A DNA stretch of 60,412 bases from a virus: IMG/VR virus record IMGVR_UViG_3300042945_001531, positions 1 to 60,412 of that record; one strand, 5' to 3'. The notes below the pieces were generated by a model. It worked only from the letters and a program-made list of their open reading frames with translations. It searched no databases and was not told where the DNA came from. The translations under genes and the position numbers were made by a program. Below, one piece after another: positions 1 to 60,412 of the stretch. Numbering within the stretch: the stretch's first letter is position 1; every line of letters starts with the position of its first letter.

Positions 1-1052
1 AATTGTTGAACCACTCGTCCAGCCTTTGGAATTGCAACTGTTAAGTCTTCAATAGATACAACAGTTTGGTTTTCAACTGCGTTAAGGAAGTCAATCTTTT
101 TTGCTAAATCTTCTGCTGCTACACCAAATGCATTTGTAACAGAAATAGTTGTCTCAAGTGCCTGCTCCTGTTCAACACCACCAAGAACAGCAAGTCTTGT
201 TGCTTCGGTAACTTGTGCAGTAAGTTCTGCGCCCATCTTACCCATTGCTGCAGCATTTGCTGCCATCTCCATGGTTTTTTCTACCGCAACGCCATACTTA
301 GTATATTCTTTTGCAAGTGTCTGTATCTGCTTAACCATTGCGTCAGTTTCTTCTTGCGTAGTAAACATTTCACCATAAACACGCTTAAACCTAATTGCTT
401 GTTCTTCAAGTTTCATGAAGGTTTTTGCAGCAGTAGATCCAAGAAGCATAAGCGGAACTGTAAAACCAACCATTAACTGGCGACCAGCCCACTGCGTATT
501 CTTACCAAAATTTAATAGATTTGTTGAGCCCTGCTTTAGTAATTGATTTAATAATTGCTGACGCTGTGCTGCAATCTGTGTTTGTGTAGCAAGATTTTTC
601 ATGTCCAGCGTAAGCGGTCTTACAGCAATGGCTTGAAGGGCTCCATTTGCCCCACGACCCATCTTTATATACTGGGTCTGGATATCTTTTACACGCTCTC
701 GTGCAACTTTATTTATTGTTTCAAATTCAGACTTAAAAAGCCTACCGAAAGTTTTAGTGGCTGCTCCAGTATATCTAAAATATTCTCTGGAGGATAGTTT
801 ATTTTTTTCTAAAGCATTAGTAAAGTGCTCTGTGCTTGTAGCAACCGTTCTCATGGCTGCTTGGAATTGTCCAGTAGCATTTATGCTGTTCATCAAGTTT
901 TGTGCTTGATTTGCTGCTACCGCTGACGCTGCTGCGCCAGACTTTGACATCTGTGTGTGGAAGGCTGATATTTGACGCTGTAGAAGTTTTAAACTTGCTA
1001 AAGCATCTGACGTATCAATATTTACATGAATATTGGATTGAACATCAGCCAT
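1..1052 (-). CDS. Tape measure protein, N-terminal part (runs off left edge)
   Basis: The open frame begins at ATG 1050-1052 behind an AGAGGTG ribosome site and stays open to base 1, so only about 350 N-terminal residues are visible. They are Ala/Gln/Lys-rich and helical with few prolines. A segment near residues 155-170 (GRQLMVGFTVPLMLLGS) is followed by a TMP-like helical repeat. The gene follows two tail assembly chaperone-like genes, the canonical position of the tape measure that sets siphovirus tail length. The family call rests on position and composition. The rest of the gene lies outside the window. Confidence 0.85.
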   Translation of the reverse strand, partial: MADVQSNIHVNIDTSDALASLKLLQRQISAFHTQMSKSGAAASAVAANQAQNLMNSINATGQFQAAMRTVATSTEHFTNALEKNKLSSREYFRYTGAATKTFGRLFKSEFETINKVARERVKDIQTQYIKMGRGANGALQAIAVRPLTLDMKNLATQTQIAAQRQQLLNQLLKQGSTNLLNFGKNTQWAGRQLMVGFTVPLMLLGSTAAKTFMKLEEQAIRFKRVYGEMFTTQEETDAMVKQIQTLAKEYTKYGVAVEKTMEMAANAAAMGKMGAELTAQVTEATRLAVLGGVEQEQALETTISVTNAFGVAAEDLAKKIDFLNAVENQTVVSIEDLTVAIPKAGRVVQQ

Positions 1053-1070
1053 CCATCAACACCTCTTTAT

Positions 1071-1394
1071 TTAGTTATTTACAAGATTACCAAGTAGAGT
1101 TGCGTCTGAAAGTCTAATTCCAGATGCCTCTTCGACAATCTTATATACTGTAGGAAGATCTATATTTTCTTCTAGGGCTTCCTTGTCTTCCGCCAACTCT
1201 GGCTTGTATTGTTGCATTGCGATTTGTACACACTCCATAAGTAGAGTCATTGACTTTTCATTGTCTTCCGCTACTTTGGCGATATCTTCAAACTTCTTCA
1301 TAAACGGACGAAGTAGTGAGATCTTTAATGGTCTTACCTTGATCTTTGTTCCATCGATGAGAGTTACTGTCTTTTCTTCCGTGGCAGTTGCCAT
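1071..1394 (-). CDS. Tail assembly chaperone-like protein, short form
   Basis: A 107-residue acidic protein starting behind AAGGAGG. It carries a LIDGT motif near residue 13, then PLKIS and a DLPTVY motif near residue 80. These align in order with the N-terminal 105 residues of the upstream 226-residue gene (LIDGT, PLKIK, DLPTIY), so the two are paralogs. Placement between that paralog and the tape measure fits a gpG-type tail assembly chaperone that coats the tape measure during tail assembly. I saw no obvious slippery heptamer at its 3' end. Its own TGgTATAAT box lies about 28 bases upstream. Confidence 0.7.
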   Translation of the reverse strand: MATATEEKTVTLIDGTKIKVRPLKISLLRPFMKKFEDIAKVAEDNEKSMTLLMECVQIAMQQYKPELAEDKEALEENIDLPTVYKIVEEASGIRLSDATLLGNLVNN

Positions 1395-1421
1395 TTATTC
1401 CTCCTTATAAGGTTAAAGTTA

Positions 1422-1430
1422 ATTATACCA
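1422..1430 (-). promoter_or_regulatory. Extended -10 promoter (TGGTATAAT) for the short tail chaperone
   Basis: TGGTATAAT on the minus strand lies 27 bases before the ATG at 1394, with an AAGGAGG ribosome site between. No clear -35 is visible. Confidence 0.5.
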
Positions 1431-1451
1431 TAGCGGAGTCTATTTTTTTTG

Positions 1452-2132
1452 CTATTCTATAACCTCATAGGTTAGGCCCATTCCTATTCCAAAACCAGCC
1501 CTTTCTGCATTTTTACCCTGAAGTGCAAGGATATCATTTCCATTTTCTGCTGCACCTTTACTAAATACCCTAGCCTTCATATCTTCCCATTCATTACTAT
1601 TCCCTGAATTTTTATCAAGATCAACACCCTGCATAGCAGCAGCAAATTTTTTATCACTATAATCTAAATCTCTTTTAGCCTTAATCGTTGCAGTTAGTTC
1701 TGGCATTGACAAAGATTGTTCTAATTCCTCATAGTCTTTCCAAATGCCAATCAAAAACGCCTCTGCTTCTAATTTTGCTAAATCCAAAGTCTCCCAGGAA
1801 GATCCACTATCTACGGCTTGAGACTTTACTGGCTCTTCTGATTTTTGATTAATCTTAATTCCTGCTGCAATATCGATAACCTCATATATTGTTGGTAAGT
1901 CTAAATTGTCTTCAAGGTCATCTATAGTTTTTATATATGGAGCATATTGCTTCATTGCTACAAGGGCACAAAGAACCAAGATAGATATTGATTCATCATC
2001 TGTTTTTGCTAATTTTATTGTTTCAAATTTTGTTAAAAATTCTCTAAGATATTTTATTTTAAGTGGAGCAGCCTCAACTATTGTTCCATCAATCAGAGAA
2101 AAACTTTTCTTTTCATATACGCTTGTTGCCAT
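1452..2132 (-). CDS. Tail assembly chaperone-like protein, long form (G-T-like fusion in one frame)
   Basis: A 226-residue protein. Residues 1-105 form the same domain as the downstream 107-residue gene. Residues 110-226 form an extra acidic domain with a W-E-x-x-D-L-A-K-L-E-A segment and W-K-D-Y-E-E, reminiscent of the gpT-type extension normally made by a -1 frameshift. Here the extension is in frame, and a separate short form follows downstream. ATG is preceded by a TATACT box with a six-base gap, implying a leaderless message. The upstream gene is the major tail protein, separated by an intrinsic terminator. Confidence 0.65.
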   Translation of the reverse strand: MATSVYEKKSFSLIDGTIVEAAPLKIKYLREFLTKFETIKLAKTDDESISILVLCALVAMKQYAPYIKTIDDLEDNLDLPTIYEVIDIAAGIKINQKSEEPVKSQAVDSGSSWETLDLAKLEAEAFLIGIWKDYEELEQSLSMPELTATIKAKRDLDYSDKKFAAAMQGVDLDKNSGNSNEWEDMKARVFSKGAAENGNDILALQGKNAERAGFGIGMGLTYEVIE

Positions 2133-2138
2133 TATATA

Positions 2139-2147
2139 AGTATACCA
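2139..2147 (-). promoter_or_regulatory. Extended -10 promoter (TGGTATACT), leaderless for the long tail chaperone
   Basis: On the minus strand TGGTATACT ends six bases before the ATG at 2132. No ribosome site is present, so transcription should begin at or next to the start codon. Confidence 0.55.
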
Positions 2148-2152
2148 AATGG

Positions 2153-2182
2153 AAAAGCCCAGACCTTGTGAGTCTGGGCTAG
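2153..2182 (-). terminator. Intrinsic terminator after the major tail protein gene
   Basis: A perfect 9-bp stem (AGCCCAGAC/GTCTGGGCT, arms 2156-2164 and 2172-2180) with a 7-base loop is followed on the minus strand by TTTT. It sits 16 bases past the major tail protein stop. It probably limits read-through from this high-output gene into the chaperones, which have their own promoters. Confidence 0.8.
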
Positions 2183-2197
2183 TCCTATTAAGTTGTA

Positions 2198-2854
2198 TTA
2201 GTCGAGTGAACGATCTACGATTTTACCGTATGATGCGTCATCGTTTGGAAGGAGACGGAATGATACTTCAAACATTGAAGCCTCATCACGCTTTGCTGAT
2301 ACTGTAACATTCTCAATTGAGAGTGCACGATATGCAACATAGATTCTTTCCTTTGGAGTTGCTGAAGAACCAGATCCTGGTCCTACTGCTACTAGTCCAC
2401 GCTCTAGTGGAACGTCACCAATATCACCTGCGGACATCTTCAATGTTGAGAGTCCTGATGCTGATACTAGGTCTGTATCATCTGCTGCAATTGCAACTAG
2501 AAGATTTTCTAATGTTGCCTCTGCGAACGATGTATTTAGATTAACTGTCATACCTTGCTTGAATAGACGAGCAACGTCGAGAAGTTGATCTACTGCTACT
2601 TCACCGAAATCTGGCTGGAATGCGAGTTCCAAACCGTTCGATGTATAACCTACGTTTGTGTAATTTTCGTCATCGAGTGACAAAGTTTCCTTGTAGGATG
2701 TGGCGGATGCGGTCATTGCTGGAAGATCTAGTAACGCTTGTGCGTCAGTAATCTTTCCAGTTGATGAGTTGTATCCGATTGGACCTGCATTATGCGTAAA
2801 TAGTGCTGCTGCACCTACGATAATGTTACTACTTGAACCACGGCTGTATGCCAT
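2198..2854 (-). CDS. Major tail protein
   Basis: A 218-residue protein translated from an AGAGGTGAG ribosome site. It is rich in Ala, Ser, Val and Asp with a beta pattern and no membrane segment, as expected of a tail tube subunit. A motif YTNVGYTSNGLE near residue 65 and a C-terminal FEVSFRLLPND segment resemble actinophage major tail proteins. Its place between the tail terminator and the tail chaperones, plus its own terminator, supports the call. It forms the tail tube through which DNA passes. Confidence 0.75.
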   Translation of the reverse strand: MAYSRGSSSNIIVGAAALFTHNAGPIGYNSSTGKITDAQALLDLPAMTASATSYKETLSLDDENYTNVGYTSNGLELAFQPDFGEVAVDQLLDVARLFKQGMTVNLNTSFAEATLENLLVAIAADDTDLVSASGLSTLKMSAGDIGDVPLERGLVAVGPGSGSSATPKERIYVAYRALSIENVTVSAKRDEASMFEVSFRLLPNDDASYGKIVDRSLD

Positions 2855-2905
2855 ATATTCTCACCTCTTTCATTTTATTAAAAGGGGGTTTGTTTCCTCA
2901 CCATA

Positions 2906-2913
2906 ATTATACA
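2906..2913 (-). promoter_or_regulatory. Possible -10 box upstream of the major tail protein
   Basis: TGTATAAT on the minus strand lies about 50 bases before the start at 2854, leaving a leader with a good ribosome site. TG abuts the box without the usual extra base, so support is weaker than for the others. Confidence 0.35.
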
Positions 2914-2922
2914 GCCTTTTTA

Positions 2923-3519
2923 TTAGGGTATTAGGTCTGGGTATACAGCATGCCAGTCATAGTCTATGATCATCTTATTCCCCGCATAGGTGCGGGCTGT
3001 GCCAAAATCAATAATATCTCTTGTTTCTTCCAACTGGTATATTTTAAAGTTATGGAAATATGGCACATAGAATGTTCCGTGTCCAGGGATTGTGGCTTTT
3101 GGTCGCAAAGTAACTGGCTCTGTTTCTATGGATAGGTTTGATAATATCCATTCATTGATGTCTTCTGCTGACTCATCGCCACGATCTAAAAGGTCTTGAA
3201 TCTTTTGAGTTATTCTAATTAAATTTGGAACAGCATTTTCTTCTAAAGCATTAAAATAATAAAGTAATTGCTCACACTTGATATGTGGAAATGGCATTCT
3301 TCTCATTTTAAACATTCTATCATATATTGCAGCATTACCATTAAACACAAATACTCCAGGAGTTCCTTCTGTTAGATTGTTTATGGAAAACTCTTGAGCC
3401 AATCCAGCCATATCTGTTGGAACTGTTGGGAACATAGGGATTGCCCCAAAGTCTGGTCCAAGTTTTTGTTGTAAAAACGCATTTATAAATGATGGCGGAT
3501 GATCAATAACTACACTCAC
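2923..3519 (-). CDS. Putative tail terminator protein
   Basis: A 198-residue protein starting at GTG, overlapping the TGA of the gene before it (GTGA), so translation is probably coupled. No domain was recognised outright. Size, the position just before the major tail protein and the mixed alpha/beta character fit a tail terminator (gpU-type), which caps the finished tail tube and docks it to the head. A role as another neck protein is also possible. Confidence 0.5.
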   Translation of the reverse strand: MSVVIDHPPSFINAFLQQKLGPDFGAIPMFPTVPTDMAGLAQEFSINNLTEGTPGVFVFNGNAAIYDRMFKMRRMPFPHIKCEQLLYYFNALEENAVPNLIRITQKIQDLLDRGDESAEDINEWILSNLSIETEPVTLRPKATIPGHGTFYVPYFHNFKIYQLEETRDIIDFGTARTYAGNKMIIDYDWHAVYPDLIP

Positions 3520-4193
3520 TGAATACCAACTCCTGCGTTAGCAATCCAGCGGTAGCCTGTTGACAAACCTTTAGACCTGCCCAGTTTTTTGCCTGCTGCC
3601 ATATCTTTTCTATATACTATTGGATTCTCAAGATATCTAGCAATACCGCTTACTCTTAAAAATGCTTGAGATAAATATCTATTAAAGAACATATCAAATA
3701 CCTTTTCAAATCCACCTTGGACTTCTGTTCCTCCAGGATTATCTACCCTTACTTCATTTTTTGTAAACACTGTTTCTCCGTTATCTTCAAATACCAAGAC
3801 TTGTGCCACTCTTGGTCTAATCGTAACTGGAATGCCTTCTTCCATGATTCTTGCTTTATCATAAAACGGAGTCCTAGACCCATTTTTTATTGAGGTAGAT
3901 TGACGAAACGAAGACCTAAATGACAAACCTAGATTACTTGTTGTATATGATATATCATATAATCTTGCACTAGGGCTACCTGTCTGATTCCATTCATAAA
4001 CATGATGCAGCATATCTGGATTAACCCTAGCGTTAGAATCTATAAACTCTTTCATAAGTTCTACTGTTTCTACCCCTATTGTTTTTAGAAACACTGTCTT
4101 ACCTCTTTGTATGCCCTCCAAAAATCCCATAGAATAATCTACTATATTATTCATTTCTTTTTTAAATTGCGCTGAATTAAATACGGCTCTCAT
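3516..4193 (-). CDS. Putative head-tail or neck protein
   Basis: A 225-residue basic protein whose ATG overlaps the previous stop (ATGA). It has N-terminal helices, then a beta-rich middle (GIPVTIRPR, VLVFEDNGETVF). It sits between the putative stopper and the putative tail terminator, where HK97 gp10-type neck or tail-completion proteins are found. The assignment is by synteny only. No catalytic motif is visible. Confidence 0.5.
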   Translation of the reverse strand: MRAVFNSAQFKKEMNNIVDYSMGFLEGIQRGKTVFLKTIGVETVELMKEFIDSNARVNPDMLHHVYEWNQTGSPSARLYDISYTTSNLGLSFRSSFRQSTSIKNGSRTPFYDKARIMEEGIPVTIRPRVAQVLVFEDNGETVFTKNEVRVDNPGGTEVQGGFEKVFDMFFNRYLSQAFLRVSGIARYLENPIVYRKDMAAGKKLGRSKGLSTGYRWIANAGVGIQ

Positions 4194-4639
4194 ACATCAC
4201 CTGTCTGATTCTCGGATCTTCTAATTATCAACTTAAACGATTCTACTGTTCCAAATGGTCCAACAAATGGCTCATAGGTGGCAATCTCGAATAGGGTTCC
4301 CTTTCCTGATCTTGGTCCAGATGTTTCTATATAAATAAGATTACCTTCTTGATCTTTAATATCTGTTACAAGAATATTTGTTAAAGAGTTTTTATTATCT
4401 CTAGAAGATAGTCTTAAATCTGACTTTGCTCTCCCAATTAAAATAGTGTTTTGTGTTATGTTAACATTTGGTTTTACTTCTTCTTTAAAAGCAGAACCGC
4501 CTGCAGAAAAACTACAAGCAAATATTCTATCTAACACCCATTGCTTTTTTATTGCTCCAAAGTCACCTTGCTCAACGATTGGATGATATAAAGATGCCTG
4601 CATTGGAAACATAAAGTCTGGAGTTTCGCATATTGTCAT
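4190..4639 (-). CDS. Putative head-tail stopper
   Basis: A 149-residue, mostly beta protein containing DFGAIKKQWV and IGRAKSDLRL. The start forms a TAATG overlap with the upstream connector gene and the stop overlaps the next start, so it is embedded in a coupled neck operon. Size and order fit a head-tail stopper (SPP1 gp16/HK97 gp7 class). This is inference from position. Confidence 0.45.
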   Translation of the reverse strand: MTICETPDFMFPMQASLYHPIVEQGDFGAIKKQWVLDRIFACSFSAGGSAFKEEVKPNVNITQNTILIGRAKSDLRLSSRDNKNSLTNILVTDIKDQEGNLIYIETSGPRSGKGTLFEIATYEPFVGPFGTVESFKLIIRRSENQTGDV

Positions 4640-5520
4640 TACAACACCCCAAGTTTTGTAATAGACTTAGTATACTTTGAAAGCATCTTGTCTACAAGTA
4701 TATTTCCCGTTCCCTCGAAAAGACCTTTGTCAAACTGAATTTTATACTGATCTGTATTGTACGAAGAAATAAATCTCTTATAATAGTCCAACTTTCCACA
4801 GTCTATGTCGTGAACAAGCATCTCAGTTGCTTTTACGATATCTGATGGCACATTGGAATAACCGTACTCAACTGTTATTCTGTAGTCCCAGGTTTTACCA
4901 AATCCTCTGTAAATAAATTGTGGATCAAGAGAGTCTGAGGACGCTGCTGGTAGAACAAGTGGGGCTGACTCTGCACGATTAATATTGTCTGTTGACTTTT
5001 CAACAATTGCTGTTTTATCAGATGTTACTTCGTATTCTCTATCTGTTACCAATTTGTTATTTTCATAAACTGACAAAACCTTTTTTACATCATCCCAGAT
5101 AGGCAAATAGTCTGATCCAGTTCCTGTAAAATTTAAAACCTTTTTCTTATAATAAAAACCTTCTCCAACAATTGAATCAATTATTGCTCTTGCTATTCCT
5201 TCACTATCTGCATATGCAGCAATCTCAGAAGCAGTGCTTCCCTTTGTAGATGGATCTACATATGGTCTAGTTACCTCATATGTATCGTCAATAATAACAT
5301 CATCTATAATTTTTACTTCTACTCTGTATTCAGAGTCATATTTTCCAGGTAGATTTATTGTTAATGTATCTCCCGTTGAAAGTTCTGGAAACTCTAGTGT
5401 GGATACAGAAAGATCCGCCATATCAGTTACTAAAACAGTTACATCTTCATCGGTAATAGACGAAGGAATAGTGTAAGTAACTGGTATATCTGCGTATGGC
5501 GGAACTCTCAATATCTCCAT
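4639..5520 (-). CDS. Putative head-tail connector (adaptor)
   Basis: A 293-residue protein. Residues 1-90 look like an Ig-like beta domain (threonine- and valine-rich strands). The C-terminal 190 residues contain the helical SDIVKATEMLVHDIDCGKL segment typical of gp6/gp15-type connector helices. It is the first neck gene after the 135-residue protein, with only six bases between. It probably docks under the portal. The fused N-terminal beta domain is longer than in the simplest adaptors. Confidence 0.5.
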   Translation of the reverse strand: MEILRVPPYADIPVTYTIPSSITDEDVTVLVTDMADLSVSTLEFPELSTGDTLTINLPGKYDSEYRVEVKIIDDVIIDDTYEVTRPYVDPSTKGSTASEIAAYADSEGIARAIIDSIVGEGFYYKKKVLNFTGTGSDYLPIWDDVKKVLSVYENNKLVTDREYEVTSDKTAIVEKSTDNINRAESAPLVLPAASSDSLDPQFIYRGFGKTWDYRITVEYGYSNVPSDIVKATEMLVHDIDCGKLDYYKRFISSYNTDQYKIQFDKGLFEGTGNILVDKMLSKYTKSITKLGVL

Positions 5521-5526
5521 ACTAAA

Positions 5527-5934
5527 TTACCCTAAAACCTTTTTTACTTCTTCGGGTGTTGCAACACGGACATGTGAGCGAGTGAGCCACTTGTCTGCTT
5601 GCTCTTTTGTTACAATATTGTAACCTCTGTAAAGTGTTCCAACTTCTTCCCAACGAACATTCTTTGTTGAGTGAATGGCCACCTTGTCTCCATCTTGATT
5701 TGCTGGCTTAACAGTCTTCTTTGGACCGTCTGCTGCCATTGATCCAATAGCACCTGTATTTGTAAATCCTAGCGCTTGAACTGGTTCTGCTGCTGGCTCT
5801 TCAACCTTTGCTGGCGCCTCTACAACAACTGGCTCTACGACAGGCTCTGCAGCAGGCTCTACTGGTGTTTCAGCAACAATAGACTCTGGTGCATTTTCTA
5901 CTACGAATGGCTTGTTATATTCATTGTTTTCCAT
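5527..5934 (-). CDS. Small capsid-adjacent protein with Pro/Glu/Val-rich N-terminus
   Basis: A 135-residue protein not matched to a known family. Residues 20-52 are a PVEPAAEP-type Pro-Glu-Val-Ala stretch, probably disordered. The C-terminal 60 residues are compact, with NVRWEEVGTLYRGYNIV and a helix near VATPEEVKKVLG. It lies directly after the major capsid gene and before the connector, where decoration or head-completion proteins occur. A TGATATAAT box and an AAGGAGG site precede it. Confidence 0.5.
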   Translation of the reverse strand: MENNEYNKPFVVENAPESIVAETPVEPAAEPVVEPVVVEAPAKVEEPAAEPVQALGFTNTGAIGSMAADGPKKTVKPANQDGDKVAIHSTKNVRWEEVGTLYRGYNIVTKEQADKWLTRSHVRVATPEEVKKVLG

Positions 5935-5952
5935 AATATCCTCCTTGTTTGT

Positions 5953-5961
5953 ATTATATCA
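5953..5961 (-). promoter_or_regulatory. Extended -10 promoter (TGATATAAT) between capsid and neck genes
   Basis: TGATATAAT on the minus strand lies 18 bases before the start at 5934, with AAGGAGG in the short leader. It follows the capsid gene terminator, so the neck operon can be expressed independently. Confidence 0.5.
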
Positions 5962-5969
5962 CTAAAGTA

Positions 5970-6005
5970 TTAAGGGGGACAGGAGAGTGAACTCCCGCCC
6001 CCCAT
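5970..6005 (-). terminator. Probable terminator after the major capsid gene
   Basis: A GC-rich hairpin with outer arms of five Gs and five Cs and an inner GGGAG/CTCTCC pairing lies 20 bases past the capsid stop, followed on the minus strand by TTAAT. The T-tract is short, so termination may be partial. Confidence 0.55.
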
Positions 6006-6024
6006 AAAAGGTTACTGTTACAGA

Positions 6025-7158
6025 TTATGAATCTGAAGCAGCGTCAGCGAATGCAATTGCATCCTCTTCTTCCCATTGAATACCGAAGCGAACGAATACA
6101 GTATATTCAATTGTATCCTTCTTCGCTACGTACTCACGGTTTACAGTAATATCTCTCTGGAATCCCCAAACACGGTTGGCAGGGAATGTCAAATCGATAT
6201 AGCCTTCTGGGTAGTAAGGAACTTCTTGAACTTCAATTCCGAGAACACGAGTTGTACGTGCTCCACCGAATGTCTGTCCAATACCGTCGAGATAGTTCTG
6301 ACGGTTTGCTTGAGTGCTTCCTGGAACTTGTCCAGCAAACGCTTCAGCAACTGCATCTGCAAGTGTACCGTTGTTCTTAACGATTCCACCGAATGCGTCT
6401 GTACCTGCGTAGAACTTAAGATTGTTCTTAAGTGCACGGTACTTACGTGGCATTGCATTGATGATGCCCTGCATGACGCTAGGTGTCCAAGCATTATCTG
6501 CTACGGTCACTACTGACTCATGTGCATCTCCGTTTGTCTTTACCTTGTTGATAAAGCCTGGCATGATAGACAAGAATGCTCCTGTTGTACCATCACCATT
6601 GATAGCGAGATCTTCGATATCATTTGCGAATGCGTTGGTCATCAAGCGTACCAAGTGATCTTCTAGAGCATCACCTTCGACACCATCTTCCAAAGATTCT
6701 GCAGTTACTTCCCAATCAAGACGAATCTTCTTGGTAGTAAGTTCGACCTTGGAGAAGGTTGCGCCTGTGTTTGTGTAGTTACCAACTGCTTGCGCTGCTG
6801 CACGAATTACACGCTCACCTACGTTAATCTTCTCAAGTTCCATTGAGTTAGCCTTCATTGTTACACGACGGCCATCCTTTGCTAACACTGTAGCGTCCCA
6901 AACATAGTCGATAAAACGACGAGCCTGCTCGGGGCGCAAAATTCCAGAAGCCGCTGAACCACTAGGGTTAACAGCATTTGCTCCGCTAGTTGTTCCTAAC
7001 GTTGCTGTTGGAATGTTACCAAGTGTATCTGCACCTGGATTTGTTACTCCACCAATACCACCTGATGCGAATGCACCTTGGCCCTGGTAAAGTCCTGGTG
7101 CTGTTCCACCTAGATCTCCAGATGCGCCTGGTTGGTTTTTGATTATTTCTTCTGACAT
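6025..7158 (-). CDS. Major capsid protein (HK97 fold)
   Basis: The start at 7158 is chosen over the upstream in-frame ATG at 7185 because a strong AGGAGGTGACAAT site sits immediately before it. The protein of 377 residues has a Gly/Pro/Ala-rich N-terminal arm (about 65 residues). An E-loop-like and spine region follows (VGERVIRAAAQAVGNY near residue 105, DWEVTAESLEDG near residue 140). The C-terminus has NREYVAKKDTIEYTVFVRFG, typical of HK97-fold phage capsids. It lies directly after the protease-scaffold gene and has a terminator behind it, as expected for the most abundant virion protein. Confidence 0.85.
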   Translation of the reverse strand: MSEEIIKNQPGASGDLGGTAPGLYQGQGAFASGGIGGVTNPGADTLGNIPTATLGTTSGANAVNPSGSAASGILRPEQARRFIDYVWDATVLAKDGRRVTMKANSMELEKINVGERVIRAAAQAVGNYTNTGATFSKVELTTKKIRLDWEVTAESLEDGVEGDALEDHLVRLMTNAFANDIEDLAINGDGTTGAFLSIMPGFINKVKTNGDAHESVVTVADNAWTPSVMQGIINAMPRKYRALKNNLKFYAGTDAFGGIVKNNGTLADAVAEAFAGQVPGSTQANRQNYLDGIGQTFGGARTTRVLGIEVQEVPYYPEGYIDLTFPANRVWGFQRDITVNREYVAKKDTIEYTVFVRFGIQWEEEDAIAFADAASDS

Positions 7159-7181
7159 ATTGTCACCTCCTAGTGATTTGT

Positions 7182-8516
7182 TCATTTGAATAGATCGGCT
7201 GTTTTGAGGAAACTACCGCCCCATAGGGATTTTTCAACCATTTCAGGCTGAGACTGGAAGATATCGCCGATATCTCCAGACTTTCGGAATGCGGTGTCTG
7301 CTTCCACAGCGTCTACTCGTTTTCCAAATTCATTAAATTCACTTGTTACTGCTGCAATATCTTTTGCAACGGCATCAAATGAATCCTTAACAGTATCAAC
7401 ATCGACCTTTGTAGACTTAAGAAGTTCTACTTCTGCCTGCAAAGCCTTTACTGTTGACACTAGATCGCTAAAGGCTGATTCTAGAGTATTTTTCATTTCG
7501 GTAACTGCCTCAGCAATTACTTCTTCTGATTTAGATACTTCTACAACTGCCTCGGTTACTGTTTCAATTGCTTCAGCATCTTCTGCCTTAGTAATTTCTT
7601 CTGCCACGGCTTCTTCTGTCTTAACAACTTCAGTCGTTTCAACTTCGTCTGCCTTAGCAACTTGTTCAGCAACTTCTGCAACTGATGCATCTGCCTCTGG
7701 AGCGACCACAACATCTTCAACTACATCTGTCTTTTCAACTTGTGTCTTTGATTTTGTCATATGTTGTACCTCCTTGTTCATCTTAGAAGTATTAATGCCT
7801 TTAGCACTATCGACTAAGAATTTTATCATTGTTGTTTTTTCGTTATCCGTTTTCTCAACGAATCCTATATTTTCCATCTGCTCTCCGCTAACTGGGCTAA
7901 GTTCTGATTCATTTTCAGATGAGATTACTATGCCGTTTTCTTTGTCGTAAAAAACATTTTCTAGAACAGTTGAGTCTGCTTTAATAACATCTACGCCGTC
8001 AACTTTTTCAATCGATACAATGTTCGCAAATTGATTTGCTGGCGAATCAACCAGACTCAACTCTATTAGGTCATAGTCTTTAATAATTCTAATTGTAGAA
8101 TCAGACTTTTCATCATAACCATCATCCCATTTATTCATTTTACCGCCAATAGAAAAACCAGTAAGGGTTCCATCTAGAACTTTTTCCCATGTGTCTTGTG
8201 CGCCTTTTGATACGTATGCGGAGACAAAAACTCCAGAATAAAACTTCTTTGACTCTGGATCAAAATACTTGTCTTCCTTAAAATTAATCATTTTACCAAC
8301 AGCCAATGGTTGATGCATTTCACGAATGTTGCCTCTAAATTTTGCAAATGCCTTCATCGAAGCCTCTGAAGTAACAATATCCATCTGCTTATCTAGATTA
8401 TCTAGTGAGGCAAAGCCTGAAACAATGCGTCTTTCTTTATCTACCTTGCTAAAAGGCATTGAGAGACGAAGATTGTCCCCATCAGAATTCCAATGGGCTT
8501 TAGATATATTGGTCAC
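7182..8516 (-). CDS. Prohead protease fused to scaffold-like C-terminus
   Basis: Residues 1-170 resemble S78-type phage prohead proteases. They carry REMHQP (catalytic His candidate, near residue 67), GTLTGFSIGG (catalytic Ser candidate, near residue 122) and the family phrase ELSLVDSPANQF. Residues 250-430 are Glu/Val/Ala-rich, acidic and coiled-coil-like, fitting a scaffolding domain removed by self-cleavage. Two adjacent GTG codons (8519 and 8516) could start it. A TATAAT box ends exactly six bases before 8516, matching the leaderless spacing used elsewhere, so 8516 is preferred. It acts inside the procapsid. Confidence 0.8.
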   Translation of the reverse strand: MTNISKAHWNSDGDNLRLSMPFSKVDKERRIVSGFASLDNLDKQMDIVTSEASMKAFAKFRGNIREMHQPLAVGKMINFKEDKYFDPESKKFYSGVFVSAYVSKGAQDTWEKVLDGTLTGFSIGGKMNKWDDGYDEKSDSTIRIIKDYDLIELSLVDSPANQFANIVSIEKVDGVDVIKADSTVLENVFYDKENGIVISSENESELSPVSGEQMENIGFVEKTDNEKTTMIKFLVDSAKGINTSKMNKEVQHMTKSKTQVEKTDVVEDVVVAPEADASVAEVAEQVAKADEVETTEVVKTEEAVAEEITKAEDAEAIETVTEAVVEVSKSEEVIAEAVTEMKNTLESAFSDLVSTVKALQAEVELLKSTKVDVDTVKDSFDAVAKDIAAVTSEFNEFGKRVDAVEADTAFRKSGDIGDIFQSQPEMVEKSLWGGSFLKTADLFK

Positions 8517-8522
8517 CACTAT

Positions 8523-8528
8523 ATTATA
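8523..8528 (-). promoter_or_regulatory. TATAAT box for a leaderless GTG start of the protease gene
   Basis: TATAAT on the minus strand is six bases before the GTG at 8516 and only three before the GTG at 8519. There is no upstream TG here. A TGTCCGATTTG motif lies about 32 bases further upstream, between the portal stop and this box. Confidence 0.5.
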
Positions 8529-8571
8529 CCCTCCATTTTACACAAGTATCACATTCTGGACAAATCGGACA

Positions 8572-10158
8572 TTAGGGGGTTTTTCTACCTTCACCCTTTG
8601 GATTTCTTCCAGCAACCGTTGATGTACTATCAGAGTTATTATTTGTTCTCTCCGAATCTCTAGACCTTGTAGTGGTTGCCTCTGCTGCAGCATCTGGCTT
8701 TAACTGTAGGACTTCATCTCCACCTTCTCGCTGTGGCATATCAAGAATAACTCGTGCTTCATTTGGAGTTATAATCTGATTCTTAACATATCGCTCAAGT
8801 ATTTGAGACTGTGCAATTTCATCAGTCAAAGTTAACTCATTAAACACAAACTCAAGGATGTCTGTTTTTTCACGAATGATCTTGTTAATCATTTTTTCTA
8901 GTTGTCTCTGTGCTGGACGAGCAACCTGCTCTTTAAAAGTGCGATCTTGTGCAAGCGCTGCTGCTATAGATGCAGAATCGCTACCGCCCAATTTTGAAAG
9001 TGGCACCTGATGTGCTACCAAAATATCGTCACGATTTTGCTTACGGTACTCCTTAAATGATCCATCTTGAATACCATCTTCAATAGGATCCATTTTAAAC
9101 TCTACTTTATTATTTTCTGTATCACCTGGCAGTGGAATATATAGTGTTCTATGTGACTGTCCTCTAAGATTTGTTTGCAAAAATCTAAACATCTTGTCTT
9201 CTGCATCTCCAGAAAGTTTTGCACCCTTTAATGTTACAACATATCTTGGAACTGCCTTATTTGCAAAGTAGTCAATGTTGTACTGAGAGGCAAGAGAGTC
9301 TCCGTGCAATGAGTTAATTGCTGACATAATGTCTGGCACTCCATAAAATGTATTAAGAGGTGAGTATTGCTTGAAGTGAATTATCTCATTTGGACGTGAA
9401 TCTGTTGTAAGAGGATTAGGATTTTTTGCTCCAAAATTACGGAAGTAAACAATCTTATTTCCAATAATCTGAACATACCCATCTTTCAATCTTCTGACTC
9501 TCATAGTTGTTGCTGGAATGTGACCAACATATCCAATTTCTCCACGAGTTGTTCTTCCTATTTCTAGGTATCCGTTTCCAGTAGACTGAAGATCTGTGTA
9601 AACTTTTTCCATAGTTGCAGTAAATGAATCGTCATCGTTTAGTGATTCAAGCCAATCACGCATTTCAATTTTTGCTCTTTCAATTCTTTTTCGTGCCTTC
9701 TGTGTTGCACTGTTATCTTCTGAGGCCTCAAGTCTCATCATTGTTCTTGGAGAAACCTTAAACTCATAACCAAGCCCAACGATATTCTCTACCTTGGCAT
9801 CAATTGCTGCATGATTTGCAAATGATGTATCGTAGTAGTTTGCTAATTCATACAGATTCCAAGGCGGTGTTATAACGTCAAACATTCCATAGCCGTTTAC
9901 ATATACTAGCCCTGGGTTTATCTCTTTTGATTGTGCTCCATCAATACCGCTTTTTCCTGCTAACGCTGCGGTTGTATATTGTGGTGTTGGTTGCAACGCT
10001 TTGGTAGATAGCCTGCTAGTTCTTCTTTTAAAATTTGAGTCCAAACCGTCTAATGTTTTTAGTGTGTCCCATGTGTTGTTGAATGGATCTGACTTTGAAA
10101 AAGGATCGTCTTTTTTTATTGCTTCGTCAATTTTTGCACTTATTGTATACTCTTCCAT
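8572..10158 (-). CDS. Portal protein
   Basis: A 528-residue protein with the layout of HK97/SPP1-type portals: a DAKVENIVGLGYEF segment near residue 120, IIHFKQYSPLNTFYGVPD near residue 265 and SLASQYNIDYFANKAVP near residue 290. Also present are the LGGSDSASIAAALAQDRTFKEQV region near residue 395 and a disordered Ser/Arg/Asn-rich tail. It sits upstream of protease and capsid. The dodecameric portal is the DNA gate of the head. An AUG with a GATGAGGAATAAAA leader follows the preceding small gene by two bases. Confidence 0.9.
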   Translation of the reverse strand: MEEYTISAKIDEAIKKDDPFSKSDPFNNTWDTLKTLDGLDSNFKRRTSRLSTKALQPTPQYTTAALAGKSGIDGAQSKEINPGLVYVNGYGMFDVITPPWNLYELANYYDTSFANHAAIDAKVENIVGLGYEFKVSPRTMMRLEASEDNSATQKARKRIERAKIEMRDWLESLNDDDSFTATMEKVYTDLQSTGNGYLEIGRTTRGEIGYVGHIPATTMRVRRLKDGYVQIIGNKIVYFRNFGAKNPNPLTTDSRPNEIIHFKQYSPLNTFYGVPDIMSAINSLHGDSLASQYNIDYFANKAVPRYVVTLKGAKLSGDAEDKMFRFLQTNLRGQSHRTLYIPLPGDTENNKVEFKMDPIEDGIQDGSFKEYRKQNRDDILVAHQVPLSKLGGSDSASIAAALAQDRTFKEQVARPAQRQLEKMINKIIREKTDILEFVFNELTLTDEIAQSQILERYVKNQIITPNEARVILDMPQREGGDEVLQLKPDAAAEATTTRSRDSERTNNNSDSTSTVAGRNPKGEGRKTP

Positions 10159-10160
10159 TT

Positions 10161-10547
10161 TTATTCCTCATCTCCATACTTAGCAATTGTATCTTTTGCT
10201 GCTTGAACTGCGCCAAGATCGTTTAATGATGGGATGAGTCCTGACTTCATTCTATCTACTTGCTCAGAATACTCTTCTTCTGATACCCTGGTCCCGCCTG
10301 GAACAAAAATTGCTTCACCATCTCCAGGGTCTCCGTAATATATTGCAACCTTTTTTAGTTCTGCAATTTTGGAAATATCTCCCTTTTCAGATGGAATATT
10401 TAAAACTGATCCATGTCCGTCTGTAAACCACTTGCCATTTGATCTCTTGTATACATAAAGACCCCAATTGTAGTTCTTTTCAATGACCTTACGTCGCACA
10501 TTTTGTACAATTGGCTTACCAGTTTTTGGGTTTATTAATGAATCCAT
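10161..10547 (-). CDS. Hypothetical protein upstream of the portal
   Basis: A 128-residue protein with no recognised domain. It has a compact, beta-leaning N-terminal region (NWGLYVYKRSNGKWFTDGHG) and a helical C-terminus. It is expressed from a leaderless promoter and is followed by the portal gene two bases later, so it is probably co-transcribed with it. A virion or packaging accessory role is possible, but nothing in the sequence decides it. Confidence 0.55.
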   Translation of the reverse strand: MDSLINPKTGKPIVQNVRRKVIEKNYNWGLYVYKRSNGKWFTDGHGSVLNIPSEKGDISKIAELKKVAIYYGDPGDGEAIFVPGGTRVSEEEYSEQVDRMKSGLIPSLNDLGAVQAAKDTIAKYGDEE

Positions 10548-10554
10548 GACAATA

Positions 10555-10563
10555 AGTATACCA
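10555..10563 (-). promoter_or_regulatory. Extended -10 promoter (TGGTATACT), leaderless for the pre-portal gene
   Basis: TGGTATACT on the minus strand ends seven bases before the ATG at 10547. It overlaps the end of the upstream 1238-codon gene. Confidence 0.55.
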
Positions 10564-10565
10564 TA

Positions 10566-13500
10566 TTAAACTGGATCAACAGTAAATTTGTTCCAGAATA
10601 TGTCATTGTATAATGAGTAACCGTAGTTTCCAACACTTATTGGAACATTATCCCCTACAATTATCTTATTGGTTCCTGTATAACTCTTATACACCTCTGA
10701 AGGATTTACTCCATAGTAACTGGTCTCTGTTAAAACAAGAACTTTATTCCAGTTAAATGGGCCAGTATGCCAAAACTCCCAGTCCAAAGGGCCACCAGAC
10801 AAAATCTTTACCCTAAACCAGGGTCTTTCTGATATATTCTGAACCTCTTGAAGATTTGTTGATTGGTAATAGGATATGCTGTTGAATACCAATGGTCCAG
10901 TCAATCTTACAGCCCCCTCAAAATATGAAAACTCTAAACTATCTGCAAAATTAATTCCCAAAAAGCCCCATTCTTGAAGAGTTATGACTGGCTCTTTAAC
11001 AACTTTACCGTTCCAATAAAAACCTATTCCATTTTGAACTAGACCAGTCTTGGCATCTATAGCATATACTTTTGCCCTTCTTCCAGTAGGATCACATGCA
11101 AGCATGTAAAACTTTATATATGATGACTTGCTTTCTATTTCAAATATTTGTGTTGGAGCATATGGGAAATAGTCGCCATCAAATCTTACAGCCATCTGCG
11201 CTGCAATTACTTTAAAATTATTTGCCCTACTAGGATTAATAGGAATAGACAATCCACGATTTACCAAAGGATCGTACTGTCCTTTTATTTGAATTCCGCT
11301 ATTTTTTGTTAAATACAAATATGGAGACGATCCAGTATATATTGAAAATGGATTGTTCTTTTTAAAATTATAGTAAATGCCAGTCTTTGTATATGGGTAA
11401 AGAGGTGTGCCAAATCTTGTACCAATAGGGCTTCCGTCCGACTCATTTAATGCCTGAGAAGCGTAAGAAAGTTTTTTGATATTAACATTGTTTGTCTGAG
11501 AGTTTTTAACATTAATATCTATATGGGTCACAATAGAAAGATCATTAAAATCTACTCCAGAAGGTGGGTAAATAATCATGTTATCTACGACTTCATATTT
11601 TGTAGTCATCCAGTCTGATTTTGGAATCAATATTCCGTTTCTAGATGGCCTCTCTGTTTTTGTAAAATAAAATGGTGTTTGGTTGGCTCCCAGTTCTGTG
11701 TACTGAAATGTTACGTAAGTTTTTACAACTGCGCCGTCGGTATCATACCTATAATCTTTTGCAATTTTATTTTTTAAATCTTCATAATCATTATATCCAG
11801 TAAACAAATAATTATCCAGCGATTCATAGGTTCTTTGAATTGGAATTCCATATTCATTTGCCAGATCTGCATATGTCCATTCTACTGGCTCACTATCTAT
11901 AGCAACCGTTTTTGACGTTACTGGATAATCAACATTAAACTGAATAAAATCAAGATCAAAATATTGGTCTCCTCGTTTATCCAAAACAGACTCTGCAAAA
12001 TATGTTAACGGTATTTGATCTTCCCAATATGAGTTTGCAGAAACAGTAAGTTTGTAAGTATCAAAAACTTGATCTGGTACAAGTGTATATGTTGCTGTAT
12101 GATCTAAAAGAAAGTCTTCGTCTGATATAAAGACTCCGCCTCCACTAATAGCACCATTGGCAGTATCATTTACAGAGCCATACGGTGGCAGAGAGGTTGT
12201 GTCTAATCCTCCATCTATGTTTATTAATTGATTATTTTGATAAATAGCAAACAAGTCTTCATTCCAAACTGGGACACCTATTTCATTAAATAAAGATCTA
12301 ATTTTTTGAAAATTGTATTTACTACAAAACCCTATCTTGTAAATTTTTCCAGTAAATGTCTGAGTTCCATTTTTTTTGCCACCAACATACATTCTTAAAT
12401 CTGACAAAGATCCAAAAAAATCTGCTGCTGGATTTCCAAATCTTGAAATAAACGCTGGAATGTTTAGTCCTATATCTATCAACTCTAATGGCTCCGCTAT
12501 TGTTGGAGAGTATATTGTTTCTAAAACTCCATCATAATTTATTACATAAGAAATTTGATTGTCAAGCAACTCTATTTCAAAATAACTGCCTGTGTTTTCT
12601 TTTTCAATTCTAAAAAGCGTTTGCTTAGTGCTAGAAGACTGAGGAAGCCTAAAACAACCATAAAACGCAGAAGTAGGTTCTTTAATAAAATCAAAATTTT
12701 CAAAAAATAAATATCCTGAAACATTGTTCCAAGATGTATCTGGCCTAAATGTAAAAAAGTTTACTGAATCTGACTGCTGTATCGCTTTACAACTAGCAAA
12801 CAATTCACTCTCTGTTTTTGATGACAAAAATATTTTTGGAAGTGGGGCAGATGGTACAGACAAAGCCTTATTAACTATTGATGTATTATCGTTAAATGCT
12901 TGTTGCCAAGATCCAATTTTTGGATAAGAATAGTTTGAAGTATAATCAGCAAAAGCATAATCAATAAAAACAGATGTTCCACTATAAGAAGTATTTATAT
13001 TTTCTGGAACTTCTACTCCTTGACCAAAAACGAATCTTCTTTTTGCTACGGCAGTTGGGACAACATAAGGATAAATTCCTACACAGTCTATTTCTATTGG
13101 ATATATATCTTCGTGTGCATAAAAACCAATCCAGTCTTGATCCTTTTCGGTTTGATTCAACATTGATGGAACTAACAATGACTTTACAGAATAGTCCAAA
13201 GAAATTACCTCTTGACCATTGATAAGCAAAGAAATAATATCTTTTCCTATTCTTAAATGAACAAGCATTGGCCTTGTCCACTCTCCTACATAATATGTTT
13301 TATATTCAGAACCAATCTTAAGTCCGACAGAAGGACCGTCTACATAAATACCGTCATTAGATGCAACTGGACCAATAATTCTTTTTACTTCATTCGAATA
13401 AGAGTTTATTCTAAGCCAAGTTTCTAAAGTATACTCTCTAAATTTTCCAGACTCATTTAAAAATCCCACACCAGGAACTATTAGAGATGGATCTGAACCA

Positions 13501-14282
13501 TTTGGATAAAGAGTAGTTAGACTTGATGTTCCATAAACAATAGGAATTCCTAAATTTTTTGCTTTTAGCATGTTGTCAGAAATCAAATAATACGCATCCA
13601 AATCTTGCAATCCGTAACATTTTGCAACTATTCCTTTTTGTGGAGCAATTGATATTGTTGATGGAATGTCTATAGGAGTAACGCCAAGAGAGGTTGAGGC
13701 AAACTCTTCAGACCACTGTCCAAGACTTATTCCATTAACTAAAAACACATCTTCGGTTTCTGAACCACCAATAAAATTAATTTTAAAAACTAACCTAAAG
13801 TTTGTATCATCTGGAGGAGTGTCAAATGTTTCTGATATAAAAACCCAACTATTATTTATTACAGTATCATAATTTTTTAAATGTGTAACCATTTGTCCGC
13901 TTGTTGTATCTTCGTACTGATACCCTATTTCAAACCCAGAAATGTAAGAACTTTCAGAATAAAAATATCCTCCAACACAAAATGTTCTTAGGTACTCGTT
14001 TAAATCTTTTAAACCCATTATGTCATTACTTATGGCAGTAACAGATCCTGACTCACTGTTTGTGGGAGTTGCTGTTATTTTGCCTACATAACTATTGATA
14101 AATGGCTCGTCTACTGATTGAGAGTATGTTTCATACGTACCGCCAATAATTGTCCAATTTGAAAGGTTTCTTTGTGACTCTGAAATTAAAGAGACATAGT
14201 CTGCACTATCATCTAAAGCCCATAAACCAGTAGGGTGCTCCGAGAACACTTTTTCTGCATATAGGTTGGAAGGACTAGACAT
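10566..14282 (-). CDS. Large LamG-like minor tail or virion protein
   Basis: A 1238-residue, strongly beta, Ser/Tyr/Asn-rich protein with repeated concanavalin/LamG-like features. Examples are TLETWLRINS near residue 280, VHLRIGKDIISLLINGQEV near residue 340, and FTGKIYKIGF near residue 645 after a GSLSDLRMYVGG strand. Such proteins in actinophages are usually minor tail or surface proteins that may bind carbohydrate. It is unusual that it lies between portal and reductase rather than with the tail fibre genes. No membrane or signal segment is present. Confidence 0.6.
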   Translation of the reverse strand: MSSPSNLYAEKVFSEHPTGLWALDDSADYVSLISESQRNLSNWTIIGGTYETYSQSVDEPFINSYVGKITATPTNSESGSVTAISNDIMGLKDLNEYLRTFCVGGYFYSESSYISGFEIGYQYEDTTSGQMVTHLKNYDTVINNSWVFISETFDTPPDDTNFRLVFKINFIGGSETEDVFLVNGISLGQWSEEFASTSLGVTPIDIPSTISIAPQKGIVAKCYGLQDLDAYYLISDNMLKAKNLGIPIVYGTSSLTTLYPNGSDPSLIVPGVGFLNESGKFREYTLETWLRINSYSNEVKRIIGPVASNDGIYVDGPSVGLKIGSEYKTYYVGEWTRPMLVHLRIGKDIISLLINGQEVISLDYSVKSLLVPSMLNQTEKDQDWIGFYAHEDIYPIEIDCVGIYPYVVPTAVAKRRFVFGQGVEVPENINTSYSGTSVFIDYAFADYTSNYSYPKIGSWQQAFNDNTSIVNKALSVPSAPLPKIFLSSKTESELFASCKAIQQSDSVNFFTFRPDTSWNNVSGYLFFENFDFIKEPTSAFYGCFRLPQSSSTKQTLFRIEKENTGSYFEIELLDNQISYVINYDGVLETIYSPTIAEPLELIDIGLNIPAFISRFGNPAADFFGSLSDLRMYVGGKKNGTQTFTGKIYKIGFCSKYNFQKIRSLFNEIGVPVWNEDLFAIYQNNQLINIDGGLDTTSLPPYGSVNDTANGAISGGGVFISDEDFLLDHTATYTLVPDQVFDTYKLTVSANSYWEDQIPLTYFAESVLDKRGDQYFDLDFIQFNVDYPVTSKTVAIDSEPVEWTYADLANEYGIPIQRTYESLDNYLFTGYNDYEDLKNKIAKDYRYDTDGAVVKTYVTFQYTELGANQTPFYFTKTERPSRNGILIPKSDWMTTKYEVVDNMIIYPPSGVDFNDLSIVTHIDINVKNSQTNNVNIKKLSYASQALNESDGSPIGTRFGTPLYPYTKTGIYYNFKKNNPFSIYTGSSPYLYLTKNSGIQIKGQYDPLVNRGLSIPINPSRANNFKVIAAQMAVRFDGDYFPYAPTQIFEIESKSSYIKFYMLACDPTGRRAKVYAIDAKTGLVQNGIGFYWNGKVVKEPVITLQEWGFLGINFADSLEFSYFEGAVRLTGPLVFNSISYYQSTNLQEVQNISERPWFRVKILSGGPLDWEFWHTGPFNWNKVLVLTETSYYGVNPSEVYKSYTGTNKIIVGDNVPISVGNYGYSLYNDIFWNKFTVDPV

Positions 14283-14291
14283 AATGAGTCT

Positions 14292-14300
14292 ATTTTACCA
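14292..14300 (-). promoter_or_regulatory. Extended -10 promoter (TGGTAAAAT) for the LamG-like gene
   Basis: TGGTAAAAT on the minus strand ends nine bases before the ATG at 14282, leaving at most a two- or three-base leader. Confidence 0.45.
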
Positions 14301-14307
14301 CAGAAGA

Positions 14308-16341
14308 CTACTTGTTTATTTTAATTTCACAATAGTCTGTTGTGCAGTATGCTTCGCCCTGAGCCTCAAGATTATCTACACCATCGTAGATTGCTCCAAA
14401 GTCAATGTGCTTCAACTTGCCAATATAGGACTCATACTCTTCTTCAGTAATCTGAGTATATGGCTGCTGAGGATAAACAGTGTTGCCCATCGGAAGAAAT
14501 GACACTGCTTTTAGTTGTCCTTCGTACATATGAAGTGCTGGAACAACATGCTTTGACTCTGTTTCCTTGTCAAATGAAAGTGTTACAGAAACACCATTAT
14601 CAGACCAGTACTTCTGAGCAGTTGCAGCAAGTGCAATCTTCTCAAACAATGTAACATCCTTTTCAGATCTTGGATGACCTGACTTGATTGGGAAGTATAC
14701 AACTGATGTATTTGCTGATACTACGTCATCTTCAATTGTGTACCCTGCTGCTTTGAACAAGTGCATCATTGGATCTGTATTTCCAAATCGAACTGCACGA
14801 AGGAAAAAGTTTCCTCCAGGACCCCAGTGAACTCCAGGAGTTGCACCAGAAAGAATTGATACAGAACCTGACGGCTTAACTGTTGTTACACGAATTGACT
14901 CACGAACACATAGCCATTCTGAATATGAGTGATCATATTTACGAATTGTTGTGTAACCTTCATCCATCCATTCACGAACCGTTGGCAAACCTTTTTGATC
15001 AGCAAATGATGCAATACCAGTAAGCGATGTACCAATACGGCGATTGCGCTGCATGATACCGTTAGTCTGTTGCCAATGTGTTGGAACAAGTGTAACAGTT
15101 TTTCCATAAAGGTATGCAAACTTCAGGGTACGCAGGAAGTCCTCCTTAGATTCATGACGATTTAAGTGCACTTCTACAAGTGTACATAATTCATATGATT
15201 CCAATGGCTGCTCCGCACATGGGTTAAATCCCATCACACGATAATCTTTACCGTCTGGCGCATCCTTTAGTCGTCCATAATTACGAGCAACATCAAGCCA
15301 GATAAAACCTGGTTCTCCGTTTTCCGTAATTAAATCTACATAGTCTTCGTACTTTGTTCCTACTTCTGCTGAGATAGAGTTGTTAGACATCCAGGCCCAA
15401 CCTGGATTTTCTGGATCAAACGAATTTCGTTCTGGGAAAACTTCAGAGTTTTTCAAATTCATAAACGCTTCATCTCCAGCACTACCCAAAGCGAGTGTTG
15501 CAGAGCGTCTAACATTTCCAGAAACAACACATGTTCCTATTAAGTTTACTAAGTCTACAATGGCACGAGAATCTAGCGTTTCTCCCGCTCTGGAGCCTAT
15601 TACACGGTCAATCTGCTCGTGTAACCTAATAAGAGGTGCGGGACCAGATGCAACGCCTCCAAAGCCCTTTATGGGGGCTCCTAGGGGCCTAATTAGGTCA
15701 TAGTTAAACTTCTGTATATTTTGATTAGGTCTGAGATATGAGTTTATCAAAACTCTCACGGATTCTACCCAGCCTTCACGAGTGTCTGGAATTTCATAAA
15801 TCTGCTCTGGCTCTGTGGGACTATAGATTAAGAAACCTTTGTCCTGACCCACAGTATCGAACCCAACTCCGATGCCCAGCATAAGAGCATCCATAACCCA
15901 AGCAAACAGGGCCCCTGGATCATTCTTGTCAAGGTCTTTTGTTGAAACCATTGCACAGTTTTGTAGTGCTGCTGAGTTCTTCTTCTCCATAGTCATAGGA
16001 GTTCCAAATGCCCACATACCACGACCTGGCGGTGTCCACTTTAAGTTAAACATTCTATCAAATGCTTCTTGTGCTGACTTCTGAGCCTTGTAATCATTCC
16101 ATGGAAGTCTGTTTTCCTTGGCATGATTCTTCTGAACTGAATACATGCCCTCGATTACACGACGACAAACTTCATGCCATCTTTCTTTAGTTCCATCTTC
16201 CTTCATACGAGAATATGTACGAATAAAGGTAATTTCTCCAAGTGAATTTTCTGCTGCATCTTTAAATCCAAATGGGCTTTCAGCACCTTTGTACTTTTCA
16301 ATAAAGTCTTCTGGAAGTTTAAAACTAAAAAAATCTGACAT
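14308..16341 (-). CDS. nrdJ: Adenosylcobalamin-dependent ribonucleotide reductase (class II)
   Basis: The chosen start (16341) follows a GAAAGGAC site; an in-frame ATG 57 bases upstream lacks one. The 677-residue protein resembles monomeric class II ribonucleoside-triphosphate reductases. It has PPGRGMWAFGT near residue 105, a QNCAMVST Cys near residue 128, the active-site loop NPCAEQPLESYELC near residue 378, and a C-terminal C-x4-C pair (YCTTDYC) near residue 669. It reduces ribonucleotides to deoxyribonucleotides without oxygen and needs host cobalamin. It makes DNA precursors but lies among virion genes with its own promoter, so timing may differ from its neighbours. Confidence 0.9.
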   Translation of the reverse strand: MSDFFSFKLPEDFIEKYKGAESPFGFKDAAENSLGEITFIRTYSRMKEDGTKERWHEVCRRVIEGMYSVQKNHAKENRLPWNDYKAQKSAQEAFDRMFNLKWTPPGRGMWAFGTPMTMEKKNSAALQNCAMVSTKDLDKNDPGALFAWVMDALMLGIGVGFDTVGQDKGFLIYSPTEPEQIYEIPDTREGWVESVRVLINSYLRPNQNIQKFNYDLIRPLGAPIKGFGGVASGPAPLIRLHEQIDRVIGSRAGETLDSRAIVDLVNLIGTCVVSGNVRRSATLALGSAGDEAFMNLKNSEVFPERNSFDPENPGWAWMSNNSISAEVGTKYEDYVDLITENGEPGFIWLDVARNYGRLKDAPDGKDYRVMGFNPCAEQPLESYELCTLVEVHLNRHESKEDFLRTLKFAYLYGKTVTLVPTHWQQTNGIMQRNRRIGTSLTGIASFADQKGLPTVREWMDEGYTTIRKYDHSYSEWLCVRESIRVTTVKPSGSVSILSGATPGVHWGPGGNFFLRAVRFGNTDPMMHLFKAAGYTIEDDVVSANTSVVYFPIKSGHPRSEKDVTLFEKIALAATAQKYWSDNGVSVTLSFDKETESKHVVPALHMYEGQLKAVSFLPMGNTVYPQQPYTQITEEEYESYIGKLKHIDFGAIYDGVDNLEAQGEAYCTTDYCEIKINK

Positions 16342-16378
16342 AATATGTATCGTCCTTTCAAAAACGGAATAAGTGTTA

Positions 16379-16411
16379 ATTATAGCAGAGTTTTGCAAAA
16401 AGTAAAACTCT
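16379..16411 (-). promoter_or_regulatory. Promoter for the reductase gene with an inverted-repeat operator
   Basis: TGCTATAAT (16379-16387, minus strand) is preceded 16-17 bases upstream by TTTACT. A perfect 8-bp inverted repeat AGAGTTTT-N9-AAAACTCT fills the spacer (16387-16411). It could be an operator or a small stem-loop ending the upstream transcript. Confidence 0.5.
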
Positions 16412-16435
16412 CAATGTATTGTTAAGAGATTAAGG

Positions 16436-17173
16436 CTAATTAAAGTTCTTTTTTTCCCATGCCGTATGCCTGTATGCGTTTGGAAACAAAGGATCTCCTC
16501 GTTTCCATTGATCAAATAGATTTTTTCGATCATGATTTAGATCAACAACCATTTCCCAAGACTCTCTTTTAAATGGTATTACTTGTACTATTGGAGTACC
16601 TTGTTTTATTGTTCCCTCAAAATTTTTTTGTAAAAAGAATGAGTTAAAACCAGCAGTTAAAAAGTTATCAGTATCTACAACTGCTTCTATTGCCTTTATT
16701 GGAATATGTCCTTGATGCATAGGAGAGGTAAACAAAGTACTATAGCCTGGAGGAGTTTTAATCATCCACATTGGATTAATTCTAAATACATCTTCTAGAT
16801 ATATGCTAAAATCAACAGGGTAGTGAGATATATGTTCTGAAGAATGCCAATCAATAATTTTATGCTTAACTAAAGAAAACTGATTTGGTATAGTGCATTC
16901 TGTTTTACCATTTTTTGTATTAATGTATAAATCTACTGGCATTCTAAAAAAGTATCCCATTGACATTGAATCAAAAAATGGAATACATTTTTTTACTGTT
17001 AATTTTGAATTTCTATCTTCGTTGTCTTTGCTAAAAGACGAAGGTTGCTCTTTATACCATGAAGGTATTATCTTTGAGCAAGCAACTGGTTGTGGAAATA
17101 GATATTCAAAGTTTTTTACTGGCATAGGAAAAAACTTAATTAAATTTGCAGAAATTTTATACCTCGCATCCAA
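16436..17173 (-). CDS. DUF6065-like protein (1 of 3 in this block)
   Basis: A 245-residue protein sharing with the genes at 22732 and 21327 a C-terminal pattern F-x-G-T-I-K-x-G-T-P-I-V-Q-V-I-P-F-K-R. With the gene at 22732 it also shares IPSWYKE, GYFFRMPVDL and PPGYSTLFTSPM. The family resembles what I recall as DUF6065, often seen beside 2OG oxygenases in phages; that family name is from memory. The fold looks cupin-like (many short strands). The start is a TTG at 17173; an ATG at 17125 would remove the conserved N-terminal IKFFP segment. Confidence 0.6.
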   Translation of the reverse strand: MDARYKISANLIKFFPMPVKNFEYLFPQPVACSKIIPSWYKEQPSSFSKDNEDRNSKLTVKKCIPFFDSMSMGYFFRMPVDLYINTKNGKTECTIPNQFSLVKHKIIDWHSSEHISHYPVDFSIYLEDVFRINPMWMIKTPPGYSTLFTSPMHQGHIPIKAIEAVVDTDNFLTAGFNSFFLQKNFEGTIKQGTPIVQVIPFKRESWEMVVDLNHDRKNLFDQWKRGDPLFPNAYRHTAWEKKNFN

Positions 17174-17188
17174 CGATAACGTTTTATA

Positions 17189-17806
17189 TCAATGAATCCA
17201 GTGTTGTGGAACCATGATTTTTTCGCCACTCTTAACAAGATGTGCTGTATGATGATAAGGTGGAGATGGTGGAAAGACGATTATGCTTCCTGCTTTTGGC
17301 TTTACTGCAAAAGTATAATTTTTGTTTTTTTCTGCTTCTGCAAAATCAGCCTCTGGACTTGCTTGACTTAGCACCCCATCTGGAGAAGCAATGGTAAATG
17401 ATATTTCTCCGCCCTCGTAATCATCATTAAGATACATTACAAAAGAAACCTTTAATCTTTCGTCTCCTTCTTGTTGGTCAAAATGGGCGCCCATAAATGT
17501 TCCAGGCATGTACTTTTTAATAGGGTATTGTGGAAACAACTTTGGCTCTTCTTCAATGCCTTGAGCCTTAGCATAGTCTCTTGCAACATCATCAAATGCC
17601 TTTTGCAATGTTTTATATATGTAGTCATTTTCTACTGATTGAACAATTTGCTTGTCTGTTCCATAAACATAGTGCTGACCGCTGCAGGCCATCCATTCAC
17701 CCCAAGGATCCTTATTATCGTTCTCAATTGCGTCAACAAGTTTTTTTGGGTCTTCAATTACGTTAGTGTAATAGTAAACCTTTTCTTCAAGTATTTCTAT
17801 GTCCAT
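17189..17806 (-). CDS. 2-oxoglutarate/Fe(II) oxygenase, prolyl-hydroxylase-like (1)
   Basis: A 205-residue protein. The double-stranded beta-helix core shows the HFD iron motif (GAHFDQQ, near residue 107), then MYLNDDYEGGEISF, KPKAGSIIVFP and a distal His in YHHTAHLV. The usual 2OG-binding Arg after the distal His is replaced by Lys (SGEKIM). Family enzymes hydroxylate protein or small-molecule C-H bonds using 2-oxoglutarate and oxygen. Good ribosome site (TAGGAGA). It is in an operon with three more oxygenases upstream. The substrate is unknown. Confidence 0.85.
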   Translation of the reverse strand: MDIEILEEKVYYYTNVIEDPKKLVDAIENDNKDPWGEWMACSGQHYVYGTDKQIVQSVENDYIYKTLQKAFDDVARDYAKAQGIEEEPKLFPQYPIKKYMPGTFMGAHFDQQEGDERLKVSFVMYLNDDYEGGEISFTIASPDGVLSQASPEADFAEAEKNKNYTFAVKPKAGSIIVFPPSPPYHHTAHLVKSGEKIMVPQHWIH

Positions 17807-17814
17807 TTTTTCTC

Positions 17815-18477
17815 CTAGTATTTATTATTTTCATAAAAGCCTATGACTTTTATAAATCCTACAGTAACATATCTAATAGGTCCTTCTCCTACATGTCTAA
17901 CTCCGTGCTCAAACTCTTCATTACCTGGAAAAACCAAAAGTGTTCCTGGTTTTGGCCTCATGTCTGAATTTTCTTTGTTTTTAAAAAACAGGGTTCCATC
18001 CTTATAGTCATCATTTATATAAAGAATAGCAGCATACTTTATGGAAGGATCTGTATGCTGATCTGTATGGGATTTTAATTGAACGCCAGACTGCATTCGT
18101 TGCATTGTTCCAAATCCTGCAAGTTCTAGATTATTATCTGCCAGACTCAGTAGATCAGAAACCCTTTTATGTGCTGTCCTGCTAACTTTTTCAGTTCCAA
18201 TGTCTAGATTTTTATCGTCCCATCCTTGCGTAATTTCATATTTACCCTCAGCAACCAAATTCTCTACATCACTTCTTCCAAATTTTTCTAAACAAAACCT
18301 AGAAAGACTTTCCCTATATGCTTTTGACCACTCTTCTTCAGGAGTTCTATTGATAATATCCCATACCGAATCCAACTCTTCTTTTGACAAAAAGTTTTCT
18401 ACAGAAAGAACCTGCTCATGAAAAACTTCTGTCTTAAAGCCAGCGTCATCAAATTGTTTTTTTAAAAAAACTTCCAT
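17815..18477 (-). CDS. 2-oxoglutarate/Fe(II) oxygenase, prolyl-hydroxylase-like (2)
   Basis: A 220-residue protein with the HTD iron motif (KSHTDQH near residue 136), LYINDDYKDGTLFF, RPKPGTLLVFPG, and distal His and Arg in FEHGVRHVGEGPIRY. All catalytic positions of the 2OG-Fe(II) superfamily are present. It starts immediately after the previous gene's TAA (18478), with GAGGAG as ribosome site inside that gene, so it is translationally coupled. It shares only the core with its neighbours, so it is an old rather than recent duplicate. Confidence 0.85.
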   Translation of the reverse strand: MEVFLKKQFDDAGFKTEVFHEQVLSVENFLSKEELDSVWDIINRTPEEEWSKAYRESLSRFCLEKFGRSDVENLVAEGKYEITQGWDDKNLDIGTEKVSRTAHKRVSDLLSLADNNLELAGFGTMQRMQSGVQLKSHTDQHTDPSIKYAAILYINDDYKDGTLFFKNKENSDMRPKPGTLLVFPGNEEFEHGVRHVGEGPIRYVTVGFIKVIGFYENNKY

Positions 18478-19224
18478 TTATAACTCCTCAGCCCTATACT
18501 TATTTCCATTAGCATCAAGTTTCCAGCCTTGCTTTAGCAGTTCTTGCCACTCTGCTCTTTCAACCTCTTGATGTGCTCTGGTCTGCTTCATTTCTTCAGC
18601 CCATGCGTCTCTGACCTCTTGCGGATATGCATCTTCTTCACGATCATCCCAAAATGAACCTATTGTATATCTAACTCCCTTGGTTATAACTGTTACCTCG
18701 TGCATATTATTAAACCCACCGTCAAAAGCAGCAAGCATTCCTACTTTTGGCTTAATGCTAATATCTTGATCAGGGAACTGTAAAAGTCCTCCCTCAAAAT
18801 CATCATTCAAGTATAAAAATGCTGCATATCTACTTCTAGTAAAAGCCCCAGACTTTCCATGCTCATCTGTGTTATCTGAATGTTTTCTAGCATATGCTCC
18901 TGGCTCCCACTTTTGTGTATGATATCCAATTTGACAAATTACCTTTGGATCTAAATCATGTACGCTTGCAACAGCCTCTATTATTCCCTGCTTCATTTGT
19001 GAAAAAATATCAGAAGGCAAACCTTCAGAAATTACATGTTCATCATCATCTTGAGGAAGGACAGACGAATAAGATTCATAGAATGATATTGGCATCCATG
19101 TAATTGTTCCAACTTCAACATGCTTGTCTAAAACTTTTACAAGTTTTTCTGCAACTTCTGGAGATATAAAGTTTTCATAAACAACTATATCTTTTGTTAT
19201 CCTTGATTTGTTTTCTAGGTTCAT
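18478..19224 (-). CDS. 2-oxoglutarate/Fe(II) oxygenase, prolyl-hydroxylase-like (3)
   Basis: A 248-residue protein. The N-terminal 60 residues include YENFISPEVAEKLV, the entry helix typical of P4H-like proteins. The iron motif is HSD (RKHSDN near residue 115), then FLYLNDDFEGG, KPKVGMLAAFDGG, and distal His and Arg in NMHEVTVITKGVRY. A charged 45-residue C-terminal helix (EEMKQTRAHQEVERAEWQ) is an extra feature. The start overlaps the previous stop (ATGA). Confidence 0.85.
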   Translation of the reverse strand: MNLENKSRITKDIVVYENFISPEVAEKLVKVLDKHVEVGTITWMPISFYESYSSVLPQDDDEHVISEGLPSDIFSQMKQGIIEAVASVHDLDPKVICQIGYHTQKWEPGAYARKHSDNTDEHGKSGAFTRSRYAAFLYLNDDFEGGLLQFPDQDISIKPKVGMLAAFDGGFNNMHEVTVITKGVRYTIGSFWDDREEDAYPQEVRDAWAEEMKQTRAHQEVERAEWQELLKQGWKLDANGNKYRAEEL

Positions 19225-20084
19225 CTTACTCTAACTCCTTCTGGTATTTCAAACCTGTTTGGCAGCGTCTGCCAATATTCCTGATTTATGTTATCCTGCA
19301 TATCATACCATTCTTTTTTCCCAAACTCGGCCTCTTTTTTAAACCATTCTTCGCTTCCCAGACTATACTTTCTCCAATACATTCTTGCAAAATATTTTTC
19401 ATTTCCAGACGAAGGAAATACCCCATGTAGGTAAACACTGTCATTTTTTTTCAACACCTCTGGATGGCCCGAAGGAAATACCAGCCAGTCTCCAGCCTCT
19501 GGCTTATACTTTATCAACTCTCCTCCTACATAAAAATCAATCTCTCCCCCGTCATAATCATCATTAAAGTAAGCATTTGCAGTAATTGCAAACTTATATC
19601 CTGGACTTGGAATTGGCTCTCTAATGAAATCAGAATGATATGTCATTGACATTTTGTCTAATATATCTTTATGATAACTACATATTGATGGGCCATACAT
19701 TTTCCATAAAGGAAATCTTTCTCCGTCCCTGTTTTCAACAATTTCTTTACTATCAAAATTAAAATCGTTACCATATCTAAGAATGTAATCTTGAGTTACT
19801 TTATCAAAGCCGCCTGCTAACTCTAAAAGAAAATATTTTTGATCCTCTTGATTCTTAGTTTCAGTCTTTATTTCTTTTAAATTTTCATAACTCCACTCTT
19901 TGCCAAAAGTGTTTCCTGCTGGATAGTTTATGTATTTACCAAATTGTGCCCACTGTGACCATTCTCCAAATATTCTGTCCGTATTATCATTTGAAGATTC
20001 TTTTAAAATTTGATACATTTTTTCTACATTTTCAAAAATGTTTTTATAAACTAAAATGTTTGGATATATTTCTATAAAATTCAT
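19221..20084 (-). CDS. 2-oxoglutarate/Fe(II) oxygenase, prolyl-hydroxylase-like (4)
   Basis: At 287 residues this is the longest oxygenase of the set. It shows the HSD iron motif (MTYHSDF near residue 153), NAYFNDDYDGGEIDF, KPEAGDWLVFPSG, and distal His in YLHGVFPSSGNEKYFARMYW. The N-terminal 130 residues are an additional Trp/Tyr-rich domain that may bind the substrate. It overlaps the upstream gene by TAATG, forming a continuous coupled operon from 20842 to 17189. Confidence 0.85.
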   Translation of the reverse strand: MNFIEIYPNILVYKNIFENVEKMYQILKESSNDNTDRIFGEWSQWAQFGKYINYPAGNTFGKEWSYENLKEIKTETKNQEDQKYFLLELAGGFDKVTQDYILRYGNDFNFDSKEIVENRDGERFPLWKMYGPSICSYHKDILDKMSMTYHSDFIREPIPSPGYKFAITANAYFNDDYDGGEIDFYVGGELIKYKPEAGDWLVFPSGHPEVLKKNDSVYLHGVFPSSGNEKYFARMYWRKYSLGSEEWFKKEAEFGKKEWYDMQDNINQEYWQTLPNRFEIPEGVRVR

Positions 20085-20842
20085 TAGTTATTCCTAATTC
20101 CATTATCTGGATCCCAGGCCCTTATTGACTCGTCATTAGGAAAAATTCTATGATAATCTTTAGTAAAGTCTGGTTTTATTTCTCCAGTATGCTCAAGAAT
20201 CTCCCAAAAAAATGGACAGGTATACCTAATACCATTTTTAATTTTTGTTACCCCATGCACATAGTTCATGTCCCCTGGGAAAAAATATGCAGATCCACGC
20301 TTTGGCTTAAACTGTATTCCTTGATTTGGAAAATACAATTCTCCACCTTCATAGTCATCGTTAATATAAAATAAACTTGCTATGTCATAGTTTGGGAAAT
20401 CGTTTGGTTTTCCAGCATCTGGTCCAGAGTGTAACTCTTTATCTGCATGCGGTAATTGATACTGTCCTGGATTCCACTTTACAATTGTTTGTCCAGTTGG
20501 CCTAACTTTTACATTAAAAAATTCTTCAATAACTGGCTGTAGTTTGTTAAACAATCCTATAATTACTGGAACAATATTTGGATCATTTTGATTTAATGAT
20601 GGAGCACTTGCTACTCGATCTTTCCAATAATCTGCATCATAAATAATTACTCCGTTTTCATTCTTATGGCTTTGTGTTATATCCCAAATTGTTATGCTTC
20701 TTGCTGCTTTATCTAAGAAATCGACCTCTTCCTGGGTCATAAAATTTTCTAGTTCAATGATGTTTTCTGGACCACTTCCAAAAAACCCAGAGGGTGTGCT
20801 GGAGGGCTTTCTTACTACTGTAACTGCATCTTGTGGATTCAT
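20084..20842 (-). CDS. 2-oxoglutarate/Fe(II) oxygenase, prolyl-hydroxylase-like (5)
   Basis: A 252-residue protein with the HAD iron motif (QLPHADKE near residue 125), LFYINDDYEGGELYFP, KPKRGSAYFFPG, and distal His and Arg in YVHGVTKIKNGIRYTC. It is a complete P4H-like core with an N-terminal IIELENFMTQEEVDFL entry helix. It is the first gene of the 20842-17189 operon and is expressed from a leaderless promoter (TGATATAAT with a six-base gap). Confidence 0.88.
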   Translation of the reverse strand: MNPQDAVTVVRKPSSTPSGFFGSGPENIIELENFMTQEEVDFLDKAARSITIWDITQSHKNENGVIIYDADYWKDRVASAPSLNQNDPNIVPVIIGLFNKLQPVIEEFFNVKVRPTGQTIVKWNPGQYQLPHADKELHSGPDAGKPNDFPNYDIASLFYINDDYEGGELYFPNQGIQFKPKRGSAYFFPGDMNYVHGVTKIKNGIRYTCPFFWEILEHTGEIKPDFTKDYHRIFPNDESIRAWDPDNGIRNN

Positions 20843-20848
20843 GTTTGA

Positions 20849-20857
20849 ATTATATCA
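20849..20857 (-). promoter_or_regulatory. Extended -10 promoter (TGATATAAT), leaderless, for the oxygenase operon
   Basis: TGATATAAT on the minus strand ends six bases before the ATG at 20842. No ribosome site is present. It drives at least four coupled oxygenase genes. Confidence 0.6.
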
Positions 20858-20870
20858 TAGGACTTTTATC

Positions 20871-21326
20871 CTACAATTTTCCCTCTACTTCTAATTTTTT
20901 CAAAAACCTTTCAACATTAAACCTCCAGTTATCTTTTCCAAATGATGTAGCAATTTTTAAGCAAAGGTCTTCGTAGTCTTTTTTGTCTAACTTATCCTTT
21001 ATTTGATAAAGGGCATCCGTGGTATCAATGTAGTTTTGTCTTACAAAAGATGGATCTCCAGCATGATTTCTTTTTAATACTTTTGTTGTTACTTTTCCGC
21101 AGGGCTCATACAAAGAAACAGTTAGATAGTCTTTTGCAAAACCTGCATCCTGATACATTCTATAGCCATCTACAGCATCTTCTATATTTTGAAAAGATAT
21201 AATAGATCTTACTGGGTCTTCTCCATCTCTTGCCACTGTAATCATATAGTGACCAATTTTCCTGTCTTTGGCATCCTGCAAATATTTATTTATTATGTCA
21301 GAGTGTGATGGATTTAATTCATTCAT
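20871..21326 (-). CDS. Hypothetical protein in the oxygenase cluster
   Basis: A 151-residue protein that I do not recognise. The first half is mixed alpha/beta (YMITVARDGEDPVRSIISF, then SLYEPCGKV); the second half is helical and charged. No catalytic motif is evident. The start immediately follows the TAA of the DUF6065-like gene, so it is cotranslated with it and probably serves the same process. Confidence 0.5.
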   Translation of the reverse strand: MNELNPSHSDIINKYLQDAKDRKIGHYMITVARDGEDPVRSIISFQNIEDAVDGYRMYQDAGFAKDYLTVSLYEPCGKVTTKVLKRNHAGDPSFVRQNYIDTTDALYQIKDKLDKKDYEDLCLKIATSFGKDNWRFNVERFLKKLEVEGKL

Positions 21327-22040
21327 TTATTTAGTGCTCCTATTATCTTTTACATTTAGCCTAAGAGTTTTTACTTCATGAGACCCGAGCGAATTTCCGT
21401 TTTCATCTACGGCATCTCGATACCAATCAGTCCACCCACCAGTAGAATTAATTTTTTGTGCAGCCTCTCCATAAGAAATGTTGGCATTCATTCTTGACTT
21501 ATCTTCATCTTTATATTCAAAAACCTCTATCGTGCTATTATTTAAATTTGTTAATGATATAGGAATAATTGTTGCCAACGGAGTGCCAGATTTTATAACT
21601 ATATTTTGATTAGCCTTCTTTGCTTTAATTGCTAAAGGCAATGGATTGTCATAGAATGAAGTTGTAATTAAGTTTGACATAGTTTCAAAATCTTCATTAA
21701 AATAGTTAACTGGATTTATAGTAAAAATGCTAACATCAGAATCTGTTCTAAATATAAGTCCAGTATTTAAACTGATTGAAGACTGCCCTCTGCCTGCATA
21801 AGATCCTTGTGGACTAGAGATTATATTTATGTGTTTATCGGTTTGGTCATTTATTCCGTCCCAAATAAACTCAATATCTTCTTCACAAAAAATATTCCAG
21901 CCTATTACATTTGCCTGAGTAACAGGAAAACACCTATATGCATGCTTTTCTGATGTAACATCCATCCAATCTCTTTTTATTGACATTGGGGATATTGAAA
22001 ATGGTGCCCCATGCATTTTTTCGACTGAAATATTAAACAT
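21327..22040 (-). CDS. DUF6065-like protein (2 of 3)
   Basis: A 237-residue protein with the segment RCFPVTQANVIGWNIF near residue 37, then FIWDGIND and a region IVIKSGTPLATIIPIS. This last matches the GTP-x-x-Q-x-I-P-F segment of the genes at 16436 and 22732. It resembles the family I recall as DUF6065. It makes a TAATG overlap with the neighbouring oxygenase gene. Function is unknown; the repeated pairing with 2OG oxygenases suggests a partner or a metal-free cupin relative. Confidence 0.6.
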   Translation of the reverse strand: MFNISVEKMHGAPFSISPMSIKRDWMDVTSEKHAYRCFPVTQANVIGWNIFCEEDIEFIWDGINDQTDKHINIISSPQGSYAGRGQSSISLNTGLIFRTDSDVSIFTINPVNYFNEDFETMSNLITTSFYDNPLPLAIKAKKANQNIVIKSGTPLATIIPISLTNLNNSTIEVFEYKDEDKSRMNANISYGEAAQKINSTGGWTDWYRDAVDENGNSLGSHEVKTLRLNVKDNRSTK

Positions 22041-22723
22041 TATTCGTTATCCCATTTTGGGTCATACATATCTGGTGTATGATACTTTTTACTGTAATCA
22101 AGCATTGTTACAATAGAATACTTTGTTCCAGAATGAACTGGCATTGCTTGATGTGGATACATAAAGTTAGAAGGAAATATATACAGATCTCCAGCCTTTG
22201 GCTTAATGTTTAGGCCCTGAAGTCTAAAGTATAACTCCCCACCATCATAATCATCATTTACATATGCAACCAAAGAAACCGTGCAATTATATGAGTATCC
22301 GTGATCGTGATGTTCTTTAAAGTGTTGTCCTGGACCATACTTAATAAAGTTAAAAGCCTCCCAATATTTAAGAGGCATTATATTATAGTCTCTACGATAA
22401 TCTTCTACTGCTGCTGACTGGGCGTCATAAACATCTTGCCAAAGTGCTTGAAGTTTTAATGAATCCTCGCTCTTGTCTGCCTCTATATCTGTTTTCTTAA
22501 ACTTAAAATCAACACAATCTCTATAATCTGGCATTAATTGCTGATATCCAACATATGCAGGCATCCAGTGATATCTTTTTCCTTCTGCAGACAATTCTCC
22601 ATATCCAGCAACAGATCCTAGTATATTTTCAAGTCTATTAATAACATCAATTTCTTTTTTTATAACATTTCTATAGCATGTAATACCATTGCCAAGCACT
22701 TCTTTTTCTGTCCAAGTTTGCAT
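22040..22723 (-). CDS. 2-oxoglutarate/Fe(II) oxygenase, prolyl-hydroxylase-like (6)
   Basis: The start is set at the second of two adjacent ATGs (22723), five bases after AGGAG; the first is too close. The 227-residue enzyme has the HHD iron motif (FKEHHDHG), VAYVNDDYDGGELYF, KPKAGDLYIFP, distal His in YPHQAMPVHSGTKYS, with Lys at the usual Arg site. It closely resembles the gene at 23499 (DCVDFKFK/DCVDFKYK, YNCTVS, YWEAFNF/YYEAFNF), so these two are recent paralogs separated by a DUF6065-like gene. Confidence 0.87.
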   Translation of the reverse strand: MQTWTEKEVLGNGITCYRNVIKKEIDVINRLENILGSVAGYGELSAEGKRYHWMPAYVGYQQLMPDYRDCVDFKFKKTDIEADKSEDSLKLQALWQDVYDAQSAAVEDYRRDYNIMPLKYWEAFNFIKYGPGQHFKEHHDHGYSYNCTVSLVAYVNDDYDGGELYFRLQGLNIKPKAGDLYIFPSNFMYPHQAMPVHSGTKYSIVTMLDYSKKYHTPDMYDPKWDNE

Positions 22724-22731
22724 CATTTCTC

Positions 22732-23499
22732 CTATTTGTATTCTCTTCTTGACCAAACACTTTTTATATATACCCCGCCATCTGGCTGGCGATAGGTTTT
22801 TGCATTATCCATTATTTTACCATAGATCTTGGAAGAATCGCTTATCTCTATTTCATGGTCCCAGTTATCTCTTTTAAAAGGAAGAATTTGCAGATACGGA
22901 GTCCCTGCTGGGATAGTTCCTTCCCATCCTTCTACAATAAAAAATGGAAAACTTCCAAGCAGGTGGACTTTGTCACTATCTACAATTCCAGTTGTATTTA
23001 GAAATGGTAAATCAAATCTATTCATTGGAGTCATAAACAAAGCACTATATCCTTCTGGTAACTCCAACCCCCAGTCAGCAGACCAGGCAAAATGGTTAGA
23101 ATAATACCCCTTTGGATGCTCAAACTGTGGCATTGGTGGTCTTTGTGTACAAAAATCTTGACACTTTGGATCCTCTACTTTAACACTTATAATTCCTTGA
23201 GCATTTTTAAAAAATGTTAAATCACATGGAGTTCTAAAAACATATCCCGTTGCAAAAGCATCCATAATTGCTGGACATGCTTTCCATGTTGGAACCTTGC
23301 CAAAGTCGTCTGTTGTTCCTTCTTTTGGAAAGGGACAAACCTCTTTTGGCGCCTTATAATATTCACCATTAGGCATTTTAGCAAACCTGTCTGCATCCTT
23401 GTACCAATCTGGCATTTCTTTTTGTGTTGGGACTGGAACAGACTTGCTTTCTTTGTTTAGCCAAGGTCTGTAAGAAACAAATTTGGCAATAAGCGACAC
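22732..23499 (-). CDS. DUF6065-like protein (3 of 3)
   Basis: A 255-residue protein starting at GTG, overlapping the previous stop (TAGTG). It shares with the gene at 16436 the patterns MPDWYKD/IPSWYKE, GYVFRTPCDL/GYFFRMPVDL, PEGYSALFMTPMNR and the C-terminal IPAGTPYLQILPFKRDNW. The protein is beta-rich with several conserved aromatic residues and no HxD iron motif. It lies between two paralogous oxygenases with overlapping reading frames, so coexpression is assured. The role is unknown. Confidence 0.6.
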   Translation of the reverse strand: MSLIAKFVSYRPWLNKESKSVPVPTQKEMPDWYKDADRFAKMPNGEYYKAPKEVCPFPKEGTTDDFGKVPTWKACPAIMDAFATGYVFRTPCDLTFFKNAQGIISVKVEDPKCQDFCTQRPPMPQFEHPKGYYSNHFAWSADWGLELPEGYSALFMTPMNRFDLPFLNTTGIVDSDKVHLLGSFPFFIVEGWEGTIPAGTPYLQILPFKRDNWDHEIEISDSSKIYGKIMDNAKTYRQPDGGVYIKSVWSRREYK

Positions 23500-24215
23500 T
23501 ACTTATGTCCTAGTTCATTAATGTCTGTCATAACGACAACGCAATATTTTGCTCCCGATTTCATTGGTAAAGATGCATGTTCGTATATGTAATTAGATGG
23601 ACAAAGAAGAATATCTCCAACCTTTGGTGTATGTGTATATCCATCAAGTCTTGGGAACTTAATCTCTCCGCCTTCGTAGTCTTCATTTATGTATATTACC
23701 GCAGAAACCGTACAATTATACATTGGACCATGGTCTGCATGAATATTGAAGTGCTTTCCTTCACCCTCATACTTTACAAAATTAAATGCCTCATAATATA
23801 TAACGTGAATTCCCCAATATTTTGCATAATCATCAACACATATTTTTAGTTTTTGATATATTTCTTCATGAAGGTCAAGAAGTTCAGCATTATGTTCATC
23901 TCTTGGCCCCAAGTTTTCTTGCTTATATTTAAAGTCTACACAGTCTCTTGCTTTTTTGATTGGCACATCTGAATTTGTAACCTTTGCGTCTGACCAGGTA
24001 TATTTTCCATTACCGCCTAAGTTTGACTCAAGCATATTTATATATCTTTCCGAATCTTCTTTTGAAAATGTATTCCTGTATAAATTTATTCCTAGTGCTG
24101 GATTTTCAACTATAAAGCCATTGCTCATAGTTCTTGTTGGATATCTATTTAATGCTGTTTCTGATCTATCTTTTGTAAACCATGGATTTTGATTTTCATC
24201 ATAAACTTCGTACAT
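23499..24215 (-). CDS. 2-oxoglutarate/Fe(II) oxygenase, prolyl-hydroxylase-like (7)
   Basis: A 238-residue protein with the HAD iron motif (FNIHADHG near residue 159), VIYINEDYEGGEIKFP, TPKVGDILLCPS, and distal His in YEHASLPMKSGAKYC, with Lys replacing the 2OG-binding Arg. It shares the DCVDFKYK and YNCTVS segments with gene 22040. It is the first gene of the operon running 24215-20871, driven by a TGGTATACT box 36 bases upstream. Confidence 0.87.
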   Translation of the reverse strand: MYEVYDENQNPWFTKDRSETALNRYPTRTMSNGFIVENPALGINLYRNTFSKEDSERYINMLESNLGGNGKYTWSDAKVTNSDVPIKKARDCVDFKYKQENLGPRDEHNAELLDLHEEIYQKLKICVDDYAKYWGIHVIYYEAFNFVKYEGEGKHFNIHADHGPMYNCTVSAVIYINEDYEGGEIKFPRLDGYTHTPKVGDILLCPSNYIYEHASLPMKSGAKYCVVVMTDINELGHK

Positions 24216-24251
24216 ATTAGTACCACTTTCTTTTCAATAAGCCTAGATAAT

Positions 24252-24287
24252 AGTATACCACACCATTTCTGATGTGGTATATCTTTT
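24252..24287 (-). promoter_or_regulatory. Promoter box TGGTATACT overlapping an inverted repeat
   Basis: TGGTATACT (24252-24260, minus strand) precedes the gene at 24215. It forms the end of a palindrome TATACCACA...TGTGGTATA spanning roughly 24254-24281. The hairpin could end the Phe-Pro repeat gene transcript or be an operator. There is no T-tract on the minus strand. Confidence 0.45.
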
Positions 24288-24302
24288 ATTTATTATTTTA
24301 TA

Positions 24303-25190
24303 TTATGTCGCTCTTGGACCGAACTTGTTTCCACCGAATGATGGGAAGAATGGGAAGAACGGTGGGAAGAATGGTGGGAAGAATGGGAAGAATGGGAAGA
24401 ACGGTGGGAAGAATGGGAAGAATGGGAAGAATGGGAAGAACGGTGGGAAGAATGGGAAGAATGGGAAGAACGGTGGGAAGAATGGGAAGAATGGGAAGAA
24501 TGGGAAGAACGGTGGGAAGAATGGGAAGAATGGTGGGAAGAATGGGGGGAAGAATGGGAAAAACGGTGGGAAAAATGGCGGGAAGAACGGAGCAATAGTA
24601 GTTACGCTACCAGAAGACGCAGATGCAGCAGAATTTCCATTAGCGTTAGTTGCATAAACAGTATATGTTTGAGAAGTATTTGCTTCTTGAGAAACTACCA
24701 CTGATGTTGAAGCAGTTGAATTAGTTTTTCCATCTGAAGATGTCCATGTATATCCAGTAATCGCCTTACCACCATTTGCTGGGGCGGTCCAAGAAACCGT
24801 ATCTTGATCTACTCCCGCTGTTGCAGTTGGAGCACTTGGTGTTGCTGGAACAGTTGTTGCTGTCACAGAAGACGATGCTGATGAAGCAGCAGAAGTTCCT
24901 GCGGCATTTGTTGCAGTCATTGTAAAGGTATAGGAAGTATTAGATGCTAAACCTGTTACTCTAACTGGAGATGATGCGCCAGTTCCAGTAAATCCTCCAG
25001 GGGAAGATGTAACTGTAAAAGATGTTGCTGCTGGAGAAAGCGCAGGTAATGTAAAAGATACATCAACTGCTCCATCATTAAATGCACGACCTGTTCCTAC
25101 ATCTGTCGCACCAGTAATAGTTGGTGTTAATGGCTCCAAAAAGTCATTTGATGCTTGGGACTTTCTACCTGTCTTCTTGCCTGCTGCCAT
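24303..25190 (-). CDS. Fibronectin type III protein with a long Phe-Phe-Pro repeat tail
   Basis: A 295-residue protein. Residues 20-115 and 117-200 are two Ig/FN3-like beta domains (NTSYTFTMTATNAAGTS and SQTYTVYATNANGNS are typical G-strand phrases). From about residue 202 to 282 the chain is built only of FFP and FFPP units, about 80 residues, ending SFGGNKFGPRAT. I know no named family for the tail. FN3 domains are common on phage tails and bind surfaces; the tail would be very hydrophobic and proline-rigid. It is the neighbour of seven prolyl-hydroxylase-like enzymes, which makes it a candidate substrate. Ribosome site TAGGAGA. Confidence 0.7.
   Translation of the reverse strand: MAAGKKTGRKSQASNDFLEPLTPTITGATDVGTGRAFNDGAVDVSFTLPALSPAATSFTVTSSPGGFTGTGASSPVRVTGLASNTSYTFTMTATNAAGTSAASSASSSVTATTVPATPSAPTATAGVDQDTVSWTAPANGGKAITGYTWTSSDGKTNSTASTSVVVSQEANTSQTYTVYATNANGNSAASASSGSVTTIAPFFPPFFPPFFPFFPPFFPPFFPFFPPFFPFFPFFPFFPPFFPFFPFFPPFFPFFPFFPFFPPFFPFFPFFPPFFPPFFPFFPSFGGNKFGPRAT
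24342..24592. repeat. DNA repeat encoding the Phe-Phe-Pro tail
   Basis: A tandem array of 9- and 12-base units (plus-strand GGGAAGAAT, GGGAAGAAC and a GGT insertion) covering about 250 bases. On the minus strand it encodes FFP and FFPP. The irregular mixture of 9- and 12-base steps suggests growth and loss by slippage or unequal recombination, so length probably varies between related phages. Confidence 0.85.
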
Positions 25191-25220
25191 TTTATCTCCT
25201 AGTTTCTATTAAATTTTGTA

Positions 25221-26996
25221 CTACGCTGTTAGATCGCCGTAAACGACCCAAGTGTTTGCTGCTCTCTTTAGGAGGGTAGCAGAAGACCATCTTGTTCTTA
25301 ATTTCAAACCAGGTGTTGCGTTTACTGTAACTGAACCAGAAACTGGAGCAATTGTAACCTGTCCTGTGTTTGTTTGTAGAATATCAATAGTTGTTCCTAC
25401 TGGATAGTTTACTGTTGAATCCAATGGAATTGTGAGAGTTGTTGCTGATGTAGAATCTACCTCAATCAACGAGTCTCTATGTGTTAATTGTGAAAGAGCA
25501 TATGATGCTGTCTTTTGTACAATTGGAGTTCTTGATGGAACGCCTTCCTTTGTTTGTGTACCGTCTGAGAACACAACACCTGCAGATGGAGTTACTGTAG
25601 TTGCTTCAAGAGCGCCTACTGCAAGTGCATCAAGAGATCCTTCTCCAAATGCTACAACTGTTGAAGGCTCTGTTGCTACATCCTTAAATAACTTCCACTT
25701 AGCATCAGATACGTCTCTTACGAGGCCTGAGTGCTTTGCTGTACCGTCGTTGTAAGCAACTACTAGACCAAGGTCGACTGTGTTTGCTGCATTCTGGTGA
25801 GCAAGTTGAACCATGTTATCTTCAATTGTGATAGATGTTGCTGATGCTGAGAAGTTGGTTCCGTTAACTGTAAAGTCTCCGTCTACTACAAGGTTTCCGT
25901 CAACTTCTACGCTACCTGTAAATACTGCGCCTGCAAGAGAAGCCTTTGCATCAAGTGCTGTTTGTGTAGCAGTTGATACTGGCTTATTTGCATCTGAAGT
26001 ATTATCAACATTTGCGAGGCCTACTGAAGACTTTGTAAGTGCTGCTACTGCTGTTGCTATCTTTGTATCTGCTGCTGCTCCTGCTGCTGTTATTGCGTCT
26101 GCTTCTGCATTATCCGCATATTCTTTAGTTGCAAGAAGTGCTGTATCAGCAATACCGTGTACGTTAGTTGTATCGTCGTTGTGTGTACTTACTGCATCGT
26201 CTGCATAAGTCTTTGTAGCAATTGTGTTATCAATATCAAATCTTTCGTCTACTGCGTTCCAGTCAATACCAGTTCCTGCAAGTGCTTGCTGATCTACGGT
26301 TGCTGCAGTAATTGCATTTGCTATGTCTGTTTGTGTTGCAAGAACAGAAGTATCAAGAATTCCGTGAACATTTTCTGTTAGATTTTCGTGTGCTGTTAAT
26401 GCTCCAGCAGCATTGTTTGCTGCTGTCTGAACATCAGTTTGTGTAGCAAGAACGGATGTGTCAGCAATTCCATGAACCAGAGTTGTATCTGAAGCGTGTG
26501 TAGACAATGCTGAAGCAGCATCATCTGCTGCACCCTGTACGTCTGTAAGTGTTGCAAGAACAGAAGTATCTGCAATTCCATGAACCAGAGTTGTATCTGA
26601 AGCATGTGTAGATAGTGCTGAAGCAGCATCGCTTGCTGCTGCATTAACATCTGACTTCAGTGCAAGGGCTGCTGTATCTGCAATTCCATGAATCATTGTT
26701 GAGTCATTTATGTGATTTGTAAGATTTTGTCCAACTGTTGCAAAAAATTGTGGATCGCCATTAATTGCGCCTGCTAGTTCATTTAGGGTATTAAGAAGAT
26801 CTGGAGCACCGTCAACAATTGCTGCGAGTTCGGCTGCATTGGCAAAGTACTGTAGTGCAGACCAGGCTGAGGAGCCGTTACCCATTTTAAATTTATTTGT
26901 ATCAGTTTCAAAACCGATTTCACCTGCTGCGAGAACTGGGTTAGCAGCCGTCCATTGTGCTGCAGTTCCTCTGCGCTGTTGCATTCTTGTTGCCAT
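25221..26996 (-). CDS. Tail fibre-like protein with repeated HGIADT modules
   Basis: A 591-residue protein. The N-terminus (TRMQQRRGTAAQWTAANPVL, then GEIGFETDTNKFKMGNG) is the virion-attachment domain shared by many phage tail proteins. Residues 90-330 hold imperfect copies of a module with THASDTTLVHGIADTSVLAT spaced by about 36 residues, probably a trimeric coiled stalk. The C-terminus (TRWSSATLLKRAANTWVVYGD) is a beta domain also seen at the Pro-Thr-rich protein ([17 protein letters not shown]). It probably acts in host recognition. AAGGAG ribosome site; TGTTATAAT promoter upstream. Confidence 0.75.
   Translation of the reverse strand: MATRMQQRRGTAAQWTAANPVLAAGEIGFETDTNKFKMGNGSSAWSALQYFANAAELAAIVDGAPDLLNTLNELAGAINGDPQFFATVGQNLTNHINDSTMIHGIADTAALALKSDVNAAASDAASALSTHASDTTLVHGIADTSVLATLTDVQGAADDAASALSTHASDTTLVHGIADTSVLATQTDVQTAANNAAGALTAHENLTENVHGILDTSVLATQTDIANAITAATVDQQALAGTGIDWNAVDERFDIDNTIATKTYADDAVSTHNDDTTNVHGIADTALLATKEYADNAEADAITAAGAAADTKIATAVAALTKSSVGLANVDNTSDANKPVSTATQTALDAKASLAGAVFTGSVEVDGNLVVDGDFTVNGTNFSASATSITIEDNMVQLAHQNAANTVDLGLVVAYNDGTAKHSGLVRDVSDAKWKLFKDVATEPSTVVAFGEGSLDALAVGALEATTVTPSAGVVFSDGTQTKEGVPSRTPIVQKTASYALSQLTHRDSLIEVDSTSATTLTIPLDSTVNYPVGTTIDILQTNTGQVTIAPVSGSVTVNATPGLKLRTRWSSATLLKRAANTWVVYGDLTA
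26430..26650. repeat. Tandem 108-base repeat within the fibre gene
   Basis: Two nearly identical 108-base units encode the 36-residue HGIADT modules. The near-identity at DNA level, including third positions, points to recent duplication and a module that can change copy number. Confidence 0.7.
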
Positions 26997-27034
26997 TTAT
27001 CTCTCCTTATGGGTTCTGCCCATGAACTTATCTT

Positions 27035-27043
27035 ATTATAACA
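27035..27043 (-). promoter_or_regulatory. Extended -10 promoter (TGTTATAAT) for the HGIADT fibre gene
   Basis: TGTTATAAT on the minus strand lies 38 bases before the ATG at 26996. The leader holds a small inverted repeat (ATGGG/CCCAT) and an AAGGAG ribosome site. Confidence 0.45.
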
Positions 27044-27051
27044 TCAATTTT

Positions 27052-27507
27052 TTAATTGAAATTATCTACTACACTACCGCCATCAAACACGACTGTCCAC
27101 TCTGTTGTATCTGGTCCACCTGCGTCTATTCCTATTCCAAGCGGGCTGTTAAAAGATCCACCTTCATAGAATTGAGACACGATAAATCCAGTTCCATCAA
27201 TTGCGGTATCGTGAATGTGCTGCGGAAGATTATTTGTATCATCAATAGTTGCTTGGGTATACCAAGTACCATTGTAATAGAAGTTAACTCGATTTGTTAG
27301 AGTATCTAACCACTGAGTTCCATTAGTTGGGGATGAAGGAGCAGTTGAGCCTACAGCCATAGATCCTGTTAGGGAGTCTACATACTCCTTGGTTGCTGCA
27401 TGTGAAGCAAGAGTTGGTGCCCCTACTGTTACTGCGCCTCCGAATGTACCGCCGTTAGTTACGGCTAATCCATTCTTTACCTTGAAGTCTTTATCGACTG
27501 TTGCCAT
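27052..27507 (-). CDS. Small minor tail or fibre protein
   Basis: A 151-residue protein. The N-terminus (MATV-KDFKVKNGL) is the same start tag as in the fibre gene at 27540, so both probably attach to the same virion site. The middle has the frequent tail-fibre phrase TAPSSPTNGTQWLDT and WYTQATIDDTNNLPQHIHD. The C-terminus is Gly/Asp-rich. It may be an alternative tip sharing the anchor. Confidence 0.6.
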   Translation of the reverse strand: MATVDKDFKVKNGLAVTNGGTFGGAVTVGAPTLASHAATKEYVDSLTGSMAVGSTAPSSPTNGTQWLDTLTNRVNFYYNGTWYTQATIDDTNNLPQHIHDTAIDGTGFIVSQFYEGGSFNSPLGIGIDAGGPDTTEWTVVFDGGSVVDNFN

Positions 27508-27539
27508 TTACTGCTCCTTCTTCCAACTATTTATTTTTT

Positions 27540-29159
27540 TTACTTCAAAAGAGTTCCGATAACAGCAACTGTTGAGTTGTTGTTAAGGGTTGCGACACGA
27601 AGACGAACATCGTTGCCAGAAACATCTGCTGAAACTGATCCAAGATCACCGTTTGTTCCAACCATTGCGTATTCTGTGATTGCGATATTATCTGATGTGT
27701 CAAGTGTCAAGATAACTTTTGAAACCTCTGTATGAGATCCGTTAGCAATCTTAACAAGGAATTCGGCAGAACGATAGTTTGCCTTGGCCCATGAAACTGC
27801 TGTGTTTGTGCTTGCAGTAGGAACAGATGCTTCTGCTGCTACCTGCTTTGCTACAGAGGCAATCTCTACTGCAGGGAAATCTGGAGTTACTGCTTCAAGA
27901 GCAGAAACTGCACGAGCATCTGTGAAGTAAAGGTTTGTTCCTTCTACAAGGTCAGTTGTTGTAGAATCTGCAACACCGTTTTCTGCGGTAATTGTAAGAT
28001 TGTTTGATCCGTCCTTTGTGATTACAATGTTTGTCTTTGTTGCATTTGCAAGAAGCGTTGCTGCTTCTGCCTTTGCACGAGCATCAGTGTAATAAAGGTT
28101 TGAACCTTCTGCTACATCGTCTGTATCAAGTGCTGCAATAGTTCCATTTATTGTTGAAGCAAGTCCATCTGCATATGTCTTAGCATCTGCTTCTGCTGTG
28201 TCAGCGTATGACTGATAAGCAGTTGTAATTGCTGTCTCACGAGTATCTGTATATGCTTTTGCGTCAACTTCAGCCTGATCTGCATATGCATTAGCATCTG
28301 CCTCTGCTGCATCAACATATTGCTTTGTTGCTGCACCAAGGTTTGCTGATGGATCTGCTGAAAGGACAAGAAGTCCAGTCATTGTATCGCCAGCCTTAGA
28401 AACCTTTTCTCCTACTGAAGTAGCGAGGTTTGCTGCAAAGTTGGCGTCATCGCCAATTGCTGCAGCCAATTCGTTGAGTGTATCAAGAAGTGCTGGTGCA
28501 GAATCTACAAGATCTGCAACCTTTTGATCAGCATAAGCCTTTGCGTCTGATTCTGCTGTATCTGCATATGATTGATATGCTGTTGTAATAGCAGTCTCAC
28601 GAGTATCTGTGTAAGCCTTTGCATCTGCTTCTGCAGTATCTGCATAAGACTTAAGAGAAGCATCAAGTGAAGAAATTTCTCCATCTGTGTAATCATTTGC
28701 ATCTTCAAGTGCTGCGTTAGCCTTTGAAGTAGCATCTGCTGCTGCGTCTGCAATTGCTTCTCCCTTAGCGGTAGCAACTTCTGCATCTGTTGCAAATGAA
28801 CCATTTAGGGTTGTAGAAATTTGTACATTTTGTGTACCATTAAAATTAACTTGACCAGTTACATCACCAGTAAGTTCAATTGTGCGAGAAGCCTCAAGCG
28901 CTGTTGCTGTATCTGCATTACCAGTTACATCACCAACGAGGTCTGCTGTTACTACTCCCGCTGCAAAGTTGCCAGAAGCATCACGCTTTACAACCTTGTT
29001 TGCTTCGTTTTCTGAGGTGGCTGTTCCACCAATTAAATTGACGATATAGTTTTGATCGTCTGTCTTCTTTGTAAGAACGTCAAAATTGTTTACTGTTGCT
29101 GTTGTGCCTTCGACAATGAGACCATTCTTTACTTTAAAGTCTTTTGTTACTGTTGCCAT
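27540..29159 (-). CDS. Tail fibre protein with coiled-coil ADAKAYTD repeats
   Basis: A 539-residue protein. The MATV-KDFKVKNGL tag opens it, then a stalk with at least three copies of a TDTRETAITTAYQSYADTAE unit. A second segment has YYTDARAKAEAATLLANATK and YFTDARAVSALEAV. The last 100 residues form a knob (KVILTLDTSDNIAITEYAMV) that resembles the whole C-terminal half of the next gene at 29176. The pattern fits a trimeric receptor-binding fibre. Confidence 0.75.
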   Translation of the reverse strand: MATVTKDFKVKNGLIVEGTTATVNNFDVLTKKTDDQNYIVNLIGGTATSENEANKVVKRDASGNFAAGVVTADLVGDVTGNADTATALEASRTIELTGDVTGQVNFNGTQNVQISTTLNGSFATDAEVATAKGEAIADAAADATSKANAALEDANDYTDGEISSLDASLKSYADTAEADAKAYTDTRETAITTAYQSYADTAESDAKAYADQKVADLVDSAPALLDTLNELAAAIGDDANFAANLATSVGEKVSKAGDTMTGLLVLSADPSANLGAATKQYVDAAEADANAYADQAEVDAKAYTDTRETAITTAYQSYADTAEADAKTYADGLASTINGTIAALDTDDVAEGSNLYYTDARAKAEAATLLANATKTNIVITKDGSNNLTITAENGVADSTTTDLVEGTNLYFTDARAVSALEAVTPDFPAVEIASVAKQVAAEASVPTASTNTAVSWAKANYRSAEFLVKIANGSHTEVSKVILTLDTSDNIAITEYAMVGTNGDLGSVSADVSGNDVRLRVATLNNNSTVAVIGTLLK

Positions 29160-29175
29160 TTTTTTATCTCCTTAG

Positions 29176-29622
29176 TTATGCCTTAAGTCCAATTCGTGCA
29201 TAACGAACTGTGACTGGCTTAATCGCAGGATCTGGAGTAACCGTTAAGGATACTGTATTTCCAGCCCTGGAGACGCTAATGGTGCCAATATTCCCATCAT
29301 TGTCTATCGTGCCATACTCAGAGACGTTTACATTTGTACCGTCTACAAGTATGGTCAACTCTGTTGCGTAGAATTTATTGTCCCCTGCTGTTGTCTTAGC
29401 AATAGAAACAATATATTTAATCATTCGCCATTCTGTGGCGTCAAAATTATCAATTACTGTGGCATTTTCAATACCAGAAATTGTATTTTCATTATTACCC
29501 ATTGAACCAAGGTCGGTTGAACGGGCTGAGGCAGAATCAATTAAGTCCTCATAGTCTTGCTGCGTGGGGCGATCCCCAGTCTCAAACTTTGTCTTTAGAT
29601 TAGGTATTGATATCTTGGCCAT
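29176..29622 (-). CDS. Small tail protein sharing the fibre knob domain
   Basis: A 148-residue protein. The N-terminal 40 residues have TKFETGDRPTQQDYEDLID, a common phage fibre connector. Residues 60-148 resemble the C-terminal knob of the 27540 fibre (ELTILVDGTNVNVSEYGTID aligned with the KVILTLDTS segment there). It looks like a stand-alone copy of the knob, or a chaperone/alternative tip for it. Confidence 0.6.
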   Translation of the reverse strand: MAKISIPNLKTKFETGDRPTQQDYEDLIDSASARSTDLGSMGNNENTISGIENATVIDNFDATEWRMIKYIVSIAKTTAGDNKFYATELTILVDGTNVNVSEYGTIDNDGNIGTISVSRAGNTVSLTVTPDPAIKPVTVRYARIGLKA

Positions 29623-29645
29623 GGTGATATTATAACTCCTTTTTA

Positions 29646-29894
29646 TTATAAAATATAATTGCTATATCCTATAATTTGCAACGGTATTGGGGGTGGATTA
29701 TTCTTAGAATACCCAAACACGCTAACATTAATAAACTGAACACGAAAAGGCAAAACCTCTTCTATTTTTGCTTTTGGTTGTATATAGTTAATTCTGACAT
29801 ATTTTTTGTCTAACTCTTTTATTTGAGCATGTGCTACTTTGTGAGTTGTATTATAGACTTGTTCACTTATTGGAAGTAAATTTTGATTGATCAT
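29646..29894 (-). CDS. Small hypothetical tail-region protein
   Basis: An 82-residue protein whose ATG overlaps the TGA of the gene at 29891. It contains YVRINYIQPKAKIEEVLPFRVQ and a PPPIPLQ proline run. No family was recognised. Position inside the baseplate/fibre block suggests a virion or assembly role. Confidence 0.45.
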   Translation of the reverse strand: MINQNLLPISEQVYNTTHKVAHAQIKELDKKYVRINYIQPKAKIEEVLPFRVQFINVSVFGYSKNNPPPIPLQIIGYSNYIL

Positions 29895-30280
29895 TGTGTA
29901 ACATCTTCAAGGATAACCATAGAACCTTTGGCTACCGTCCAGACTCTTCCCTCAGACAAAAGTTCTGTGAGTTGAATATCAAAGATATCTCCTGTCTCTA
30001 AAAGTTCTGATTGTGAAGATGTTAGGTTTACCGTGAAACTTCCTTCTGTGTCTTGAAATTCAATTGGCTCTGGCAATAATGTAACAATTACATCATCAGT
30101 TGATGGACGATAAATATCCATCTTAATTTCCCAGTCTTCTAAATATAATGGCTCTCTTGCATCATTTGTTACATATACTCTAAATGCTGCAGAGTCTCCT
30201 CTAACTACCGTCCAACGTACCTCTGGTGGTGCTGCGCCAAGAGCGTAAGAATCTGTGGGTTGATTTCTGAAGGTAGCCAT
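29891..30280 (-). CDS. Baseplate upper-protein-like N-terminal domain protein (1)
   Basis: A 129-residue beta protein with RWTVVRGDSAAFRVYV near residue 21. This WTVVRGD-type motif recurs at 40543 (QWSVVRGDTGTLRVEF) and, less clearly, at 37738 (YYKGDTFEFRIYP). It resembles the N-terminal domain of BppU-type baseplate proteins that anchor receptor-binding proteins; the family call is tentative. Leaderless promoter directly upstream. Confidence 0.55.
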   Translation of the reverse strand: MATFRNQPTDSYALGAAPPEVRWTVVRGDSAAFRVYVTNDAREPLYLEDWEIKMDIYRPSTDDVIVTLLPEPIEFQDTEGSFTVNLTSSQSELLETGDIFDIQLTELLSEGRVWTVAKGSMVILEDVTQ

Positions 30281-30286
30281 AATTGT

Positions 30287-30295
30287 ATTATATCA
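30287..30295 (-). promoter_or_regulatory. Extended -10 promoter (TGATATAAT), leaderless
   Basis: TGATATAAT on the minus strand ends six bases before the ATG at 30280. It overlaps the 3' end of the gene at 30293. Confidence 0.6.
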
Positions 30296-30865
30296 CGACA
30301 ACCCGTCTTTAAGGGCTCCCCATGTTCCGTTTCCTTTTGTCTGAACAACAATCATACCGCCATTTGGTTTTGTTGCTTGGATTGCAACTACGCCAACATA
30401 TCTTGCTGGTCCAGTTGAGGGTCTTCCTCCAATAATGTTTCCAGTTTCGTTTATATAAATTTTTGTTCCAGCAGGACCAAACTCAGTTGTGTTAATTTGT
30501 ATAATTCCAGATACTACAGCGATTCCATCTCCACCATTTGCACCTGCAGGAAGCATGTCTGCTTGCAATAAACCAAGGATTGGGAAATTTGGATTGTGAT
30601 CAACACTTGATGGATTATATCTTTGCACAAGTGGTTTTAATTTTCCATCATGTGAAATGCTACCAGAAATAAACACTGGTGTTCCTGCGGGTAGTGTAAG
30701 AGAAGAACTTGCATTTCTTACAGGAGAAGCAACACTTGTCATTCCAAGCGGTGGAAGAATATTGTTCAAAGCATCAACTAATACTTTAAAATCTCCGTGT
30801 ACATTAACGGGATCTGAAGCAAGCGGGTACTTCATAGTAGGATAATTAGATGAACCTTGTGGCAT
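30293..30865 (-). CDS. Virion-associated protein with Gly-rich beta barrel
   Basis: A 190-residue protein with repeated beta phrases (LPAGTPVFISGSISHDGKLKP, then GLLQADMLPAGANGGDGIAVVSG and AGTKIYINETGNI). These resemble small decoration or tail spike-base proteins of tailed phages. The first gene of its unit, it is expressed from a leaderless promoter. It diverges from the lysozyme-like gene on the other strand. Confidence 0.5.
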   Translation of the reverse strand: MPQGSSNYPTMKYPLASDPVNVHGDFKVLVDALNNILPPLGMTSVASPVRNASSSLTLPAGTPVFISGSISHDGKLKPLVQRYNPSSVDHNPNFPILGLLQADMLPAGANGGDGIAVVSGIIQINTTEFGPAGTKIYINETGNIIGGRPSTGPARYVGVVAIQATKPNGGMIVVQTKGNGTWGALKDGLS

Positions 30866-30872
30866 AATCTTT

Positions 30873-30881
30873 ATTATACCA
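30873..30881 (-). promoter_or_regulatory. Extended -10 promoter (TGGTATAAT), leaderless, divergent
   Basis: TGGTATAAT on the minus strand ends seven bases before the ATG at 30865. It lies back to back with the plus-strand promoter at 30892. Confidence 0.6.
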
Positions 30882-30891
30882 CCCTATCAAG

Positions 30892-30921
30892 TTGACTTTT
30901 GACATAATTTTGTGTTATACT
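30892..30921 (+). promoter_or_regulatory. Sigma-70-type promoter for the transglycosylase gene
   Basis: TTGACT, 18 bases, TATACT. It is the only strong plus-strand promoter inside the virion gene half. Confidence 0.65.
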
Positions 30922-30927
30922 AGGTAG

Positions 30928-30947
30928 TAACACCTACCAAGGTGTTA
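30928..30947 (+). promoter_or_regulatory. 5' leader hairpin of the transglycosylase gene
   Basis: TAACACCT-acca-AGGTGTTA is a perfect 8-bp stem at the predicted transcript start, followed by TTGTTTTC. It could work as an attenuator or stabilise the mRNA. The AAGGAGG ribosome site lies about 10 bases beyond. Confidence 0.5.
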
Positions 30948-30968
30948 TTGTTTTCTAAGGAGGAAACT

Positions 30969-31532
30969 ATGATTAAATTTATCGAAAGAAACAAAGAGAT
31001 CATTAGCACACTCAGTATATTGGCTTTAGTAGTGACTTTATCGAATGCTGCTAATGCTGAAGAAATAACAACTAAGAACAATTTAAGTACTGAACAGGCT
31101 CAGAAGACAGAAGATACCTCGAAAGAGGTTTTTTTGGTTTCTAAGGCTAAAAAATTAGAGAGTTTTGAAAATAAAACTTCTCTTACAGATATTGAACTAA
31201 AGCAACTCCTACACCTTGTTGGTTTTAGGGGTCAAGACTTGGTTGTAGCCTGGGCTATCGCCAAGAAGGAATCTAATGGTCGCCCACTTGCATTTAATGG
31301 CAACCATAAGACTGGAGACTCTTCTTATGGGGTCTTTCAAATTAATATGATTGATAACTTGGGTCCAGACCGTAGAACTAGGTTTGATTTGGACTCTAAT
31401 GCTGAACTATTCAATCCCGTAAAAAATGCAGAAATTGCATACTATATGTCACAAGGTGGTGACGACTGGTCTTCTTGGAAAGGCATTACTCCAAGAACTA
31501 AAGAGTGGATGAAGAAATTTCCACGTAACTAA
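30969..31532 (+). CDS. Secreted lytic transglycosylase-like protein (possible endolysin)
   Basis: The start at 30969 follows AAGGAGGAAACT; an upstream ATG at 30942 lacks a site. A signal-like N-terminus (IISTLSILALVVTLSNAANA, about residue 30) precedes a linker and an SLT/lysozyme-like domain. This has the catalytic Glu candidate in IAKKESNGRPLAF and GDSSYGVFQINM. Family members cleave peptidoglycan glycan strands. The signal sequence implies Sec export, possibly as a signal-arrest endolysin. It is the only plus-strand gene in the virion block and ends overlapping the convergent GT11 gene by 4 bases. Confidence 0.75.
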   Translation: MIKFIERNKEIISTLSILALVVTLSNAANAEEITTKNNLSTEQAQKTEDTSKEVFLVSKAKKLESFENKTSLTDIELKQLLHLVGFRGQDLVVAWAIAKKESNGRPLAFNGNHKTGDSSYGVFQINMIDNLGPDRRTRFDLDSNAELFNPVKNAEIAYYMSQGGDDWSSWKGITPRTKEWMKKFPRN

Positions 31533-32476
31533 TTTATAACAATTTGTCTCAGTTCTTGATGGTTATACATCCAATGCGGTGTGTTTCCATCAAAGAACTG
31601 GACATCAACTTCTTCAAACTTATCATTTCTTCCATATATAGATTGACGATCCATTACTGGACTGTAGATTTTTGCCGTTGGGGATAGAAAACAAGCCCAC
31701 CAACTAAAACTACTGTTTGCACGAAAAACAGTTCTAGCAAAATAAATCTTTAAAAAATCTTCAAGCCAATCAAATATTTTATCTTCTTTATAAGTTGATC
31801 CTACTGGATAAGACCAGCCAAACCTTTCTGATTTTGGTCTATCCTTATGCCATTTATTTATATAATCATCAGACACCCAAATTATTTTTTCTGGATCAAA
31901 TCCTCTTTGTTTAAAAGCATTTAAATACGAATTCATAGAAATTACCGAATAGCCTTGAACATTATTCTTATTAAAATCTGGATTAGAGATATCGTCTCTT
32001 CTCAAATGAGCCAAATCATATGTTCCTTGAAGCGCTGACCAATATTTATAAGATTCAGTATTTTTTACTTCATCAGAAAACTCAAACACATCTAGCAAAT
32101 GATTTTTTAACATTGGATAATAAATATCGTTTCCATAAGCACAAACGCTATCAAAATATACTGGATAATCATACTTTAAATAATTTTCTGGGCTTTGCTC
32201 TGGATTAATTAATTTAATATTTTTAAAAGAATTATCTAGTACATTTTTAATTCTGTCTGGATTATTTGCACCAGGAAAACTCTGATTAAGTTCAAACCTA
32301 ACATTATCGTTTTCCAATACTCTGTGGTGTTGATTTTTAAATAGTCTGGTTCCTTCCCAATCAGACGGCAACAAAAACTCAGTTCCAGTTACCCTAGAAT
32401 ATGTTGCTCCGTAGGCATATTGATGCATTCTGTTGCCAAACCTGCCATGCCAATGGGATAGGAGGATAAAACTCAT
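31529..32476 (-). CDS. GT11-like fucosyltransferase (alpha-1,2-fucosyltransferase family)
   Basis: A 315-residue protein with hallmarks of GT11: GRFGNRMHQYAYG at residues 11-23 (family GRxGNQxFQYA), HLRRDD near residue 158 (HIRRGDY) and SSFSWWACFLSP near residue 256. Family enzymes transfer fucose or a related 6-deoxyhexose from GDP. Next to a GDP-mannose 3,5-epimerase, the donor here may be GDP-L-galactose, a close stereochemical relative of GDP-L-fucose (inference). A TATAAT box sits six bases before the ATG and overlaps the epimerase stop. Confidence 0.8.
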   Translation of the reverse strand: MSFILLSHWHGRFGNRMHQYAYGATYSRVTGTEFLLPSDWEGTRLFKNQHHRVLENDNVRFELNQSFPGANNPDRIKNVLDNSFKNIKLINPEQSPENYLKYDYPVYFDSVCAYGNDIYYPMLKNHLLDVFEFSDEVKNTESYKYWSALQGTYDLAHLRRDDISNPDFNKNNVQGYSVISMNSYLNAFKQRGFDPEKIIWVSDDYINKWHKDRPKSERFGWSYPVGSTYKEDKIFDWLEDFLKIYFARTVFRANSSFSWWACFLSPTAKIYSPVMDRQSIYGRNDKFEEVDVQFFDGNTPHWMYNHQELRQIVIN

Positions 32477-32482
32477 GAACTA

Positions 32483-32488
32483 ATTATA
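32483..32488 (-). promoter_or_regulatory. Possible TATAAT box, leaderless, for the GT11 gene
   Basis: TATAAT ends six bases before the ATG at 32476 and includes the epimerase TAA. There is no TG extension. The gene may instead rely on coupling. Confidence 0.35.
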
Positions 32489-33500
32489 TCTTAGTCTTTA
32501 TCCAATTATATGTTTTTGTAATACCATCTTTTAATGATATAGAATAGTCCCATTGAAGTTTTTCTCTGACTAGATCGTTATTTGAGTTTCTGCCACGAAC
32601 ACCAGTTGGACCATCTACATGCTTTTTACTTAAAGTCTTGCTCTCAACTGATGAGGCAATGTCAACAAGATCATTTATAGTTACCATTTCTTCGGATCCA
32701 ATATTGACTGGACCAGTAAAATCAGACTTCATTAGTCTTCTTGTTGCCTCTATGCATTCGTCTATATACAGAAATGAACGAGTTTGCTCTCCATCCCCCC
32801 AAATTTCTATAGAGTCTGTTCCAATAATAACTTTTCTACAAATTGCTGCAGGAGCCTTTTCTCTACCGCCGTTCCATGTTCCTTCTGGGCCATAGATATT
32901 ATGATATCTTGCAACTGCAACTGGAATATTGTAGTTTTTGTTAAATGCTAAGAACAGTCTCTCGCTAAATAATTTTTCCCATCCGTACTCGCTGTCAGGA
33001 TTTGCTGGGTATGCATCTGATTCTTTAAGTCCAGGATTATCTGTAGACTCTTGAATATGGGAGGGATACATGCATGCAGAACTACTGTAAAAAATTTTTG
33101 TTTTGTTTACATTATTTTTTTGATTTAATCTTAGTTGTGCTCTTAATAAGTTAAGATTAATCAATGCAGAATTTTCCATTATGTTTGCATCATTTTCACC
33201 TGTAAAAATATATCCTGCTCCGCCCATATCTGCAGCAAACTGATATATCTCATCAAAAGTATCTATAAACTTTGGTGCCAAGTCTACATAAAAATTTCCC
33301 TGATATCCTTTAAATTGAATTACTTTTTCCATATTAGAATATTCAGAAAGATCTCTAATTATAAACTCATCTGCTTTTGTTTCAGAAAATTCTGGATTTT
33401 TTATATCAACTCCACGAACCCAGTATCCTTCCGACTTAAGTCTTTTGACCATGTGGGATCCTATAAACCCCCCTGCACCAAAAACTAAAGCAGTCTTCAT
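32484..33500 (-). CDS. GDP-mannose 3,5-epimerase
   Basis: The start at ATG 33500 makes a TAATG overlap with the oxygenase gene; an upstream TTG is less likely. The 338-residue SDR protein has GAGGFIGSHM (NAD site) at the N-terminus, FAADMGGAGYIFTGEN near residue 82, SSSACMYP with the catalytic Tyr-x3-Lys (YGWEK near residue 167). It also has GTWNGGREKAPAAICRK and VNIGSEEMVTINDL. These phrases match plant GDP-mannose 3',5'-epimerase closely, including the Gly-Gly-Arg-Glu-Lys loop. Such enzymes make GDP-L-galactose or GDP-L-gulose. It probably feeds the GT11 enzyme next door. Confidence 0.88.
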   Translation of the reverse strand: MKTALVFGAGGFIGSHMVKRLKSEGYWVRGVDIKNPEFSETKADEFIIRDLSEYSNMEKVIQFKGYQGNFYVDLAPKFIDTFDEIYQFAADMGGAGYIFTGENDANIMENSALINLNLLRAQLRLNQKNNVNKTKIFYSSSACMYPSHIQESTDNPGLKESDAYPANPDSEYGWEKLFSERLFLAFNKNYNIPVAVARYHNIYGPEGTWNGGREKAPAAICRKVIIGTDSIEIWGDGEQTRSFLYIDECIEATRRLMKSDFTGPVNIGSEEMVTINDLVDIASSVESKTLSKKHVDGPTGVRGRNSNNDLVREKLQWDYSISLKDGITKTYNWIKTKI

Positions 33501-34111
33501 TATCTTAGCCAACTCACAACAGAATACCTTGTTCCTTCTTGTACTGGAAGAACGGAGTGATTATATACATAAGTTGATGGGAAAATAACCATTTGGTTTG
33601 CCTTTGGTTTTAGAGTAACATTAAATCTTGGGAAAAACAGTTCTCCTCCAGAGTAATTGTCATTTATGTAATAAAGGGTAGATATTCTTCTATGATATTC
33701 TGGATGATCGTCTATATGATTAACAAATTTTTGACCAACTCCGTATTTTAAAATACCATAAACATCATGCCATGTTGTAAATATTCCATAATTGTTTTTA
33801 TAATCATTTTCTAATGGACCAAAACTTTCTAAAAAAATATTAGACAAACTATTTTGAAATGCATCTATTAGATTTGTATGATCATTTACTATGGTATCAG
33901 AATAACGAATTCCAATCTTCATTGTATCTCTTTTGGTTTGATCTGTTTGTTCCACATCACCATTTTCTTTTCTTCCAGAATAAACACCTGCCAAACTCCA
34001 TTGAATATTTGCAGACTTCATTCCTTCCTCTATATCATCAACTAGCGTTTCTGAGTCTTTTATAACATTATCATAAATCATAATTCCTGGAGCAATTTCA
34101 TTTTTTATCAT
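33500..34111 (-). CDS. 2-oxoglutarate/Fe(II) oxygenase, prolyl-hydroxylase-like (8)
   Basis: A 203-residue protein with the HID iron motif (FVNHIDDH near residue 127), TLYYINDNYSGGELFFP, KPKANQMVIFPS, and distal His and Arg in YNHSVLPVQEGTRYSV. It closely resembles the core of genes 22040 and 23499. It is physically coupled by TAATG to the GDP-mannose 3,5-epimerase and lies between that and the Pro-Thr-rich tail gene, linking hydroxylation and sugar genes in one operon. Confidence 0.88.
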   Translation of the reverse strand: MIKNEIAPGIMIYDNVIKDSETLVDDIEEGMKSANIQWSLAGVYSGRKENGDVEQTDQTKRDTMKIGIRYSDTIVNDHTNLIDAFQNSLSNIFLESFGPLENDYKNNYGIFTTWHDVYGILKYGVGQKFVNHIDDHPEYHRRISTLYYINDNYSGGELFFPRFNVTLKPKANQMVIFPSTYVYNHSVLPVQEGTRYSVVSWLR

Positions 34112-34112
34112 A

Positions 34113-34349
34113 TTACCACTTTCCTAATGGACAGGTTGCTGCCTGTAATTTAGTCTTAACAGCCATAAAGCAGCCACACTTTTTGCACTGTTTTGTTAAT
34201 TTGATCAATTCTGGACATGACTGACAAATAGAGTATCTATTTACGGCTATTTCAGAAGAGGCCCACTCAGTTGTTGGATTAACCAAATCCCAAGGTCTGG
34301 TTTCTCCTAAATTTTCTTTATATTTTTGCCAGGCAGATTTTTCATTCAT
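34113..34349 (-). CDS. Small Cys-rich zinc-binding-like protein
   Basis: A 78-residue protein with Cys pairs ICQSCPE, then QCKKCGC and a final TCPLGKW: a C-x2-C plus C-x2-C-x-C arrangement suited to zinc or an Fe-S cluster. Similar small proteins occur beside oxygenase genes in other aquatic phages (from memory). Its ribosome site AGGGTGA lies within the end of the upstream gene. Confidence 0.6.
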   Translation of the reverse strand: MNEKSAWQKYKENLGETRPWDLVNPTTEWASSEIAVNRYSICQSCPELIKLTKQCKKCGCFMAVKTKLQAATCPLGKW

Positions 34350-34356
34350 GAAAAAA

Positions 34357-34563
34357 TCACCCTTCTATAAAATTAGTTCCATCCCATTTCCAACCTAAAT
34401 TAACATTCAGATCAGACGGAATTTCAATAAATGTTGGTTGAGAACTAAGTCCAGCGATTATTCTTTCTCCTGCTTCGCCATCTTCTCCTTGATACTCGCT
34501 ATCAATTACAAATATTGTAAAAATATCTCCATCAACAATTCCTGCAAACTTTTTAATTGACAT
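34357..34563 (-). CDS. Small hypothetical protein
   Basis: A 68-residue protein (KKFAGIVDGDIFTIFVI near the start; GWKWDGTNFIEG at the end), beta-rich. A similar small protein is widespread in aquatic phages (from memory). It begins the operon continuing through the Cys-rich gene, oxygenase, epimerase and GT11. Good AGGGAGG ribosome site and TGGTATACT promoter. Confidence 0.55.
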   Translation of the reverse strand: MSIKKFAGIVDGDIFTIFVIDSEYQGEDGEAGERIIAGLSSQPTFIEIPSDLNVNLGWKWDGTNFIEG

Positions 34564-34583
34564 AACTACCTCCCTTTAAATAA

Positions 34584-34592
34584 AGTATACCA
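34584..34592 (-). promoter_or_regulatory. Extended -10 promoter (TGGTATACT) for the oxygenase-epimerase-GT11 operon
   Basis: TGGTATACT on the minus strand lies 20 bases before the start at 34563, with AGGGAGG between. It would serve five coupled genes. Confidence 0.5.
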
Positions 34593-34605
34593 TAATCAAA
34601 GCAAA

Positions 34606-37122
34606 TTAGTAAGCGCAACTAGATCCAGTCCAGAATCCACCACTATTTACACAGGATGTACAGTTACTGCATGCCACCGATGTTGCTGTATATTCTGGGC
34701 AGGCAGCACATTGATTTGCTGGTGTCGGAGTTGGGCTAGGTGTAGGCGTTGGAGTTGGGGTAGGCGTTGGCGTTGGGGTTGGAGTTGGAGTTGGGGTAGG
34801 AGTTGGAGTTGGGGTAGGAGTAGGTGTTGGGGTTGGTGATGGCGTTGGTGTAAAAGTTGGGAAGAACGGGAAGGACGGTGGGAAGAACGGGAAGGACGGG
34901 AAGAATGGTGGTGCAGGTGTAGGTGTCGGAGTTGTCCATGGTGTTGTCGAGCATTCTCCAAATGTTGTTGAATAATAATATCCGCAAGCCTGGCATTGAG
35001 ACTGGTTATAGGCCCATGCATTGTCTGGGCTACATGTTGGTGTCGGAGTCGGTGTCGGAGTTGGTGTCGGAGTTGGTGTTGGTGTTGGTGTTGGTGTTGG
35101 TGTTGGTGTTGGGGTACAAGGAACACTCTGGAAGTATTCTCCACAACTTCCATTTGCATAAACACCAATTCTACTTCCATTAGAACATGGAGAATCCCAA
35201 GCAATAAATGTTCCAGAAGGTGGGCACGTTGAAGTTGGAGTAGGTGTTGGAGTTGGTGTAGGGGTAGGTGTAGGGGTAGGTGTTGGAGTTGGTGTTGTCC
35301 ATGGTATTGTTGAACATTCACCAAATGTTGTTGAGTAGTAATATCCGCAAGCCTGGCATTGAGACTGGTTATATAAATATGCATTGTCTGGTACGCAACT
35401 AGAGGTTGGTGTTGGGGTAGGTGTTGGGGTAGGTGTTGAGCATCCAAGGCCTATATAAAACTTAATAGAACTTGTTGATCCATCAGAACACTTATACCAT
35501 GCTTCTTGATAATTACTACATCCTGAGCAAGATCCATCTGGACAGGATCCACTATAAACTCCACCTAGAGTTTGTCCATATTGAGATCCACAGGAAACTG
35601 TTGTAGTTGGAGTAGGAGTTGTTGGGGTTGGTGTTGGTGTTGGAGTTGTCGGTGTTGGAGTTGGGGTAGATCCACAATTTGCTGCCGATACTGAAGGCGT
35701 GTTTGAATTTCCTGGAGCACAGTTCCAACCACTTCCAACCTCACCTAAAGCGGTGTGGTACTGTAGTGCTTGTGAGCAAGTTCTTGTGTCGTCAAAATTA
35801 GGTCCCATAACTGTTCCTGGATCATATCCTGCTCCAACATTAGCACAATATGTATACCAAACTCCAGAAGTTCCTGGAGTAACACATGGAGTTGTTCCAG
35901 CACCGCCACTACCTCCACAAGAACTTACGTTAGTTGCAAGACAGTTTCCAAATCCAAGGAATGTTCCAGTCCCTGGTGCTGCTTCAACACAAACTTGGTA
36001 TGAGCCATCGGAGCATGTTTTTCTTGTTCCTTGGAAAATTCCTTCATAAGAGTCCTCACCATTACATGTTGGAATTGTTACTGTATATGCTTCACATGGT
36101 CCACAGGTGACTGTTTCTGTTGGTGTAGGAGTTGTTGGGGTTGGAGTTGGTGTTGTTGGGGTTGGAGTAGGAGTTGTTGGGGTTGGTGTTGTTGGGGTTG
36201 GAGTAGGAGTTGTTGGGGTTGGAGTAGGCGTTGGGGTTGGAGTAGGCGTTGGGGTTGGTGTTGGTGTTGGTGTTGGAGTTGGAGTAGGCGTTGGTGTTGG
36301 TGTTGGAGTTGGAGTTGGAGTTGTAGGCGTTGCCACACCTTCATAGATATCTCCGTATAAAACCCACGAGTCGGTATCTACTTTTATTAATGTTGCTTTG
36401 CCGTATTCTGCATCAATCCATTTTTGATTATTTTTACTATTTACCATTACTCCGCTTGCTGGGCTAAATAATGTTCTTCCATAATTAAACTGTATAAAAT
36501 TATATTGATATCCTATAGGAATTTGTACAGAGGTATTGTTTGGAACAGTTACAGTCACTGTTACTGGTGGATTTGGGTCACCAGGAATTGGAGATATAAC
36601 TGGTCCTGAATATGAAAGCAATATAGTTTTTGCAACATCACCAAGTTCTAATGTAAAATTATTATCTTTTGTTATTACTGTATTTATATTTGCAATTCTT
36701 GGCTCAAGATCAAACTGTTCATCAACAGAATTCCAATCAATACCATTTCCTGCAAGGGCTGGGTATCCTCCAGTAGCACCACTTATTGCATTAGTTATTG
36801 CTGTATTAACAAATGATTGCGTTGCTAAATCTGCTGTATTTGATATACCGTGGACATCTGTGGTATCTGAGTTGTGTGCTGAAATTGCTGCATTTCTATT
36901 TACTATTTCTGCAGCATCTGCATCTACAAGATTTTGAAGGTGTTTTGCAATTGACGGGGTAACAAGATTATTGGGGTTTGTATTTGCCCCATCATAAACA
37001 TATGATCCATAGTGATATAGTCTTAAGGCTGCCTGAATGTCGGCTGCGTCTGAAAGACCTGGAATTTTAGTATTGAAGAGTCCACTACCGTTGACGGTAT
37101 TATCGATATTCTCTTCTGCCAC
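34606..37122 (-). CDS. Pro-Thr-rich, Cys-module tail protein
   Basis: An 838-residue protein. Residues 1-260 are fibre-like: an [11 protein letters not shown] module matching the 25221 gene, [19 protein letters not shown], and a beta domain ending [10 protein letters not shown]. From about residue 265 long TPTPTP spacers alternate with Cys-rich modules. One module, [19 protein letters not shown], occurs twice almost identically. An island of FFP repeats ([16 protein letters not shown]) near residue 755 matches the tail at 24303. The start is GTG with GAGAGGTGA. The Pro-Thr spacers are typical O-glycosylation or prolyl-hydroxylation substrates; that role is inference. Confidence 0.75.
34730..36330. 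repeat. Interrupted hexanucleotide repeats encoding Thr-Pro
   Basis: Long stretches of plus-strand GGTGTT, GGAGTT, GGGGTA and GGCGTT units encode Thr-Pro dipeptides on the minus strand. They lie mainly at 34730-34855, 35037-35110, 35235-35295 and 36118-36330. Variation at third positions shows that the Thr-Pro protein sequence, not the DNA, is conserved. Confidence 0.8.
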
Positions 37123-37140
37123 TATAAATCACCTCTCGCC

Positions 37141-37149
37141 ATTATACCA
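37141..37149 (-). promoter_or_regulatory. Extended -10 promoter (TGGTATAAT) for the Pro-Thr-rich gene
   Basis: TGGTATAAT on the minus strand lies 18 bases before the GTG at 37122 and overlaps the stop of the upstream gene. A GAGAGGTGA ribosome site follows. Confidence 0.55.
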
Positions 37150-37738
37150 CTGTAATAAACAAATGAACACGCTTAGGACCAGCCATTGGCTGCCAGGCGT
37201 TATCAATATATTCTACACCCTTTATTTCAAGTGGTAATGCCAAAAACCCCTGGCTGGTAATTAAATCTTTTATTATAAGATTTGTAGCCAAAGGCCCAGA
37301 GGAATCTGATGACGATATGGAATACTGAACATTAAAAACCTGAGATGTTGCAGATGTGATACCAGAAGAGCCGTATATCTCTGCTACATTTATTGGGGGT
37401 ACTGTAAGTGTTCCATTAACAGCAGTAACATCTTTAATAGATGAATAATAGTTTGTTTTTAAACTAACAAGTGGTGTCCACTGTAATGAACCTCCACTAG
37501 AAACTTTTTGAAAAACTGTTTTATACGTTGTAGATGCTGGCTGATAATCTATAGCAATATCTAGGGCCTGGGTATCTTGAACAATTGTAGAAGCAACATT
37601 TGCATCTCTGGGGTCTCCAAGTACTCCAATAATTATGCTACCACGATCTCCTTGTGGGCCAATATCTAGGTCTAAACTTATGCTTTCTGGACCACCAAAA
37701 ATTGTTAAATCGTCATTAGATAAAAGTATATCTGCCAT
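37142..37738 (-). CDS. Structural protein of the appendage block
   Basis: A 198-residue, Ser/Ile/Val-rich beta protein. It has a short collagen-like start (DIGPQGDRGS), a repetitive middle and an N-terminal LLSNDDLTIFGGPESI. No family was recognised. It is coupled by TAATG to the BppU-like gene at 37738 and lies beside the Pro-Thr-rich fibre, so it is probably part of the tail appendage. Confidence 0.5.
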   Translation of the reverse strand: MADILLSNDDLTIFGGPESISLDLDIGPQGDRGSIIIGVLGDPRDANVASTIVQDTQALDIAIDYQPASTTYKTVFQKVSSGGSLQWTPLVSLKTNYYSSIKDVTAVNGTLTVPPINVAEIYGSSGITSATSQVFNVQYSISSSDSSGPLATNLIIKDLITSQGFLALPLEIKGVEYIDNAWQPMAGPKRVHLFITVV

Positions 37739-38220
37739 TATGCACCTGGCTGAGTAGCAGAAGTAGCACCAGTAACCTGATCTGTAACAGTTATTGTACC
37801 TGTAAGTAAGGTTTGAACAACTTCATATTGACCACTTCCTGGTAATCCTGCTGGCTTTCTAACTTCGACGTCATAAACATATTCTGTTCCCGCAACCAAT
37901 TGATTTCCCTCTGCTGGTCTAATTGCACATTGAACAAAGGTATTATCATCCGATACTCTAGCAAAACATTTAATTGGAACTGCTGGCTGTACAACTCCAT
38001 TAACGGTCCTTGTTGCACCACGAAATTCTGCAATAGTAAACTGTGCACTATCGTATGGTGCTGTAGTATCCGTTACATCATCTGGGTTATTTGCAAAATT
38101 AGTTGGCACATAAAATTGGCTTAAGTCAAAAACCGTACCATCATTCTTTTTAGGATAGATACGAAACTCAAAGGTGTCACCCTTATAATAGTTAAAGTCA
38201 TAGGTCGATGGAAATGCCAT
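37738..38220 (-). CDS. Baseplate upper-protein-like N-terminal domain protein (2)
   Basis: A 160-residue beta protein with NYYKGDTFEFRIYPKKNDG near residue 10, the same strand pattern as the VVRGD proteins at 29891 and 40543. Similar C-terminal strands are present (YDVEVRKPAGLPG...GTITVTDQVTG). It probably anchors appendages. Leaderless promoter directly upstream. Confidence 0.5.
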   Translation of the reverse strand: MAFPSTYDFNYYKGDTFEFRIYPKKNDGTVFDLSQFYVPTNFANNPDDVTDTTAPYDSAQFTIAEFRGATRTVNGVVQPAVPIKCFARVSDDNTFVQCAIRPAEGNQLVAGTEYVYDVEVRKPAGLPGSGQYEVVQTLLTGTITVTDQVTGATSATQPGA

Positions 38221-38226
38221 GCAATT

Positions 38227-38235
38227 ATTATACCA
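38227..38235 (-). promoter_or_regulatory. Extended -10 promoter (TGGTATAAT), leaderless
   Basis: TGGTATAAT on the minus strand ends six bases before the ATG at 38220. Confidence 0.6.
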
Positions 38236-38947
38236 CGCTGACGTAGATAGAATTCATAATTACGGATGAGTCGTAGTCGGTTCTAATTTGAGGCACCGCT
38301 CCAGAATTCCACATAGCGTCATCCTCTATAAAGAAGTGCTGCGTGACATACATATTATAGACATACTGATATTTTAGGGATGCCACGAACTGCGAAATTT
38401 CGGTGGTAGATTTAGGGAAAAACGTCCTCATCCAAACCTCTGTATTGTTAGACTCAGTAGTGAGTTCAAAGTTATAGGTTACGAATACCTGTGATCCAAC
38501 CTTAAGGCCATGGAAGTTAAGCATTCTTTGTTCTGCATTCCAGAGGCTGGTACATCCTTCTGGCAGGTATTTTTCATTTGTATTGCTACCCTTGGAATCT
38601 ACCCAAACCTTTACCCATCCATCATCTCCATAATTGACACCAAGGTTTATAGGTTTTCTATTTAAGTTAAAGTAAGAAGCCCATCCTGCTTGTTGTCCAG
38701 AAGAAGACAAGGAACTTAGTCCGTCTTTTCCAGGAGTTCCTCTTTCTCCTTTTGGTCCTGGTAACCCATCTTTACCTGCAGGGCCTTGCGGTCCAGGCAT
38801 ACCAGCAGGTCCAACTGGACCCATAGGACCAGGGACAGGAACATAATTAATTAATACATCGGTATTTGTTGTCTGTGTTTCTACAACCTGCGCTGCGTAA
38901 CTTGATTTTTTGCTTGTGGGAAAGTCCATGGATTTAGAAACTGGCAT
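38228..38947 (-). CDS. Collagen-like tail protein (1)
   Basis: A 239-residue protein with a Gly-X-Y collagen stretch of about 12 triplets near residues 38-75 ([15 protein letters not shown] then [13 protein letters not shown]). A 160-residue beta domain with Trp-rich segments follows ([23 protein letters not shown]). The order is a short N-terminal anchor, trimerising collagen stalk and tip domain. Prolines sit at both X and Y positions, including PG pairs that prolyl-4-hydroxylases modify in collagens. Leaderless promoter. Confidence 0.7.
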
Positions 38948-38953
38948 GTAGAC

Positions 38954-38962
38954 ATTATCTCA
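38954..38962 (-). promoter_or_regulatory. Promoter-like box (TGAGATAAT), leaderless
   Basis: TGAGATAAT on the minus strand ends six bases before the ATG at 38947. The spacing is as in the other leaderless genes, though the box starts with G. Confidence 0.45.
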
Positions 38963-38964
38963 CA

Positions 38965-39408
38965 TTATTCAGAAATATAAGAAAAGGACATATGGAACTT
39001 ATCATCAGTAGATGCATTAAACGGAACATTTTTTGTCATTGGAACATCTTCTGAAGATCCAGCATGCTGCCAAAGAGTCATTATAGAACTTGATGGAGTT
39101 AAATGCCCTTTTAAACTATAGTGTTTTAAATTTGGCAGGGTATCATGAGCAGACCCACCATAAACATCTGTGTGATACTTAGAAGCAAACGGAAGTGTTA
39201 AAGAATACTGACCAGTTCCAAAGTTTGTAACATTAGTATACAAAACATCTATTTGAACAATTACTAAATTACCAATTTTTACATAAGAACCAGTTGCTGG
39301 AGAGTTTGTAAATGTTAATCCTGTACCAGACCAAACTGGATTATAAGAATTAATTTTTGTAGTAAGCCCACCTACATCACCAAATGCGGGATGCGTAAAT
39401 CTTGCCAT
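38965..39408 (-). CDS. Putative receptor-binding tip protein
   Basis: A 147-residue beta protein (KINSYNPVWSGTGLTFTN, YVKIGNLVIVQIDV, YSLTLPFASKYH). This arrangement resembles tail fibre tip domains. The same strand order occurs at the end of the collagen-like protein at 39689 (YYKIGELVYFDLSV, WQFKLPFPVH), so the two share a domain. Its ATG overlaps the preceding stop. Confidence 0.6.
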   Translation of the reverse strand: MARFTHPAFGDVGGLTTKINSYNPVWSGTGLTFTNSPATGSYVKIGNLVIVQIDVLYTNVTNFGTGQYSLTLPFASKYHTDVYGGSAHDTLPNLKHYSLKGHLTPSSSIMTLWQHAGSSEDVPMTKNVPFNASTDDKFHMSFSYISE

Positions 39409-39689
39409 TAGTTCTGACTCTCTAGACCAGTCTGAATTATTGCTAGATTCATTGATGTTGAGCCTATAGCATACAACGCATCAAAACTTGGAAGTTCAAA
39501 AGAGATTGAGTGGTTTGGCATAATCCTAAAACCATAATTTGTTGAAGAAAGATTTTCATTACCTCCAACATAAATATATCCTGTATCATTTACGTTTTGT
39601 AGAGTTATATCCATACCACCATGCTTACCGTTTGGAGTAAGTCTTACTGGTGTTACACTTGTTAATGCTACGATAGAATGTTGTGCCAT
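39408..39689 (-). CDS. Small appendage protein
   Basis: A 93-residue beta protein (DITLQNVNDTGYIYVGGNENL then IMPNHSISFELPSFDALYAIG). The pattern resembles small head-fibre or jelly-roll proteins of tailed phages. It is coupled at both ends by TAATG overlaps with the tip protein and the collagen-like gene. Function not recognised. Confidence 0.5.
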   Translation of the reverse strand: MAQHSIVALTSVTPVRLTPNGKHGGMDITLQNVNDTGYIYVGGNENLSSTNYGFRIMPNHSISFELPSFDALYAIGSTSMNLAIIQTGLESQN

Positions 39690-40543
39690 TATGATGCTGT
39701 CCTATATGTTCCAGAAATTCTTAACCTACTTGCTCCTAGTCCAGTTTGTATATTTGCTGGTTGTGTAAAATCTTTTGGATAAACAGAAGTAACTGCTCTA
39801 AGTTCTCCTGGTGAATAGCCAGCATATTGAGATTGAGAAACAGTGTGAAGATATACGTAAGTATTGCCACCATATTGCTCAAGTTGTCCAAATACTATAT
39901 TTTGTCCACCATCATTAGCAGTTCTTTCAGCAACGTCTTCTGCAAGTGAAGAGTCATGTATCATACCAGTAAAAGAAAGATTTGTAGATGAAGAATTATG
40001 CATACTTCCAGAAGAATGAACTGGGAATGGAAGTTTAAATTGCCAGTGTGGCCACAAAATAGTGCCATTATTGTCTATTGGTGTTCCCCAATCTGAAACA
40101 TGTCCCAAATTAACACTTAAGTCAAAATATACCAACTCACCAATTTTGTAGTAATCAGCAAGCACATCGTATGTGCTGGTTGTTAAAGAACTTAGTTCAA
40201 AAAAATCATGACCCCAACTTCCTGAAGTTGGAGTTATTTCGCTTGAAGATCCTTCTGCGTCAGCACCCTTTGCTGCAATTAAATCAAATTTTGTAGTATC
40301 AGTTGGAAGTGTTCCTACAGTTGTAGTTGCTTTTGTATAATATAGTTGTCCTTGATAAGTTACTAAATCTCCAACTGCATAGGAAGCGTTTGATTGCCAT
40401 GCACCGTTATAGTGCCATAGGGCATCTGCACCTGCTGGTCCAGTTGCACCGATTGGTCCCTGTGGTCCTTGTGCGCCAGTTGCACCAGCGTCTCCTTTTT
40501 GTCCTTCTGCGCCTGGCATAGGAACAATCTTAATAACTGCCAT
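39689..40543 (-). CDS. Collagen-like tail protein with carbohydrate-binding module (2)
   Basis: A 284-residue protein. Residues 10-40 are a Gly-X-Y stretch (EGQKGDAGATGAQGPQGPIG). Residues 43-95 look like a CBM5/12-type chitin-binding module (WHYNGAWQSNASYAVGDLVTY then QLYYTKA). The C-terminal 170 residues are a tip domain similar to the protein at 38965. The order is anchor, stalk, sugar-binding module and tip, fitting attachment to cell-surface glycans. TAATG overlap with the upstream gene. Confidence 0.7.
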   Translation of the reverse strand: MAVIKIVPMPGAEGQKGDAGATGAQGPQGPIGATGPAGADALWHYNGAWQSNASYAVGDLVTYQGQLYYTKATTTVGTLPTDTTKFDLIAAKGADAEGSSSEITPTSGSWGHDFFELSSLTTSTYDVLADYYKIGELVYFDLSVNLGHVSDWGTPIDNNGTILWPHWQFKLPFPVHSSGSMHNSSSTNLSFTGMIHDSSLAEDVAERTANDGGQNIVFGQLEQYGGNTYVYLHTVSQSQYAGYSPGELRAVTSVYPKDFTQPANIQTGLGASRLRISGTYRTAS

Positions 40544-40938
40544 TATAGTGTACCCCCTGGTGTAACGTCACCTAAAACTTGTATTGTGCCTATAACTGGA
40601 GTCCAAACAATATCTTCAATTTCTTCTGGAATAATTACCTGCAAATCAAAAGGTAGTTGAGCCACGACTGAAGAATATTTTGATCCCCAATTTTTTGTAA
40701 CAGAAGGATAAGCAGTAATGTCGACAAATCCTTCACCAGGTTCACAATCTAAGGCATCTAGGACATTTCCAGATTGATCATAAGCGGTTGCTCTAAAAAT
40801 CCATCCAGTTGTATCATAAAAATCTATTTCGTTAGACTCGTAGAATTCCACACGAAGGGTTCCTGTATCTCCTCTAACAACGCTCCACTGCATAGTGACA
40901 GGATCTGCACCAAAAGCAAGGGTATTGTGAATAGGCAT
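40543..40938 (-). CDS. Baseplate upper-protein-like N-terminal domain protein (3)
   Basis: The start at ATG 40938 is set by a leaderless promoter; a longer frame to 41064 would include a promoter and a hairpin region. The 131-residue protein has the QWSVVRGDTGTLRVEF motif like the gene at 29891, and a DVTPGG C-terminus. It is the first gene of the collagen-like appendage operon and probably the virion anchor. Confidence 0.6.
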   Translation of the reverse strand: MPIHNTLAFGADPVTMQWSVVRGDTGTLRVEFYESNEIDFYDTTGWIFRATAYDQSGNVLDALDCEPGEGFVDITAYPSVTKNWGSKYSSVVAQLPFDLQVIIPEEIEDIVWTPVIGTIQVLGDVTPGGTL

Positions 40939-40944
40939 ACTGCG

Positions 40945-40953
40945 ATTATACCA
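40945..40953 (-). promoter_or_regulatory. Extended -10 promoter (TGGTATAAT), leaderless, for the collagen-like operon
   Basis: TGGTATAAT on the minus strand ends six bases before the ATG at 40938. A second TGGTATAAT lies 73 bases further upstream. Confidence 0.6.
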
Positions 40954-41017
40954 TAAAAATTGACTAATACCAAGGCTGGTGGGTATGAGACAAACCAAGG
41001 TATTAGCCAACAATAAA

Positions 41018-41026
41018 ATTATACCA
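41018..41026 (-). promoter_or_regulatory. Second extended -10 promoter (TGGTATAAT) upstream of the same operon
   Basis: This box would give an 80-base leader containing an 8-bp stem (CTAATACC/GGTATTAG). A TGTCCGTTTTG motif lies just upstream of it. The operon may have leadered and leaderless transcripts. Confidence 0.45.
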
Positions 41027-41189
41027 TAAAGGACAAAACGGACATCTAGATAAAAGTTTACCAAATTGTTACAATACCAAATGTCCGATTTGTCATGTTA
41101 TGTCTTTTATGCCAGGATTGGGATGGTGTATACTTTAATATATATAAAGAAAAAGAATATCTTTATAGTTTTAAAAACTATCTTATATA

Positions 41190-41861
41190 TTATATATAGT
41201 ATATAGGGAAATTATTATTTTCGCAAAGAGTTTTATAGTTTATTATCTTACCATTAAAACTAACATGCCTATTTATATCAAAAGACGTTTTATGCACTTC
41301 TGAGTGAGAAAAATATTTATTATTAAAATATATAAGATTTTCATTGTCTTGTGCTATTTTTGAAAATGTATAGTTTTCTGGAAAACCGAAACCAAGTTTT
41401 GGAACATCTTCTATTTTTATATCCTTAAACTGTAAAATCAAAGAGTCTATTATTGACTTTATTATTTTACTATTTTTAATTGCTCCAAAATTTGAATTAT
41501 TAATTCCAGAGTGCTGAAATCCTTTCGAAGAACATATAAGTTCTTCTCCTTTGTAGCCTTTGCCTATTGAGTACTCTATTGTCTCTAAGCATATAGAATC
41601 CATATCAGCGTAGAATCCTCCGTGTGTGTATATAGCAATTAATCTCCAGATATCTGATTTATGAATATTATCCAATTCTATGTAGCAACTGTATAAAAAA
41701 TCATTATATTTTTTTACAGTTTCGCATCTTTCTTCAGCGTCAACATAACTGTGTTCCCAGCCAGGATTTAGGTTTTTCCATGTACCTATTATATTTTTTT
41801 GAAATGCTGGCAAATCGTTATATTTTTTTTCGTGAGTTTGCCAAATAATTTTTGGTATCAT
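41190..41861 (-). CDS. GT32-like glycosyltransferase with DxD motif
   Basis: The start at ATG 41861 lies five bases after the stop of the holin-like gene; the frame extends further up but without a better start. The 223-residue protein begins IPKIIWQTH and has KSDIWRLIAIYTHGGFYADMDS, the Gly_transf_sug/GT32 hallmark with its metal-binding DxD. Family members use UDP- or GDP-sugars (mannosyl-, galactosyl- or related transfer). It may add sugars to virion proteins or to host polymers. It is unusually AT-rich. Confidence 0.85.
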   Translation of the reverse strand: MIPKIIWQTHEKKYNDLPAFQKNIIGTWKNLNPGWEHSYVDAEERCETVKKYNDFLYSCYIELDNIHKSDIWRLIAIYTHGGFYADMDSICLETIEYSIGKGYKGEELICSSKGFQHSGINNSNFGAIKNSKIIKSIIDSLILQFKDIKIEDVPKLGFGFPENYTFSKIAQDNENLIYFNNKYFSHSEVHKTSFDINRHVSFNGKIINYKTLCENNNFPIYYI

Positions 41862-41865
41862 TATG

Positions 41866-42129
41866 CTACTTAGACTTAGAAATATGCTCAATTAAAATCT
41901 TGTACATTTCGTCAAGTTTCTTTTCTTGACGTTCTCTAGATCTTGCAGATTCTTCTTTTTGTTCGTTCAAACCATTTTCAAGTCGTGAAACTGCATCTCT
42001 AAGGCTGGATCCCGAATTCGGCTTAAGTTCGACTAGATAATGTTTTACTAGCCACTTGATTGCTAGGGCAACTGATGATACAATTGTTAGGATGGCGACA
42101 ATTAATGCTGCCCAATCTTGAATTGTCAT
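41866..42129 (-). CDS. Holin-like small membrane protein
   Basis: An 87-residue protein with a single membrane helix at residues 6-28 (WAALIVAILTIVSSVALAIKW), then a positively charged and coiled tail (RSRERQEKKLDEMYKIL). The start is the ATG at 42129. Size and shape suit a holin or membrane anchor of phage lysis. The lytic enzyme, however, lies at 30969, far away and on the other strand. A TATAAT box is nine bases upstream. Confidence 0.55.
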   Translation of the reverse strand: MTIQDWAALIVAILTIVSSVALAIKWLVKHYLVELKPNSGSSLRDAVSRLENGLNEQKEESARSRERQEKKLDEMYKILIEHISKSK

Positions 42130-42163
42130 AACTGAAATATTATAAGGGGTATATTTAATAAAA

Positions 42164-42934
42164 ATGAAAACGGACATACTTAGCACACTAGAGCATTCTC
42201 GAAATCTAATAATATCCCCAGATATGGATGGCTTTATGTCCGCAAAATTATTGGAGCGTTTTAACGGTTCGCAAATAGTCGGTTCGTATGACAAGAATCT
42301 TTTATGTCTCGCCGACGGGATAGATCCAGAAGATTGCCTGTTCCTGGACTGCGACATGAATAGATATAACTTTGTTTCGCTCGGAAATCACATGCGCTTA
42401 CTAGAAGATAGTATGTCATATAAGTCTTTCAATCCGAATGTACACTTCGGCGTAACGACATATAGCGACAAGTTTCCTTTCGCAACCGCTTTTTTGATTT
42501 CGTTCGCAACAGAGGTTCAAACCTCCAATACAGACCTAACACGCATGGCTTTTGCTGACTCAACTCTCAAGAACATGGAGAAGTACAGCAACAACATGCG
42601 AAACTGGTCTGATAGGATGGATCACCCTGCAGTTCGGTACATAATGGACAATTCGGACATTGCAAGAGCAAATGATGCACAGGCAAGGTTTGACTATGTT
42701 GATCAATCTTTCACCTCAAAACGGTATGGCAAGGAACGATATCTGAATACCCTAAATAGGGCCCTAGAAGCGCAGGGGATGAAGTTTCAAACCTTAACTA
42801 GGGGTAACAAATACCTTTGCGACAAAGTGGGCCTAAACACCCTTACAAGGTATAATAAGGATATAATTTCATATGCGGAAATATTCACAGGAGAATATAG
42901 CGTAACATATGACCAGGAGATAGAGTGGAGATAA
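42164..42934 (+). CDS. Possible DHH-type phosphoesterase-like protein
   Basis: A 256-residue protein. The N-terminus contains ISPDMDGFMSAKLL, weakly recalling the first metal motif of DHH/RecJ proteins (x-D-x-D-G-x-x-S-A), and FLDCDMN near residue 64. I am not sure of the family, and no complete set of DHH motifs is seen. It is the first gene of a plus-strand operon with a DNA methyltransferase that overlaps its end by 10 bases, so a role in DNA or nucleotide metabolism is likely. Confidence 0.45.
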   Translation: MKTDILSTLEHSRNLIISPDMDGFMSAKLLERFNGSQIVGSYDKNLLCLADGIDPEDCLFLDCDMNRYNFVSLGNHMRLLEDSMSYKSFNPNVHFGVTTYSDKFPFATAFLISFATEVQTSNTDLTRMAFADSTLKNMEKYSNNMRNWSDRMDHPAVRYIMDNSDIARANDAQARFDYVDQSFTSKRYGKERYLNTLNRALEAQGMKFQTLTRGNKYLCDKVGLNTLTRYNKDIISYAEIFTGEYSVTYDQEIEWR

Positions 42935-43608
42935 AGTTTTATTGTCAGGACGCCAGAAAACCTTTTTTGGAGCCAGATAGCGTAGATTTGTTTTTGACAC
43001 ACCCACCTTTTTTAAATAGACTAGTGGCTGAGTATGGTGGAGATTTGTCTAGTCAAATACAAAATTCTGATACCGTCGAAAATTTTGCCAAATCGATTTC
43101 TGATTTTGTCGGCAATATGGAAACTGCTTTGAAGGATAGTGGGGCGATACTTTTAATCTTGCCAAACACCCGTACCTTTTTTCATATAGTTAAATTTATA
43201 ATTCAAAATACAAACTTGGTGATTAATCGTGACATCATTTGGAATTTTGAACAAAGTGAGTTTATAAATGAATTATCTGGAAACGAAATAAATCATATTT
43301 TGTATATGACTAAGAACAAAGATGTTAGCCAACCGCTCAAAAACCTTAAAAGCCTTGTTATAGATCAGGACTGGACTACTTTTGATAATTTTGACTCTTT
43401 GCCCGAAAAAATGATAGAAGAACTTATCTTGGTATTTTCCAAAGAGGGCGATGTCGTTGTAGATCCTATGGGAGGAACTGGCACTGTGGCTGCTGTATCT
43501 TTAAAAAATAACAGAAAGGCAATATACAACGACGTTTCGCCTTTACAGGTTGATTTGGCAAAAAAGAGACTTTATGATACAATTGGATATAAAGAAATAC
43601 TAGACTAG
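42925..43608 (+). CDS. DNA methyltransferase (N4/N6, beta-type)
   Basis: A 227-residue protein. The catalytic motif IV is LTHPPFL near residue 24 (SPPY/F type) and motif I is DPMGGTGTVA near residue 180. The order IV before I marks the beta class of amino-methyltransferases. It probably methylates A or C in a short DNA sequence and may protect phage DNA from restriction. No partner endonuclease is seen. The start is GTG after AGGAGA; it overlaps the upstream gene. Confidence 0.85.
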   Translation: MEIKFYCQDARKPFLEPDSVDLFLTHPPFLNRLVAEYGGDLSSQIQNSDTVENFAKSISDFVGNMETALKDSGAILLILPNTRTFFHIVKFIIQNTNLVINRDIIWNFEQSEFINELSGNEINHILYMTKNKDVSQPLKNLKSLVIDQDWTTFDNFDSLPEKMIEELILVFSKEGDVVVDPMGGTGTVAAVSLKNNRKAIYNDVSPLQVDLAKKRLYDTIGYKEILD

Positions 43609-43620
43609 AAAGGTATGCTA

Positions 43621-43806
43621 ATGACAAAAGATGAAGCAGTAGCGCTAATGCTAGAGAGCATTAATGCAGATAATCGTGAGATGGGTAAGCAGGCTGGAAT
43701 TAATGAATCAGATTTAGAGACACAGATCTCTCAGAGTCAGCCAAGTCTATCTTTTATGATGTCAAACATCTATGACAAGTTGAAGGCGAGTGGTGTAATT
43801 GCCTAA
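43621..43806 (+). CDS. Small acidic helical protein
   Basis: A 61-residue protein (start at ATG 43621, seven bases after AAAGG; an ATG at 43615 is too close to it). Helix-rich and Glu/Gln/Ser-rich, with no known domain. It is coupled to the next gene by an overlapping TTG. Confidence 0.45.
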   Translation: MTKDEAVALMLESINADNREMGKQAGINESDLETQISQSQPSLSFMMSNIYDKLKASGVIA

Positions 43807-44002
43807 GTATTATTACAAGCCAGTTCTTAGTGTTATTGAAGAAATGTATTTAAAGAATGCTGGAACAGACTTCAAACCATCTATCAATATCGAAGAAAGT
43901 GTTCGTATTGTAGTTGAAGCAGACTCACAAGAGGCTGCAGACAACTCAAGAATTGGCTACGTAGATATTCGTATGTGGGAACTAGATAAGGTTGAAGACT
44001 AA
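43799..44002 (+). CDS. Small hypothetical protein
   Basis: A 67-residue protein starting at TTG, the only in-frame start, eight bases before the stop of the previous gene. It begins PKYYYKPVLSVIEEM and has an alpha/beta pattern (VRIVVEADSQEAADNS). It is the last gene of the methyltransferase operon and ends four bases into the convergent minus-strand gene. Confidence 0.5.
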   Translation: MPKYYYKPVLSVIEEMYLKNAGTDFKPSINIEESVRIVVEADSQEAADNSRIGYVDIRMWELDKVED

Positions 44003-44163
44003 GATCCTTTACGGATGAATTGTGCTATATCGTGTGATGCGTTATGGTACATACCGTGAAATTTTTGCTCAACTTGTTTTGCTATAACAGATCTTAGTTT
44101 TTGTTCAATCTGAAATAATAGAATGGCCTGTACCTGCTCTGGCGTTAATTGCTGCTCATCCAT
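43999..44163 (-). CDS. Small Gln-rich helical protein
   Basis: A 54-residue protein beginning MDEQQLTPEQVQAILLFQ and ending near FIRKGS. It is highly helical and overlaps the stop of the 64-residue gene by eight bases (ATGGATGA), a layout of real translational coupling. It is the last gene of the sulfotransferase operon. No function recognised. Confidence 0.5.
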   Translation of the reverse strand: MDEQQLTPEQVQAILLFQIEQKLRSVIAKQVEQKFHGMYHNASHDIAQFIRKGS

Positions 44164-44350
44164 TTTTGCAACTACAATCCTGACAGCAGGTTTCTGAAAA
44201 TATTTTTGCAGCCAAGTTTGGATATTCTGGTCTTCCTAAATCTTCCCAAAATTTTTCTCTGCCCATAGCATCTGTTTCTGGAATTGGTTTTGACTCTAGC
44301 GATAAGTTGTCATCCCATGCATTTTCTAAATTTTCTAAAAACCCCATCAT
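44156..44350 (-). CDS. Small Cys-rich protein of the sulfotransferase operon
   Basis: A 64-residue protein with a C-terminal TCCQDCSCKNG cluster and an N-terminal amphipathic segment (FLENLENAWDD). The cluster may bind a metal. Its ATG overlaps the sulfotransferase TGA. No family was recognised. Confidence 0.5.
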   Translation of the reverse strand: MMGFLENLENAWDDNLSLESKPIPETDAMGREKFWEDLGRPEYPNLAAKIFSETCCQDCSCKNG

Positions 44351-44976
44351 CTTGATTCCTCTTTATAGTATCTTTCATATAGTTTGTCTATTTTTGATTG
44401 TATGCTATCTAATTCATTTTTATAATTAGATAGAAACATCTGCTTTATATCCTCATGTTCTTTTGCCAAAGGACGAGGAAAGTTGCTTAGATATGTATTT
44501 CTTGATCCATAATGTTGATCACAAACATCTAATATTTCTTCCGCAGTAAGTTTTTGCTTAATCGAATATTGAGGATATTTTTTTACTATTGTCTCAACTA
44601 CCCTTAGTGGGTTTTTTGTAAATTCATGAAATGGTGCAATGAACAATTCTTCGTGCTTAACCAGGTAATCTATATACTCTGTGTATCTTTCAATAAGTTC
44701 TTTTGGGTCCCCCGTTCTTTCGTGCTTTCTTCCCATAATCTTATCTTGTCTTGGAAGGTTATTTGCCCATTGGTAATCTCTATATAGTTTTGCAGAAATT
44801 ATGGAAGGCAGAACGTCTCTAACTGGAATAATATATATAGAATCTTTTTCTCTTTCTTCAAGAGCAGAGACAAGGTGATATTTTTCAGCAACTGCATCAG
44901 ACTCAGTAGTTAGGCCTATGGCAAATGCAAGGAATGTGTTTCCTGATCTTTCTAGCCCATCTATATGTATTGTCAT
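44347..44976 (-). CDS. Sulfotransferase-like protein
   Basis: A 209-residue protein. GLERSGNTFLAFAIG near residue 7 is the PAPS-binding P-loop type (R-S-G-N-T-x-L). IIPVRDVLPSIIS near residue 49 matches the 3'-phosphate binding stretch of sulfotransferases. Such enzymes move sulfate from PAPS to sugars or proteins. In this phage, sugars or hydroxylated tail proteins are possible targets (inference). It is transcribed with a 33-residue Cys-rich peptide from a leaderless promoter. Confidence 0.75.
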   Translation of the reverse strand: MTIHIDGLERSGNTFLAFAIGLTTESDAVAEKYHLVSALEEREKDSIYIIPVRDVLPSIISAKLYRDYQWANNLPRQDKIMGRKHERTGDPKELIERYTEYIDYLVKHEELFIAPFHEFTKNPLRVVETIVKKYPQYSIKQKLTAEEILDVCDQHYGSRNTYLSNFPRPLAKEHEDIKQMFLSNYKNELDSIQSKIDKLYERYYKEESR

Positions 44977-44997
44977 TTAAAATACAAATATTCTGGG

Positions 44998-45099
44998 TTA
45001 TTCTTCGTCTGAATTTGGTAGTGGAGGAACTGAACTGTGACTGTTGGTGCATGTACAGGTGTCGCAGCACAATTTCAACTTTATAGTTTCTTCTGTCAT
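44998..45099 (-). CDS. Cys-rich leaderless peptide (33 aa)
   Basis: A short frame beginning MTEETIKLKLCCDTCTCT, with four cysteines in C-C-x2-C-x-C order and a proline/acidic tail. It is supported by a TGCTATAAT box six bases before its ATG. It lies 21 bases upstream of the sulfotransferase and might be a small metal-binding protein or a leader peptide controlling that gene. Confidence 0.5.
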   Translation of the reverse strand: MTEETIKLKLCCDTCTCTNSHSSVPPLPNSDEE

Positions 45100-45105
45100 G
45101 GATCC

Positions 45106-45114
45106 ATTATAGCA
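45106..45114 (-). promoter_or_regulatory. Extended -10 promoter (TGCTATAAT), leaderless, for the sulfotransferase operon
   Basis: TGCTATAAT on the minus strand ends six bases before the ATG at 45099. Confidence 0.6.
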
Positions 45115-45202
45115 CAATTCTGAATATTTTTATAAAACCCAGTACCCCCAAAATCTGAATATTTTGTCCAGATGCATGATACATAAATAAACAAAAAATG
45201 AT

Positions 45203-45236
45203 CAAAAAAAATAGTGCGCCCATAACTGGACACACT
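45203..45236 (-). terminator. Intrinsic terminator of the small minus-strand early operon
   Basis: On the minus strand AGTGTG-N12-CGCACT (arms 45213-45218 and 45231-45236) is followed by eight Ts. It lies 22 bases past the stop of the 38-residue gene. Confidence 0.75.
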
Positions 45237-45257
45237 TTTAGATTTTGTGTTTATTGC

Positions 45258-45374
45258 CTATTGTGGCTCTGTGCAACCACAAGGCTCTACTGCGTAGTCT
45301 TCGTTATCACCATAAAAGATGACTCCTACGCCATTGCAATCAGAACAATCTATAACCTGTACCGAGTTTATCAT
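45258..45374 (-). CDS. Small CxxC protein (38 aa)
   Basis: A frame beginning MINSVQVIDCSDCNGVGVIF, with a second pair near EPCGCTEP. The DnaJ-like C-x2-C-x-G spacing suggests zinc binding. It starts directly after the stop of the 48-residue gene (TAAATG), so the two form an operon ending at the terminator. Confidence 0.5.
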   Translation of the reverse strand: MINSVQVIDCSDCNGVGVIFYGDNEDYAVEPCGCTEPQ

Positions 45375-45521
45375 TTACTTGACCTCCATACTTAGAACAT
45401 CATAGCCATGAGCAACAAGGCTATCCATGAGGTCATTTATTTGACGCTCATTTATCATGAGTTTATTTATTTCGGAAAGTTCAATTCCGTCTTTTTCAAT
45501 TGTGTAATTTAGTGTTAGCAT
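45375..45521 (-). CDS. Small acidic protein (48 aa)
   Basis: The frame MLTLNYTIEKDGIELSEINK and onward is charged and helical, with an AAAGGTTAGGT ribosome site. Its promoter is an early-type TGTCG-N11-TAAGAT. No function recognised. Confidence 0.45.
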   Translation of the reverse strand: MLTLNYTIEKDGIELSEINKLMINERQINDLMDSLVAHGYDVLSMEVK

Positions 45522-45551
45522 TTTTGCTACCTAACCTTTCTTAGTAATCTA

Positions 45552-45574
45552 ATCTTATCTTATCCCGCCGACAT
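45552..45574 (-). promoter_or_regulatory. Early-type promoter (TGTCG-N11-TAAGAT)
   Basis: Minus-strand box for the 48-residue gene. The spacing of 11 between TGTCG and TAAGAT equals that in the other early promoters. Confidence 0.5.
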
Positions 45575-45612
45575 TTTGGGGAGGCGTATCGGCGTGTCGC
45601 CTGTGAAGTGTA

Positions 45613-45705
45613 TCACTTGTGGATACATTCACTCTCAATCTCGTGACCGAACTCCTCAACGAGTTCCTCATAGATTTCATCCATATAATCTAAATAGTCT
45701 GACAT
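45613..45705 (-). CDS. Small acidic peptide (30 aa)
   Basis: The frame MSDYLDYMDEIYEELVEEFG is followed by HEIESECIHK. It has a GAAAGGAC ribosome site and a good early promoter, which argues for a real gene despite the length. It is very acidic and may mimic DNA or bind a protein; this is speculation. Confidence 0.45.
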   Translation of the reverse strand: MSDYLDYMDEIYEELVEEFGHEIESECIHK

Positions 45706-45733
45706 ATTTTGTCCTTTCTAACTAACTAATACT

Positions 45734-45756
45734 ATCCTAACATAGACCACTGACAT
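45734..45756 (-). promoter_or_regulatory. Early-type promoter (TGTCA-N11-TAGGAT)
   Basis: Minus-strand TGTCA, 11 bases, TAGGAT, about 28 bases before the ATG at 45705. Confidence 0.5.
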
Positions 45757-45793
45757 TTTTGGGTGTTTTTCGGGTGTGTCGCAAAACTATTTT

Positions 45794-45809
45794 TGTGATG
45801 TCTATCACA
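45794..45809. promoter_or_regulatory. CRP/GlxR-like palindrome
   Basis: TGTGATgtctATCACA, a perfect 16-bp palindrome of half-sites. It is followed by a double TGTCCGAA/TGTCCGAT motif. Confidence 0.55.
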
Positions 45810-45844
45810 TGTCCGAAATGTCCGATTTTATACAGCACGGGCGG

Positions 45845-45865
45845 TTTTCCACAGGCTGTGGATAA
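45845..45865. promoter_or_regulatory. Paired DnaA boxes (inverted)
   Basis: TTTTCCACA and TGTGGATAA (reverse of TTATCCACA) separated by three bases. Confidence 0.55.
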
Positions 45866-45869
45866 CTAA

Positions 45870-45885
45870 TGTGATAAGAATCACA
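45870..45885. promoter_or_regulatory. CRP/GlxR-like palindrome
   Basis: TGTGATaagaATCACA, with TGTCCGATTTG immediately downstream. It lies about 55 bases upstream of the -10 of the gene at 45979. Confidence 0.55.
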
Positions 45886-45915
45886 CTAAAAATGTCCGAT
45901 TTGTACGCATTTTGG

Positions 45916-45944
45916 ATTTGCTTTTTTGGGGTAAGTGTGTTAGA
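45916..45944 (+). promoter_or_regulatory. Promoter for the gene at 45979
   Basis: TTGCTT, 17 bases, TAGACT. TGTCCGATTTG ends 37 bases before TAGACT, as at 47449. Confidence 0.5.
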
Positions 45945-45978
45945 CTTACAGAGTAAGAAAATAAAGAAAGGGGCTAAA

Positions 45979-46146
45979 ATGCTCACTGAAAAAACACTAA
46001 ATAAAATCGTCTATGAATACCAGCATGGTGGTGTCCAAAATTATCACCCTGAAATCTCACTATCTGAGCGCATGGCGTTGATAAAGTATCTCGCCAAAAT
46101 GCCCTCTAAGTGTGCGCCTGAGTGTGAGGCAAGTCACACAAACTGA
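45979..46146 (+). CDS. Small early protein (55 aa)
   Basis: The start at ATG 45979 follows GAAAGGGGC; the upstream frame extension crosses the promoter. The frame is MLTEKTLNKIVYEYQHGGVQ and on, with two cysteines near the end (KCAPECEASH). A small helical protein of unknown role in the first plus-strand transcription unit. Confidence 0.5.
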   Translation: MLTEKTLNKIVYEYQHGGVQNYHPEISLSERMALIKYLAKMPSKCAPECEASHTN

Positions 46147-46159
46147 TCGGCGTGTCGCC

Positions 46160-46188
46160 TTGACTTTTACAAGTAAATATGAAATAAT
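46160..46188 (+). promoter_or_regulatory. Promoter for the gene at 46221
   Basis: TTGACT, 17 bases, AATAAT with a TG extension. Confidence 0.45.
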
Positions 46189-46220
46189 AGCACTATAACA
46201 AAATGAAAGAAGGTAGCAAA

Positions 46221-46415
46221 ATGTCTGCTAATCTATATAATATCGAAAGCCTGCTAATTGGTAAGGCTTACCGCTCTCGCTCTGTTGAGGGTATCATTCA
46301 GGACGCTGAAAAATCAGATGTCTTCTACGCTGACGCTGAGGCGTATCGTGTTCGTATCCGCCCTACTCATGGGCTTCGTGATACTTATCGCATAGTGGCG
46401 GTGAGTGTGGCGTAA
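46221..46415 (+). CDS. Small beta protein, YR-G family (1)
   Basis: The ATG at 46221 follows AGAAGGTAGC. The 64-residue protein (LYNIESLLIGKAYRSRSV) has the same opening pattern as the 65-residue gene at 47536 (SYSIEDLLVGQFYRPTSL) and the same length and ending (RIVAVSV/TIAVRV). They are paralogs, probably small SH3- or OB-like beta barrels. Function unknown. Confidence 0.55.
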   Translation: MSANLYNIESLLIGKAYRSRSVEGIIQDAEKSDVFYADAEAYRVRIRPTHGLRDTYRIVAVSVA

Positions 46416-46448
46416 GTCACATTCCCAATACCCCCAAAATCCCCCAAT

Positions 46449-46471
46449 TTGTCAGACCCCCCTGCTAGACT
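46449..46471 (+). promoter_or_regulatory. Early-type promoter (TTGTCA-N11-TAGACT)
   Basis: Precedes the gene at 46502. TG-C-TAGACT gives an extended -10. Confidence 0.55.
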
Positions 46472-46501
46472 TACTAAATAACAAAACGAAAGGAAGTCAA
46501 A

Positions 46502-46699
46502 ATGACTTACACTATGACACTAGAAACCTTCAATGGTTCTACTAAAAAAATTAGCCTGCCTTCTAAAGGTGCGGTTGCTCAATTCATAACAACTTACCCA
46601 AGCCAACTACCTGTCGGCGTAGCGGTAAAAGTATCCTGCGACACTCTCGCAATTCGTGGCACAATTCGTGGCACACTTATCCCAACAAACTCAAACTAA
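46502..46699 (+). CDS. Small hypothetical protein (65 aa)
   Basis: Begins MTYTMTLETFNGSTKKISLP, with a beta pattern and a repeated IRGTIRGTLIP end. The ACGAAAGGAAG ribosome leader is shared with many early genes here. No family was recognised. Confidence 0.5.
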   Translation: MTYTMTLETFNGSTKKISLPSKGAVAQFITTYPSQLPVGVAVKVSCDTLAIRGTIRGTLIPTNSN

Positions 46700-46716
46700 G
46701 AATAGGAAAATAATAA

Positions 46717-46980
46717 ATGACTAACACAAATTTCAAAAACTATCCCTTCAATTTCAAGGGCATAAACTTTATTTCAAAAGTAGATACCACTCACCCTATC
46801 TACAACGCAATTAGCAAACTAACTGAACAAGAATTCGTGAATATAAATTCAATGGCTCTTTCAGAATATCTTTCAGATGTAGAAATTTCAATTGATAACC
46901 TTCAACAAATTCAAGATGAACTAAACAAACTAAACGACGGTGGAACTTATGCGTTTATTGCATTAGGAGAAAATAAGTAA
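46717..46980 (+). CDS. Hypothetical acidic helical protein (87 aa)
   Basis: Rich in Asn, Asp, Leu and Ile with two long helices (EYLSDVEISIDNLQQIQDEL). Its stop overlaps the next start (TAATG), so it is coupled to the following gene. Unknown function. Confidence 0.5.
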   Translation: MTNTNFKNYPFNFKGINFISKVDTTHPIYNAISKLTEQEFVNINSMALSEYLSDVEISIDNLQQIQDELNKLNDGGTYAFIALGENK

Positions 46981-47171
46981 TGATGACTAGAAAAGACTAT
47001 ATCAAAACTTCAAACATTCTAAAAGGATTTGCTGATGAAATTCATCCGCAAGTTTTTGAAGATTTAGTTGAAGAATTCGCACAATACTTTCAAGCAGATA
47101 ACGAAAGATTTGATAAAGCAAAATTCGAAAAGGCTTGCGGAATTGACGAGTTAGGACTAATACCAGCATGA
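46980..47171 (+). CDS. Hypothetical helical protein (63 aa)
   Basis: Begins TRKDYIKTSNILKGFADEIH; amphipathic helices throughout. ATG or the next in-frame ATG (46983) could start it. The stop overlaps the start of a membrane peptide (ATGA). Similar small proteins are common in actinophage early regions (from memory). Confidence 0.5.
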   Translation: MMTRKDYIKTSNILKGFADEIHPQVFEDLVEEFAQYFQADNERFDKAKFEKACGIDELGLIPA

Positions 47172-47254
47172 GCAGATTTCTAACAACACTTGTTCAAATT
47201 TCTTTGTTGCTTTCTATTTATTGGATAATTAGAATTGCCAAAAAAGAAATTTAG
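47168..47254 (+). CDS. Membrane peptide (28 aa)
   Basis: MSRFLTTLVQISLLLSIYWI then a basic tail. It has one hydrophobic helix with a positive inside end. The ATGA overlap with the gene before argues for translation. It overlaps the next zinc-ribbon frame by 20 bases. Confidence 0.4.
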   Translation: MSRFLTTLVQISLLLSIYWIIRIAKKEI

Positions 47255-47330
47255 ATTTGAAACATGTAAGGTCTGCGGTAGAATTTTTATCGCAGATCTA
47301 AAATGTTTTGTGTGCGCTGCTAAACAATAA
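47235..47330 (+). CDS. Zinc-ribbon peptide (31 aa)
   Basis: A TTG start; PKKKFRFETCKVCGRIF then DLKCFVCAAK. Two C-x2-C knuckles 13 residues apart form a plausible zinc ribbon. It is basic at the start, so nucleic-acid binding is possible. The overlap with the membrane peptide is tight, so its status is uncertain. Confidence 0.4.
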   Translation: MPKKKFRFETCKVCGRIFIADLKCFVCAAKQ

Positions 47331-47361
47331 TTGAAATTTCAACAAAAAGCCCCCGTGGGGT

Positions 47362-47382
47362 TTTCCACAGGTTTATCCACAG
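47362..47382. promoter_or_regulatory. Paired DnaA boxes
   Basis: TTTTCCACA and TTATCCACA in the same direction, three bases apart. A CRP/GlxR-like site follows at 47392. Confidence 0.6.
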
Positions 47383-47391
47383 GGCGATTTT

Positions 47392-47407
47392 GTGATATTT
47401 ATCACTT
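47392..47407. promoter_or_regulatory. CRP/GlxR-like palindrome
   Basis: TGTGATatttATCACT (one mismatch). It is followed by another half-site TGTGAT at 47420. Confidence 0.5.
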
Positions 47408-47481
47408 TACGCAGCGATGTGATTTTTCCCACAAAAATATTTTTTCAAAATGTCCGATTTGTTATGATTTTCGATTTGAAA

Positions 47482-47504
47482 ATGTCAGACCAAAATGATA
47501 GGCT
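47482..47504 (+). promoter_or_regulatory. Early-type promoter (TGTCA-N11-TAGGCT)
   Basis: Promoter for the gene at 47536. TGTCCGATTTG lies upstream, 37 bases from the -10. Confidence 0.55.
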
Positions 47505-47535
47505 GGAAGCCTAGAAAGTAAGAAAGGAGTTTTCA

Positions 47536-47733
47536 ATGAGAAGTTATTCAATTGAAGATTTATTAGTAGGACAATTTTACAGACCTACTTCGTTGGCTCG
47601 CCGTTATCAAGGTGGAGAAATAAACTACGCTACTAAGCGTGATGACATTTGGGTAGGAGAGAATTTTCAAGCCTACGCTATTCGCTTCAATGGTCATAAA
47701 TGGGCGACTATTGCGGTCAGGGTGTCCGACTAA
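47536..47733 (+). CDS. Small beta protein, YR-G family (2)
   Basis: A 65-residue paralog of the gene at 46221 (IEDLLVGQFYRPTS, IWVGENFQAYAIRFNG). It is probably a small beta barrel. A good AAGAAAGGAG ribosome site precedes it. Both family members have their own early promoter, so they may act in takeover of host functions; this is inference. Confidence 0.55.
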   Translation: MRSYSIEDLLVGQFYRPTSLARRYQGGEINYATKRDDIWVGENFQAYAIRFNGHKWATIAVRVSD

Positions 47734-47756
47734 ATGTCAGACCCCAATGCTAGGAT
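47734..47756 (+). promoter_or_regulatory. Early-type promoter (ATGTCA-N11-TAGGAT)
   Basis: Directly follows the stop at 47733. It precedes the zinc-ribbon gene at 47782. Confidence 0.55.
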
Positions 47757-47781
47757 TAGAAAAGAAAGAAAGGATAACTAA

Positions 47782-47970
47782 ATGAAAACTAATATGTCGC
47801 TTAGAGAAATTGAAGATTTAGGTTTCTCACTTCAGGATAATATCTGCGTGTTTTGTTCAGCAACAATGAATAAGGAAATGCGAATTTGCTTCGGTTGCGG
47901 AGAATATAAAGGTGTAATAAATATTGTTGAGGCAGTAGGATACTATGGAAAGGAAGTTCTACCACTATGA
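47782..47970 (+). CDS. Zinc-ribbon protein (62 aa)
   Basis: Contains CVFCSATMNKEMRICFGCG, two C-x2-C pairs 11 residues apart, a clear zinc ribbon. N-terminal helix SLREIEDLGFS. Its stop overlaps the next start (ATGA). Possibly nucleic-acid or protein binding. Confidence 0.6.
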   Translation: MKTNMSLREIEDLGFSLQDNICVFCSATMNKEMRICFGCGEYKGVINIVEAVGYYGKEVLPL

Positions 47971-48125
47971 AAAAAAATGTTCTAATTAGTTTTGTTACTG
48001 AGGCTGATACCGATTTACAGGCGGTATTCAACCTAAATAAAATTTTGTTCCAATTGTCTGATAGCGATTTGGTAAAATTTGATGTTTTTGATGTTGTTGA
48101 GTGTGACGGAGTAGGAGTAAAGTAA
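47967..48125 (+). CDS. Small hypothetical protein (52 aa)
   Basis: The frame MKKNVLISFVTEADTDLQAV and on has a beta-alpha-beta shape (DLVKFDVFDVVECDG). It overlaps the zinc-ribbon stop by ATGA and is followed immediately by the next ATG, so it is a middle gene of an operon. Confidence 0.5.
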   Translation: MKKNVLISFVTEADTDLQAVFNLNKILFQLSDSDLVKFDVFDVVECDGVGVK

Positions 48126-48623
48126 ATGGGATTAGATATGTATCTTCATGCTAAGAAGTATGTTGAAAAAATCGACTGGACTAAGTTAGATCGAGATAAT
48201 GGTCTAGGTATGGATAGTCCAGAAGTGGTAAATCCACTTTGGAATGAAATTGTCGATACCGCTGGAATGTCAGATGTCGCTACCGATATCTATGGCGTTC
48301 ATGTTGAAGTAACTTGTGCCTATTGGCGTAAGTCTAATCAAATTCATAAATGGTTTGTTGATAATGTTCAAGGCGGTAACGATAACTGCGGTGAATACTA
48401 TGTTTCTAATGAGAAACTAAATCAACTTAGAGAAACTTGTCGTCAAGCCTTATTTGCTAAAGACCCTTCACTATTGCCACCACAGGCAGGATTTTTCTTT
48501 GGCTCATACGATATAGATGAATGGTATTGGCAGGATATCAAGGACACTATCAAGAAAATCGACAGAGTTTTGGCTCTGCCCGATATGTCCAAATTGTCCT
48601 TTTACTACACTTCATCGTGGTAA
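48126..48623 (+). CDS. Conserved phage protein starting MGLDMYL
   Basis: A 165-residue protein of a family widespread in phages and some bacteria. It opens GLDMYLHAKKYVEKIDW and has YWRKSNQIHKWFVDNVQGG with a Cys in DNCGEYYVS. It closes with a region like FFFGSYDIDEWYW. The family is of unknown function as far as I recall. The start directly follows the previous stop. Confidence 0.6.
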   Translation: MGLDMYLHAKKYVEKIDWTKLDRDNGLGMDSPEVVNPLWNEIVDTAGMSDVATDIYGVHVEVTCAYWRKSNQIHKWFVDNVQGGNDNCGEYYVSNEKLNQLRETCRQALFAKDPSLLPPQAGFFFGSYDIDEWYWQDIKDTIKKIDRVLALPDMSKLSFYYTSSW

Positions 48624-48643
48624 AGGCTTCGGGGGATTTGATT

Positions 48644-48666
48644 TTGTCAGTCCCCCATGATAGGCT
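48644..48666 (+). promoter_or_regulatory. Early-type promoter (TTGTCA-N11-TAGGCT)
   Basis: Precedes the gene at 48695 by about 28 bases. Confidence 0.55.
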
Positions 48667-48694
48667 CTAGGTATTGAACGAAAGGAAATGAAAA

Positions 48695-48907
48695 ATGGAT
48701 AAATTAGAATACGCACTAAGGACTATTGCTAACTGCGACCTATGCTACGGCAAGGGTTATCAAGGTTGGGCTAATGGCGAGGACTTTGATATTGAGGACT
48801 GCGAGTGTAATATTTATGGAATTATTTTAGATGATGACGGCTCAGTAATCTATGATAATGGTTTGCTAAGTGAGCCAGAATTATTTTTGACTAGAGAGGC
48901 TAACTAA
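48695..48907 (+). CDS. DnaJ-zinc-finger-like small protein (70 aa)
   Basis: CDLCYGKGYQGW resembles one C-x2-C-x-G-x-G repeat of DnaJ, and ECNIY supplies another Cys. The second half is acidic (LDDDGSVIYDNG). Such small proteins are frequent in phage early operons. Role unknown. Confidence 0.5.
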   Translation: MDKLEYALRTIANCDLCYGKGYQGWANGEDFDIEDCECNIYGIILDDDGSVIYDNGLLSEPELFLTREAN

Positions 48908-48908
48908 A

Positions 48909-49208
48909 ATGGGAAGTAATTTTGCTAACGAAATGGCTAGTGGCGTGTTAGATGATTTAGGTATTCACTTAGATTTGGAAACTCAGATAGGAATTCACTT
49001 GTCGTCTAATCACTATCCGCCAGTGCCTAAATTTATGGTTCCAATTTGTATTGAAGCGATAGATGCCGTCAATGATGCGGGACTTTGGGATTTAGAAATT
49101 CCTATGCCTGAAGGAGTGACCTATAAAGGTTTGACTGCTGCGCCAGCATGGGCTATTATTGAACAACACCACTTACAGGCTTGGCTAATTGAAAGAGAGG
49201 AAGTCTAA
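48909..49208 (+). CDS. Hypothetical protein (99 aa)
   Basis: GSNFANEMASGVLDDLGIH and AWAIIEQHHLQAWLIERE suggest a helical fold. It belongs to a family I have seen in actinophages but cannot name. It is coupled to the next gene by a TAATG overlap. Confidence 0.5.
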   Translation: MGSNFANEMASGVLDDLGIHLDLETQIGIHLSSNHYPPVPKFMVPICIEAIDAVNDAGLWDLEIPMPEGVTYKGLTAAPAWAIIEQHHLQAWLIEREEV

Positions 49209-49348
49209 TGAAATTTGATGAAATGCTAGGAAAGGTGCTTGAAATATTCCCTGAAGCACTATTCCATGATGATGAAACAGGTGAGGTAGTAATCTCAACA
49301 GGCTTCAGACTTGTAAATGACGAATTAGTAGCAATGGAGGAAATCTAA
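49208..49348 (+). CDS. Small conserved phage protein (46 aa)
   Basis: The frame KFDEMLGKVLEIFPEALF, DDETGEVVISTGFRL matches a common small phage protein with a beta hairpin after an N-terminal helix. TAATG start overlap and a GGAGGAAATC site for the next gene place it mid-operon. Confidence 0.55.
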   Translation: MKFDEMLGKVLEIFPEALFHDDETGEVVISTGFRLVNDELVAMEEI

Positions 49349-49349
49349 A

Positions 49350-49559
49350 ATGGAATACACTTATTCACTTACCACTTCCTATGACGGAAGCCTTGTAAAT
49401 ACCCTGCGAGTTTCAGACTTACTTGAAGCCGTAAATGCGTGGGATAAATGCGTAGACTTTGGCGATGCTAATGAATACGCAACCTATAATCTTTCAGACC
49501 CAACAGGAAAAATGTATACTAAAACTTTTTATCGTAATGGAGAGGTAGTGGTGCGCTAA
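49350..49559 (+). CDS. Hypothetical protein (69 aa)
   Basis: Beta-helix-beta pattern (YTYSLTTSYDGSLVNTLRVS, AVNAWDKCVDFG, ATYNLSDPTGKMYTKTF). Ribosome site GGAGGAAAT. Unknown function; in the 48695-49802 operon. Confidence 0.5.
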   Translation: MEYTYSLTTSYDGSLVNTLRVSDLLEAVNAWDKCVDFGDANEYATYNLSDPTGKMYTKTFYRNGEVVVR

Positions 49560-49802
49560 ATGTCTGATACAATAAATAGCATGAAGTTAGTTCCAGCGGA
49601 TCTACTAAAGCCAGACCAACTAATGGAGGGCGACCTAATAAAAATCGGTGAAGATATTGTAGAAGTAATTGAAATATCTAGCGATGGCGCTGCCGATAAT
49701 TGGTTTATTGAAACTAAAGATGAGTTTGGTGAAAAAGAAACTTTTACTTTTCACTATACTGAATCTATTCCGCTTTATGTATTTATTGAAACAATGGAAT
49801 AA
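49560..49802 (+). CDS. SH3-like small protein (80 aa)
   Basis: MEGDLIKIGEDIVEVIEISS followed by a strand-rich acidic half suggests an SH3-like barrel. It starts immediately after the previous TAA. Last gene of the operon; a stem-loop follows at 49812. Confidence 0.5.
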   Translation: MSDTINSMKLVPADLLKPDQLMEGDLIKIGEDIVEVIEISSDGAADNWFIETKDEFGEKETFTFHYTESIPLYVFIETME

Positions 49803-49811
49803 ATAAAAAGT

Positions 49812-49835
49812 ATTTTGTGTGCTTCCCCGCACAAA
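49812..49835 (+). terminator. Stem-loop after the operon ending at 49802
   Basis: TTTTGTG-N10-CACAAAA, a 7-bp stem. There is no long T-tract after it, so termination is only likely. TGTCCGATTTG follows. Confidence 0.4.
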
Positions 49836-49873
49836 ATGCCCCCGTGCTGTCCGATTTGTACCAATTGTTCTCA

Positions 49874-49889
49874 TGTGTTTAAGATCACA
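49874..49889. promoter_or_regulatory. CRP/GlxR-like site
   Basis: TGTGTTtaagATCACA, preceded by TGTCCGATTTG at 49849. Confidence 0.45.
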
Positions 49890-49925
49890 TTAAAAAGCCC
49901 CCCGAAATCTCCCCCTGGATTGAAA

Positions 49926-49948
49926 TTGTCAGTCGCTTCTGATAAGAT
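49926..49948 (+). promoter_or_regulatory. Early-type promoter (TTGTCA-N11-TAAGAT)
   Basis: Precedes the gene at 49974 by 25 bases. Confidence 0.55.
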
Positions 49949-49973
49949 TATTTATCTAAACGAAAGGCAAGAA

Positions 49974-50246
49974 ATGTTATCAACCGCATTAGCAATACAG
50001 ACCGCAACAAAAGACGCAGTTCATGACGAGGAAGTTATGGGAATGGCGTCTGCTATATTTCACCATAGAAACGAAATGAGCGATGAAGCATTTGCTCAAG
50101 CAATGTATATGTATTCTGCTCATCTATCAGCGATGACTGCTACTCTAGTTACTCATGCCTGCTTGACTGAAAGTCAGATAGGCGATATGCTAGAAACTAT
50201 CAAAGAATTTGACTCACTAGGAAAGGACATAACAAATGGAAACTAA
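49974..50246 (+). CDS. Helical hypothetical protein (90 aa)
   Basis: The ATG at 49974 follows ACGAAAGGCAAG; the longer frame to 49815 would run through the promoter. Ala/Met/Thr-rich helices (AIQTATKDAVHDEEVMGMAS). It overlaps the next gene by 11 bases. Unknown function. Confidence 0.5.
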   Translation: MLSTALAIQTATKDAVHDEEVMGMASAIFHHRNEMSDEAFAQAMYMYSAHLSAMTATLVTHACLTESQIGDMLETIKEFDSLGKDITNGN

Positions 50247-50676
50247 TGAAACAGTAGCGCCTGAGCATTATAACCCCAACCAACTCGTAACCTATAAAGT
50301 TATTGAGAGTGGTACTGCAAAATATCCAACTGTAAAGGTTGTAGATCTTGAATGGGATTTACATCAGAATCGTTCGAATGTTGCAAACCTATCTCAATAT
50401 ATTTCTAAAGTAAATCAGTTAGAGAATCAACTTGCTAACTATCTTGAAATGGATTCAGAAGAAATTGTTTCAGATATTTGTAGCATCTTTGGATTCAATC
50501 CAACTAAGGAAATTGAATTTGAAGCAACTGCAACAATTACTGGTCGTGTATTAGTTGCACTATCAGACCTTGCAAACTTTGATATTGATGACATTGATTT
50601 GACTGTTTATGCAGATTCACACTCACATGATGTTGAAGTTGATGTGGAGGTTGACCACATTAGTCGCATAGACTAA
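50236..50676 (+). CDS. Hypothetical acidic phage protein (146 aa)
   Basis: Two halves: a helical part (NVANLSQYISKVNQLENQLA) and a beta part with IEFEATATITGRVLVALSDL. The end is acidic and His-rich (VYADSHSHDVEVDVEVDHIS). Related proteins occur in actinophages (from memory). It is followed by a 3' stem-loop of the TGAGCA type. Confidence 0.5.
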   Translation: METNETVAPEHYNPNQLVTYKVIESGTAKYPTVKVVDLEWDLHQNRSNVANLSQYISKVNQLENQLANYLEMDSEEIVSDICSIFGFNPTKEIEFEATATITGRVLVALSDLANFDIDDIDLTVYADSHSHDVEVDVEVDHISRID

Positions 50677-50686
50677 AAAAAAGACC

Positions 50687-50708
50687 TGAGCAAGTCTATA
50701 AACTGCTC
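50687..50708 (+). terminator. TGAGCA-type 3' stem-loop (copy 1)
   Basis: GAGCA...TGCTC five-pair stem just after the stop of the gene at 50236. It shares CCTGAGCA and AACTGCTC with three other copies. Confidence 0.45.
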
Positions 50709-50722
50709 CTGCCCACGGGCGG

Positions 50723-50738
50723 TGTGATCTTTATCACA
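50723..50738. promoter_or_regulatory. CRP/GlxR-like palindrome
   Basis: TGTGATctttATCACA, ten bases before the -35 of the promoter at 50748. This position suits a repressor or class I activator. Confidence 0.6.
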
Positions 50739-50747
50739 TTTGAGATT

Positions 50748-50776
50748 TTGACATTTTTTTGTGTTTATGATAAGAT
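50748..50776 (+). promoter_or_regulatory. Canonical promoter TTGACA-N17-TAAGAT, leaderless
   Basis: TAAGAT ends six bases before the ATG at 50783. Confidence 0.65.
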
Positions 50777-50782
50777 TATTTT

Positions 50783-50932
50783 ATGAAGAAAACACCAGAG
50801 GAATTACGCAGGCTTATGGAATTACGCCGTAGCAATGCTGCCTCTGCCGTACCCTCAAAAAAGAAATACAATAGAAAGAAAAGTCAGTCCTCGCTGATAC
50901 AATTGAGGAAAGAAAGGGCCCCCCATGACTAA
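50783..50932 (+). CDS. Small basic leaderless protein (49 aa)
   Basis: The frame MKKTPEELRRLMELRRSN, then a very basic VPSKKKYNRKKS and RKERAPHD. It is positively charged, so nucleic acid binding is plausible. A canonical promoter with a six-base gap supports it. It overlaps the next gene by eight bases. Confidence 0.5.
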   Translation: MKKTPEELRRLMELRRSNAASAVPSKKKYNRKKSQSSLIQLRKERAPHD

Positions 50933-51647
50933 ACTAAAACGCTCTAATGATAGGAAAGTGGCTAATGCTGTATCAAAAAACGGAAAGACCCCAACAATTG
51001 CCAACACTTTTGGATTGCCTAGTGGTAAGGCTTACTCATGTCCTGGTGAAACCTCTGTATGCAGCAAAGTATGCTACGCAGGAAAACTCGAAAAGATCTA
51101 CAAAGGTGTAAGAGATAATCTATTACACAATTGGAATTTACTAAAAGACGCTAACTATGAAGAGATGTATGACTTACTTTCTGCAATGATAAAAGAGTTT
51201 ATTGTTGATTGTGAAAAGAAAGACGCTCCTAAACTATTCCGCATTCACTGGGACGGAGATTTCTTCAATGATGAATACGCAAGGGCCTGGAAGCATGTCA
51301 TTCTAAATAATCCTGATGTTCAATTCTGGGTATACACTAGAGTGAAATCTGCTGCCCTAATTCTCAAGGGTATGGATAATTTGTCTCTATACTACTCTGC
51401 AGATAGCGAAAATGTCAAAACTGCTGTAGACCTAAAACTAAATCATGGTGTACGCATGGCATACCTTGCACAAAACTTTGCAACTGGTAAAGCAGATGTA
51501 AAAGAAATGATTGGAAGACCTGCTGCTAAGTGTCCTGAAAATGCAAAACAAATTCCACTAATCTCAACTAAGGGCTCGGCTTGCGTTTCTTGCTCACTTT
51601 GTGTATACTCTAAGAGCGACATAATTTTCTCTGCGAGTAAGAAATGA
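50925..51647 (+). CDS. GP88-like phage protein (Fe-S or zinc)
   Basis: A 240-residue protein with GLPSGKAYSCPGETSVCSKVCY near residue 29, HWDGDFFNDEYARAW near residue 107, and a final CVSCSLCVYSK cluster. Cysteines in C-x6-C-x3-C and C-x2-C-x2-C sets suggest an Fe-S cluster or zinc. It resembles the phage gene product 88 family found in many actinophages. The role is unknown, possibly transcription or radical chemistry. It overlaps the preceding small basic gene by eight bases. Confidence 0.65.
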   Translation: MTKLKRSNDRKVANAVSKNGKTPTIANTFGLPSGKAYSCPGETSVCSKVCYAGKLEKIYKGVRDNLLHNWNLLKDANYEEMYDLLSAMIKEFIVDCEKKDAPKLFRIHWDGDFFNDEYARAWKHVILNNPDVQFWVYTRVKSAALILKGMDNLSLYYSADSENVKTAVDLKLNHGVRMAYLAQNFATGKADVKEMIGRPAAKCPENAKQIPLISTKGSACVSCSLCVYSKSDIIFSASKK

Positions 51648-51652
51648 GATAA

Positions 51653-51715
51653 ATGGATACCAAACAAGTTATTTTATTATTGATGTTTTTATTTATTTTC
51701 TTTTTATATCAGTGA
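51653..51715 (+). CDS. Possible tiny membrane peptide (20 aa)
   Basis: MDTKQVILLLMFLFIFFLYQ: a single hydrophobic helix. It starts five bases after the GP88-like stop. It lacks a clear ribosome site, so it may be chance. Confidence 0.25.
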   Translation: MDTKQVILLLMFLFIFFLYQ

Positions 51716-51807
51716 AAGGGCGGCACGTCCGCAAAATCTTTGGTTTGTCAAGTCATTATAATGTGATTATAAACACTTTATAAATCCCCCCGCAGATCCC
51801 CGCTGAA

Positions 51808-51836
51808 TTGTATTTTTGACATTTTTCTGCTAGACT
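51808..51836 (+). promoter_or_regulatory. Promoter TTGTAT-N17-TAGACT
   Basis: Precedes the gene at 51876; TG-C extended -10. Confidence 0.5.
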
Positions 51837-51875
51837 TATACTATAAGAAATAACCCCACAACGAAAGGAAACACA

Positions 51876-52046
51876 ATGACCCTCGGAGGATACACTTATC
51901 AGATTGGTGACCTATTCACCACCAGCAAGACAGGCGTTACAGGTCGTATCGCAAGTTTCGCACCAATGTCTAACAGTGTTACTAGAGTTAGTCTTGTCTT
52001 GGCAAATGGCTCTCGCCGTTTGGCTATGGTAAAGACCAGCAAGTAA
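51876..52046 (+). CDS. Small beta protein, GD-TT family (1)
   Basis: 56 residues: YTYQIGDLFTTSKTGVTGRI, then VTRVSLVLANGSRR. It aligns end to end with the 54-residue gene at 52146 (YKVGDTYTTQKSKVTGVI, VRVKLDVNGKSR). These are tandem paralogs, each with its own promoter and ACGAAAGG-type leader. SH3-size; perhaps related to the YR-G pair at 46221 and 47536. Confidence 0.6.
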   Translation: MTLGGYTYQIGDLFTTSKTGVTGRIASFAPMSNSVTRVSLVLANGSRRLAMVKTSK

Positions 52047-52077
52047 TCTCAAAATGTGAGAAATGTCAGACCTAGAT

Positions 52078-52106
52078 TTGACATTTTTCTACAATAATGT
52101 CATAAT
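52078..52106 (+). promoter_or_regulatory. Promoter TTGACA-N17-CATAAT
   Basis: Precedes the gene at 52146; TG extension present. Confidence 0.55.
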
Positions 52107-52145
52107 TATACAATAAGCAATAACCCCTAACAGAAAGGCAACACA

Positions 52146-52310
52146 ATGTCAGTAGCAACAGCAACATACAAGGTAGGCGACACCTACACCACACAGAAGT
52201 CAAAGGTCACAGGAGTAATCACAGAGATTACACCACAAGCCAATGGTAATGTTCGTGTGAAACTTGATGTCAATGGTAAGTCACGCTATACCACTTGGAC
52301 AGCAAAGTAA
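52146..52310 (+). CDS. Small beta protein, GD-TT family (2)
   Basis: 54 residues, a tandem paralog of the gene at 51876. Conserved points are Y-x-x-G-D-x-x-T-T-x-K, V-T-G-x-I and the N-G-x-x-R segment near the end. The AGAAAGGCAACACA leader is almost the same as the previous gene's, so the unit (promoter plus gene) was duplicated. A TGAGCA 3' stem-loop follows. Confidence 0.6.
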   Translation: MSVATATYKVGDTYTTQKSKVTGVITEITPQANGNVRVKLDVNGKSRYTTWTAK

Positions 52311-52331
52311 TTCCTAATACAGGAAAAGTCC

Positions 52332-52356
52332 TGAGCACGACTACTAAAACTGCTCA
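52332..52356 (+). terminator. TGAGCA-type 3' stem-loop (copy 2)
   Basis: TGAGCA...TGCTCA six-pair stem (52332-52337, 52351-52356), 22 bases past the stop at 52310. Confidence 0.5.
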
Positions 52357-52362
52357 ACAAGA

Positions 52363-52385
52363 TTGTCAGCGCAAAGTGCTAGACT
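52363..52385 (+). promoter_or_regulatory. Early-type promoter (TTGTCA-N11-TAGACT)
   Basis: Precedes the gene at 52416 by 30 bases. Confidence 0.55.
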
Positions 52386-52415
52386 AAATACCCCACAAAC
52401 GAAAGGACAGACCCA

Positions 52416-52841
52416 ATGGCAAGAGGACAAAAAGCCATTAGTGTAAAGATTGCTACAACCAAAGTAATCAAGGCACTAGAAACTAAGTTAGACCAAATCA
52501 AGAAAGATAAGGCTAACCAAAAAACTAACGAGGAGAAGTATCAGAAGGCTTACGAAAAGTGGCTAAAAGATGTTGCTAAACTTTCTCTCGCTCAAATCTC
52601 AAAGGCAGAAAACCTACGAGCAAGTGTTCGCTATAATGGCAACATAAATGTAGATTTTGATTTGCCTAAGTCTGCGGTAGCAGATTTCCCTGCTGAACCT
52701 GAAAAGGATTTTGAGACTTTTCACGATTGGCAATACAAGGAAATGGTAGAAGAAATTGAGAACGCAATTCGTATTCTCAAGATGACAGATGAGGAAGTAG
52801 TTTCCACATCTACTTACAACGCTATCGCAAGATACTTGTAA
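52416..52841 (+). CDS. Coiled-coil hypothetical protein (141 aa)
   Basis: Lys/Glu-rich helices (KALETKLDQIKKDKANQKTN, EKYQKAYEKWLKDVAKLS), a short RASVRYNGNINVDFDLPKSA strand pair and a C-terminal helix. No catalytic motif. The family is found in actinophages but unnamed to my knowledge. A TGAGCA 3' stem-loop follows. Confidence 0.5.
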   Translation: MARGQKAISVKIATTKVIKALETKLDQIKKDKANQKTNEEKYQKAYEKWLKDVAKLSLAQISKAENLRASVRYNGNINVDFDLPKSAVADFPAEPEKDFETFHDWQYKEMVEEIENAIRILKMTDEEVVSTSTYNAIARYL

Positions 52842-52852
52842 TAAAACTTTCC

Positions 52853-52875
52853 TGAGCAAGAAATAAAACTGCTCA
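52853..52875 (+). terminator. TGAGCA-type 3' stem-loop (copy 3)
   Basis: Nearly identical over 30 bases to copy 4 at 54190 (CCTGAGCAAGAA, AAACTGCTCACCAAT). Confidence 0.5.
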
Positions 52876-52894
52876 CCAATAAAACTAAATAAAA

Positions 52895-52998
52895 TTGGGT
52901 GACAGCCTGCGTTCAAGGCAGATCTATCTGCGAAAGTCCCCTGGCACTCCCTAACACCTGAGTATGGAGGAAATCCTTTAGTGTCTAAACTGCTCCAC
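52895..52998 (+). ncRNA. Possible structured RNA
   Basis: Less AT-rich than its surroundings. It has a hairpin GCAGAT/ATCTGC near 52920, a GTTCAAG T-loop-like stretch just before it and further short complementary tracts. No known RNA family was recognised; the fold was judged by eye only. Confidence 0.25.
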
Positions 52999-53018
52999 CT
53001 CAAAATCCCCCCGTGCCG

Positions 53019-53038
53019 TTATCCACAGGTTATCCACA
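53019..53038. promoter_or_regulatory. Two tandem DnaA boxes
   Basis: TTATCCACA twice, two bases apart, both perfect matches to the bacterial DnaA box. Confidence 0.65.
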
Positions 53039-53040
53039 GG

Positions 53041-53056
53041 TGTGAATTTGATCACA
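53041..53056. promoter_or_regulatory. CRP/GlxR-like site
   Basis: TGTGAAtttgATCACA directly follows the DnaA boxes; TGTCCGATTT lies 10 bases downstream. Confidence 0.5.
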
Positions 53057-53098
53057 TTTACGATATGTCCGATTTATCCCTTATCTAACTATCCAGAT

Positions 53099-53127
53099 TT
53101 GCATTTGTCAGACTAGACTGCTATACT
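53099..53127 (+). promoter_or_regulatory. Promoter TTGCAT-N17-TATACT with inner TTGTCA
   Basis: Also fits TTGTCA-N11-TATACT. It precedes the DUF932-like gene at 53160. Confidence 0.6.
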
Positions 53128-53159
53128 TGAAATTCAACAAACAATAAGGAGAAAAACTC

Positions 53160-54176
53160 ATGGCACATGACCTAGAAACACAAAACGGCAAGACATCTTT
53201 CGCATCTTTCCGTGAACCCGCATGGCATGGATTGGGTACTGTCTTTACAGAAGAAAAAACAACTGCAGAAATGCTAGAGGCTGCAAACCTCAATGGTTGG
53301 AATGTTCGTCTTGAAGATATGTCTATTCCATCTCATCTAACAAGCGACAAGCAATACCAATATGTTGTTCGCACTAACCCTACCGATAACACACAAACCG
53401 ACATTCTTGGTGTCGTTGGTGAGCGTTATCATGTTCTGCAGAATGAAGACCTATTTTCATTCGGTGATAATATTCTTGACGGCGGAGGTCGTTGGGAAAC
53501 TGCTGGTGCAATCAAGGGTGGTCGTGTTGTATTCGGCTCACTTGCACTAGAGCGTGAAACCGTATTAGACCCTAGCGGTGTTGCAGATAAGGTAAAGACT
53601 TATCTTCTCATCAATACCTCACATGACGGCTCAATCGCTATTCAAGCATCAATCACACCTGTTCGTGTTGTATGCGCTAATACTCTCAATCTTGCACTAG
53701 GTGGCAAGAAAAAGAAGAATGGCATCAAGCAATCATTCAAGATTCGCCACACACAAACTGCCAATGGTAAAGTGCAGATTGCTCGTGAAACTCTTGGTCT
53801 TGCTAATGCATACATGGACGAATTCGACATCATGGCTAAGGCTATGTTCGAGAAGGAAGTCAATGCTCAACAATTCAATGACATCATTCTTGCTGCGTAT
53901 CCAAAGCCTGATAAAGATGCTAAGGGTTCAATCAAGAAGTGGGAAAACAAGGTTGATGTTATCAATGACATCTATACTGGCGAATTCAATGGTATGATTG
54001 CTGGTAATGCTTGGGGTGCTTTCAATGCACTAACCGAACGCCTTGATTGGTATCGTACCGCAAGAGGTGGTTCTAACGAATCAATTCTTGCATCTGCGAG
54101 TGGATTTGACCCTGCTATCAATGCAGAAAAAAATCGTTTGCTAAAAGTTGTGCAAAATGTAATGCAGATTGCATAA
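53160..54176 (+). CDS. DUF932 / phage-plasmid-like protein
   Basis: A 338-residue protein matching the family of phage and plasmid proteins known as DUF932 (TIGR03299). It has PAWHGLGTVF near residue 19, LGVVGERYHVLQNEDLF near residue 80, TPVRVVCANTLNLAL near residue 167 and a helical C-terminal half. Function is unknown; members are often early genes near replication regions. Ribosome site TAAGGAG. It has its own promoter behind DnaA boxes and a CRP-like site, and is followed by a TGAGCA stem-loop and a tRNA. Confidence 0.85.
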   Translation: MAHDLETQNGKTSFASFREPAWHGLGTVFTEEKTTAEMLEAANLNGWNVRLEDMSIPSHLTSDKQYQYVVRTNPTDNTQTDILGVVGERYHVLQNEDLFSFGDNILDGGGRWETAGAIKGGRVVFGSLALERETVLDPSGVADKVKTYLLINTSHDGSIAIQASITPVRVVCANTLNLALGGKKKKNGIKQSFKIRHTQTANGKVQIARETLGLANAYMDEFDIMAKAMFEKEVNAQQFNDIILAAYPKPDKDAKGSIKKWENKVDVINDIYTGEFNGMIAGNAWGAFNALTERLDWYRTARGGSNESILASASGFDPAINAEKNRLLKVVQNVMQIA

Positions 54177-54189
54177 ATAAAAAAATTCC

Positions 54190-54212
54190 TGAGCAAGAAT
54201 AAAAACTGCTCA
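54190..54212 (+). terminator. TGAGCA-type 3' stem-loop (copy 4)
   Basis: TGAGCA...TGCTCA, 14 bases past the DUF932-like gene and seven bases before the tRNA. It could mark an RNA processing point between mRNA and tRNA. Confidence 0.5.
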
Positions 54213-54218
54213 CCAATT

Positions 54219-54294
54219 GGTTCCGTAGATTAGTCTGGTTTAAATCGCTACACTGTCACTGTAGAGATCGTGGGTTCAAATCCCATCGGAATCG
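54219..54294 (+). tRNA. tRNA-Asp (anticodon GTC)
   Basis: A 76-base cloverleaf: acceptor GGTTCCG with CGGAATC, D-arm, and anticodon stem CTACA/TGTAG with loop CTGTCAC (GTC). A T-arm GTGGG/CCCAT with TTCAAAT follows. The discriminator is G and CCA is not encoded. It may compensate for codon use or replace a host tRNA cleaved in defence. It is cotranscribed with the DUF932-like gene. Confidence 0.85.
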
Positions 54295-54451
54295 CAAAGA
54301 AAATCGGGACGTGGGGATTCGGACATTTCGGACATAAAAATATCAATCTTAAATTAAATTACGAAGAACGAAATAAATCCCCAAAAATATCAAAACCAAA
54401 AACAATTACGATAGAGTTGACATTTCCCTGATTTTCTGCCATAATTTATAC
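54295..54451. other. Spacer with double TGTCCGAA motif and ATTACGA repeats
   Basis: After the tRNA are two inverted copies of TGTCCGAA (54308-54323) and two ATTACGA motifs (54358, 54405). No gene seen. A leaderless promoter closes it. Confidence 0.5.
54417..54445 (+). promoter_or_regulatory. Canonical promoter TTGACA-N17-CATAAT, leaderless
   Basis: CATAAT with TGC extension ends six bases before the ATG at 54452. Confidence 0.65.
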
Positions 54452-54613
54452 ATGACCCAAACATACAAACCATACACCATAGATGAACTGGTGACAGAAA
54501 TCTATGAGGACAACCTGTCACACTTTGAATTTGAGGAAAACATGGGTGGAGAGCCCTGTGACTGCTATCTACATAACACTATGAATACTATCATGAAATA
54601 CTGGGGGGAATAA
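54452..54613 (+). CDS. Small acidic leaderless protein (53 aa)
   Basis: The frame MTQTYKPYTIDELVTEIYED then SHFEFEENMGGEPCDCYLHN has two cysteines in C-x-C. Its stop overlaps the next ATG (TAATG). The strong promoter with six-base gap supports translation. Unknown function. Confidence 0.55.
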   Translation: MTQTYKPYTIDELVTEIYEDNLSHFEFEENMGGEPCDCYLHNTMNTIMKYWGE

Positions 54614-54813
54614 TGAACCAACTAATTGAATATATAAAGATACATATCATTAGCCTAGAGCAAGACCTAGAGCAAATCTCTAATGAAATGGAAGCACTTG
54701 ACCCTGCCTCTAAGGATTATACTGAGTTAGATTTTGAATATAATCATATGAGTGGACAACTTCTTTCTGCCCGCCATATTTTGTCAGTGGCCGACGGTAT
54801 ACTAGAGGTATGA
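54613..54813 (+). CDS. Small coiled-coil protein (66 aa)
   Basis: IHIISLEQDLEQISNEMEAL and a second helix (MSGQLLSARHILSV) form a likely helical hairpin. TAATG start and ATGA end overlaps show an operon 54452-55251. Unknown function. Confidence 0.5.
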   Translation: MNQLIEYIKIHIISLEQDLEQISNEMEALDPASKDYTELDFEYNHMSGQLLSARHILSVADGILEV

Positions 54814-55097
54814 TGAACACTACACAACTAGAACCAAGACTGCAGAAACTAATAGACCTAGGGGAATCAGGCACTGACATCCTCCATGGTGAACTCAAAA
54901 ACCTTATGTATGAGGCTGAAAAGGAATTGATTGAGGCCCAACGCATTGAGGAAGACAATGACTACAGCGACGCCATGGAATCTATGGAGCGAAAGTACTG
55001 GGAGGGACAGTTAGACGCTATGTCTCATGTATATGGTTTGACCTATGCCCTGGCCTTTGCAATCTCAGAGCGAAGGAGCAAGCAATCTAATGAGTGA
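54810..55097 (+). CDS. Helical hypothetical protein (95 aa)
   Basis: LEPRLQKLIDLGESGTD and MYEAEKELIEAQRIEEDND: an acidic helical protein with a Trp-rich end to helix 3 (YWEGQLDAMSHVYG). Small proteins of this kind are common in phage early operons. Start by ATGA overlap; the next in-frame ATG (54813) is an alternative. Confidence 0.5.
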   Translation: MMNTTQLEPRLQKLIDLGESGTDILHGELKNLMYEAEKELIEAQRIEEDNDYSDAMESMERKYWEGQLDAMSHVYGLTYALAFAISERRSKQSNE

Positions 55098-55251
55098 TGT
55101 AATAATCTTAACAGATAGAGATGAGATTGAGGACCTGATAGGGGATCAGATCTCTGACGAGCAATGGCTAACTATCAAAGAAAAGATTGCTAGAAATAAA
55201 CATATCTGGCAAGTTATTGATGAGGCCCTCAACGATATCATCTCTGAATGA
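55090..55251 (+). CDS. Small acidic protein (53 aa)
   Basis: Start at ATG 55090 overlapping the previous stop by eight bases (ATGAGTGA). The frame MSDVIILTDRDEIEDLIGDQ is acidic and helical. The longer frame upstream has no site. Unknown function. Confidence 0.5.
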   Translation: MSDVIILTDRDEIEDLIGDQISDEQWLTIKEKIARNKHIWQVIDEALNDIISE

Positions 55252-55263
55252 CATTAAGAAGGC

Positions 55264-55292
55264 TTGATTTATTTTCCCGATTCTGCTAGAAT
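55264..55292 (+). promoter_or_regulatory. Promoter TTGATT-N17-TAGAAT
   Basis: TGC extension; precedes the Api92-like gene at 55322. Confidence 0.5.
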
Positions 55293-55321
55293 TGGATTAC
55301 GACCACTAGAAAGGACCCCAC

Positions 55322-56056
55322 ATGCCAAACTGGGTATATAACTCGTTAGCAATAGAAGCAATAGAGGCTGACCCTAGTCAGATTACTAAACTAGTTTCTC
55401 AAGTCAATCAACCATTTCAACGACAGCATGACCAATGGAACTCTGATACACATCAAATGGAATTGTTAGATGTTGAGTATTCCAATCCTGTCTTTGCATT
55501 CTGGAACATTGTCAAACCTACAGACCTAGAGACTTATGCTTTGCAGAAAGACCCAAACCATGATGATTCTATTATAGATTTTCAAGGTAACAACTGGTAT
55601 GACTGGAATGTGCGTAACTGGGGAACTAAATGGGATGTTGCTGTTCATGATAAGGAACAGTATCCTGAAACTACTATGGAGCATGGTGATAAGTCAGTTA
55701 TTTATAGTTTCAATACTGCTTGGTCCCCTCCGATTCCTGCGGTGCTTGCCCTATCAGAGCAGTATCCTGATTTAGTCTTTCATCTGTTCTACCAAGAAGA
55801 AACAGGGTGGGGTGGAGACATGCAGATTATGGGTGGTGCCACAATCAGAGAGCAACACTATGAATCACAGTGTAGAGATTGTGATGCAACTGACTGCATG
55901 GAGTATTGCGATAACGACTGCGGTGAGATTTGTAATGAGTGTAACTATCTAGGTGAGGCTGACCTTGATGCAGTATCAGAATGTGAGATTCACAAGGCAT
56001 ACCTAGACGAGGAACATGTGCCCGAATACCGCAGACTTGACAAAGCCAACGCATAA
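55322..56056 (+). CDS. Api92-like ferredoxin-fold protein
   Basis: A 244-residue protein. The first 165 residues match the phage Api92-like family (MPNWVYNSLAI, NVRNWGTKWDV, FNTAWSPPIPAVLALSEQYP, ETGWGGDM). The last 60 residues are an extra acidic Cys-rich extension (CRDCDATDCMEYCDNDCGEI) that probably binds metal. The family is of unknown function and common in phages and plasmids. A leader ACTAGAAAGGACC supplies the ribosome site. Confidence 0.75.
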   Translation: MPNWVYNSLAIEAIEADPSQITKLVSQVNQPFQRQHDQWNSDTHQMELLDVEYSNPVFAFWNIVKPTDLETYALQKDPNHDDSIIDFQGNNWYDWNVRNWGTKWDVAVHDKEQYPETTMEHGDKSVIYSFNTAWSPPIPAVLALSEQYPDLVFHLFYQEETGWGGDMQIMGGATIREQHYESQCRDCDATDCMEYCDNDCGEICNECNYLGEADLDAVSECEIHKAYLDEEHVPEYRRLDKANA

Positions 56057-56065
56057 TGAGATAAT
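56037..56065 (+). promoter_or_regulatory. Promoter TTGACA-N17-GATAAT
   Basis: It overlaps the 3' end of the Api92-like gene and precedes the gene at 56091. Confidence 0.55.
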
Positions 56066-56090
56066 TGAACAAACGACCCAAGGAGATAAT

Positions 56091-56417
56091 ATGGCAAAAA
56101 TAGATATGGATAAACTAGAACTAATCGGCAGTTTCGGTGTCGACAGTGGACAAGCAATGGTAGGTGACCCCTGCTATCTTGATGAGTGGAAAACTAATCG
56201 TGATGAGGAGTGGGACTTGGCAGGCAAGATAGGCCAATACTCCTATCAAGGTGCTAGTGCCACCACTATTGATAGTTCTGCTGGAGTATTAGGCAACGGT
56301 AGGTCAGTAGTATTCAACACAGGCTACGGCGACGGCGTCTACCCTGTTTATGCTGAATTCAATGATGACGGCAGAGTTGCTCGTATTGTTATTGAATTTG
56401 TTAGTGATGAGGAGTAA
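56091..56417 (+). CDS. DUF4241-like small protein
   Basis: The ATG at 56091 follows AAGGAGATAAT; an upstream frame extension is coding for the previous gene. The 108-residue protein has GSFGVDSGQAMVGDPCYLDEW and GYGDGVYPVYAEF, reminiscent of the DUF4241 family (tentative). It is beta-rich. Role unknown. Confidence 0.6.
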   Translation: MAKIDMDKLELIGSFGVDSGQAMVGDPCYLDEWKTNRDEEWDLAGKIGQYSYQGASATTIDSSAGVLGNGRSVVFNTGYGDGVYPVYAEFNDDGRVARIVIEFVSDEE

Positions 56418-56420
56418 TTA

Positions 56421-56513
56421 ATGGAAATCATTCTAGTAGTACTATTTGTAATCTGGTGCCTAGGTGCACTATCAGGTGGCCTAACTGGATACACAGGAGA
56501 GGTAAAGAAATAA
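56421..56513 (+). CDS. Small membrane peptide (30 aa)
   Basis: MEIILVVLFVIWCLGALSGG then a short basic tail: a single hydrophobic helix. Its stop overlaps the next start (TAATG). Ribosome site GAGGAGTAATTA. The overlap and site favour a real gene. Confidence 0.45.
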   Translation: MEIILVVLFVIWCLGALSGGLTGYTGEVKK

Positions 56514-56872
56514 TGGGAGCCCGCTGTAATTTCGTTTTTAAACAATCAGAGGACCTAGCAGTTACGTTGTACAGCCACTGGGACGAAGACCATATGCATG
56601 AACTCCTGGCAGCAGCCCTGCAGCATGCAATGCCACGCATTCAAATGGGTGACACAGCCTATGCGACTCGTATGGCCATTAGTTACATCATCAAGGATTC
56701 CATTCTGGATGAGACAGGTTATGGTATTACAGCCATGGACCCCTCAGACCAGGGATTCTTGGACCATCCAATCACAATTGATTTAACTGATATGACAGTA
56801 GGCAGCGGTGAAGACTGGCACAATATCGAGGACTTCATTCACTACCACACAGGTTTAATTGCGAAGGTCTAG
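56513..56872 (+). CDS. Hypothetical phage protein (119 aa)
   Basis: GARCNFVFKQSEDLAVTLYS and HWDEDHMHELLAAAL are typical of a phage family of unknown function. IDLTDMTVGSGEDWHNIEDF closes it. The start is the ATG of the TAATG overlap; the frame extends upstream without a site. A possible terminator follows. Confidence 0.6.
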   Translation: MGARCNFVFKQSEDLAVTLYSHWDEDHMHELLAAALQHAMPRIQMGDTAYATRMAISYIIKDSILDETGYGITAMDPSDQGFLDHPITIDLTDMTVGSGEDWHNIEDFIHYHTGLIAKV

Positions 56873-56898
56873 GTTGGGTCACCTGGATCTTGGGTGGA

Positions 56899-56922
56899 GG
56901 GGGCAGCGTGGGGTTGCCCTTT
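56899..56922 (+). terminator. Possible terminator
   Basis: GGGCA...TGCCC stem followed by TTTCC. Short stem and short T-run, so weak. Confidence 0.3.
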
Positions 56923-56942
56923 CCACCAACTTTTGGTACAAT
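56914..56942 (+). promoter_or_regulatory. Promoter TTGCCC-N17-TACAAT
   Basis: TGG extension; precedes the gene at 56960. Confidence 0.4.
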
Positions 56943-56959
56943 GATAATGGAGGAGGACT

Positions 56960-57166
56960 ATGCGTATCAGACGAATACTAACTGAAGAAGAAAAAGTTGC
57001 TAAGAAGATTGGCAATGAGATTGCTGACCTCAGAGTAGACTTAGAACTAGTAGGTCAGTATATGGCACAGTCACAGCCTTATGTGGTGTATAATCGTTTA
57101 CAGGTAATAGCAGAAGCAGCCAAGGAAACCAAGGAGGGCACCAACTATGCCAGAAACAACTTTTGA
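56960..57166 (+). CDS. Small helical protein (68 aa)
   Basis: RRILTEEEKVAKKIGNEIAD and a second helix LELVGQYMAQSQPYVVYNRL. GGAGGAGGAC ribosome site. It overlaps the next gene by 20 bases. Unknown function. Confidence 0.5.
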   Translation: MRIRRILTEEEKVAKKIGNEIADLRVDLELVGQYMAQSQPYVVYNRLQVIAEAAKETKEGTNYARNNF

Positions 57167-57410
57167 GAACAAGGCCCTTATATTGGGACAACTCTGGTTA
57201 AACTATAAATCAGATGATGAGTTAGCAGATTTCTTTGAGTACAACGACTTGGGGCTGCCGCTTGCCTTTGCATTTGCCGAGGGGATAATTAATAGTACTC
57301 CTACACTAGAGCAGTATATCAACGAGTCCTGGTTCTTATTGCTAGAGGGACTGGGTGTTGAGGATACAGGGTTTGAAGACATCACCGATCTTCTGGAGGA
57401 GGAGGCGTAA
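57147..57410 (+). CDS. Hypothetical acidic protein (87 aa)
   Basis: ALILGQLWLNYKSDDELADF then LPLAFAFAEGIINSTPTLEQ: a helical acidic protein, possibly related to the small phage proteins with a WFLLLEGLG segment. It is coupled to the preceding gene by a 20-base overlap. Confidence 0.55.
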   Translation: MPETTFENKALILGQLWLNYKSDDELADFFEYNDLGLPLAFAFAEGIINSTPTLEQYINESWFLLLEGLGVEDTGFEDITDLLEEEA

Positions 57411-57529
57411 AATCGCCCGTGCCATACTTTTATCTGTTTGTCAAACCTTCAAACCTTATTACGAAAAGGCATTACGAACCCCTAAACCGTAGCCCCCACT
57501 GAAAGATTACGATCCAAACCTTTATATCC

Positions 57530-57564
57530 CCAAACCTTATACCATGGATATCCTGGTTTGTCAA
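57530..57564. repeat. 35-base origin-region repeat, copy 1
   Basis: CCAAACC at one end and GGTTTG at the other with GGATAT in the centre. It is a near copy of the element at 57991. Imperfect palindrome CAAACC...GGTTTG. Confidence 0.6.
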
Positions 57565-57571
57565 ATAGGTG

Positions 57572-57577
57572 TATAAT
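57572..57577 (+). promoter_or_regulatory. TATAAT box, leaderless, for the gene at 57584
   Basis: TATAAT ends six bases before the ATG at 57584. It lies just downstream of the first repeat. Confidence 0.5.
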
Positions 57578-57583
57578 TGTATT

Positions 57584-57814
57584 ATGCCAAGACACTTTGC
57601 AAACCTTTATAGCCAGAGATCTCATAGGCATGACTCTAAAAGAGATTACGATCAATTCACTGAAGACATGAATACTCTAACAGGTATGTTGTATTCTATT
57701 GTTACCCTTAAGGGTTTCTTTCCTTTCTTTAGATCCCCCGCCAAAAACGCAGATCTTGCGGGCGGGCCCGCTCCCTATCCTACCCCGCTCGAAAATGCGG
57801 GGGATAAAGAGTAA
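57584..57814 (+). CDS. Small protein inside the origin-like region (76 aa)
   Basis: The start is set by a leaderless box (57584). The frame MPRHFANLYSQRSHRHDSKR has a basic N-terminus. It continues with TLTGMLYSIVTLKGFF and a Pro/Ala/Gly-rich tail, SPAKNADLAGGPAPYPTP. A DNA-binding role is possible from charge but unproven. ATTACGA is inside its coding sequence. Confidence 0.5.
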   Translation: MPRHFANLYSQRSHRHDSKRDYDQFTEDMNTLTGMLYSIVTLKGFFPFFRSPAKNADLAGGPAPYPTPLENAGDKE

Positions 57815-57959
57815 CCAAACTACCCCCTATAGAATAACAAACCTTTTCTCCTGGTTTCCTATATATTTTATAAAGTTTTGTTAAAAAACATTACGATATT
57901 GGCAAATTTTCCCCTGGTTTTGGTAGATTTTTATGGGCAATTTCATGCATATAAGACAC

Positions 57960-57988
57960 TTGACAAACCACTATTTTGCATGTATAAT
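57960..57988 (+). promoter_or_regulatory. Strong promoter TTGACA-N17-TATAAT with no adjacent gene
   Basis: A perfect TTGACA and TATAAT with ideal spacing. The transcript would begin at about 57995, inside a repeat, over 240 bases before the next gene. Confidence 0.65.
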
Positions 57989-57989
57989 G

Positions 57990-58063
57990 CCCAAACCTTA
58001 TATCAGGATATGATGGTTTGACAATATCGGGCATATGTGGTACAAAGGTTTGAAGGTTTGGGA
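57990..58063 (+). ncRNA. Possible RNA with long-range stem
   Basis: CCCAAACCTT (57990-57999) pairs perfectly with AAGGTTTGGG (58054-58063), closing a 54-base loop. It begins at or next to the transcript start of the promoter at 57960. It could be a primer, copy-control RNA or simply a palindrome. Confidence 0.35.
57991..58024. repeat. Origin-region repeat, copy 2
   Basis: About 34 bases, nearly the same as copy 1 at 57530 but differing at the central positions. Confidence 0.6.
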
Positions 58064-58181
58064 TATGAAGGTTTTTCGATTTGACATTACGAACGCCATA
58101 TGGTAAAGGGTTCCCTACTCCACTATCCTCCACAATCCTCCACTTTAACCCTATCTAATAATATCATCAGTAACATTTTTC

Positions 58182-58202
58182 TGTGGATAAACCTGTGGAT
58201 AA
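58182..58202. promoter_or_regulatory. Two DnaA boxes
   Basis: TGTGGATAA twice, three bases apart (reverse of TTATCCACA); the second lies six bases before a TTGACA. Confidence 0.65.
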
Positions 58203-58207
58203 CATAC

Positions 58208-58235
58208 TTGACAAACCATCCAAACCAGATATAAT
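58208..58235 (+). promoter_or_regulatory. Promoter TTGACA-N16-TATAAT, leaderless
   Basis: TATAAT ends six bases before the ATG at 58242. DnaA boxes lie just upstream. Confidence 0.7.
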
Positions 58236-58241
58236 TGATAT

Positions 58242-58685
58242 ATGAACAAACCATTCAGTCCTAAACTATACGCCGATAACGATGATGCCAAGATACTTGT
58301 AATAGATTATCTAGAGGCTAATGGATTTTCGGCGGGGATCAATTCAGATGACTACGGCATAGACCTATTGGCCAAACACCTTAAAACCAACAAAGACTAT
58401 GAACTTGAAGTTGAGGTTAAGCATAACTGGAAAGGCCATATGTTCCAATATAAAACCTTACACTTTCCTGGCCGTAAACTTAAATTTGTCAAGGATTCCG
58501 ACCAAACCGTATTCTTCATTCTAAACCATGAGAGAACCCATGCCTATTGGGTAAAAGGCAGTGTATTGGCCAAATGCCCTATAGTGGTAAAGGACACCAT
58601 CTATACCAGAAATGAAAGGTTTATAGAGGTGGCCATAGATAACTGCCATCTCCTAGACCTTAGCAAACCCCTATCCCTGATATAG
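58242..58685 (+). CDS. PD-(D/E)XK nuclease-like protein
   Basis: A 147-residue protein. GFSAGINSDDYGIDLLAKH with Asp, then YELEVEVKHNW (E-x-K), gives the core D...E-x-K catalytic pattern of restriction-like nucleases. Length fits small resolvase- or Vsr-like members. A role in replication, recombination or host DNA breakdown is possible. It is expressed from a leaderless promoter behind DnaA boxes, beside the origin-like region. Confidence 0.65.
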   Translation: MNKPFSPKLYADNDDAKILVIDYLEANGFSAGINSDDYGIDLLAKHLKTNKDYELEVEVKHNWKGHMFQYKTLHFPGRKLKFVKDSDQTVFFILNHERTHAYWVKGSVLAKCPIVVKDTIYTRNERFIEVAIDNCHLLDLSKPLSLI

Positions 58686-58784
58686 GCACTATAGACGATA
58701 CTAACCGATAGTGCTCTTATAGAGCATATGAAAGTTTGTTATTCTATTTTCCGCCGAACTTTACATACCGCCGAAATTTGAACC

Positions 58785-58805
58785 TGTGGATAAACCTGTG
58801 GATAA
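58785..58805. promoter_or_regulatory. Two DnaA boxes
   Basis: TGTGGATAA twice, three bases apart, nearly the same layout as 58182-58202. They stand just upstream of a TGATACAAT box. Confidence 0.65.
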
Positions 58806-58826
58806 CTATGATACAATGGGATTATT

Positions 58827-58946
58827 ATGATTAGAATACTATGCTACAAGTGCGGAGTCGTATTTGAAAAAGATTACGATACCAAGACTTTATGCCCGAA
58901 CTGCGAAGATAAACTATTCGAGCAACAATCCTCTTTTGAAGAATAA
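58827..58946 (+). CDS. Zinc-ribbon peptide (39 aa)
   Basis: The frame MIRILCYKCGVVFEKDYD then TLCPNCEDKLFE holds two C-x2-C pairs 14 residues apart. It is expressed from a TGATACAAT box nine bases upstream with no ribosome site. Similar zinc-ribbon peptides recur in the early region. Confidence 0.5.
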   Translation: MIRILCYKCGVVFEKDYDTKTLCPNCEDKLFEQQSSFEE

Positions 58947-58951
58947 TACAG

Positions 58952-58960
58952 TGCTATAAT
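58952..58960 (+). promoter_or_regulatory. Extended -10 promoter (TGCTATAAT)
   Basis: Ends ten bases before the ATG at 58971. Confidence 0.5.
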
Positions 58961-58970
58961 ATTTTTGTAT

Positions 58971-59117
58971 ATGGATCAAGAAATGCTAGACAAGATAGCC
59001 AAGATCATATCTCCCTATCTTAAGACAAAGCACAAAGAAAAAGAGTCTCACGACTTGGCAAAACGAATATTTGAGGAGTTGAAAGAAAATTATGACAACA
59101 TTAGAAGTTTTCAATGA
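58971..59117 (+). CDS. Small helical protein (48 aa)
   Basis: The frame MDQEMLDKIAKIISPYLKTK then KESHDLAKRIFEELKENYDN is helical. It overlaps the next gene by 26 bases. Its GAGGAG and AAAGAAA serve as ribosome site for the next start. Status is probable but unproven. Confidence 0.45.
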   Translation: MDQEMLDKIAKIISPYLKTKHKEKESHDLAKRIFEELKENYDNIRSFQ

Positions 59118-59646
59118 ATCTCCATACAAACTTGTAAAAAACTATTTTAAGATAAATACAGATTGGGAGACAGCGCTTACTCTTTTGTATAAAAATTCTG
59201 ACAAATCTCAGCATAGTCCTGGCGTTCTGTGGTTTAAGATTAAAAACCGTAAAATATTTAAAGAAATACCAGACCTAAAAACTTTTTGTGAAAATATAAA
59301 TAAAGATTCTAACTCAGAGTTTTTTGAAAATTGTTCGTTCAATGACGATTGGTATTCAGGATATTGTGATTGCTCTGGTTTATGGCATCTAGATGGACCT
59401 GTTTTATCTTTAGACTATCAAGGCATGCAATCTCACAAAGATGTATTCGATACAGCATATATTCAAATTTTGGGAAATTCTTTTTGGACACTTGGAGGAG
59501 AAATAGAGGTAACACTAAACCCAGGAGATCTTCTATATGTATCTAAAAAAATAACTCACGCAGTAAAAGGCGAAGGACCAAGATTTGGTGCGCTAATTGT
59601 TGCCCCCAGATATAAGGGCAGTACAAACCTCAAAAACTCCATGTGA
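59092..59646 (+). CDS. Cupin / JmjC-like Fe(II)-binding protein
   Basis: A 184-residue protein. After a 90-residue helical and strand N-terminus come LWHLDGPVLSL and a core AYIQILGNSFWTLGG, TLNPGDLLYVSKKITHAV and RFGALIV. The His-rich core and the G-D-x-L-Y-x-x-x-x-x-x-H-A-V strand fit cupins and JmjC-like 2OG enzymes. It may be a further hydroxylase, next to the 2OG gene at 59973. It is convergent with the Cys-rich gene at 59593, overlapping 54 bases. Confidence 0.65.
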   Translation: MTTLEVFNESPYKLVKNYFKINTDWETALTLLYKNSDKSQHSPGVLWFKIKNRKIFKEIPDLKTFCENINKDSNSEFFENCSFNDDWYSGYCDCSGLWHLDGPVLSLDYQGMQSHKDVFDTAYIQILGNSFWTLGGEIEVTLNPGDLLYVSKKITHAVKGEGPRFGALIVAPRYKGSTNLKNSM

Positions 59647-59925
59647 CACAAAATGACCGCAAGGGCACGGCTCTGTTTTGCATGTGCAATCTTCTGGTTT
59701 AGGCAAATACTGTTTGTCGTTAGCAGTTTCAATAACATTGCAAGGCTTATTTGATTGATGTGCAACATATTCACCGCATGGACAAAACCCTATTTTACCC
59801 CATTGGCCTGTATGACCACCACCACCAACCTGAACTACCTGACCATCATCACCAACATTGGCACTTCCAGAACATGTTCTAATATCTGTGCTATATTGCT
59901 GATTGGGGTGCTTATTTCGTTTCAT
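59593..59925 (-). CDS. Cys-rich repeat protein (110 aa)
   Basis: Start at ATG 59925, six bases after TGGTAGACT. Two copies of a C-x-C-G motif unit (FCPCGEYVAHQ and PCPCGHFVSHG), each followed by further Cys, indicate a duplicated metal-binding module. A Gly-rich linker (GGGGHTGQWG) precedes. The minus-strand frame overlaps the plus-strand cupin end by 54 bases; the repeated cysteines argue it is real. Function unknown. Confidence 0.55.
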   Translation of the reverse strand: MKRNKHPNQQYSTDIRTCSGSANVGDDGQVVQVGGGGHTGQWGKIGFCPCGEYVAHQSNKPCNVIETANDKQYLPKPEDCTCKTEPCPCGHFVSHGVFEVCTALISGGNN

Positions 59926-59931
59926 AATCAT

Positions 59932-59940
59932 AGTCTACCA
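59932..59940 (-). promoter_or_regulatory. Extended -10 promoter (TGGTAGACT), leaderless
   Basis: TGGTAGACT on the minus strand ends six bases before the ATG at 59925; back to back with the promoter at 59955. Confidence 0.5.
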
Positions 59941-59954
59941 TACAGACCAAATGA

Positions 59955-59963
59955 TGGTATAAT
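59955..59963 (+). promoter_or_regulatory. Extended -10 promoter (TGGTATAAT)
   Basis: Ends nine bases before the ATG at 59973. Confidence 0.55.
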
Positions 59964-59972
59964 TAAATCAAC

Positions 59973-60412
59973 ATGGAAAATTTCAACAAAATCTACTTAG
60001 AAGAAAATATCTTTTACATAGAAAATTTTATATCAGATACTGACATAGAAGAGGTTCTTGCTAATGTCGGATCTTGGACTCTCAGAAGACAAGATCATCA
60101 TGAAAAGATATCATTTTCTATATTTGAGTCAGAAGAGGCGATTAATAAATTTAAAAAACTCGTCGAGGATAAAGTTTCTATTGTAACAAACAATAAAGAT
60201 CAAAAACTAAGAAAGATATCCATGTTGCAAAAATATAGCCCTACCGACTCATCTCCATTGGCTTTAGGGTATCACTACGAAAACCACCCAGAATGTGATT
60301 ACGAATCTAGATGGATCACCCTTGGTGTTGTACTATACCTAAATGATGGATACGCAGGTGGAGAGTTAATATTTGAACACAAACCTATTGAGTTTGCCCC
60401 TAAGAAGGGAAC
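59973..60412 (+). CDS. 2-oxoglutarate/Fe(II) oxygenase, prolyl-hydroxylase-like (9), cut by right edge
   Basis: 146 N-terminal residues are visible. ENFISDTDIEEVL is the entry helix; GYHYENHPE would be the iron site, but with H-x-E instead of H-x-D; then VVLYLNDGYAGGELIFE and a FAPKKG turn. The distal His and Arg lie beyond the edge. The H-x-E variant may still bind iron or may mark an inactive or altered enzyme. It is the only one of the nine on the plus strand. Confidence 0.75.
   Translation, partial: MENFNKIYLEENIFYIENFISDTDIEEVLANVGSWTLRRQDHHEKISFSIFESEEAINKFKKLVEDKVSIVTNNKDQKLRKISMLQKYSPTDSSPLALGYHYENHPECDYESRWITLGVVLYLNDGYAGGELIFEHKPIEFAPKKG

Follow-up and report, generated by a model that had tools for sequence, protein, structure and literature searches.

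Why should a phage keep a long run of 2OG-Fe(II) oxygenase genes among its tail genes? The question is raised by a viral DNA stretch of 60,412 nt (IMG/VR record IMGVR_UViG_3300042945_001531, positions 1 to 60,412), which was analysed whole and is called the window here. An earlier note on this DNA had proposed one joint pathway, in which eight oxygenases, several sugar enzymes and a sulfotransferase would hydroxylate and glycosylate proline-rich tail appendages.

Organization of the locus

The oxygenase genes fall into two groups (Table 1). Module 1 (positions 16436-25190) comprises an fn3 protein with an (FFP/FFPP)n end, seven oxygenases and three DUF6065 proteins, and is bordered by a fibre gene and a ribonucleotide reductase gene. 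The eighth complete oxygenase gene, on the minus strand like the other seven, lies in module 2. A ninth, partial oxygenase (59973-60410) runs off the window.

Table 1. Coordinates of the features discussed, in window positions.
Feature	Position	Strand	Evidence or content
Adenosylcobalamin-dependent ribonucleotide reductase (RNR), downstream border of module 1	14308..16398	-	TIGR02505 7e-100 (335 bits, cut-off 340)
Third DUF6065-like protein	16436..17173	-	phrog_7084 1.1e-40; PF19541 5e-5, below cut-off
2OG-Fe(II) oxygenase 7	17189..17806	-	PF13640 9.5e-11
2OG-Fe(II) oxygenase 6	17815..18477	-	PF13640 8.2e-11
2OG-Fe(II) oxygenase 5	18478..19224	-	PF13640 2.4e-9
2OG-Fe(II) oxygenase 4	19221..20084	-	No Pfam match; phrog_61 2.5e-7 only; motif complete
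2OG-Fe(II) oxygenase 3	20084..20842	-	PF13640 3.6e-8
151-aa protein, family unassigned	20871..21326	-	No Pfam or PHROG match
DUF6065 protein	21327..22040	-	PF19541 1.3e-27
2OG-Fe(II) oxygenase 2 (modelled)	22040..22756	-	PF13640 1.3e-15
DUF6065-like (phrog_7084) protein (modelled)	22732..23499	-	phrog_7084 4.9e-33
2OG-Fe(II) oxygenase 1 of cassette	23499..24215	-	PF13640 7.3e-9; motif complete
fn3 tail-region protein, C-terminal (FFP/FFPP)n tract, proposed substrate	24303..25190	-	Two fn3 stretches, PF00041 5e-9
Pure Phe/Pro tract, residues 201-283 of the fn3 protein	24342..24590	-	48 F, 35 P and no other residue
Mtd_N fibre gene, upstream border of exchangeable module 1	25221..26996	-	PF18454 1.7e-14; locus anchor
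Glycosyltransferase (GT11 in the earlier note)	31529..32476	-	phrog_2644 'glycosyltransferase' 3.5e-9
GDP-mannose 3,5-epimerase, optional module 2 companion	32484..33512	-	PDB 2c59, E 2e-89
2OG-Fe(II) oxygenase 8, module 2	33500..34111	-	PF13640 2.6e-18
DUF6171-like small Cys protein, module 2	34113..34349	-	PF19668 7.5e-5, below cut-off
Thr-Pro repeat protein, module 2	34606..37122	-	97 TP; a single short Phe-Pro run at residue 738

The proline-rich repeats described earlier are real. The fn3 protein contains 24 FFP motifs, whereas 2,000 shuffled versions of it averaged 1.6 and never exceeded 6; the 34606 protein of module 2 contains 97 TP motifs. Third codon positions vary within 150 distinct Phe-Pro tracts, and in relatives too the Phe-Pro protein gene lies upstream of the oxygenase cassette.

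The earlier note had overlooked that three DUF6065/phrog_7084 proteins are interspersed with the oxygenases. The model of one of them (22732..23499; pLDDT 87.1) had a dUTPase-like structure as its top VIA match (Z 10.5, rmsd 3.0, 126 of 255 residues); Foldseek gave nothing at E<=0.001 (top match 3.5e-3), and the dUTPase profile match reached only E 0.029. DUF6065 proteins also adjoin FGA tracts without these oxygenases and occur in haloarchaeal viruses. An ORF of 151-159 aa is found at the same place as 20871..21326 in many, not all, of the relatives' cassettes.

The oxygenases are of prolyl-hydroxylase type

The earlier claim of eight complete oxygenases of this type was borne out. The HxD motif and distal His of the iron triad, and the Arg/Lys for 2OG, are intact in all eight, and seven exceed the Pfam cut-off for PF13640, the exception being the 19221 protein. 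Among 95 diverse relatives the H, D and H positions are invariant, the last position being Lys in 48 and Arg in 47. The seven cassette enzymes are diverged from one another (20-40% identity). The model of the 22040 oxygenase, one of the eight, was of high confidence (pLDDT 91.6) and has the prolyl-hydroxylase (double-stranded beta-helix) fold, matching algal P4H with (Ser-Pro)5 over 175 residues (VIA Z 19.9, rmsd 2.1). Peptidyl-prolyl hydroxylases head both its profile and its fold matches. The family alone does not imply proline, since phages that lack Phe-Pro tracts also have PF13640 genes (0-7 per record, at most three in a row) and two such genes adjoin an Ile-Asn-Thr repeat protein.

Tract and cassette are exchanged together

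The earlier note had suggested a co-occurrence analysis across related phages. In 67 syntenic loci, sampled by their conserved neighbours and containing the full fibre-to-RNR segment, cassette and Phe-Pro tract were either both present or both absent. All 24 loci with a Phe-Pro tract carried 3-11 oxygenases, and three or more were found in none of the 43 loci with other tracts; among dereplicated loci, the cassette was present in 21/21 with Phe-Pro tracts versus 0/35 of the others. A neighbour-gene tree gave 11 independent pairs, and in every one of them tract and cassette switched together (p 0.001); no mixed combination was seen in the 67 loci despite these 11 exchanges. The poorly resolved RNR tree gave only two supported pairs, both in agreement (p 0.5). 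At the same place in other phages there are different aromatic tracts (FGA, PFG, FSH, FTPY), accompanied by different neighbouring genes.

A reverse search starting from the repeat gave a similar picture: an oxygenase was present in the fetched stretch of 81 of 102 FFP loci and elsewhere in the record for a further 13, the remaining eight being contigs of 5.0-26.9 kb without one. FFP(P)FFP was absent from all 17 records that had no cassette at the locus. The Phe-Pro tract is exchanged between environmental phages together with about seven hydroxylase-like enzymes. Oxygenases without a proline-rich fibre, which the earlier note took as evidence against its proposal, were found as single PF13640 genes but not as cassettes.

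A second module and the sugar-enzyme genes

The 33500 oxygenase keeps different company. Counting the window's own, a TP-rich protein lies directly upstream of this type of oxygenase in 21 of the 24 related matches that have at least 500 bases of upstream sequence, and the DUF6171-like gene is kept beside it in relatives. The Thr-Pro protein and DUF6171, rather than the module 1 cassette, are the partners of this enzyme. The GDP-mannose 3,5-epimerase, correctly named in the earlier note and homologous over nearly its full length (residues 10-342 of 342 against PDB 2c59), joins module 2 in some relatives only: six Thr-Pro loci (L020-L025) lack it, and it is also found in phages with PFG, FGA and FTPY tracts. 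The single joint pathway splits into at least two modules, with the 33500 oxygenase and the epimerase distributed differently from the cassette; what stands of it is the tie between the cassette and the Phe-Pro protein. Glycosylation of the Phe-Pro tract is an unsupported guess.

The remaining labels fared unequally. The GT32-like enzyme matched PF04488 (1.7e-12). GT11 is a doubtful name for the 31529 protein, which had no Pfam match up to E 0.1 and no PDB match up to E 1, and the 'sulfotransferase' label of 44347 is unsupported, this protein having no Pfam, NCBIfam or PHROG match and only weak, unrelated PDB matches. As for the two collagen-like proteins, the collagen-like stretch of 38228 passes the Pfam cut-off and that of 39689 does not; both genes lie 13 kb or more from the Phe-Pro tract. 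No Gly-X-Pro repeats were found paired with the cassette oxygenases, the paired tract consisting of Phe and Pro only.

A putative self-modification module and its alternatives

The analysis establishes the genes, their intact catalytic motifs, the modelled fold and the co-exchange; the identity of the substrate, the hydroxylated residue and the place of the protein on the virion are inferred. Module 1 is probably a self-modification module whose cassette hydroxylates the Phe-Pro tract, most likely at proline, a reading of the sequence data to which we assign a probability of roughly 60%. The phage would make a tail-region protein whose N-terminal fn3 domains are followed by a C-terminal Phe-Pro tract, and about seven 2OG-Fe(II) oxygenases of prolyl-hydroxylase fold would hydroxylate that tract, most likely at its prolines, separate enzymes serving separate positions or steps. 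The DUF6065 proteins, with their dUTPase-like predicted fold, may assist, possibly as proteins that bind or present the tract. This tract would be the exchangeable half of its gene, moving between phages together with its enzymes. The benefit might be to make a very hydrophobic tip soluble or adhesive. Seven enzymes for one simple repeat exceed any obvious need, which counts against this explanation. Only tentatively would we extend it to a tail-tip code, in which aromatic tracts (FFP, PFG, FGA, FSH, FTPY) are each inherited with a matched gene set, Phe-Pro is hyper-hydroxylated by around seven dedicated oxygenases, possibly at Phe too, and recombination switches the chemistry of a polymer-like adhesive or anti-adhesive tip.

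The main rival is linkage only: tract and oxygenases, which are usually neighbours, would be exchanged between conserved flanks as a single recombination block, the oxygenases having another target. The whole block is indeed replaced as a unit, with breakpoints just before the RNR gene, where DNA homology between sister phages resumes at 82-93% identity, and since tract and cassette are usually adjacent a single-block swap could mimic their matching. However, linkage does not readily account for the lack of mixed combinations across the independent exchanges. Moreover, the fn3 part of the tract gene can be aligned across tract classes, so that breakpoints fall inside this gene, yet the tract stays with the enzymes. 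Phe-Pro genes at a distance also argue against linkage, being confined to cassette-bearing records among those tested, a small set partly chosen for FFP. In one record outside the 67-locus sample (G003), the Phe-Pro gene that precedes RNR has no adjoining cassette, but about 7 kb upstream there is a cassette accompanied by a Phe-Pro gene of its own. Record G077 contains two FFP-bearing genes 48 kb apart. Second FFP sites at a distance of at least 6 kb were seen in six or more other cassette-bearing records, in three of them with just one or two matches. A possible exception to the pairing is L122, whose contig starts at the FFP gene; this gene is followed by other tail genes and no cassette. 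We regard linkage alone as unlikely.

Somewhat less likely again is an auxiliary metabolic or host-directed role, in which the oxygenases alter the 2-oxoglutarate or nitrogen state of the host or hydroxylate host proteins such as EF-Tu. Cyanophages are rich in such genes and a 2OG/nitrogen model has been proposed in the excerpts of the two relevant papers (PMC3037559, PMC9602691), and the top Foldseek match of our oxygenase model is a Pseudomonas P4H solved with EF-Tu. Such a role leaves unexplained both why the oxygenases pair with a single class of tail repeat and why there are seven diverged copies (20-40% identity). The production of a modified base by TET/JBP-like oxygenases, dUTPase-like helpers and the neighbouring RNR is improbable: the DUF6065 model resembles dUTPase, RNR adjoins the cassette (as it is near the DUF6065 relative of halovirus HF2) and two oxygenases show weak PF12851 (TET/JBP) similarity (19.7 bits for 20084 and 12.8 bits for 33500, the other six being unlisted), but none of the eight exceeds the PF12851 cut-off of 34.9 bits, PF13640 scores far higher, the nearest PDB profiles are prolyl hydroxylases, with Tet-like chains matching only at about 1e-4, and RNR is retained whatever the tract class, even where oxygenases are lacking.

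Comparison with known systems

Our results suggest that phages of this family may modify their own tails chemically, a modification of which we found no description. 2OG oxygenases of P4H type are frequent in aquatic phages, and the pairing with a repeat protein offers a concrete candidate substrate. If the self-modification reading is correct, phages use several enzymes to hydroxylate and so tailor their virion proteins, and they swap this chemistry as a module, which would be relevant to virion stability, receptor binding and host range; such phages would also be a source of peptide hydroxylases with simple repeat substrates.

The nearest structures by profile and fold are the prolyl 4-hydroxylases of collagen, extensin and HIF type (algal P4H, PHD2, Bacillus anthracis P4H), which, with the collagen hydroxylase vCPH of chlorella virus, share the fold and the HxD...H...K/R centre and likewise have a repetitive Pro-rich partner protein. 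Module 1 differs in carrying seven diverged paralogues in one gene run and in its partner, which is Phe-Pro rather than Gly-X-Pro or Ser-Pro and is a predicted substrate. Aquatic cyanophages likewise carry many low-identity copies of PF13640-type oxygenases, in T4-like cyanophages (PMC3037559) and in S-SCSM1, with 24 copies (PMC9602691); among the matches listed, the 22040 protein reaches at most 28% identity. In the excerpts of these two papers (PMC3037559, PMC9602691) the oxygenases are treated as metabolic genes, with targets left open or put down to host metabolism, and a paired repeat protein is not mentioned, whereas module 1 has one. DUF6065/phrog_7084 relatives in the haloarchaeal tailed viruses HF1 and HF2 share 26-31% identity among the matches listed; they occupy one place per record, with no annotated oxygenase within the region shown, and the HF2 relative is near RNR as in module 1 but on the opposite strand from it. 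Variable tail-fibre and receptor-binding modules also occupy a locus behind a fibre gene, with the C-terminal part exchanged between related phages; in module 1, by contrast, the exchanged tract brings its own set of enzymes.

Oxygenases and their neighbours in the window

The earlier note had listed eight complete 2OG-Fe(II) oxygenases; all are present and complete in the window (38% G+C over 60,412 bases), and none has lost its HxD, distal His or Arg/Lys. Their mutual identity is just 20-40%, which suggests old paralogues or separate acquisitions. Seven of them form a cassette in which three DUF6065/phrog_7084 proteins, overlooked before, are interspersed. The cassette is preceded by an fn3 protein whose last third contains 83 residues of Phe and Pro exclusively.

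A profile of 69 cassette-type sequences retrieved prolyl 4- and 3-hydroxylases as its top matches, and Tet-like chains at ~1e-4 only. The AlphaFold model of the oxygenase at 22040 (mean pLDDT 91.6) was nearest to an algal prolyl 4-hydroxylase with (Ser-Pro)5 (VIA Z 19.9, rmsd 2.1, 175 residues), other close structures being HIF-type hydroxylases and a Pseudomonas P4H. As modelled, the fold fits a prolyl hydroxylase and is no proof of substrate. The model of the DUF6065-like protein at 22732 resembled dUTPases (Z 10.5, rmsd 3.0, 126 of 255 residues), with zero Foldseek matches at 0.001.

Megablast of the window against 50,697 phage records gave no matches. Among cultured phages, the DUF6065 protein at 21327 had no relatives, while protein 22732 matched 49 records, each of which is a haloarchaeal virus judging by its name or its host. 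Oxygenase 22040 matched 373 records, for the most part cyanophages, with 28% the best among the matches listed. In Halorubrum phage HF2 a DUF6065 relative lies close to ribonucleotide reductase (RNR), just as the window's proteins do, although it is on the opposite strand and annotated oxygenases are absent from the region shown. Because the major capsid protein is closest to those of Streptomyces phages (41-42%), an actinobacterial host can be guessed at, and only guessed. The phage genome probably extends beyond the window, since proteins identical to 33500 and 22732 are encoded on a contig of 115,665 bases.

Coordinates of window features and of relatives discussed in the text (L numbers, fetched loci)
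Sequence	Positions	Strand	Feature
Window	16436-24215		Cassette, seven oxygenases and three DUF6065 proteins
Window	24303-25190	-	fn3 protein with C-terminal (FFP/FFPP)n
Window	31529, 32484, 33500, 34113, 34606 (lower coordinates)		GT11-like, epimerase, oxygenase, DUF6171-like, Thr-Pro repeat protein
Window	59092-60410		JmjC_2/cupin-like protein and partial ninth PF13640-type oxygenase; right edge, distant from tail genes
L419	7857-8741		HF2 DUF6065 relative
L490	6417-7778		PFG protein, Hint/intein-like C-terminus
L490	7796-8494		Sulfotransferase-like (PF03567, E 3.8e-4, under cut-off)
L496	2858-4382		Sulfotransferase-like (PF03567, E 1.3e-6)
L429			Sulfotransferase-like
L525	6914-13846		Second-locus cassette
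L527	3072-12026		Second-locus cassette
L529	6681-11366		Second-locus cassette
L422	2049-4692		Ile-Asn-Thr repeat protein and two oxygenases
L421	396-5440		DUF6065 and oxygenases
L427	11782-17000		DUF6065 and oxygenases

Phe-Pro tracts occur with the oxygenase cassette

Among DUF6065-anchored loci (the best 80 of 371 in IMG/VR), nearly all that reach far enough carry a Phe-Pro gene directly before the cassette. The reverse search, using a DNA pattern for FFPFFPFFP alone, yielded 116 new viral loci. A real repeat ORF was present in 102, and 81 of these had an oxygenase in the fetched stretch; PF13640 genes lay elsewhere in 13 of the remaining 21 records, the eight without being contigs of 5.0-26.9 kb. 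Thus 94/102 FFP loci, some of them on a shared contig, had an oxygenase somewhere in the record. A narrower repeat pattern misses a real FFPP tract (in the record of L342). A bacterial origin scan found FFP-like triplets in at least 116 stretches of genomes, including 10 loci with an ORF of at least five [FY][FY]P, none of which had an oxygenase.

Loci were also sampled through anchors chosen independently of the answer, the major capsid protein and RNR, which flank the locus. The capsid-anchored set went from 80 loci to 27 long records, of which 20 had enough upstream DNA and were used; at least 598 loci matched the RNR anchor, and the best 80 of them were taken. We kept 67 of these 100 loci, having a fibre anchor, an RNR or alternative (P1239) anchor and complete sequence between the Mtd_N fibre and either RNR or the following tail gene. 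The other 33 were truncated or lacked a fibre match; five of them show a tract and agree (a Phe-Pro tract and the cassette in L441, L450, L484 and L495; a PFG tract and no cassette in L502). Usually, the gene that follows the fibre encodes a low-complexity tract, mostly Phe-rich, and it sorts the loci into classes.

Tract classes at the 67 loci
Class	Loci	Associated proteins
Phe-Pro	24	3-11 PF13640-type oxygenases in all; 2-3 DUF6065
PFG (as in FGFSPFGV)	24	At least 3 oxygenases in none; 1-3 OX5 proteins in 23
FGA	10	Neither oxygenase cassette nor OX5; one DUF6065 each
FSH (as in GFSHYAGF)	4	Two DUF6065, one OX5
FTPY	2	DUF6065 only
Unclassed (L434, L521, L522)	3	

The co-occurrence analysis that the earlier note had called for bears out the association, with three or more oxygenases in 24/24 Phe-Pro loci and in no other. 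Some of the 67 loci are one record reached via two anchors; dereplicating them by repeat protein brought them to 56 and gave 21/21 for Phe-Pro and 0/35 for the others (at least six motifs were required for this count; the later count used at least five, a wider PFG pattern and the added FTPY class). Third codon positions are mixed within the 150 distinct tracts (TTC 5532, TTT 397; CCA 2970, CCG 1287, CCT 428, CCC 53), which would follow if conservation acts on the encoded protein. A variant tract, (HFPP)n, replaces (FFPP)n in L439/L423, where 11 cassette-type oxygenases are still found.

PFG loci encode oxygenase-like proteins, here named OX5, whose invariant HxH, distal H and R columns suggest a putative oxygenase. 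Their assignment to PF13759 was rejected, as no Pfam match supports it; profile comparison with the window oxygenases gave 5% probability. The PFG-OX5 association (23/24 loci) comprises 5 supported independent pairs only (p 0.25); for FGA with DUF6065 alone, about seven of 8 pairs agree (median p 0.016). In PFG phages as well as Phe-Pro phages there are sulfotransferase-like genes that directly follow the tract gene.

Tract and cassette are exchanged together

A tree built from the conserved tail gene beside RNR (65 loci), on which the long branches L434 and L439 are unsure, required 11 changes of the Phe-Pro state, and tract and cassette switched jointly in 11/11 independent pairs (sign test p 0.001). 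The poorly resolved RNR tree left two supported pairs, both of which agree. Between sister phages, for example L494 (FGA) and L458 (Phe-Pro), the DNA becomes ~90% identical shortly ahead of RNR, and within the tract gene the fn3 portion can be aligned at 71-76%, which points to the tract plus its enzymes as the exchanged unit.

Such exchange could mean linkage only, tract and oxygenases being merely swapped as one block; we consider this unlikely, given the tracts found away from the cassette. In whole-record searches, FFP(P)FFP occurred nowhere in 17/17 records without a cassette at the locus (29-116 kb; 16 have another tract gene and L511 is cut before it). It was present in 11 of the 12 records that do bear the cassette. 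Four of these 12 (L108, L173, L046, L163) had been selected for FFP; seven of the eight others match, the exception being L493, with a short tract. At least six of the 12 records (G026, G022, G074, G027, G070, G005) have a second FFP site at least 6 kb from the first, which in three of them amounts to only one or two matches.

Pairing at the locus itself can break down, because in L182, outside the 67 loci, a Phe-Pro gene directly before RNR has no adjoining cassette. The record of this local exception, G003, has a second locus ~7 kb upstream, where a complete cassette is accompanied by a Phe-Pro gene of its own. G010 has the cassette and two Phe-Pro genes at this second locus, and no tract gene at the fibre-RNR locus. 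G077 (114 kb) has its FFP sites 48 kb from each other: one belongs to a 1,561-aa protein, and the other lies beside the cassette, which again sits at the second locus. In this small sample, cassette-remote tracts were seen only in cassette-bearing genomes, which favours function over linkage. Second-locus cassettes lie upstream of fibre genes, directly behind a Phe-Pro gene (L525, L527, L529).

The Thr-Pro module

Oxygenase 33500 stands apart from the cassette. Its relatives numbered 33, of which 24 had at least 500 bases upstream. A TP-rich protein lay within 1.5 kb upstream in 21/24 (the window's own included and L026 counted twice), usually with DUF6171 in between; of the three without, one is L075 and the other two, L424/L441, are a single record in which the oxygenase sits within a Phe-Pro cassette. 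The trio of TP protein, DUF6171 and oxygenase also occurs in one FGA-class phage (L442).

Hydroxyproline is linked to O-glycans, and the earlier note had joined the oxygenases with the epimerase, GT11-like, GT32-like and sulfotransferase genes in a single pathway. As a unit, this can be ruled out: the epimerase also accompanies PFG, FGA and FTPY tracts (L431, L459, L474), and relatives of the GT32-like and sulfotransferase-like genes were present in just 5 and 2 of the loci examined. Epimerase and GT11-like genes (GT11 being a putative label, by motif) follow the module in L008-L018 and not in L020-L025, and L026 and L202 have the epimerase only. Since the pair is present in only some such loci, extensin-like hydroxylation and glycosylation of Thr-Pro is possible in some phages, with no fixed pathway.

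Proposed role and comparison with known systems

Taken together, we put the probability that the cassette hydroxylates the Phe-Pro tract at roughly 60%. Judged from the fold, proline would be the likelier target, with phenylalanine still conceivable. The many enzymes would, at a guess, split the work by position, step or context.

A third repeat/oxygenase neighbourhood, in L422, lacks a Pro-rich tract; there a protein of long Ile-Asn-Thr repeats, whose C-terminus looks Hint-like by motif, precedes two PF13640-type oxygenases, a warning that proline is not necessarily the residue on which enzymes of this family act. Another recurring cluster (L421, L427) combines DUF6065, oxygenases and what we take to be a NodU-type carbamoyltransferase, with no Phe-Pro tract.

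Because the C-terminus of many tract proteins is a Cys-rich tail or Hint-like domain, some tracts may be processed further, and self-cleavage of the tip is possible. Hint/intein-like C-termini ending in HN(K) or similar were seen in FFP proteins (L130, L168, L184, L158, L204) and in the PFG protein of L490; Pfam Intein_splicing matched L184 at 6.4e-8, under the cut-off, and gave no match in L490.

Within the titles and abstract openings of open-access journal papers searched, we found no description of such a tract/oxygenase pairing. The kind of enzyme and the theme of a prolyl hydroxylase with a repeat protein are already known; what appears to be new is the Phe-Pro tract, how many enzymes go with it and that they are exchanged jointly with it.
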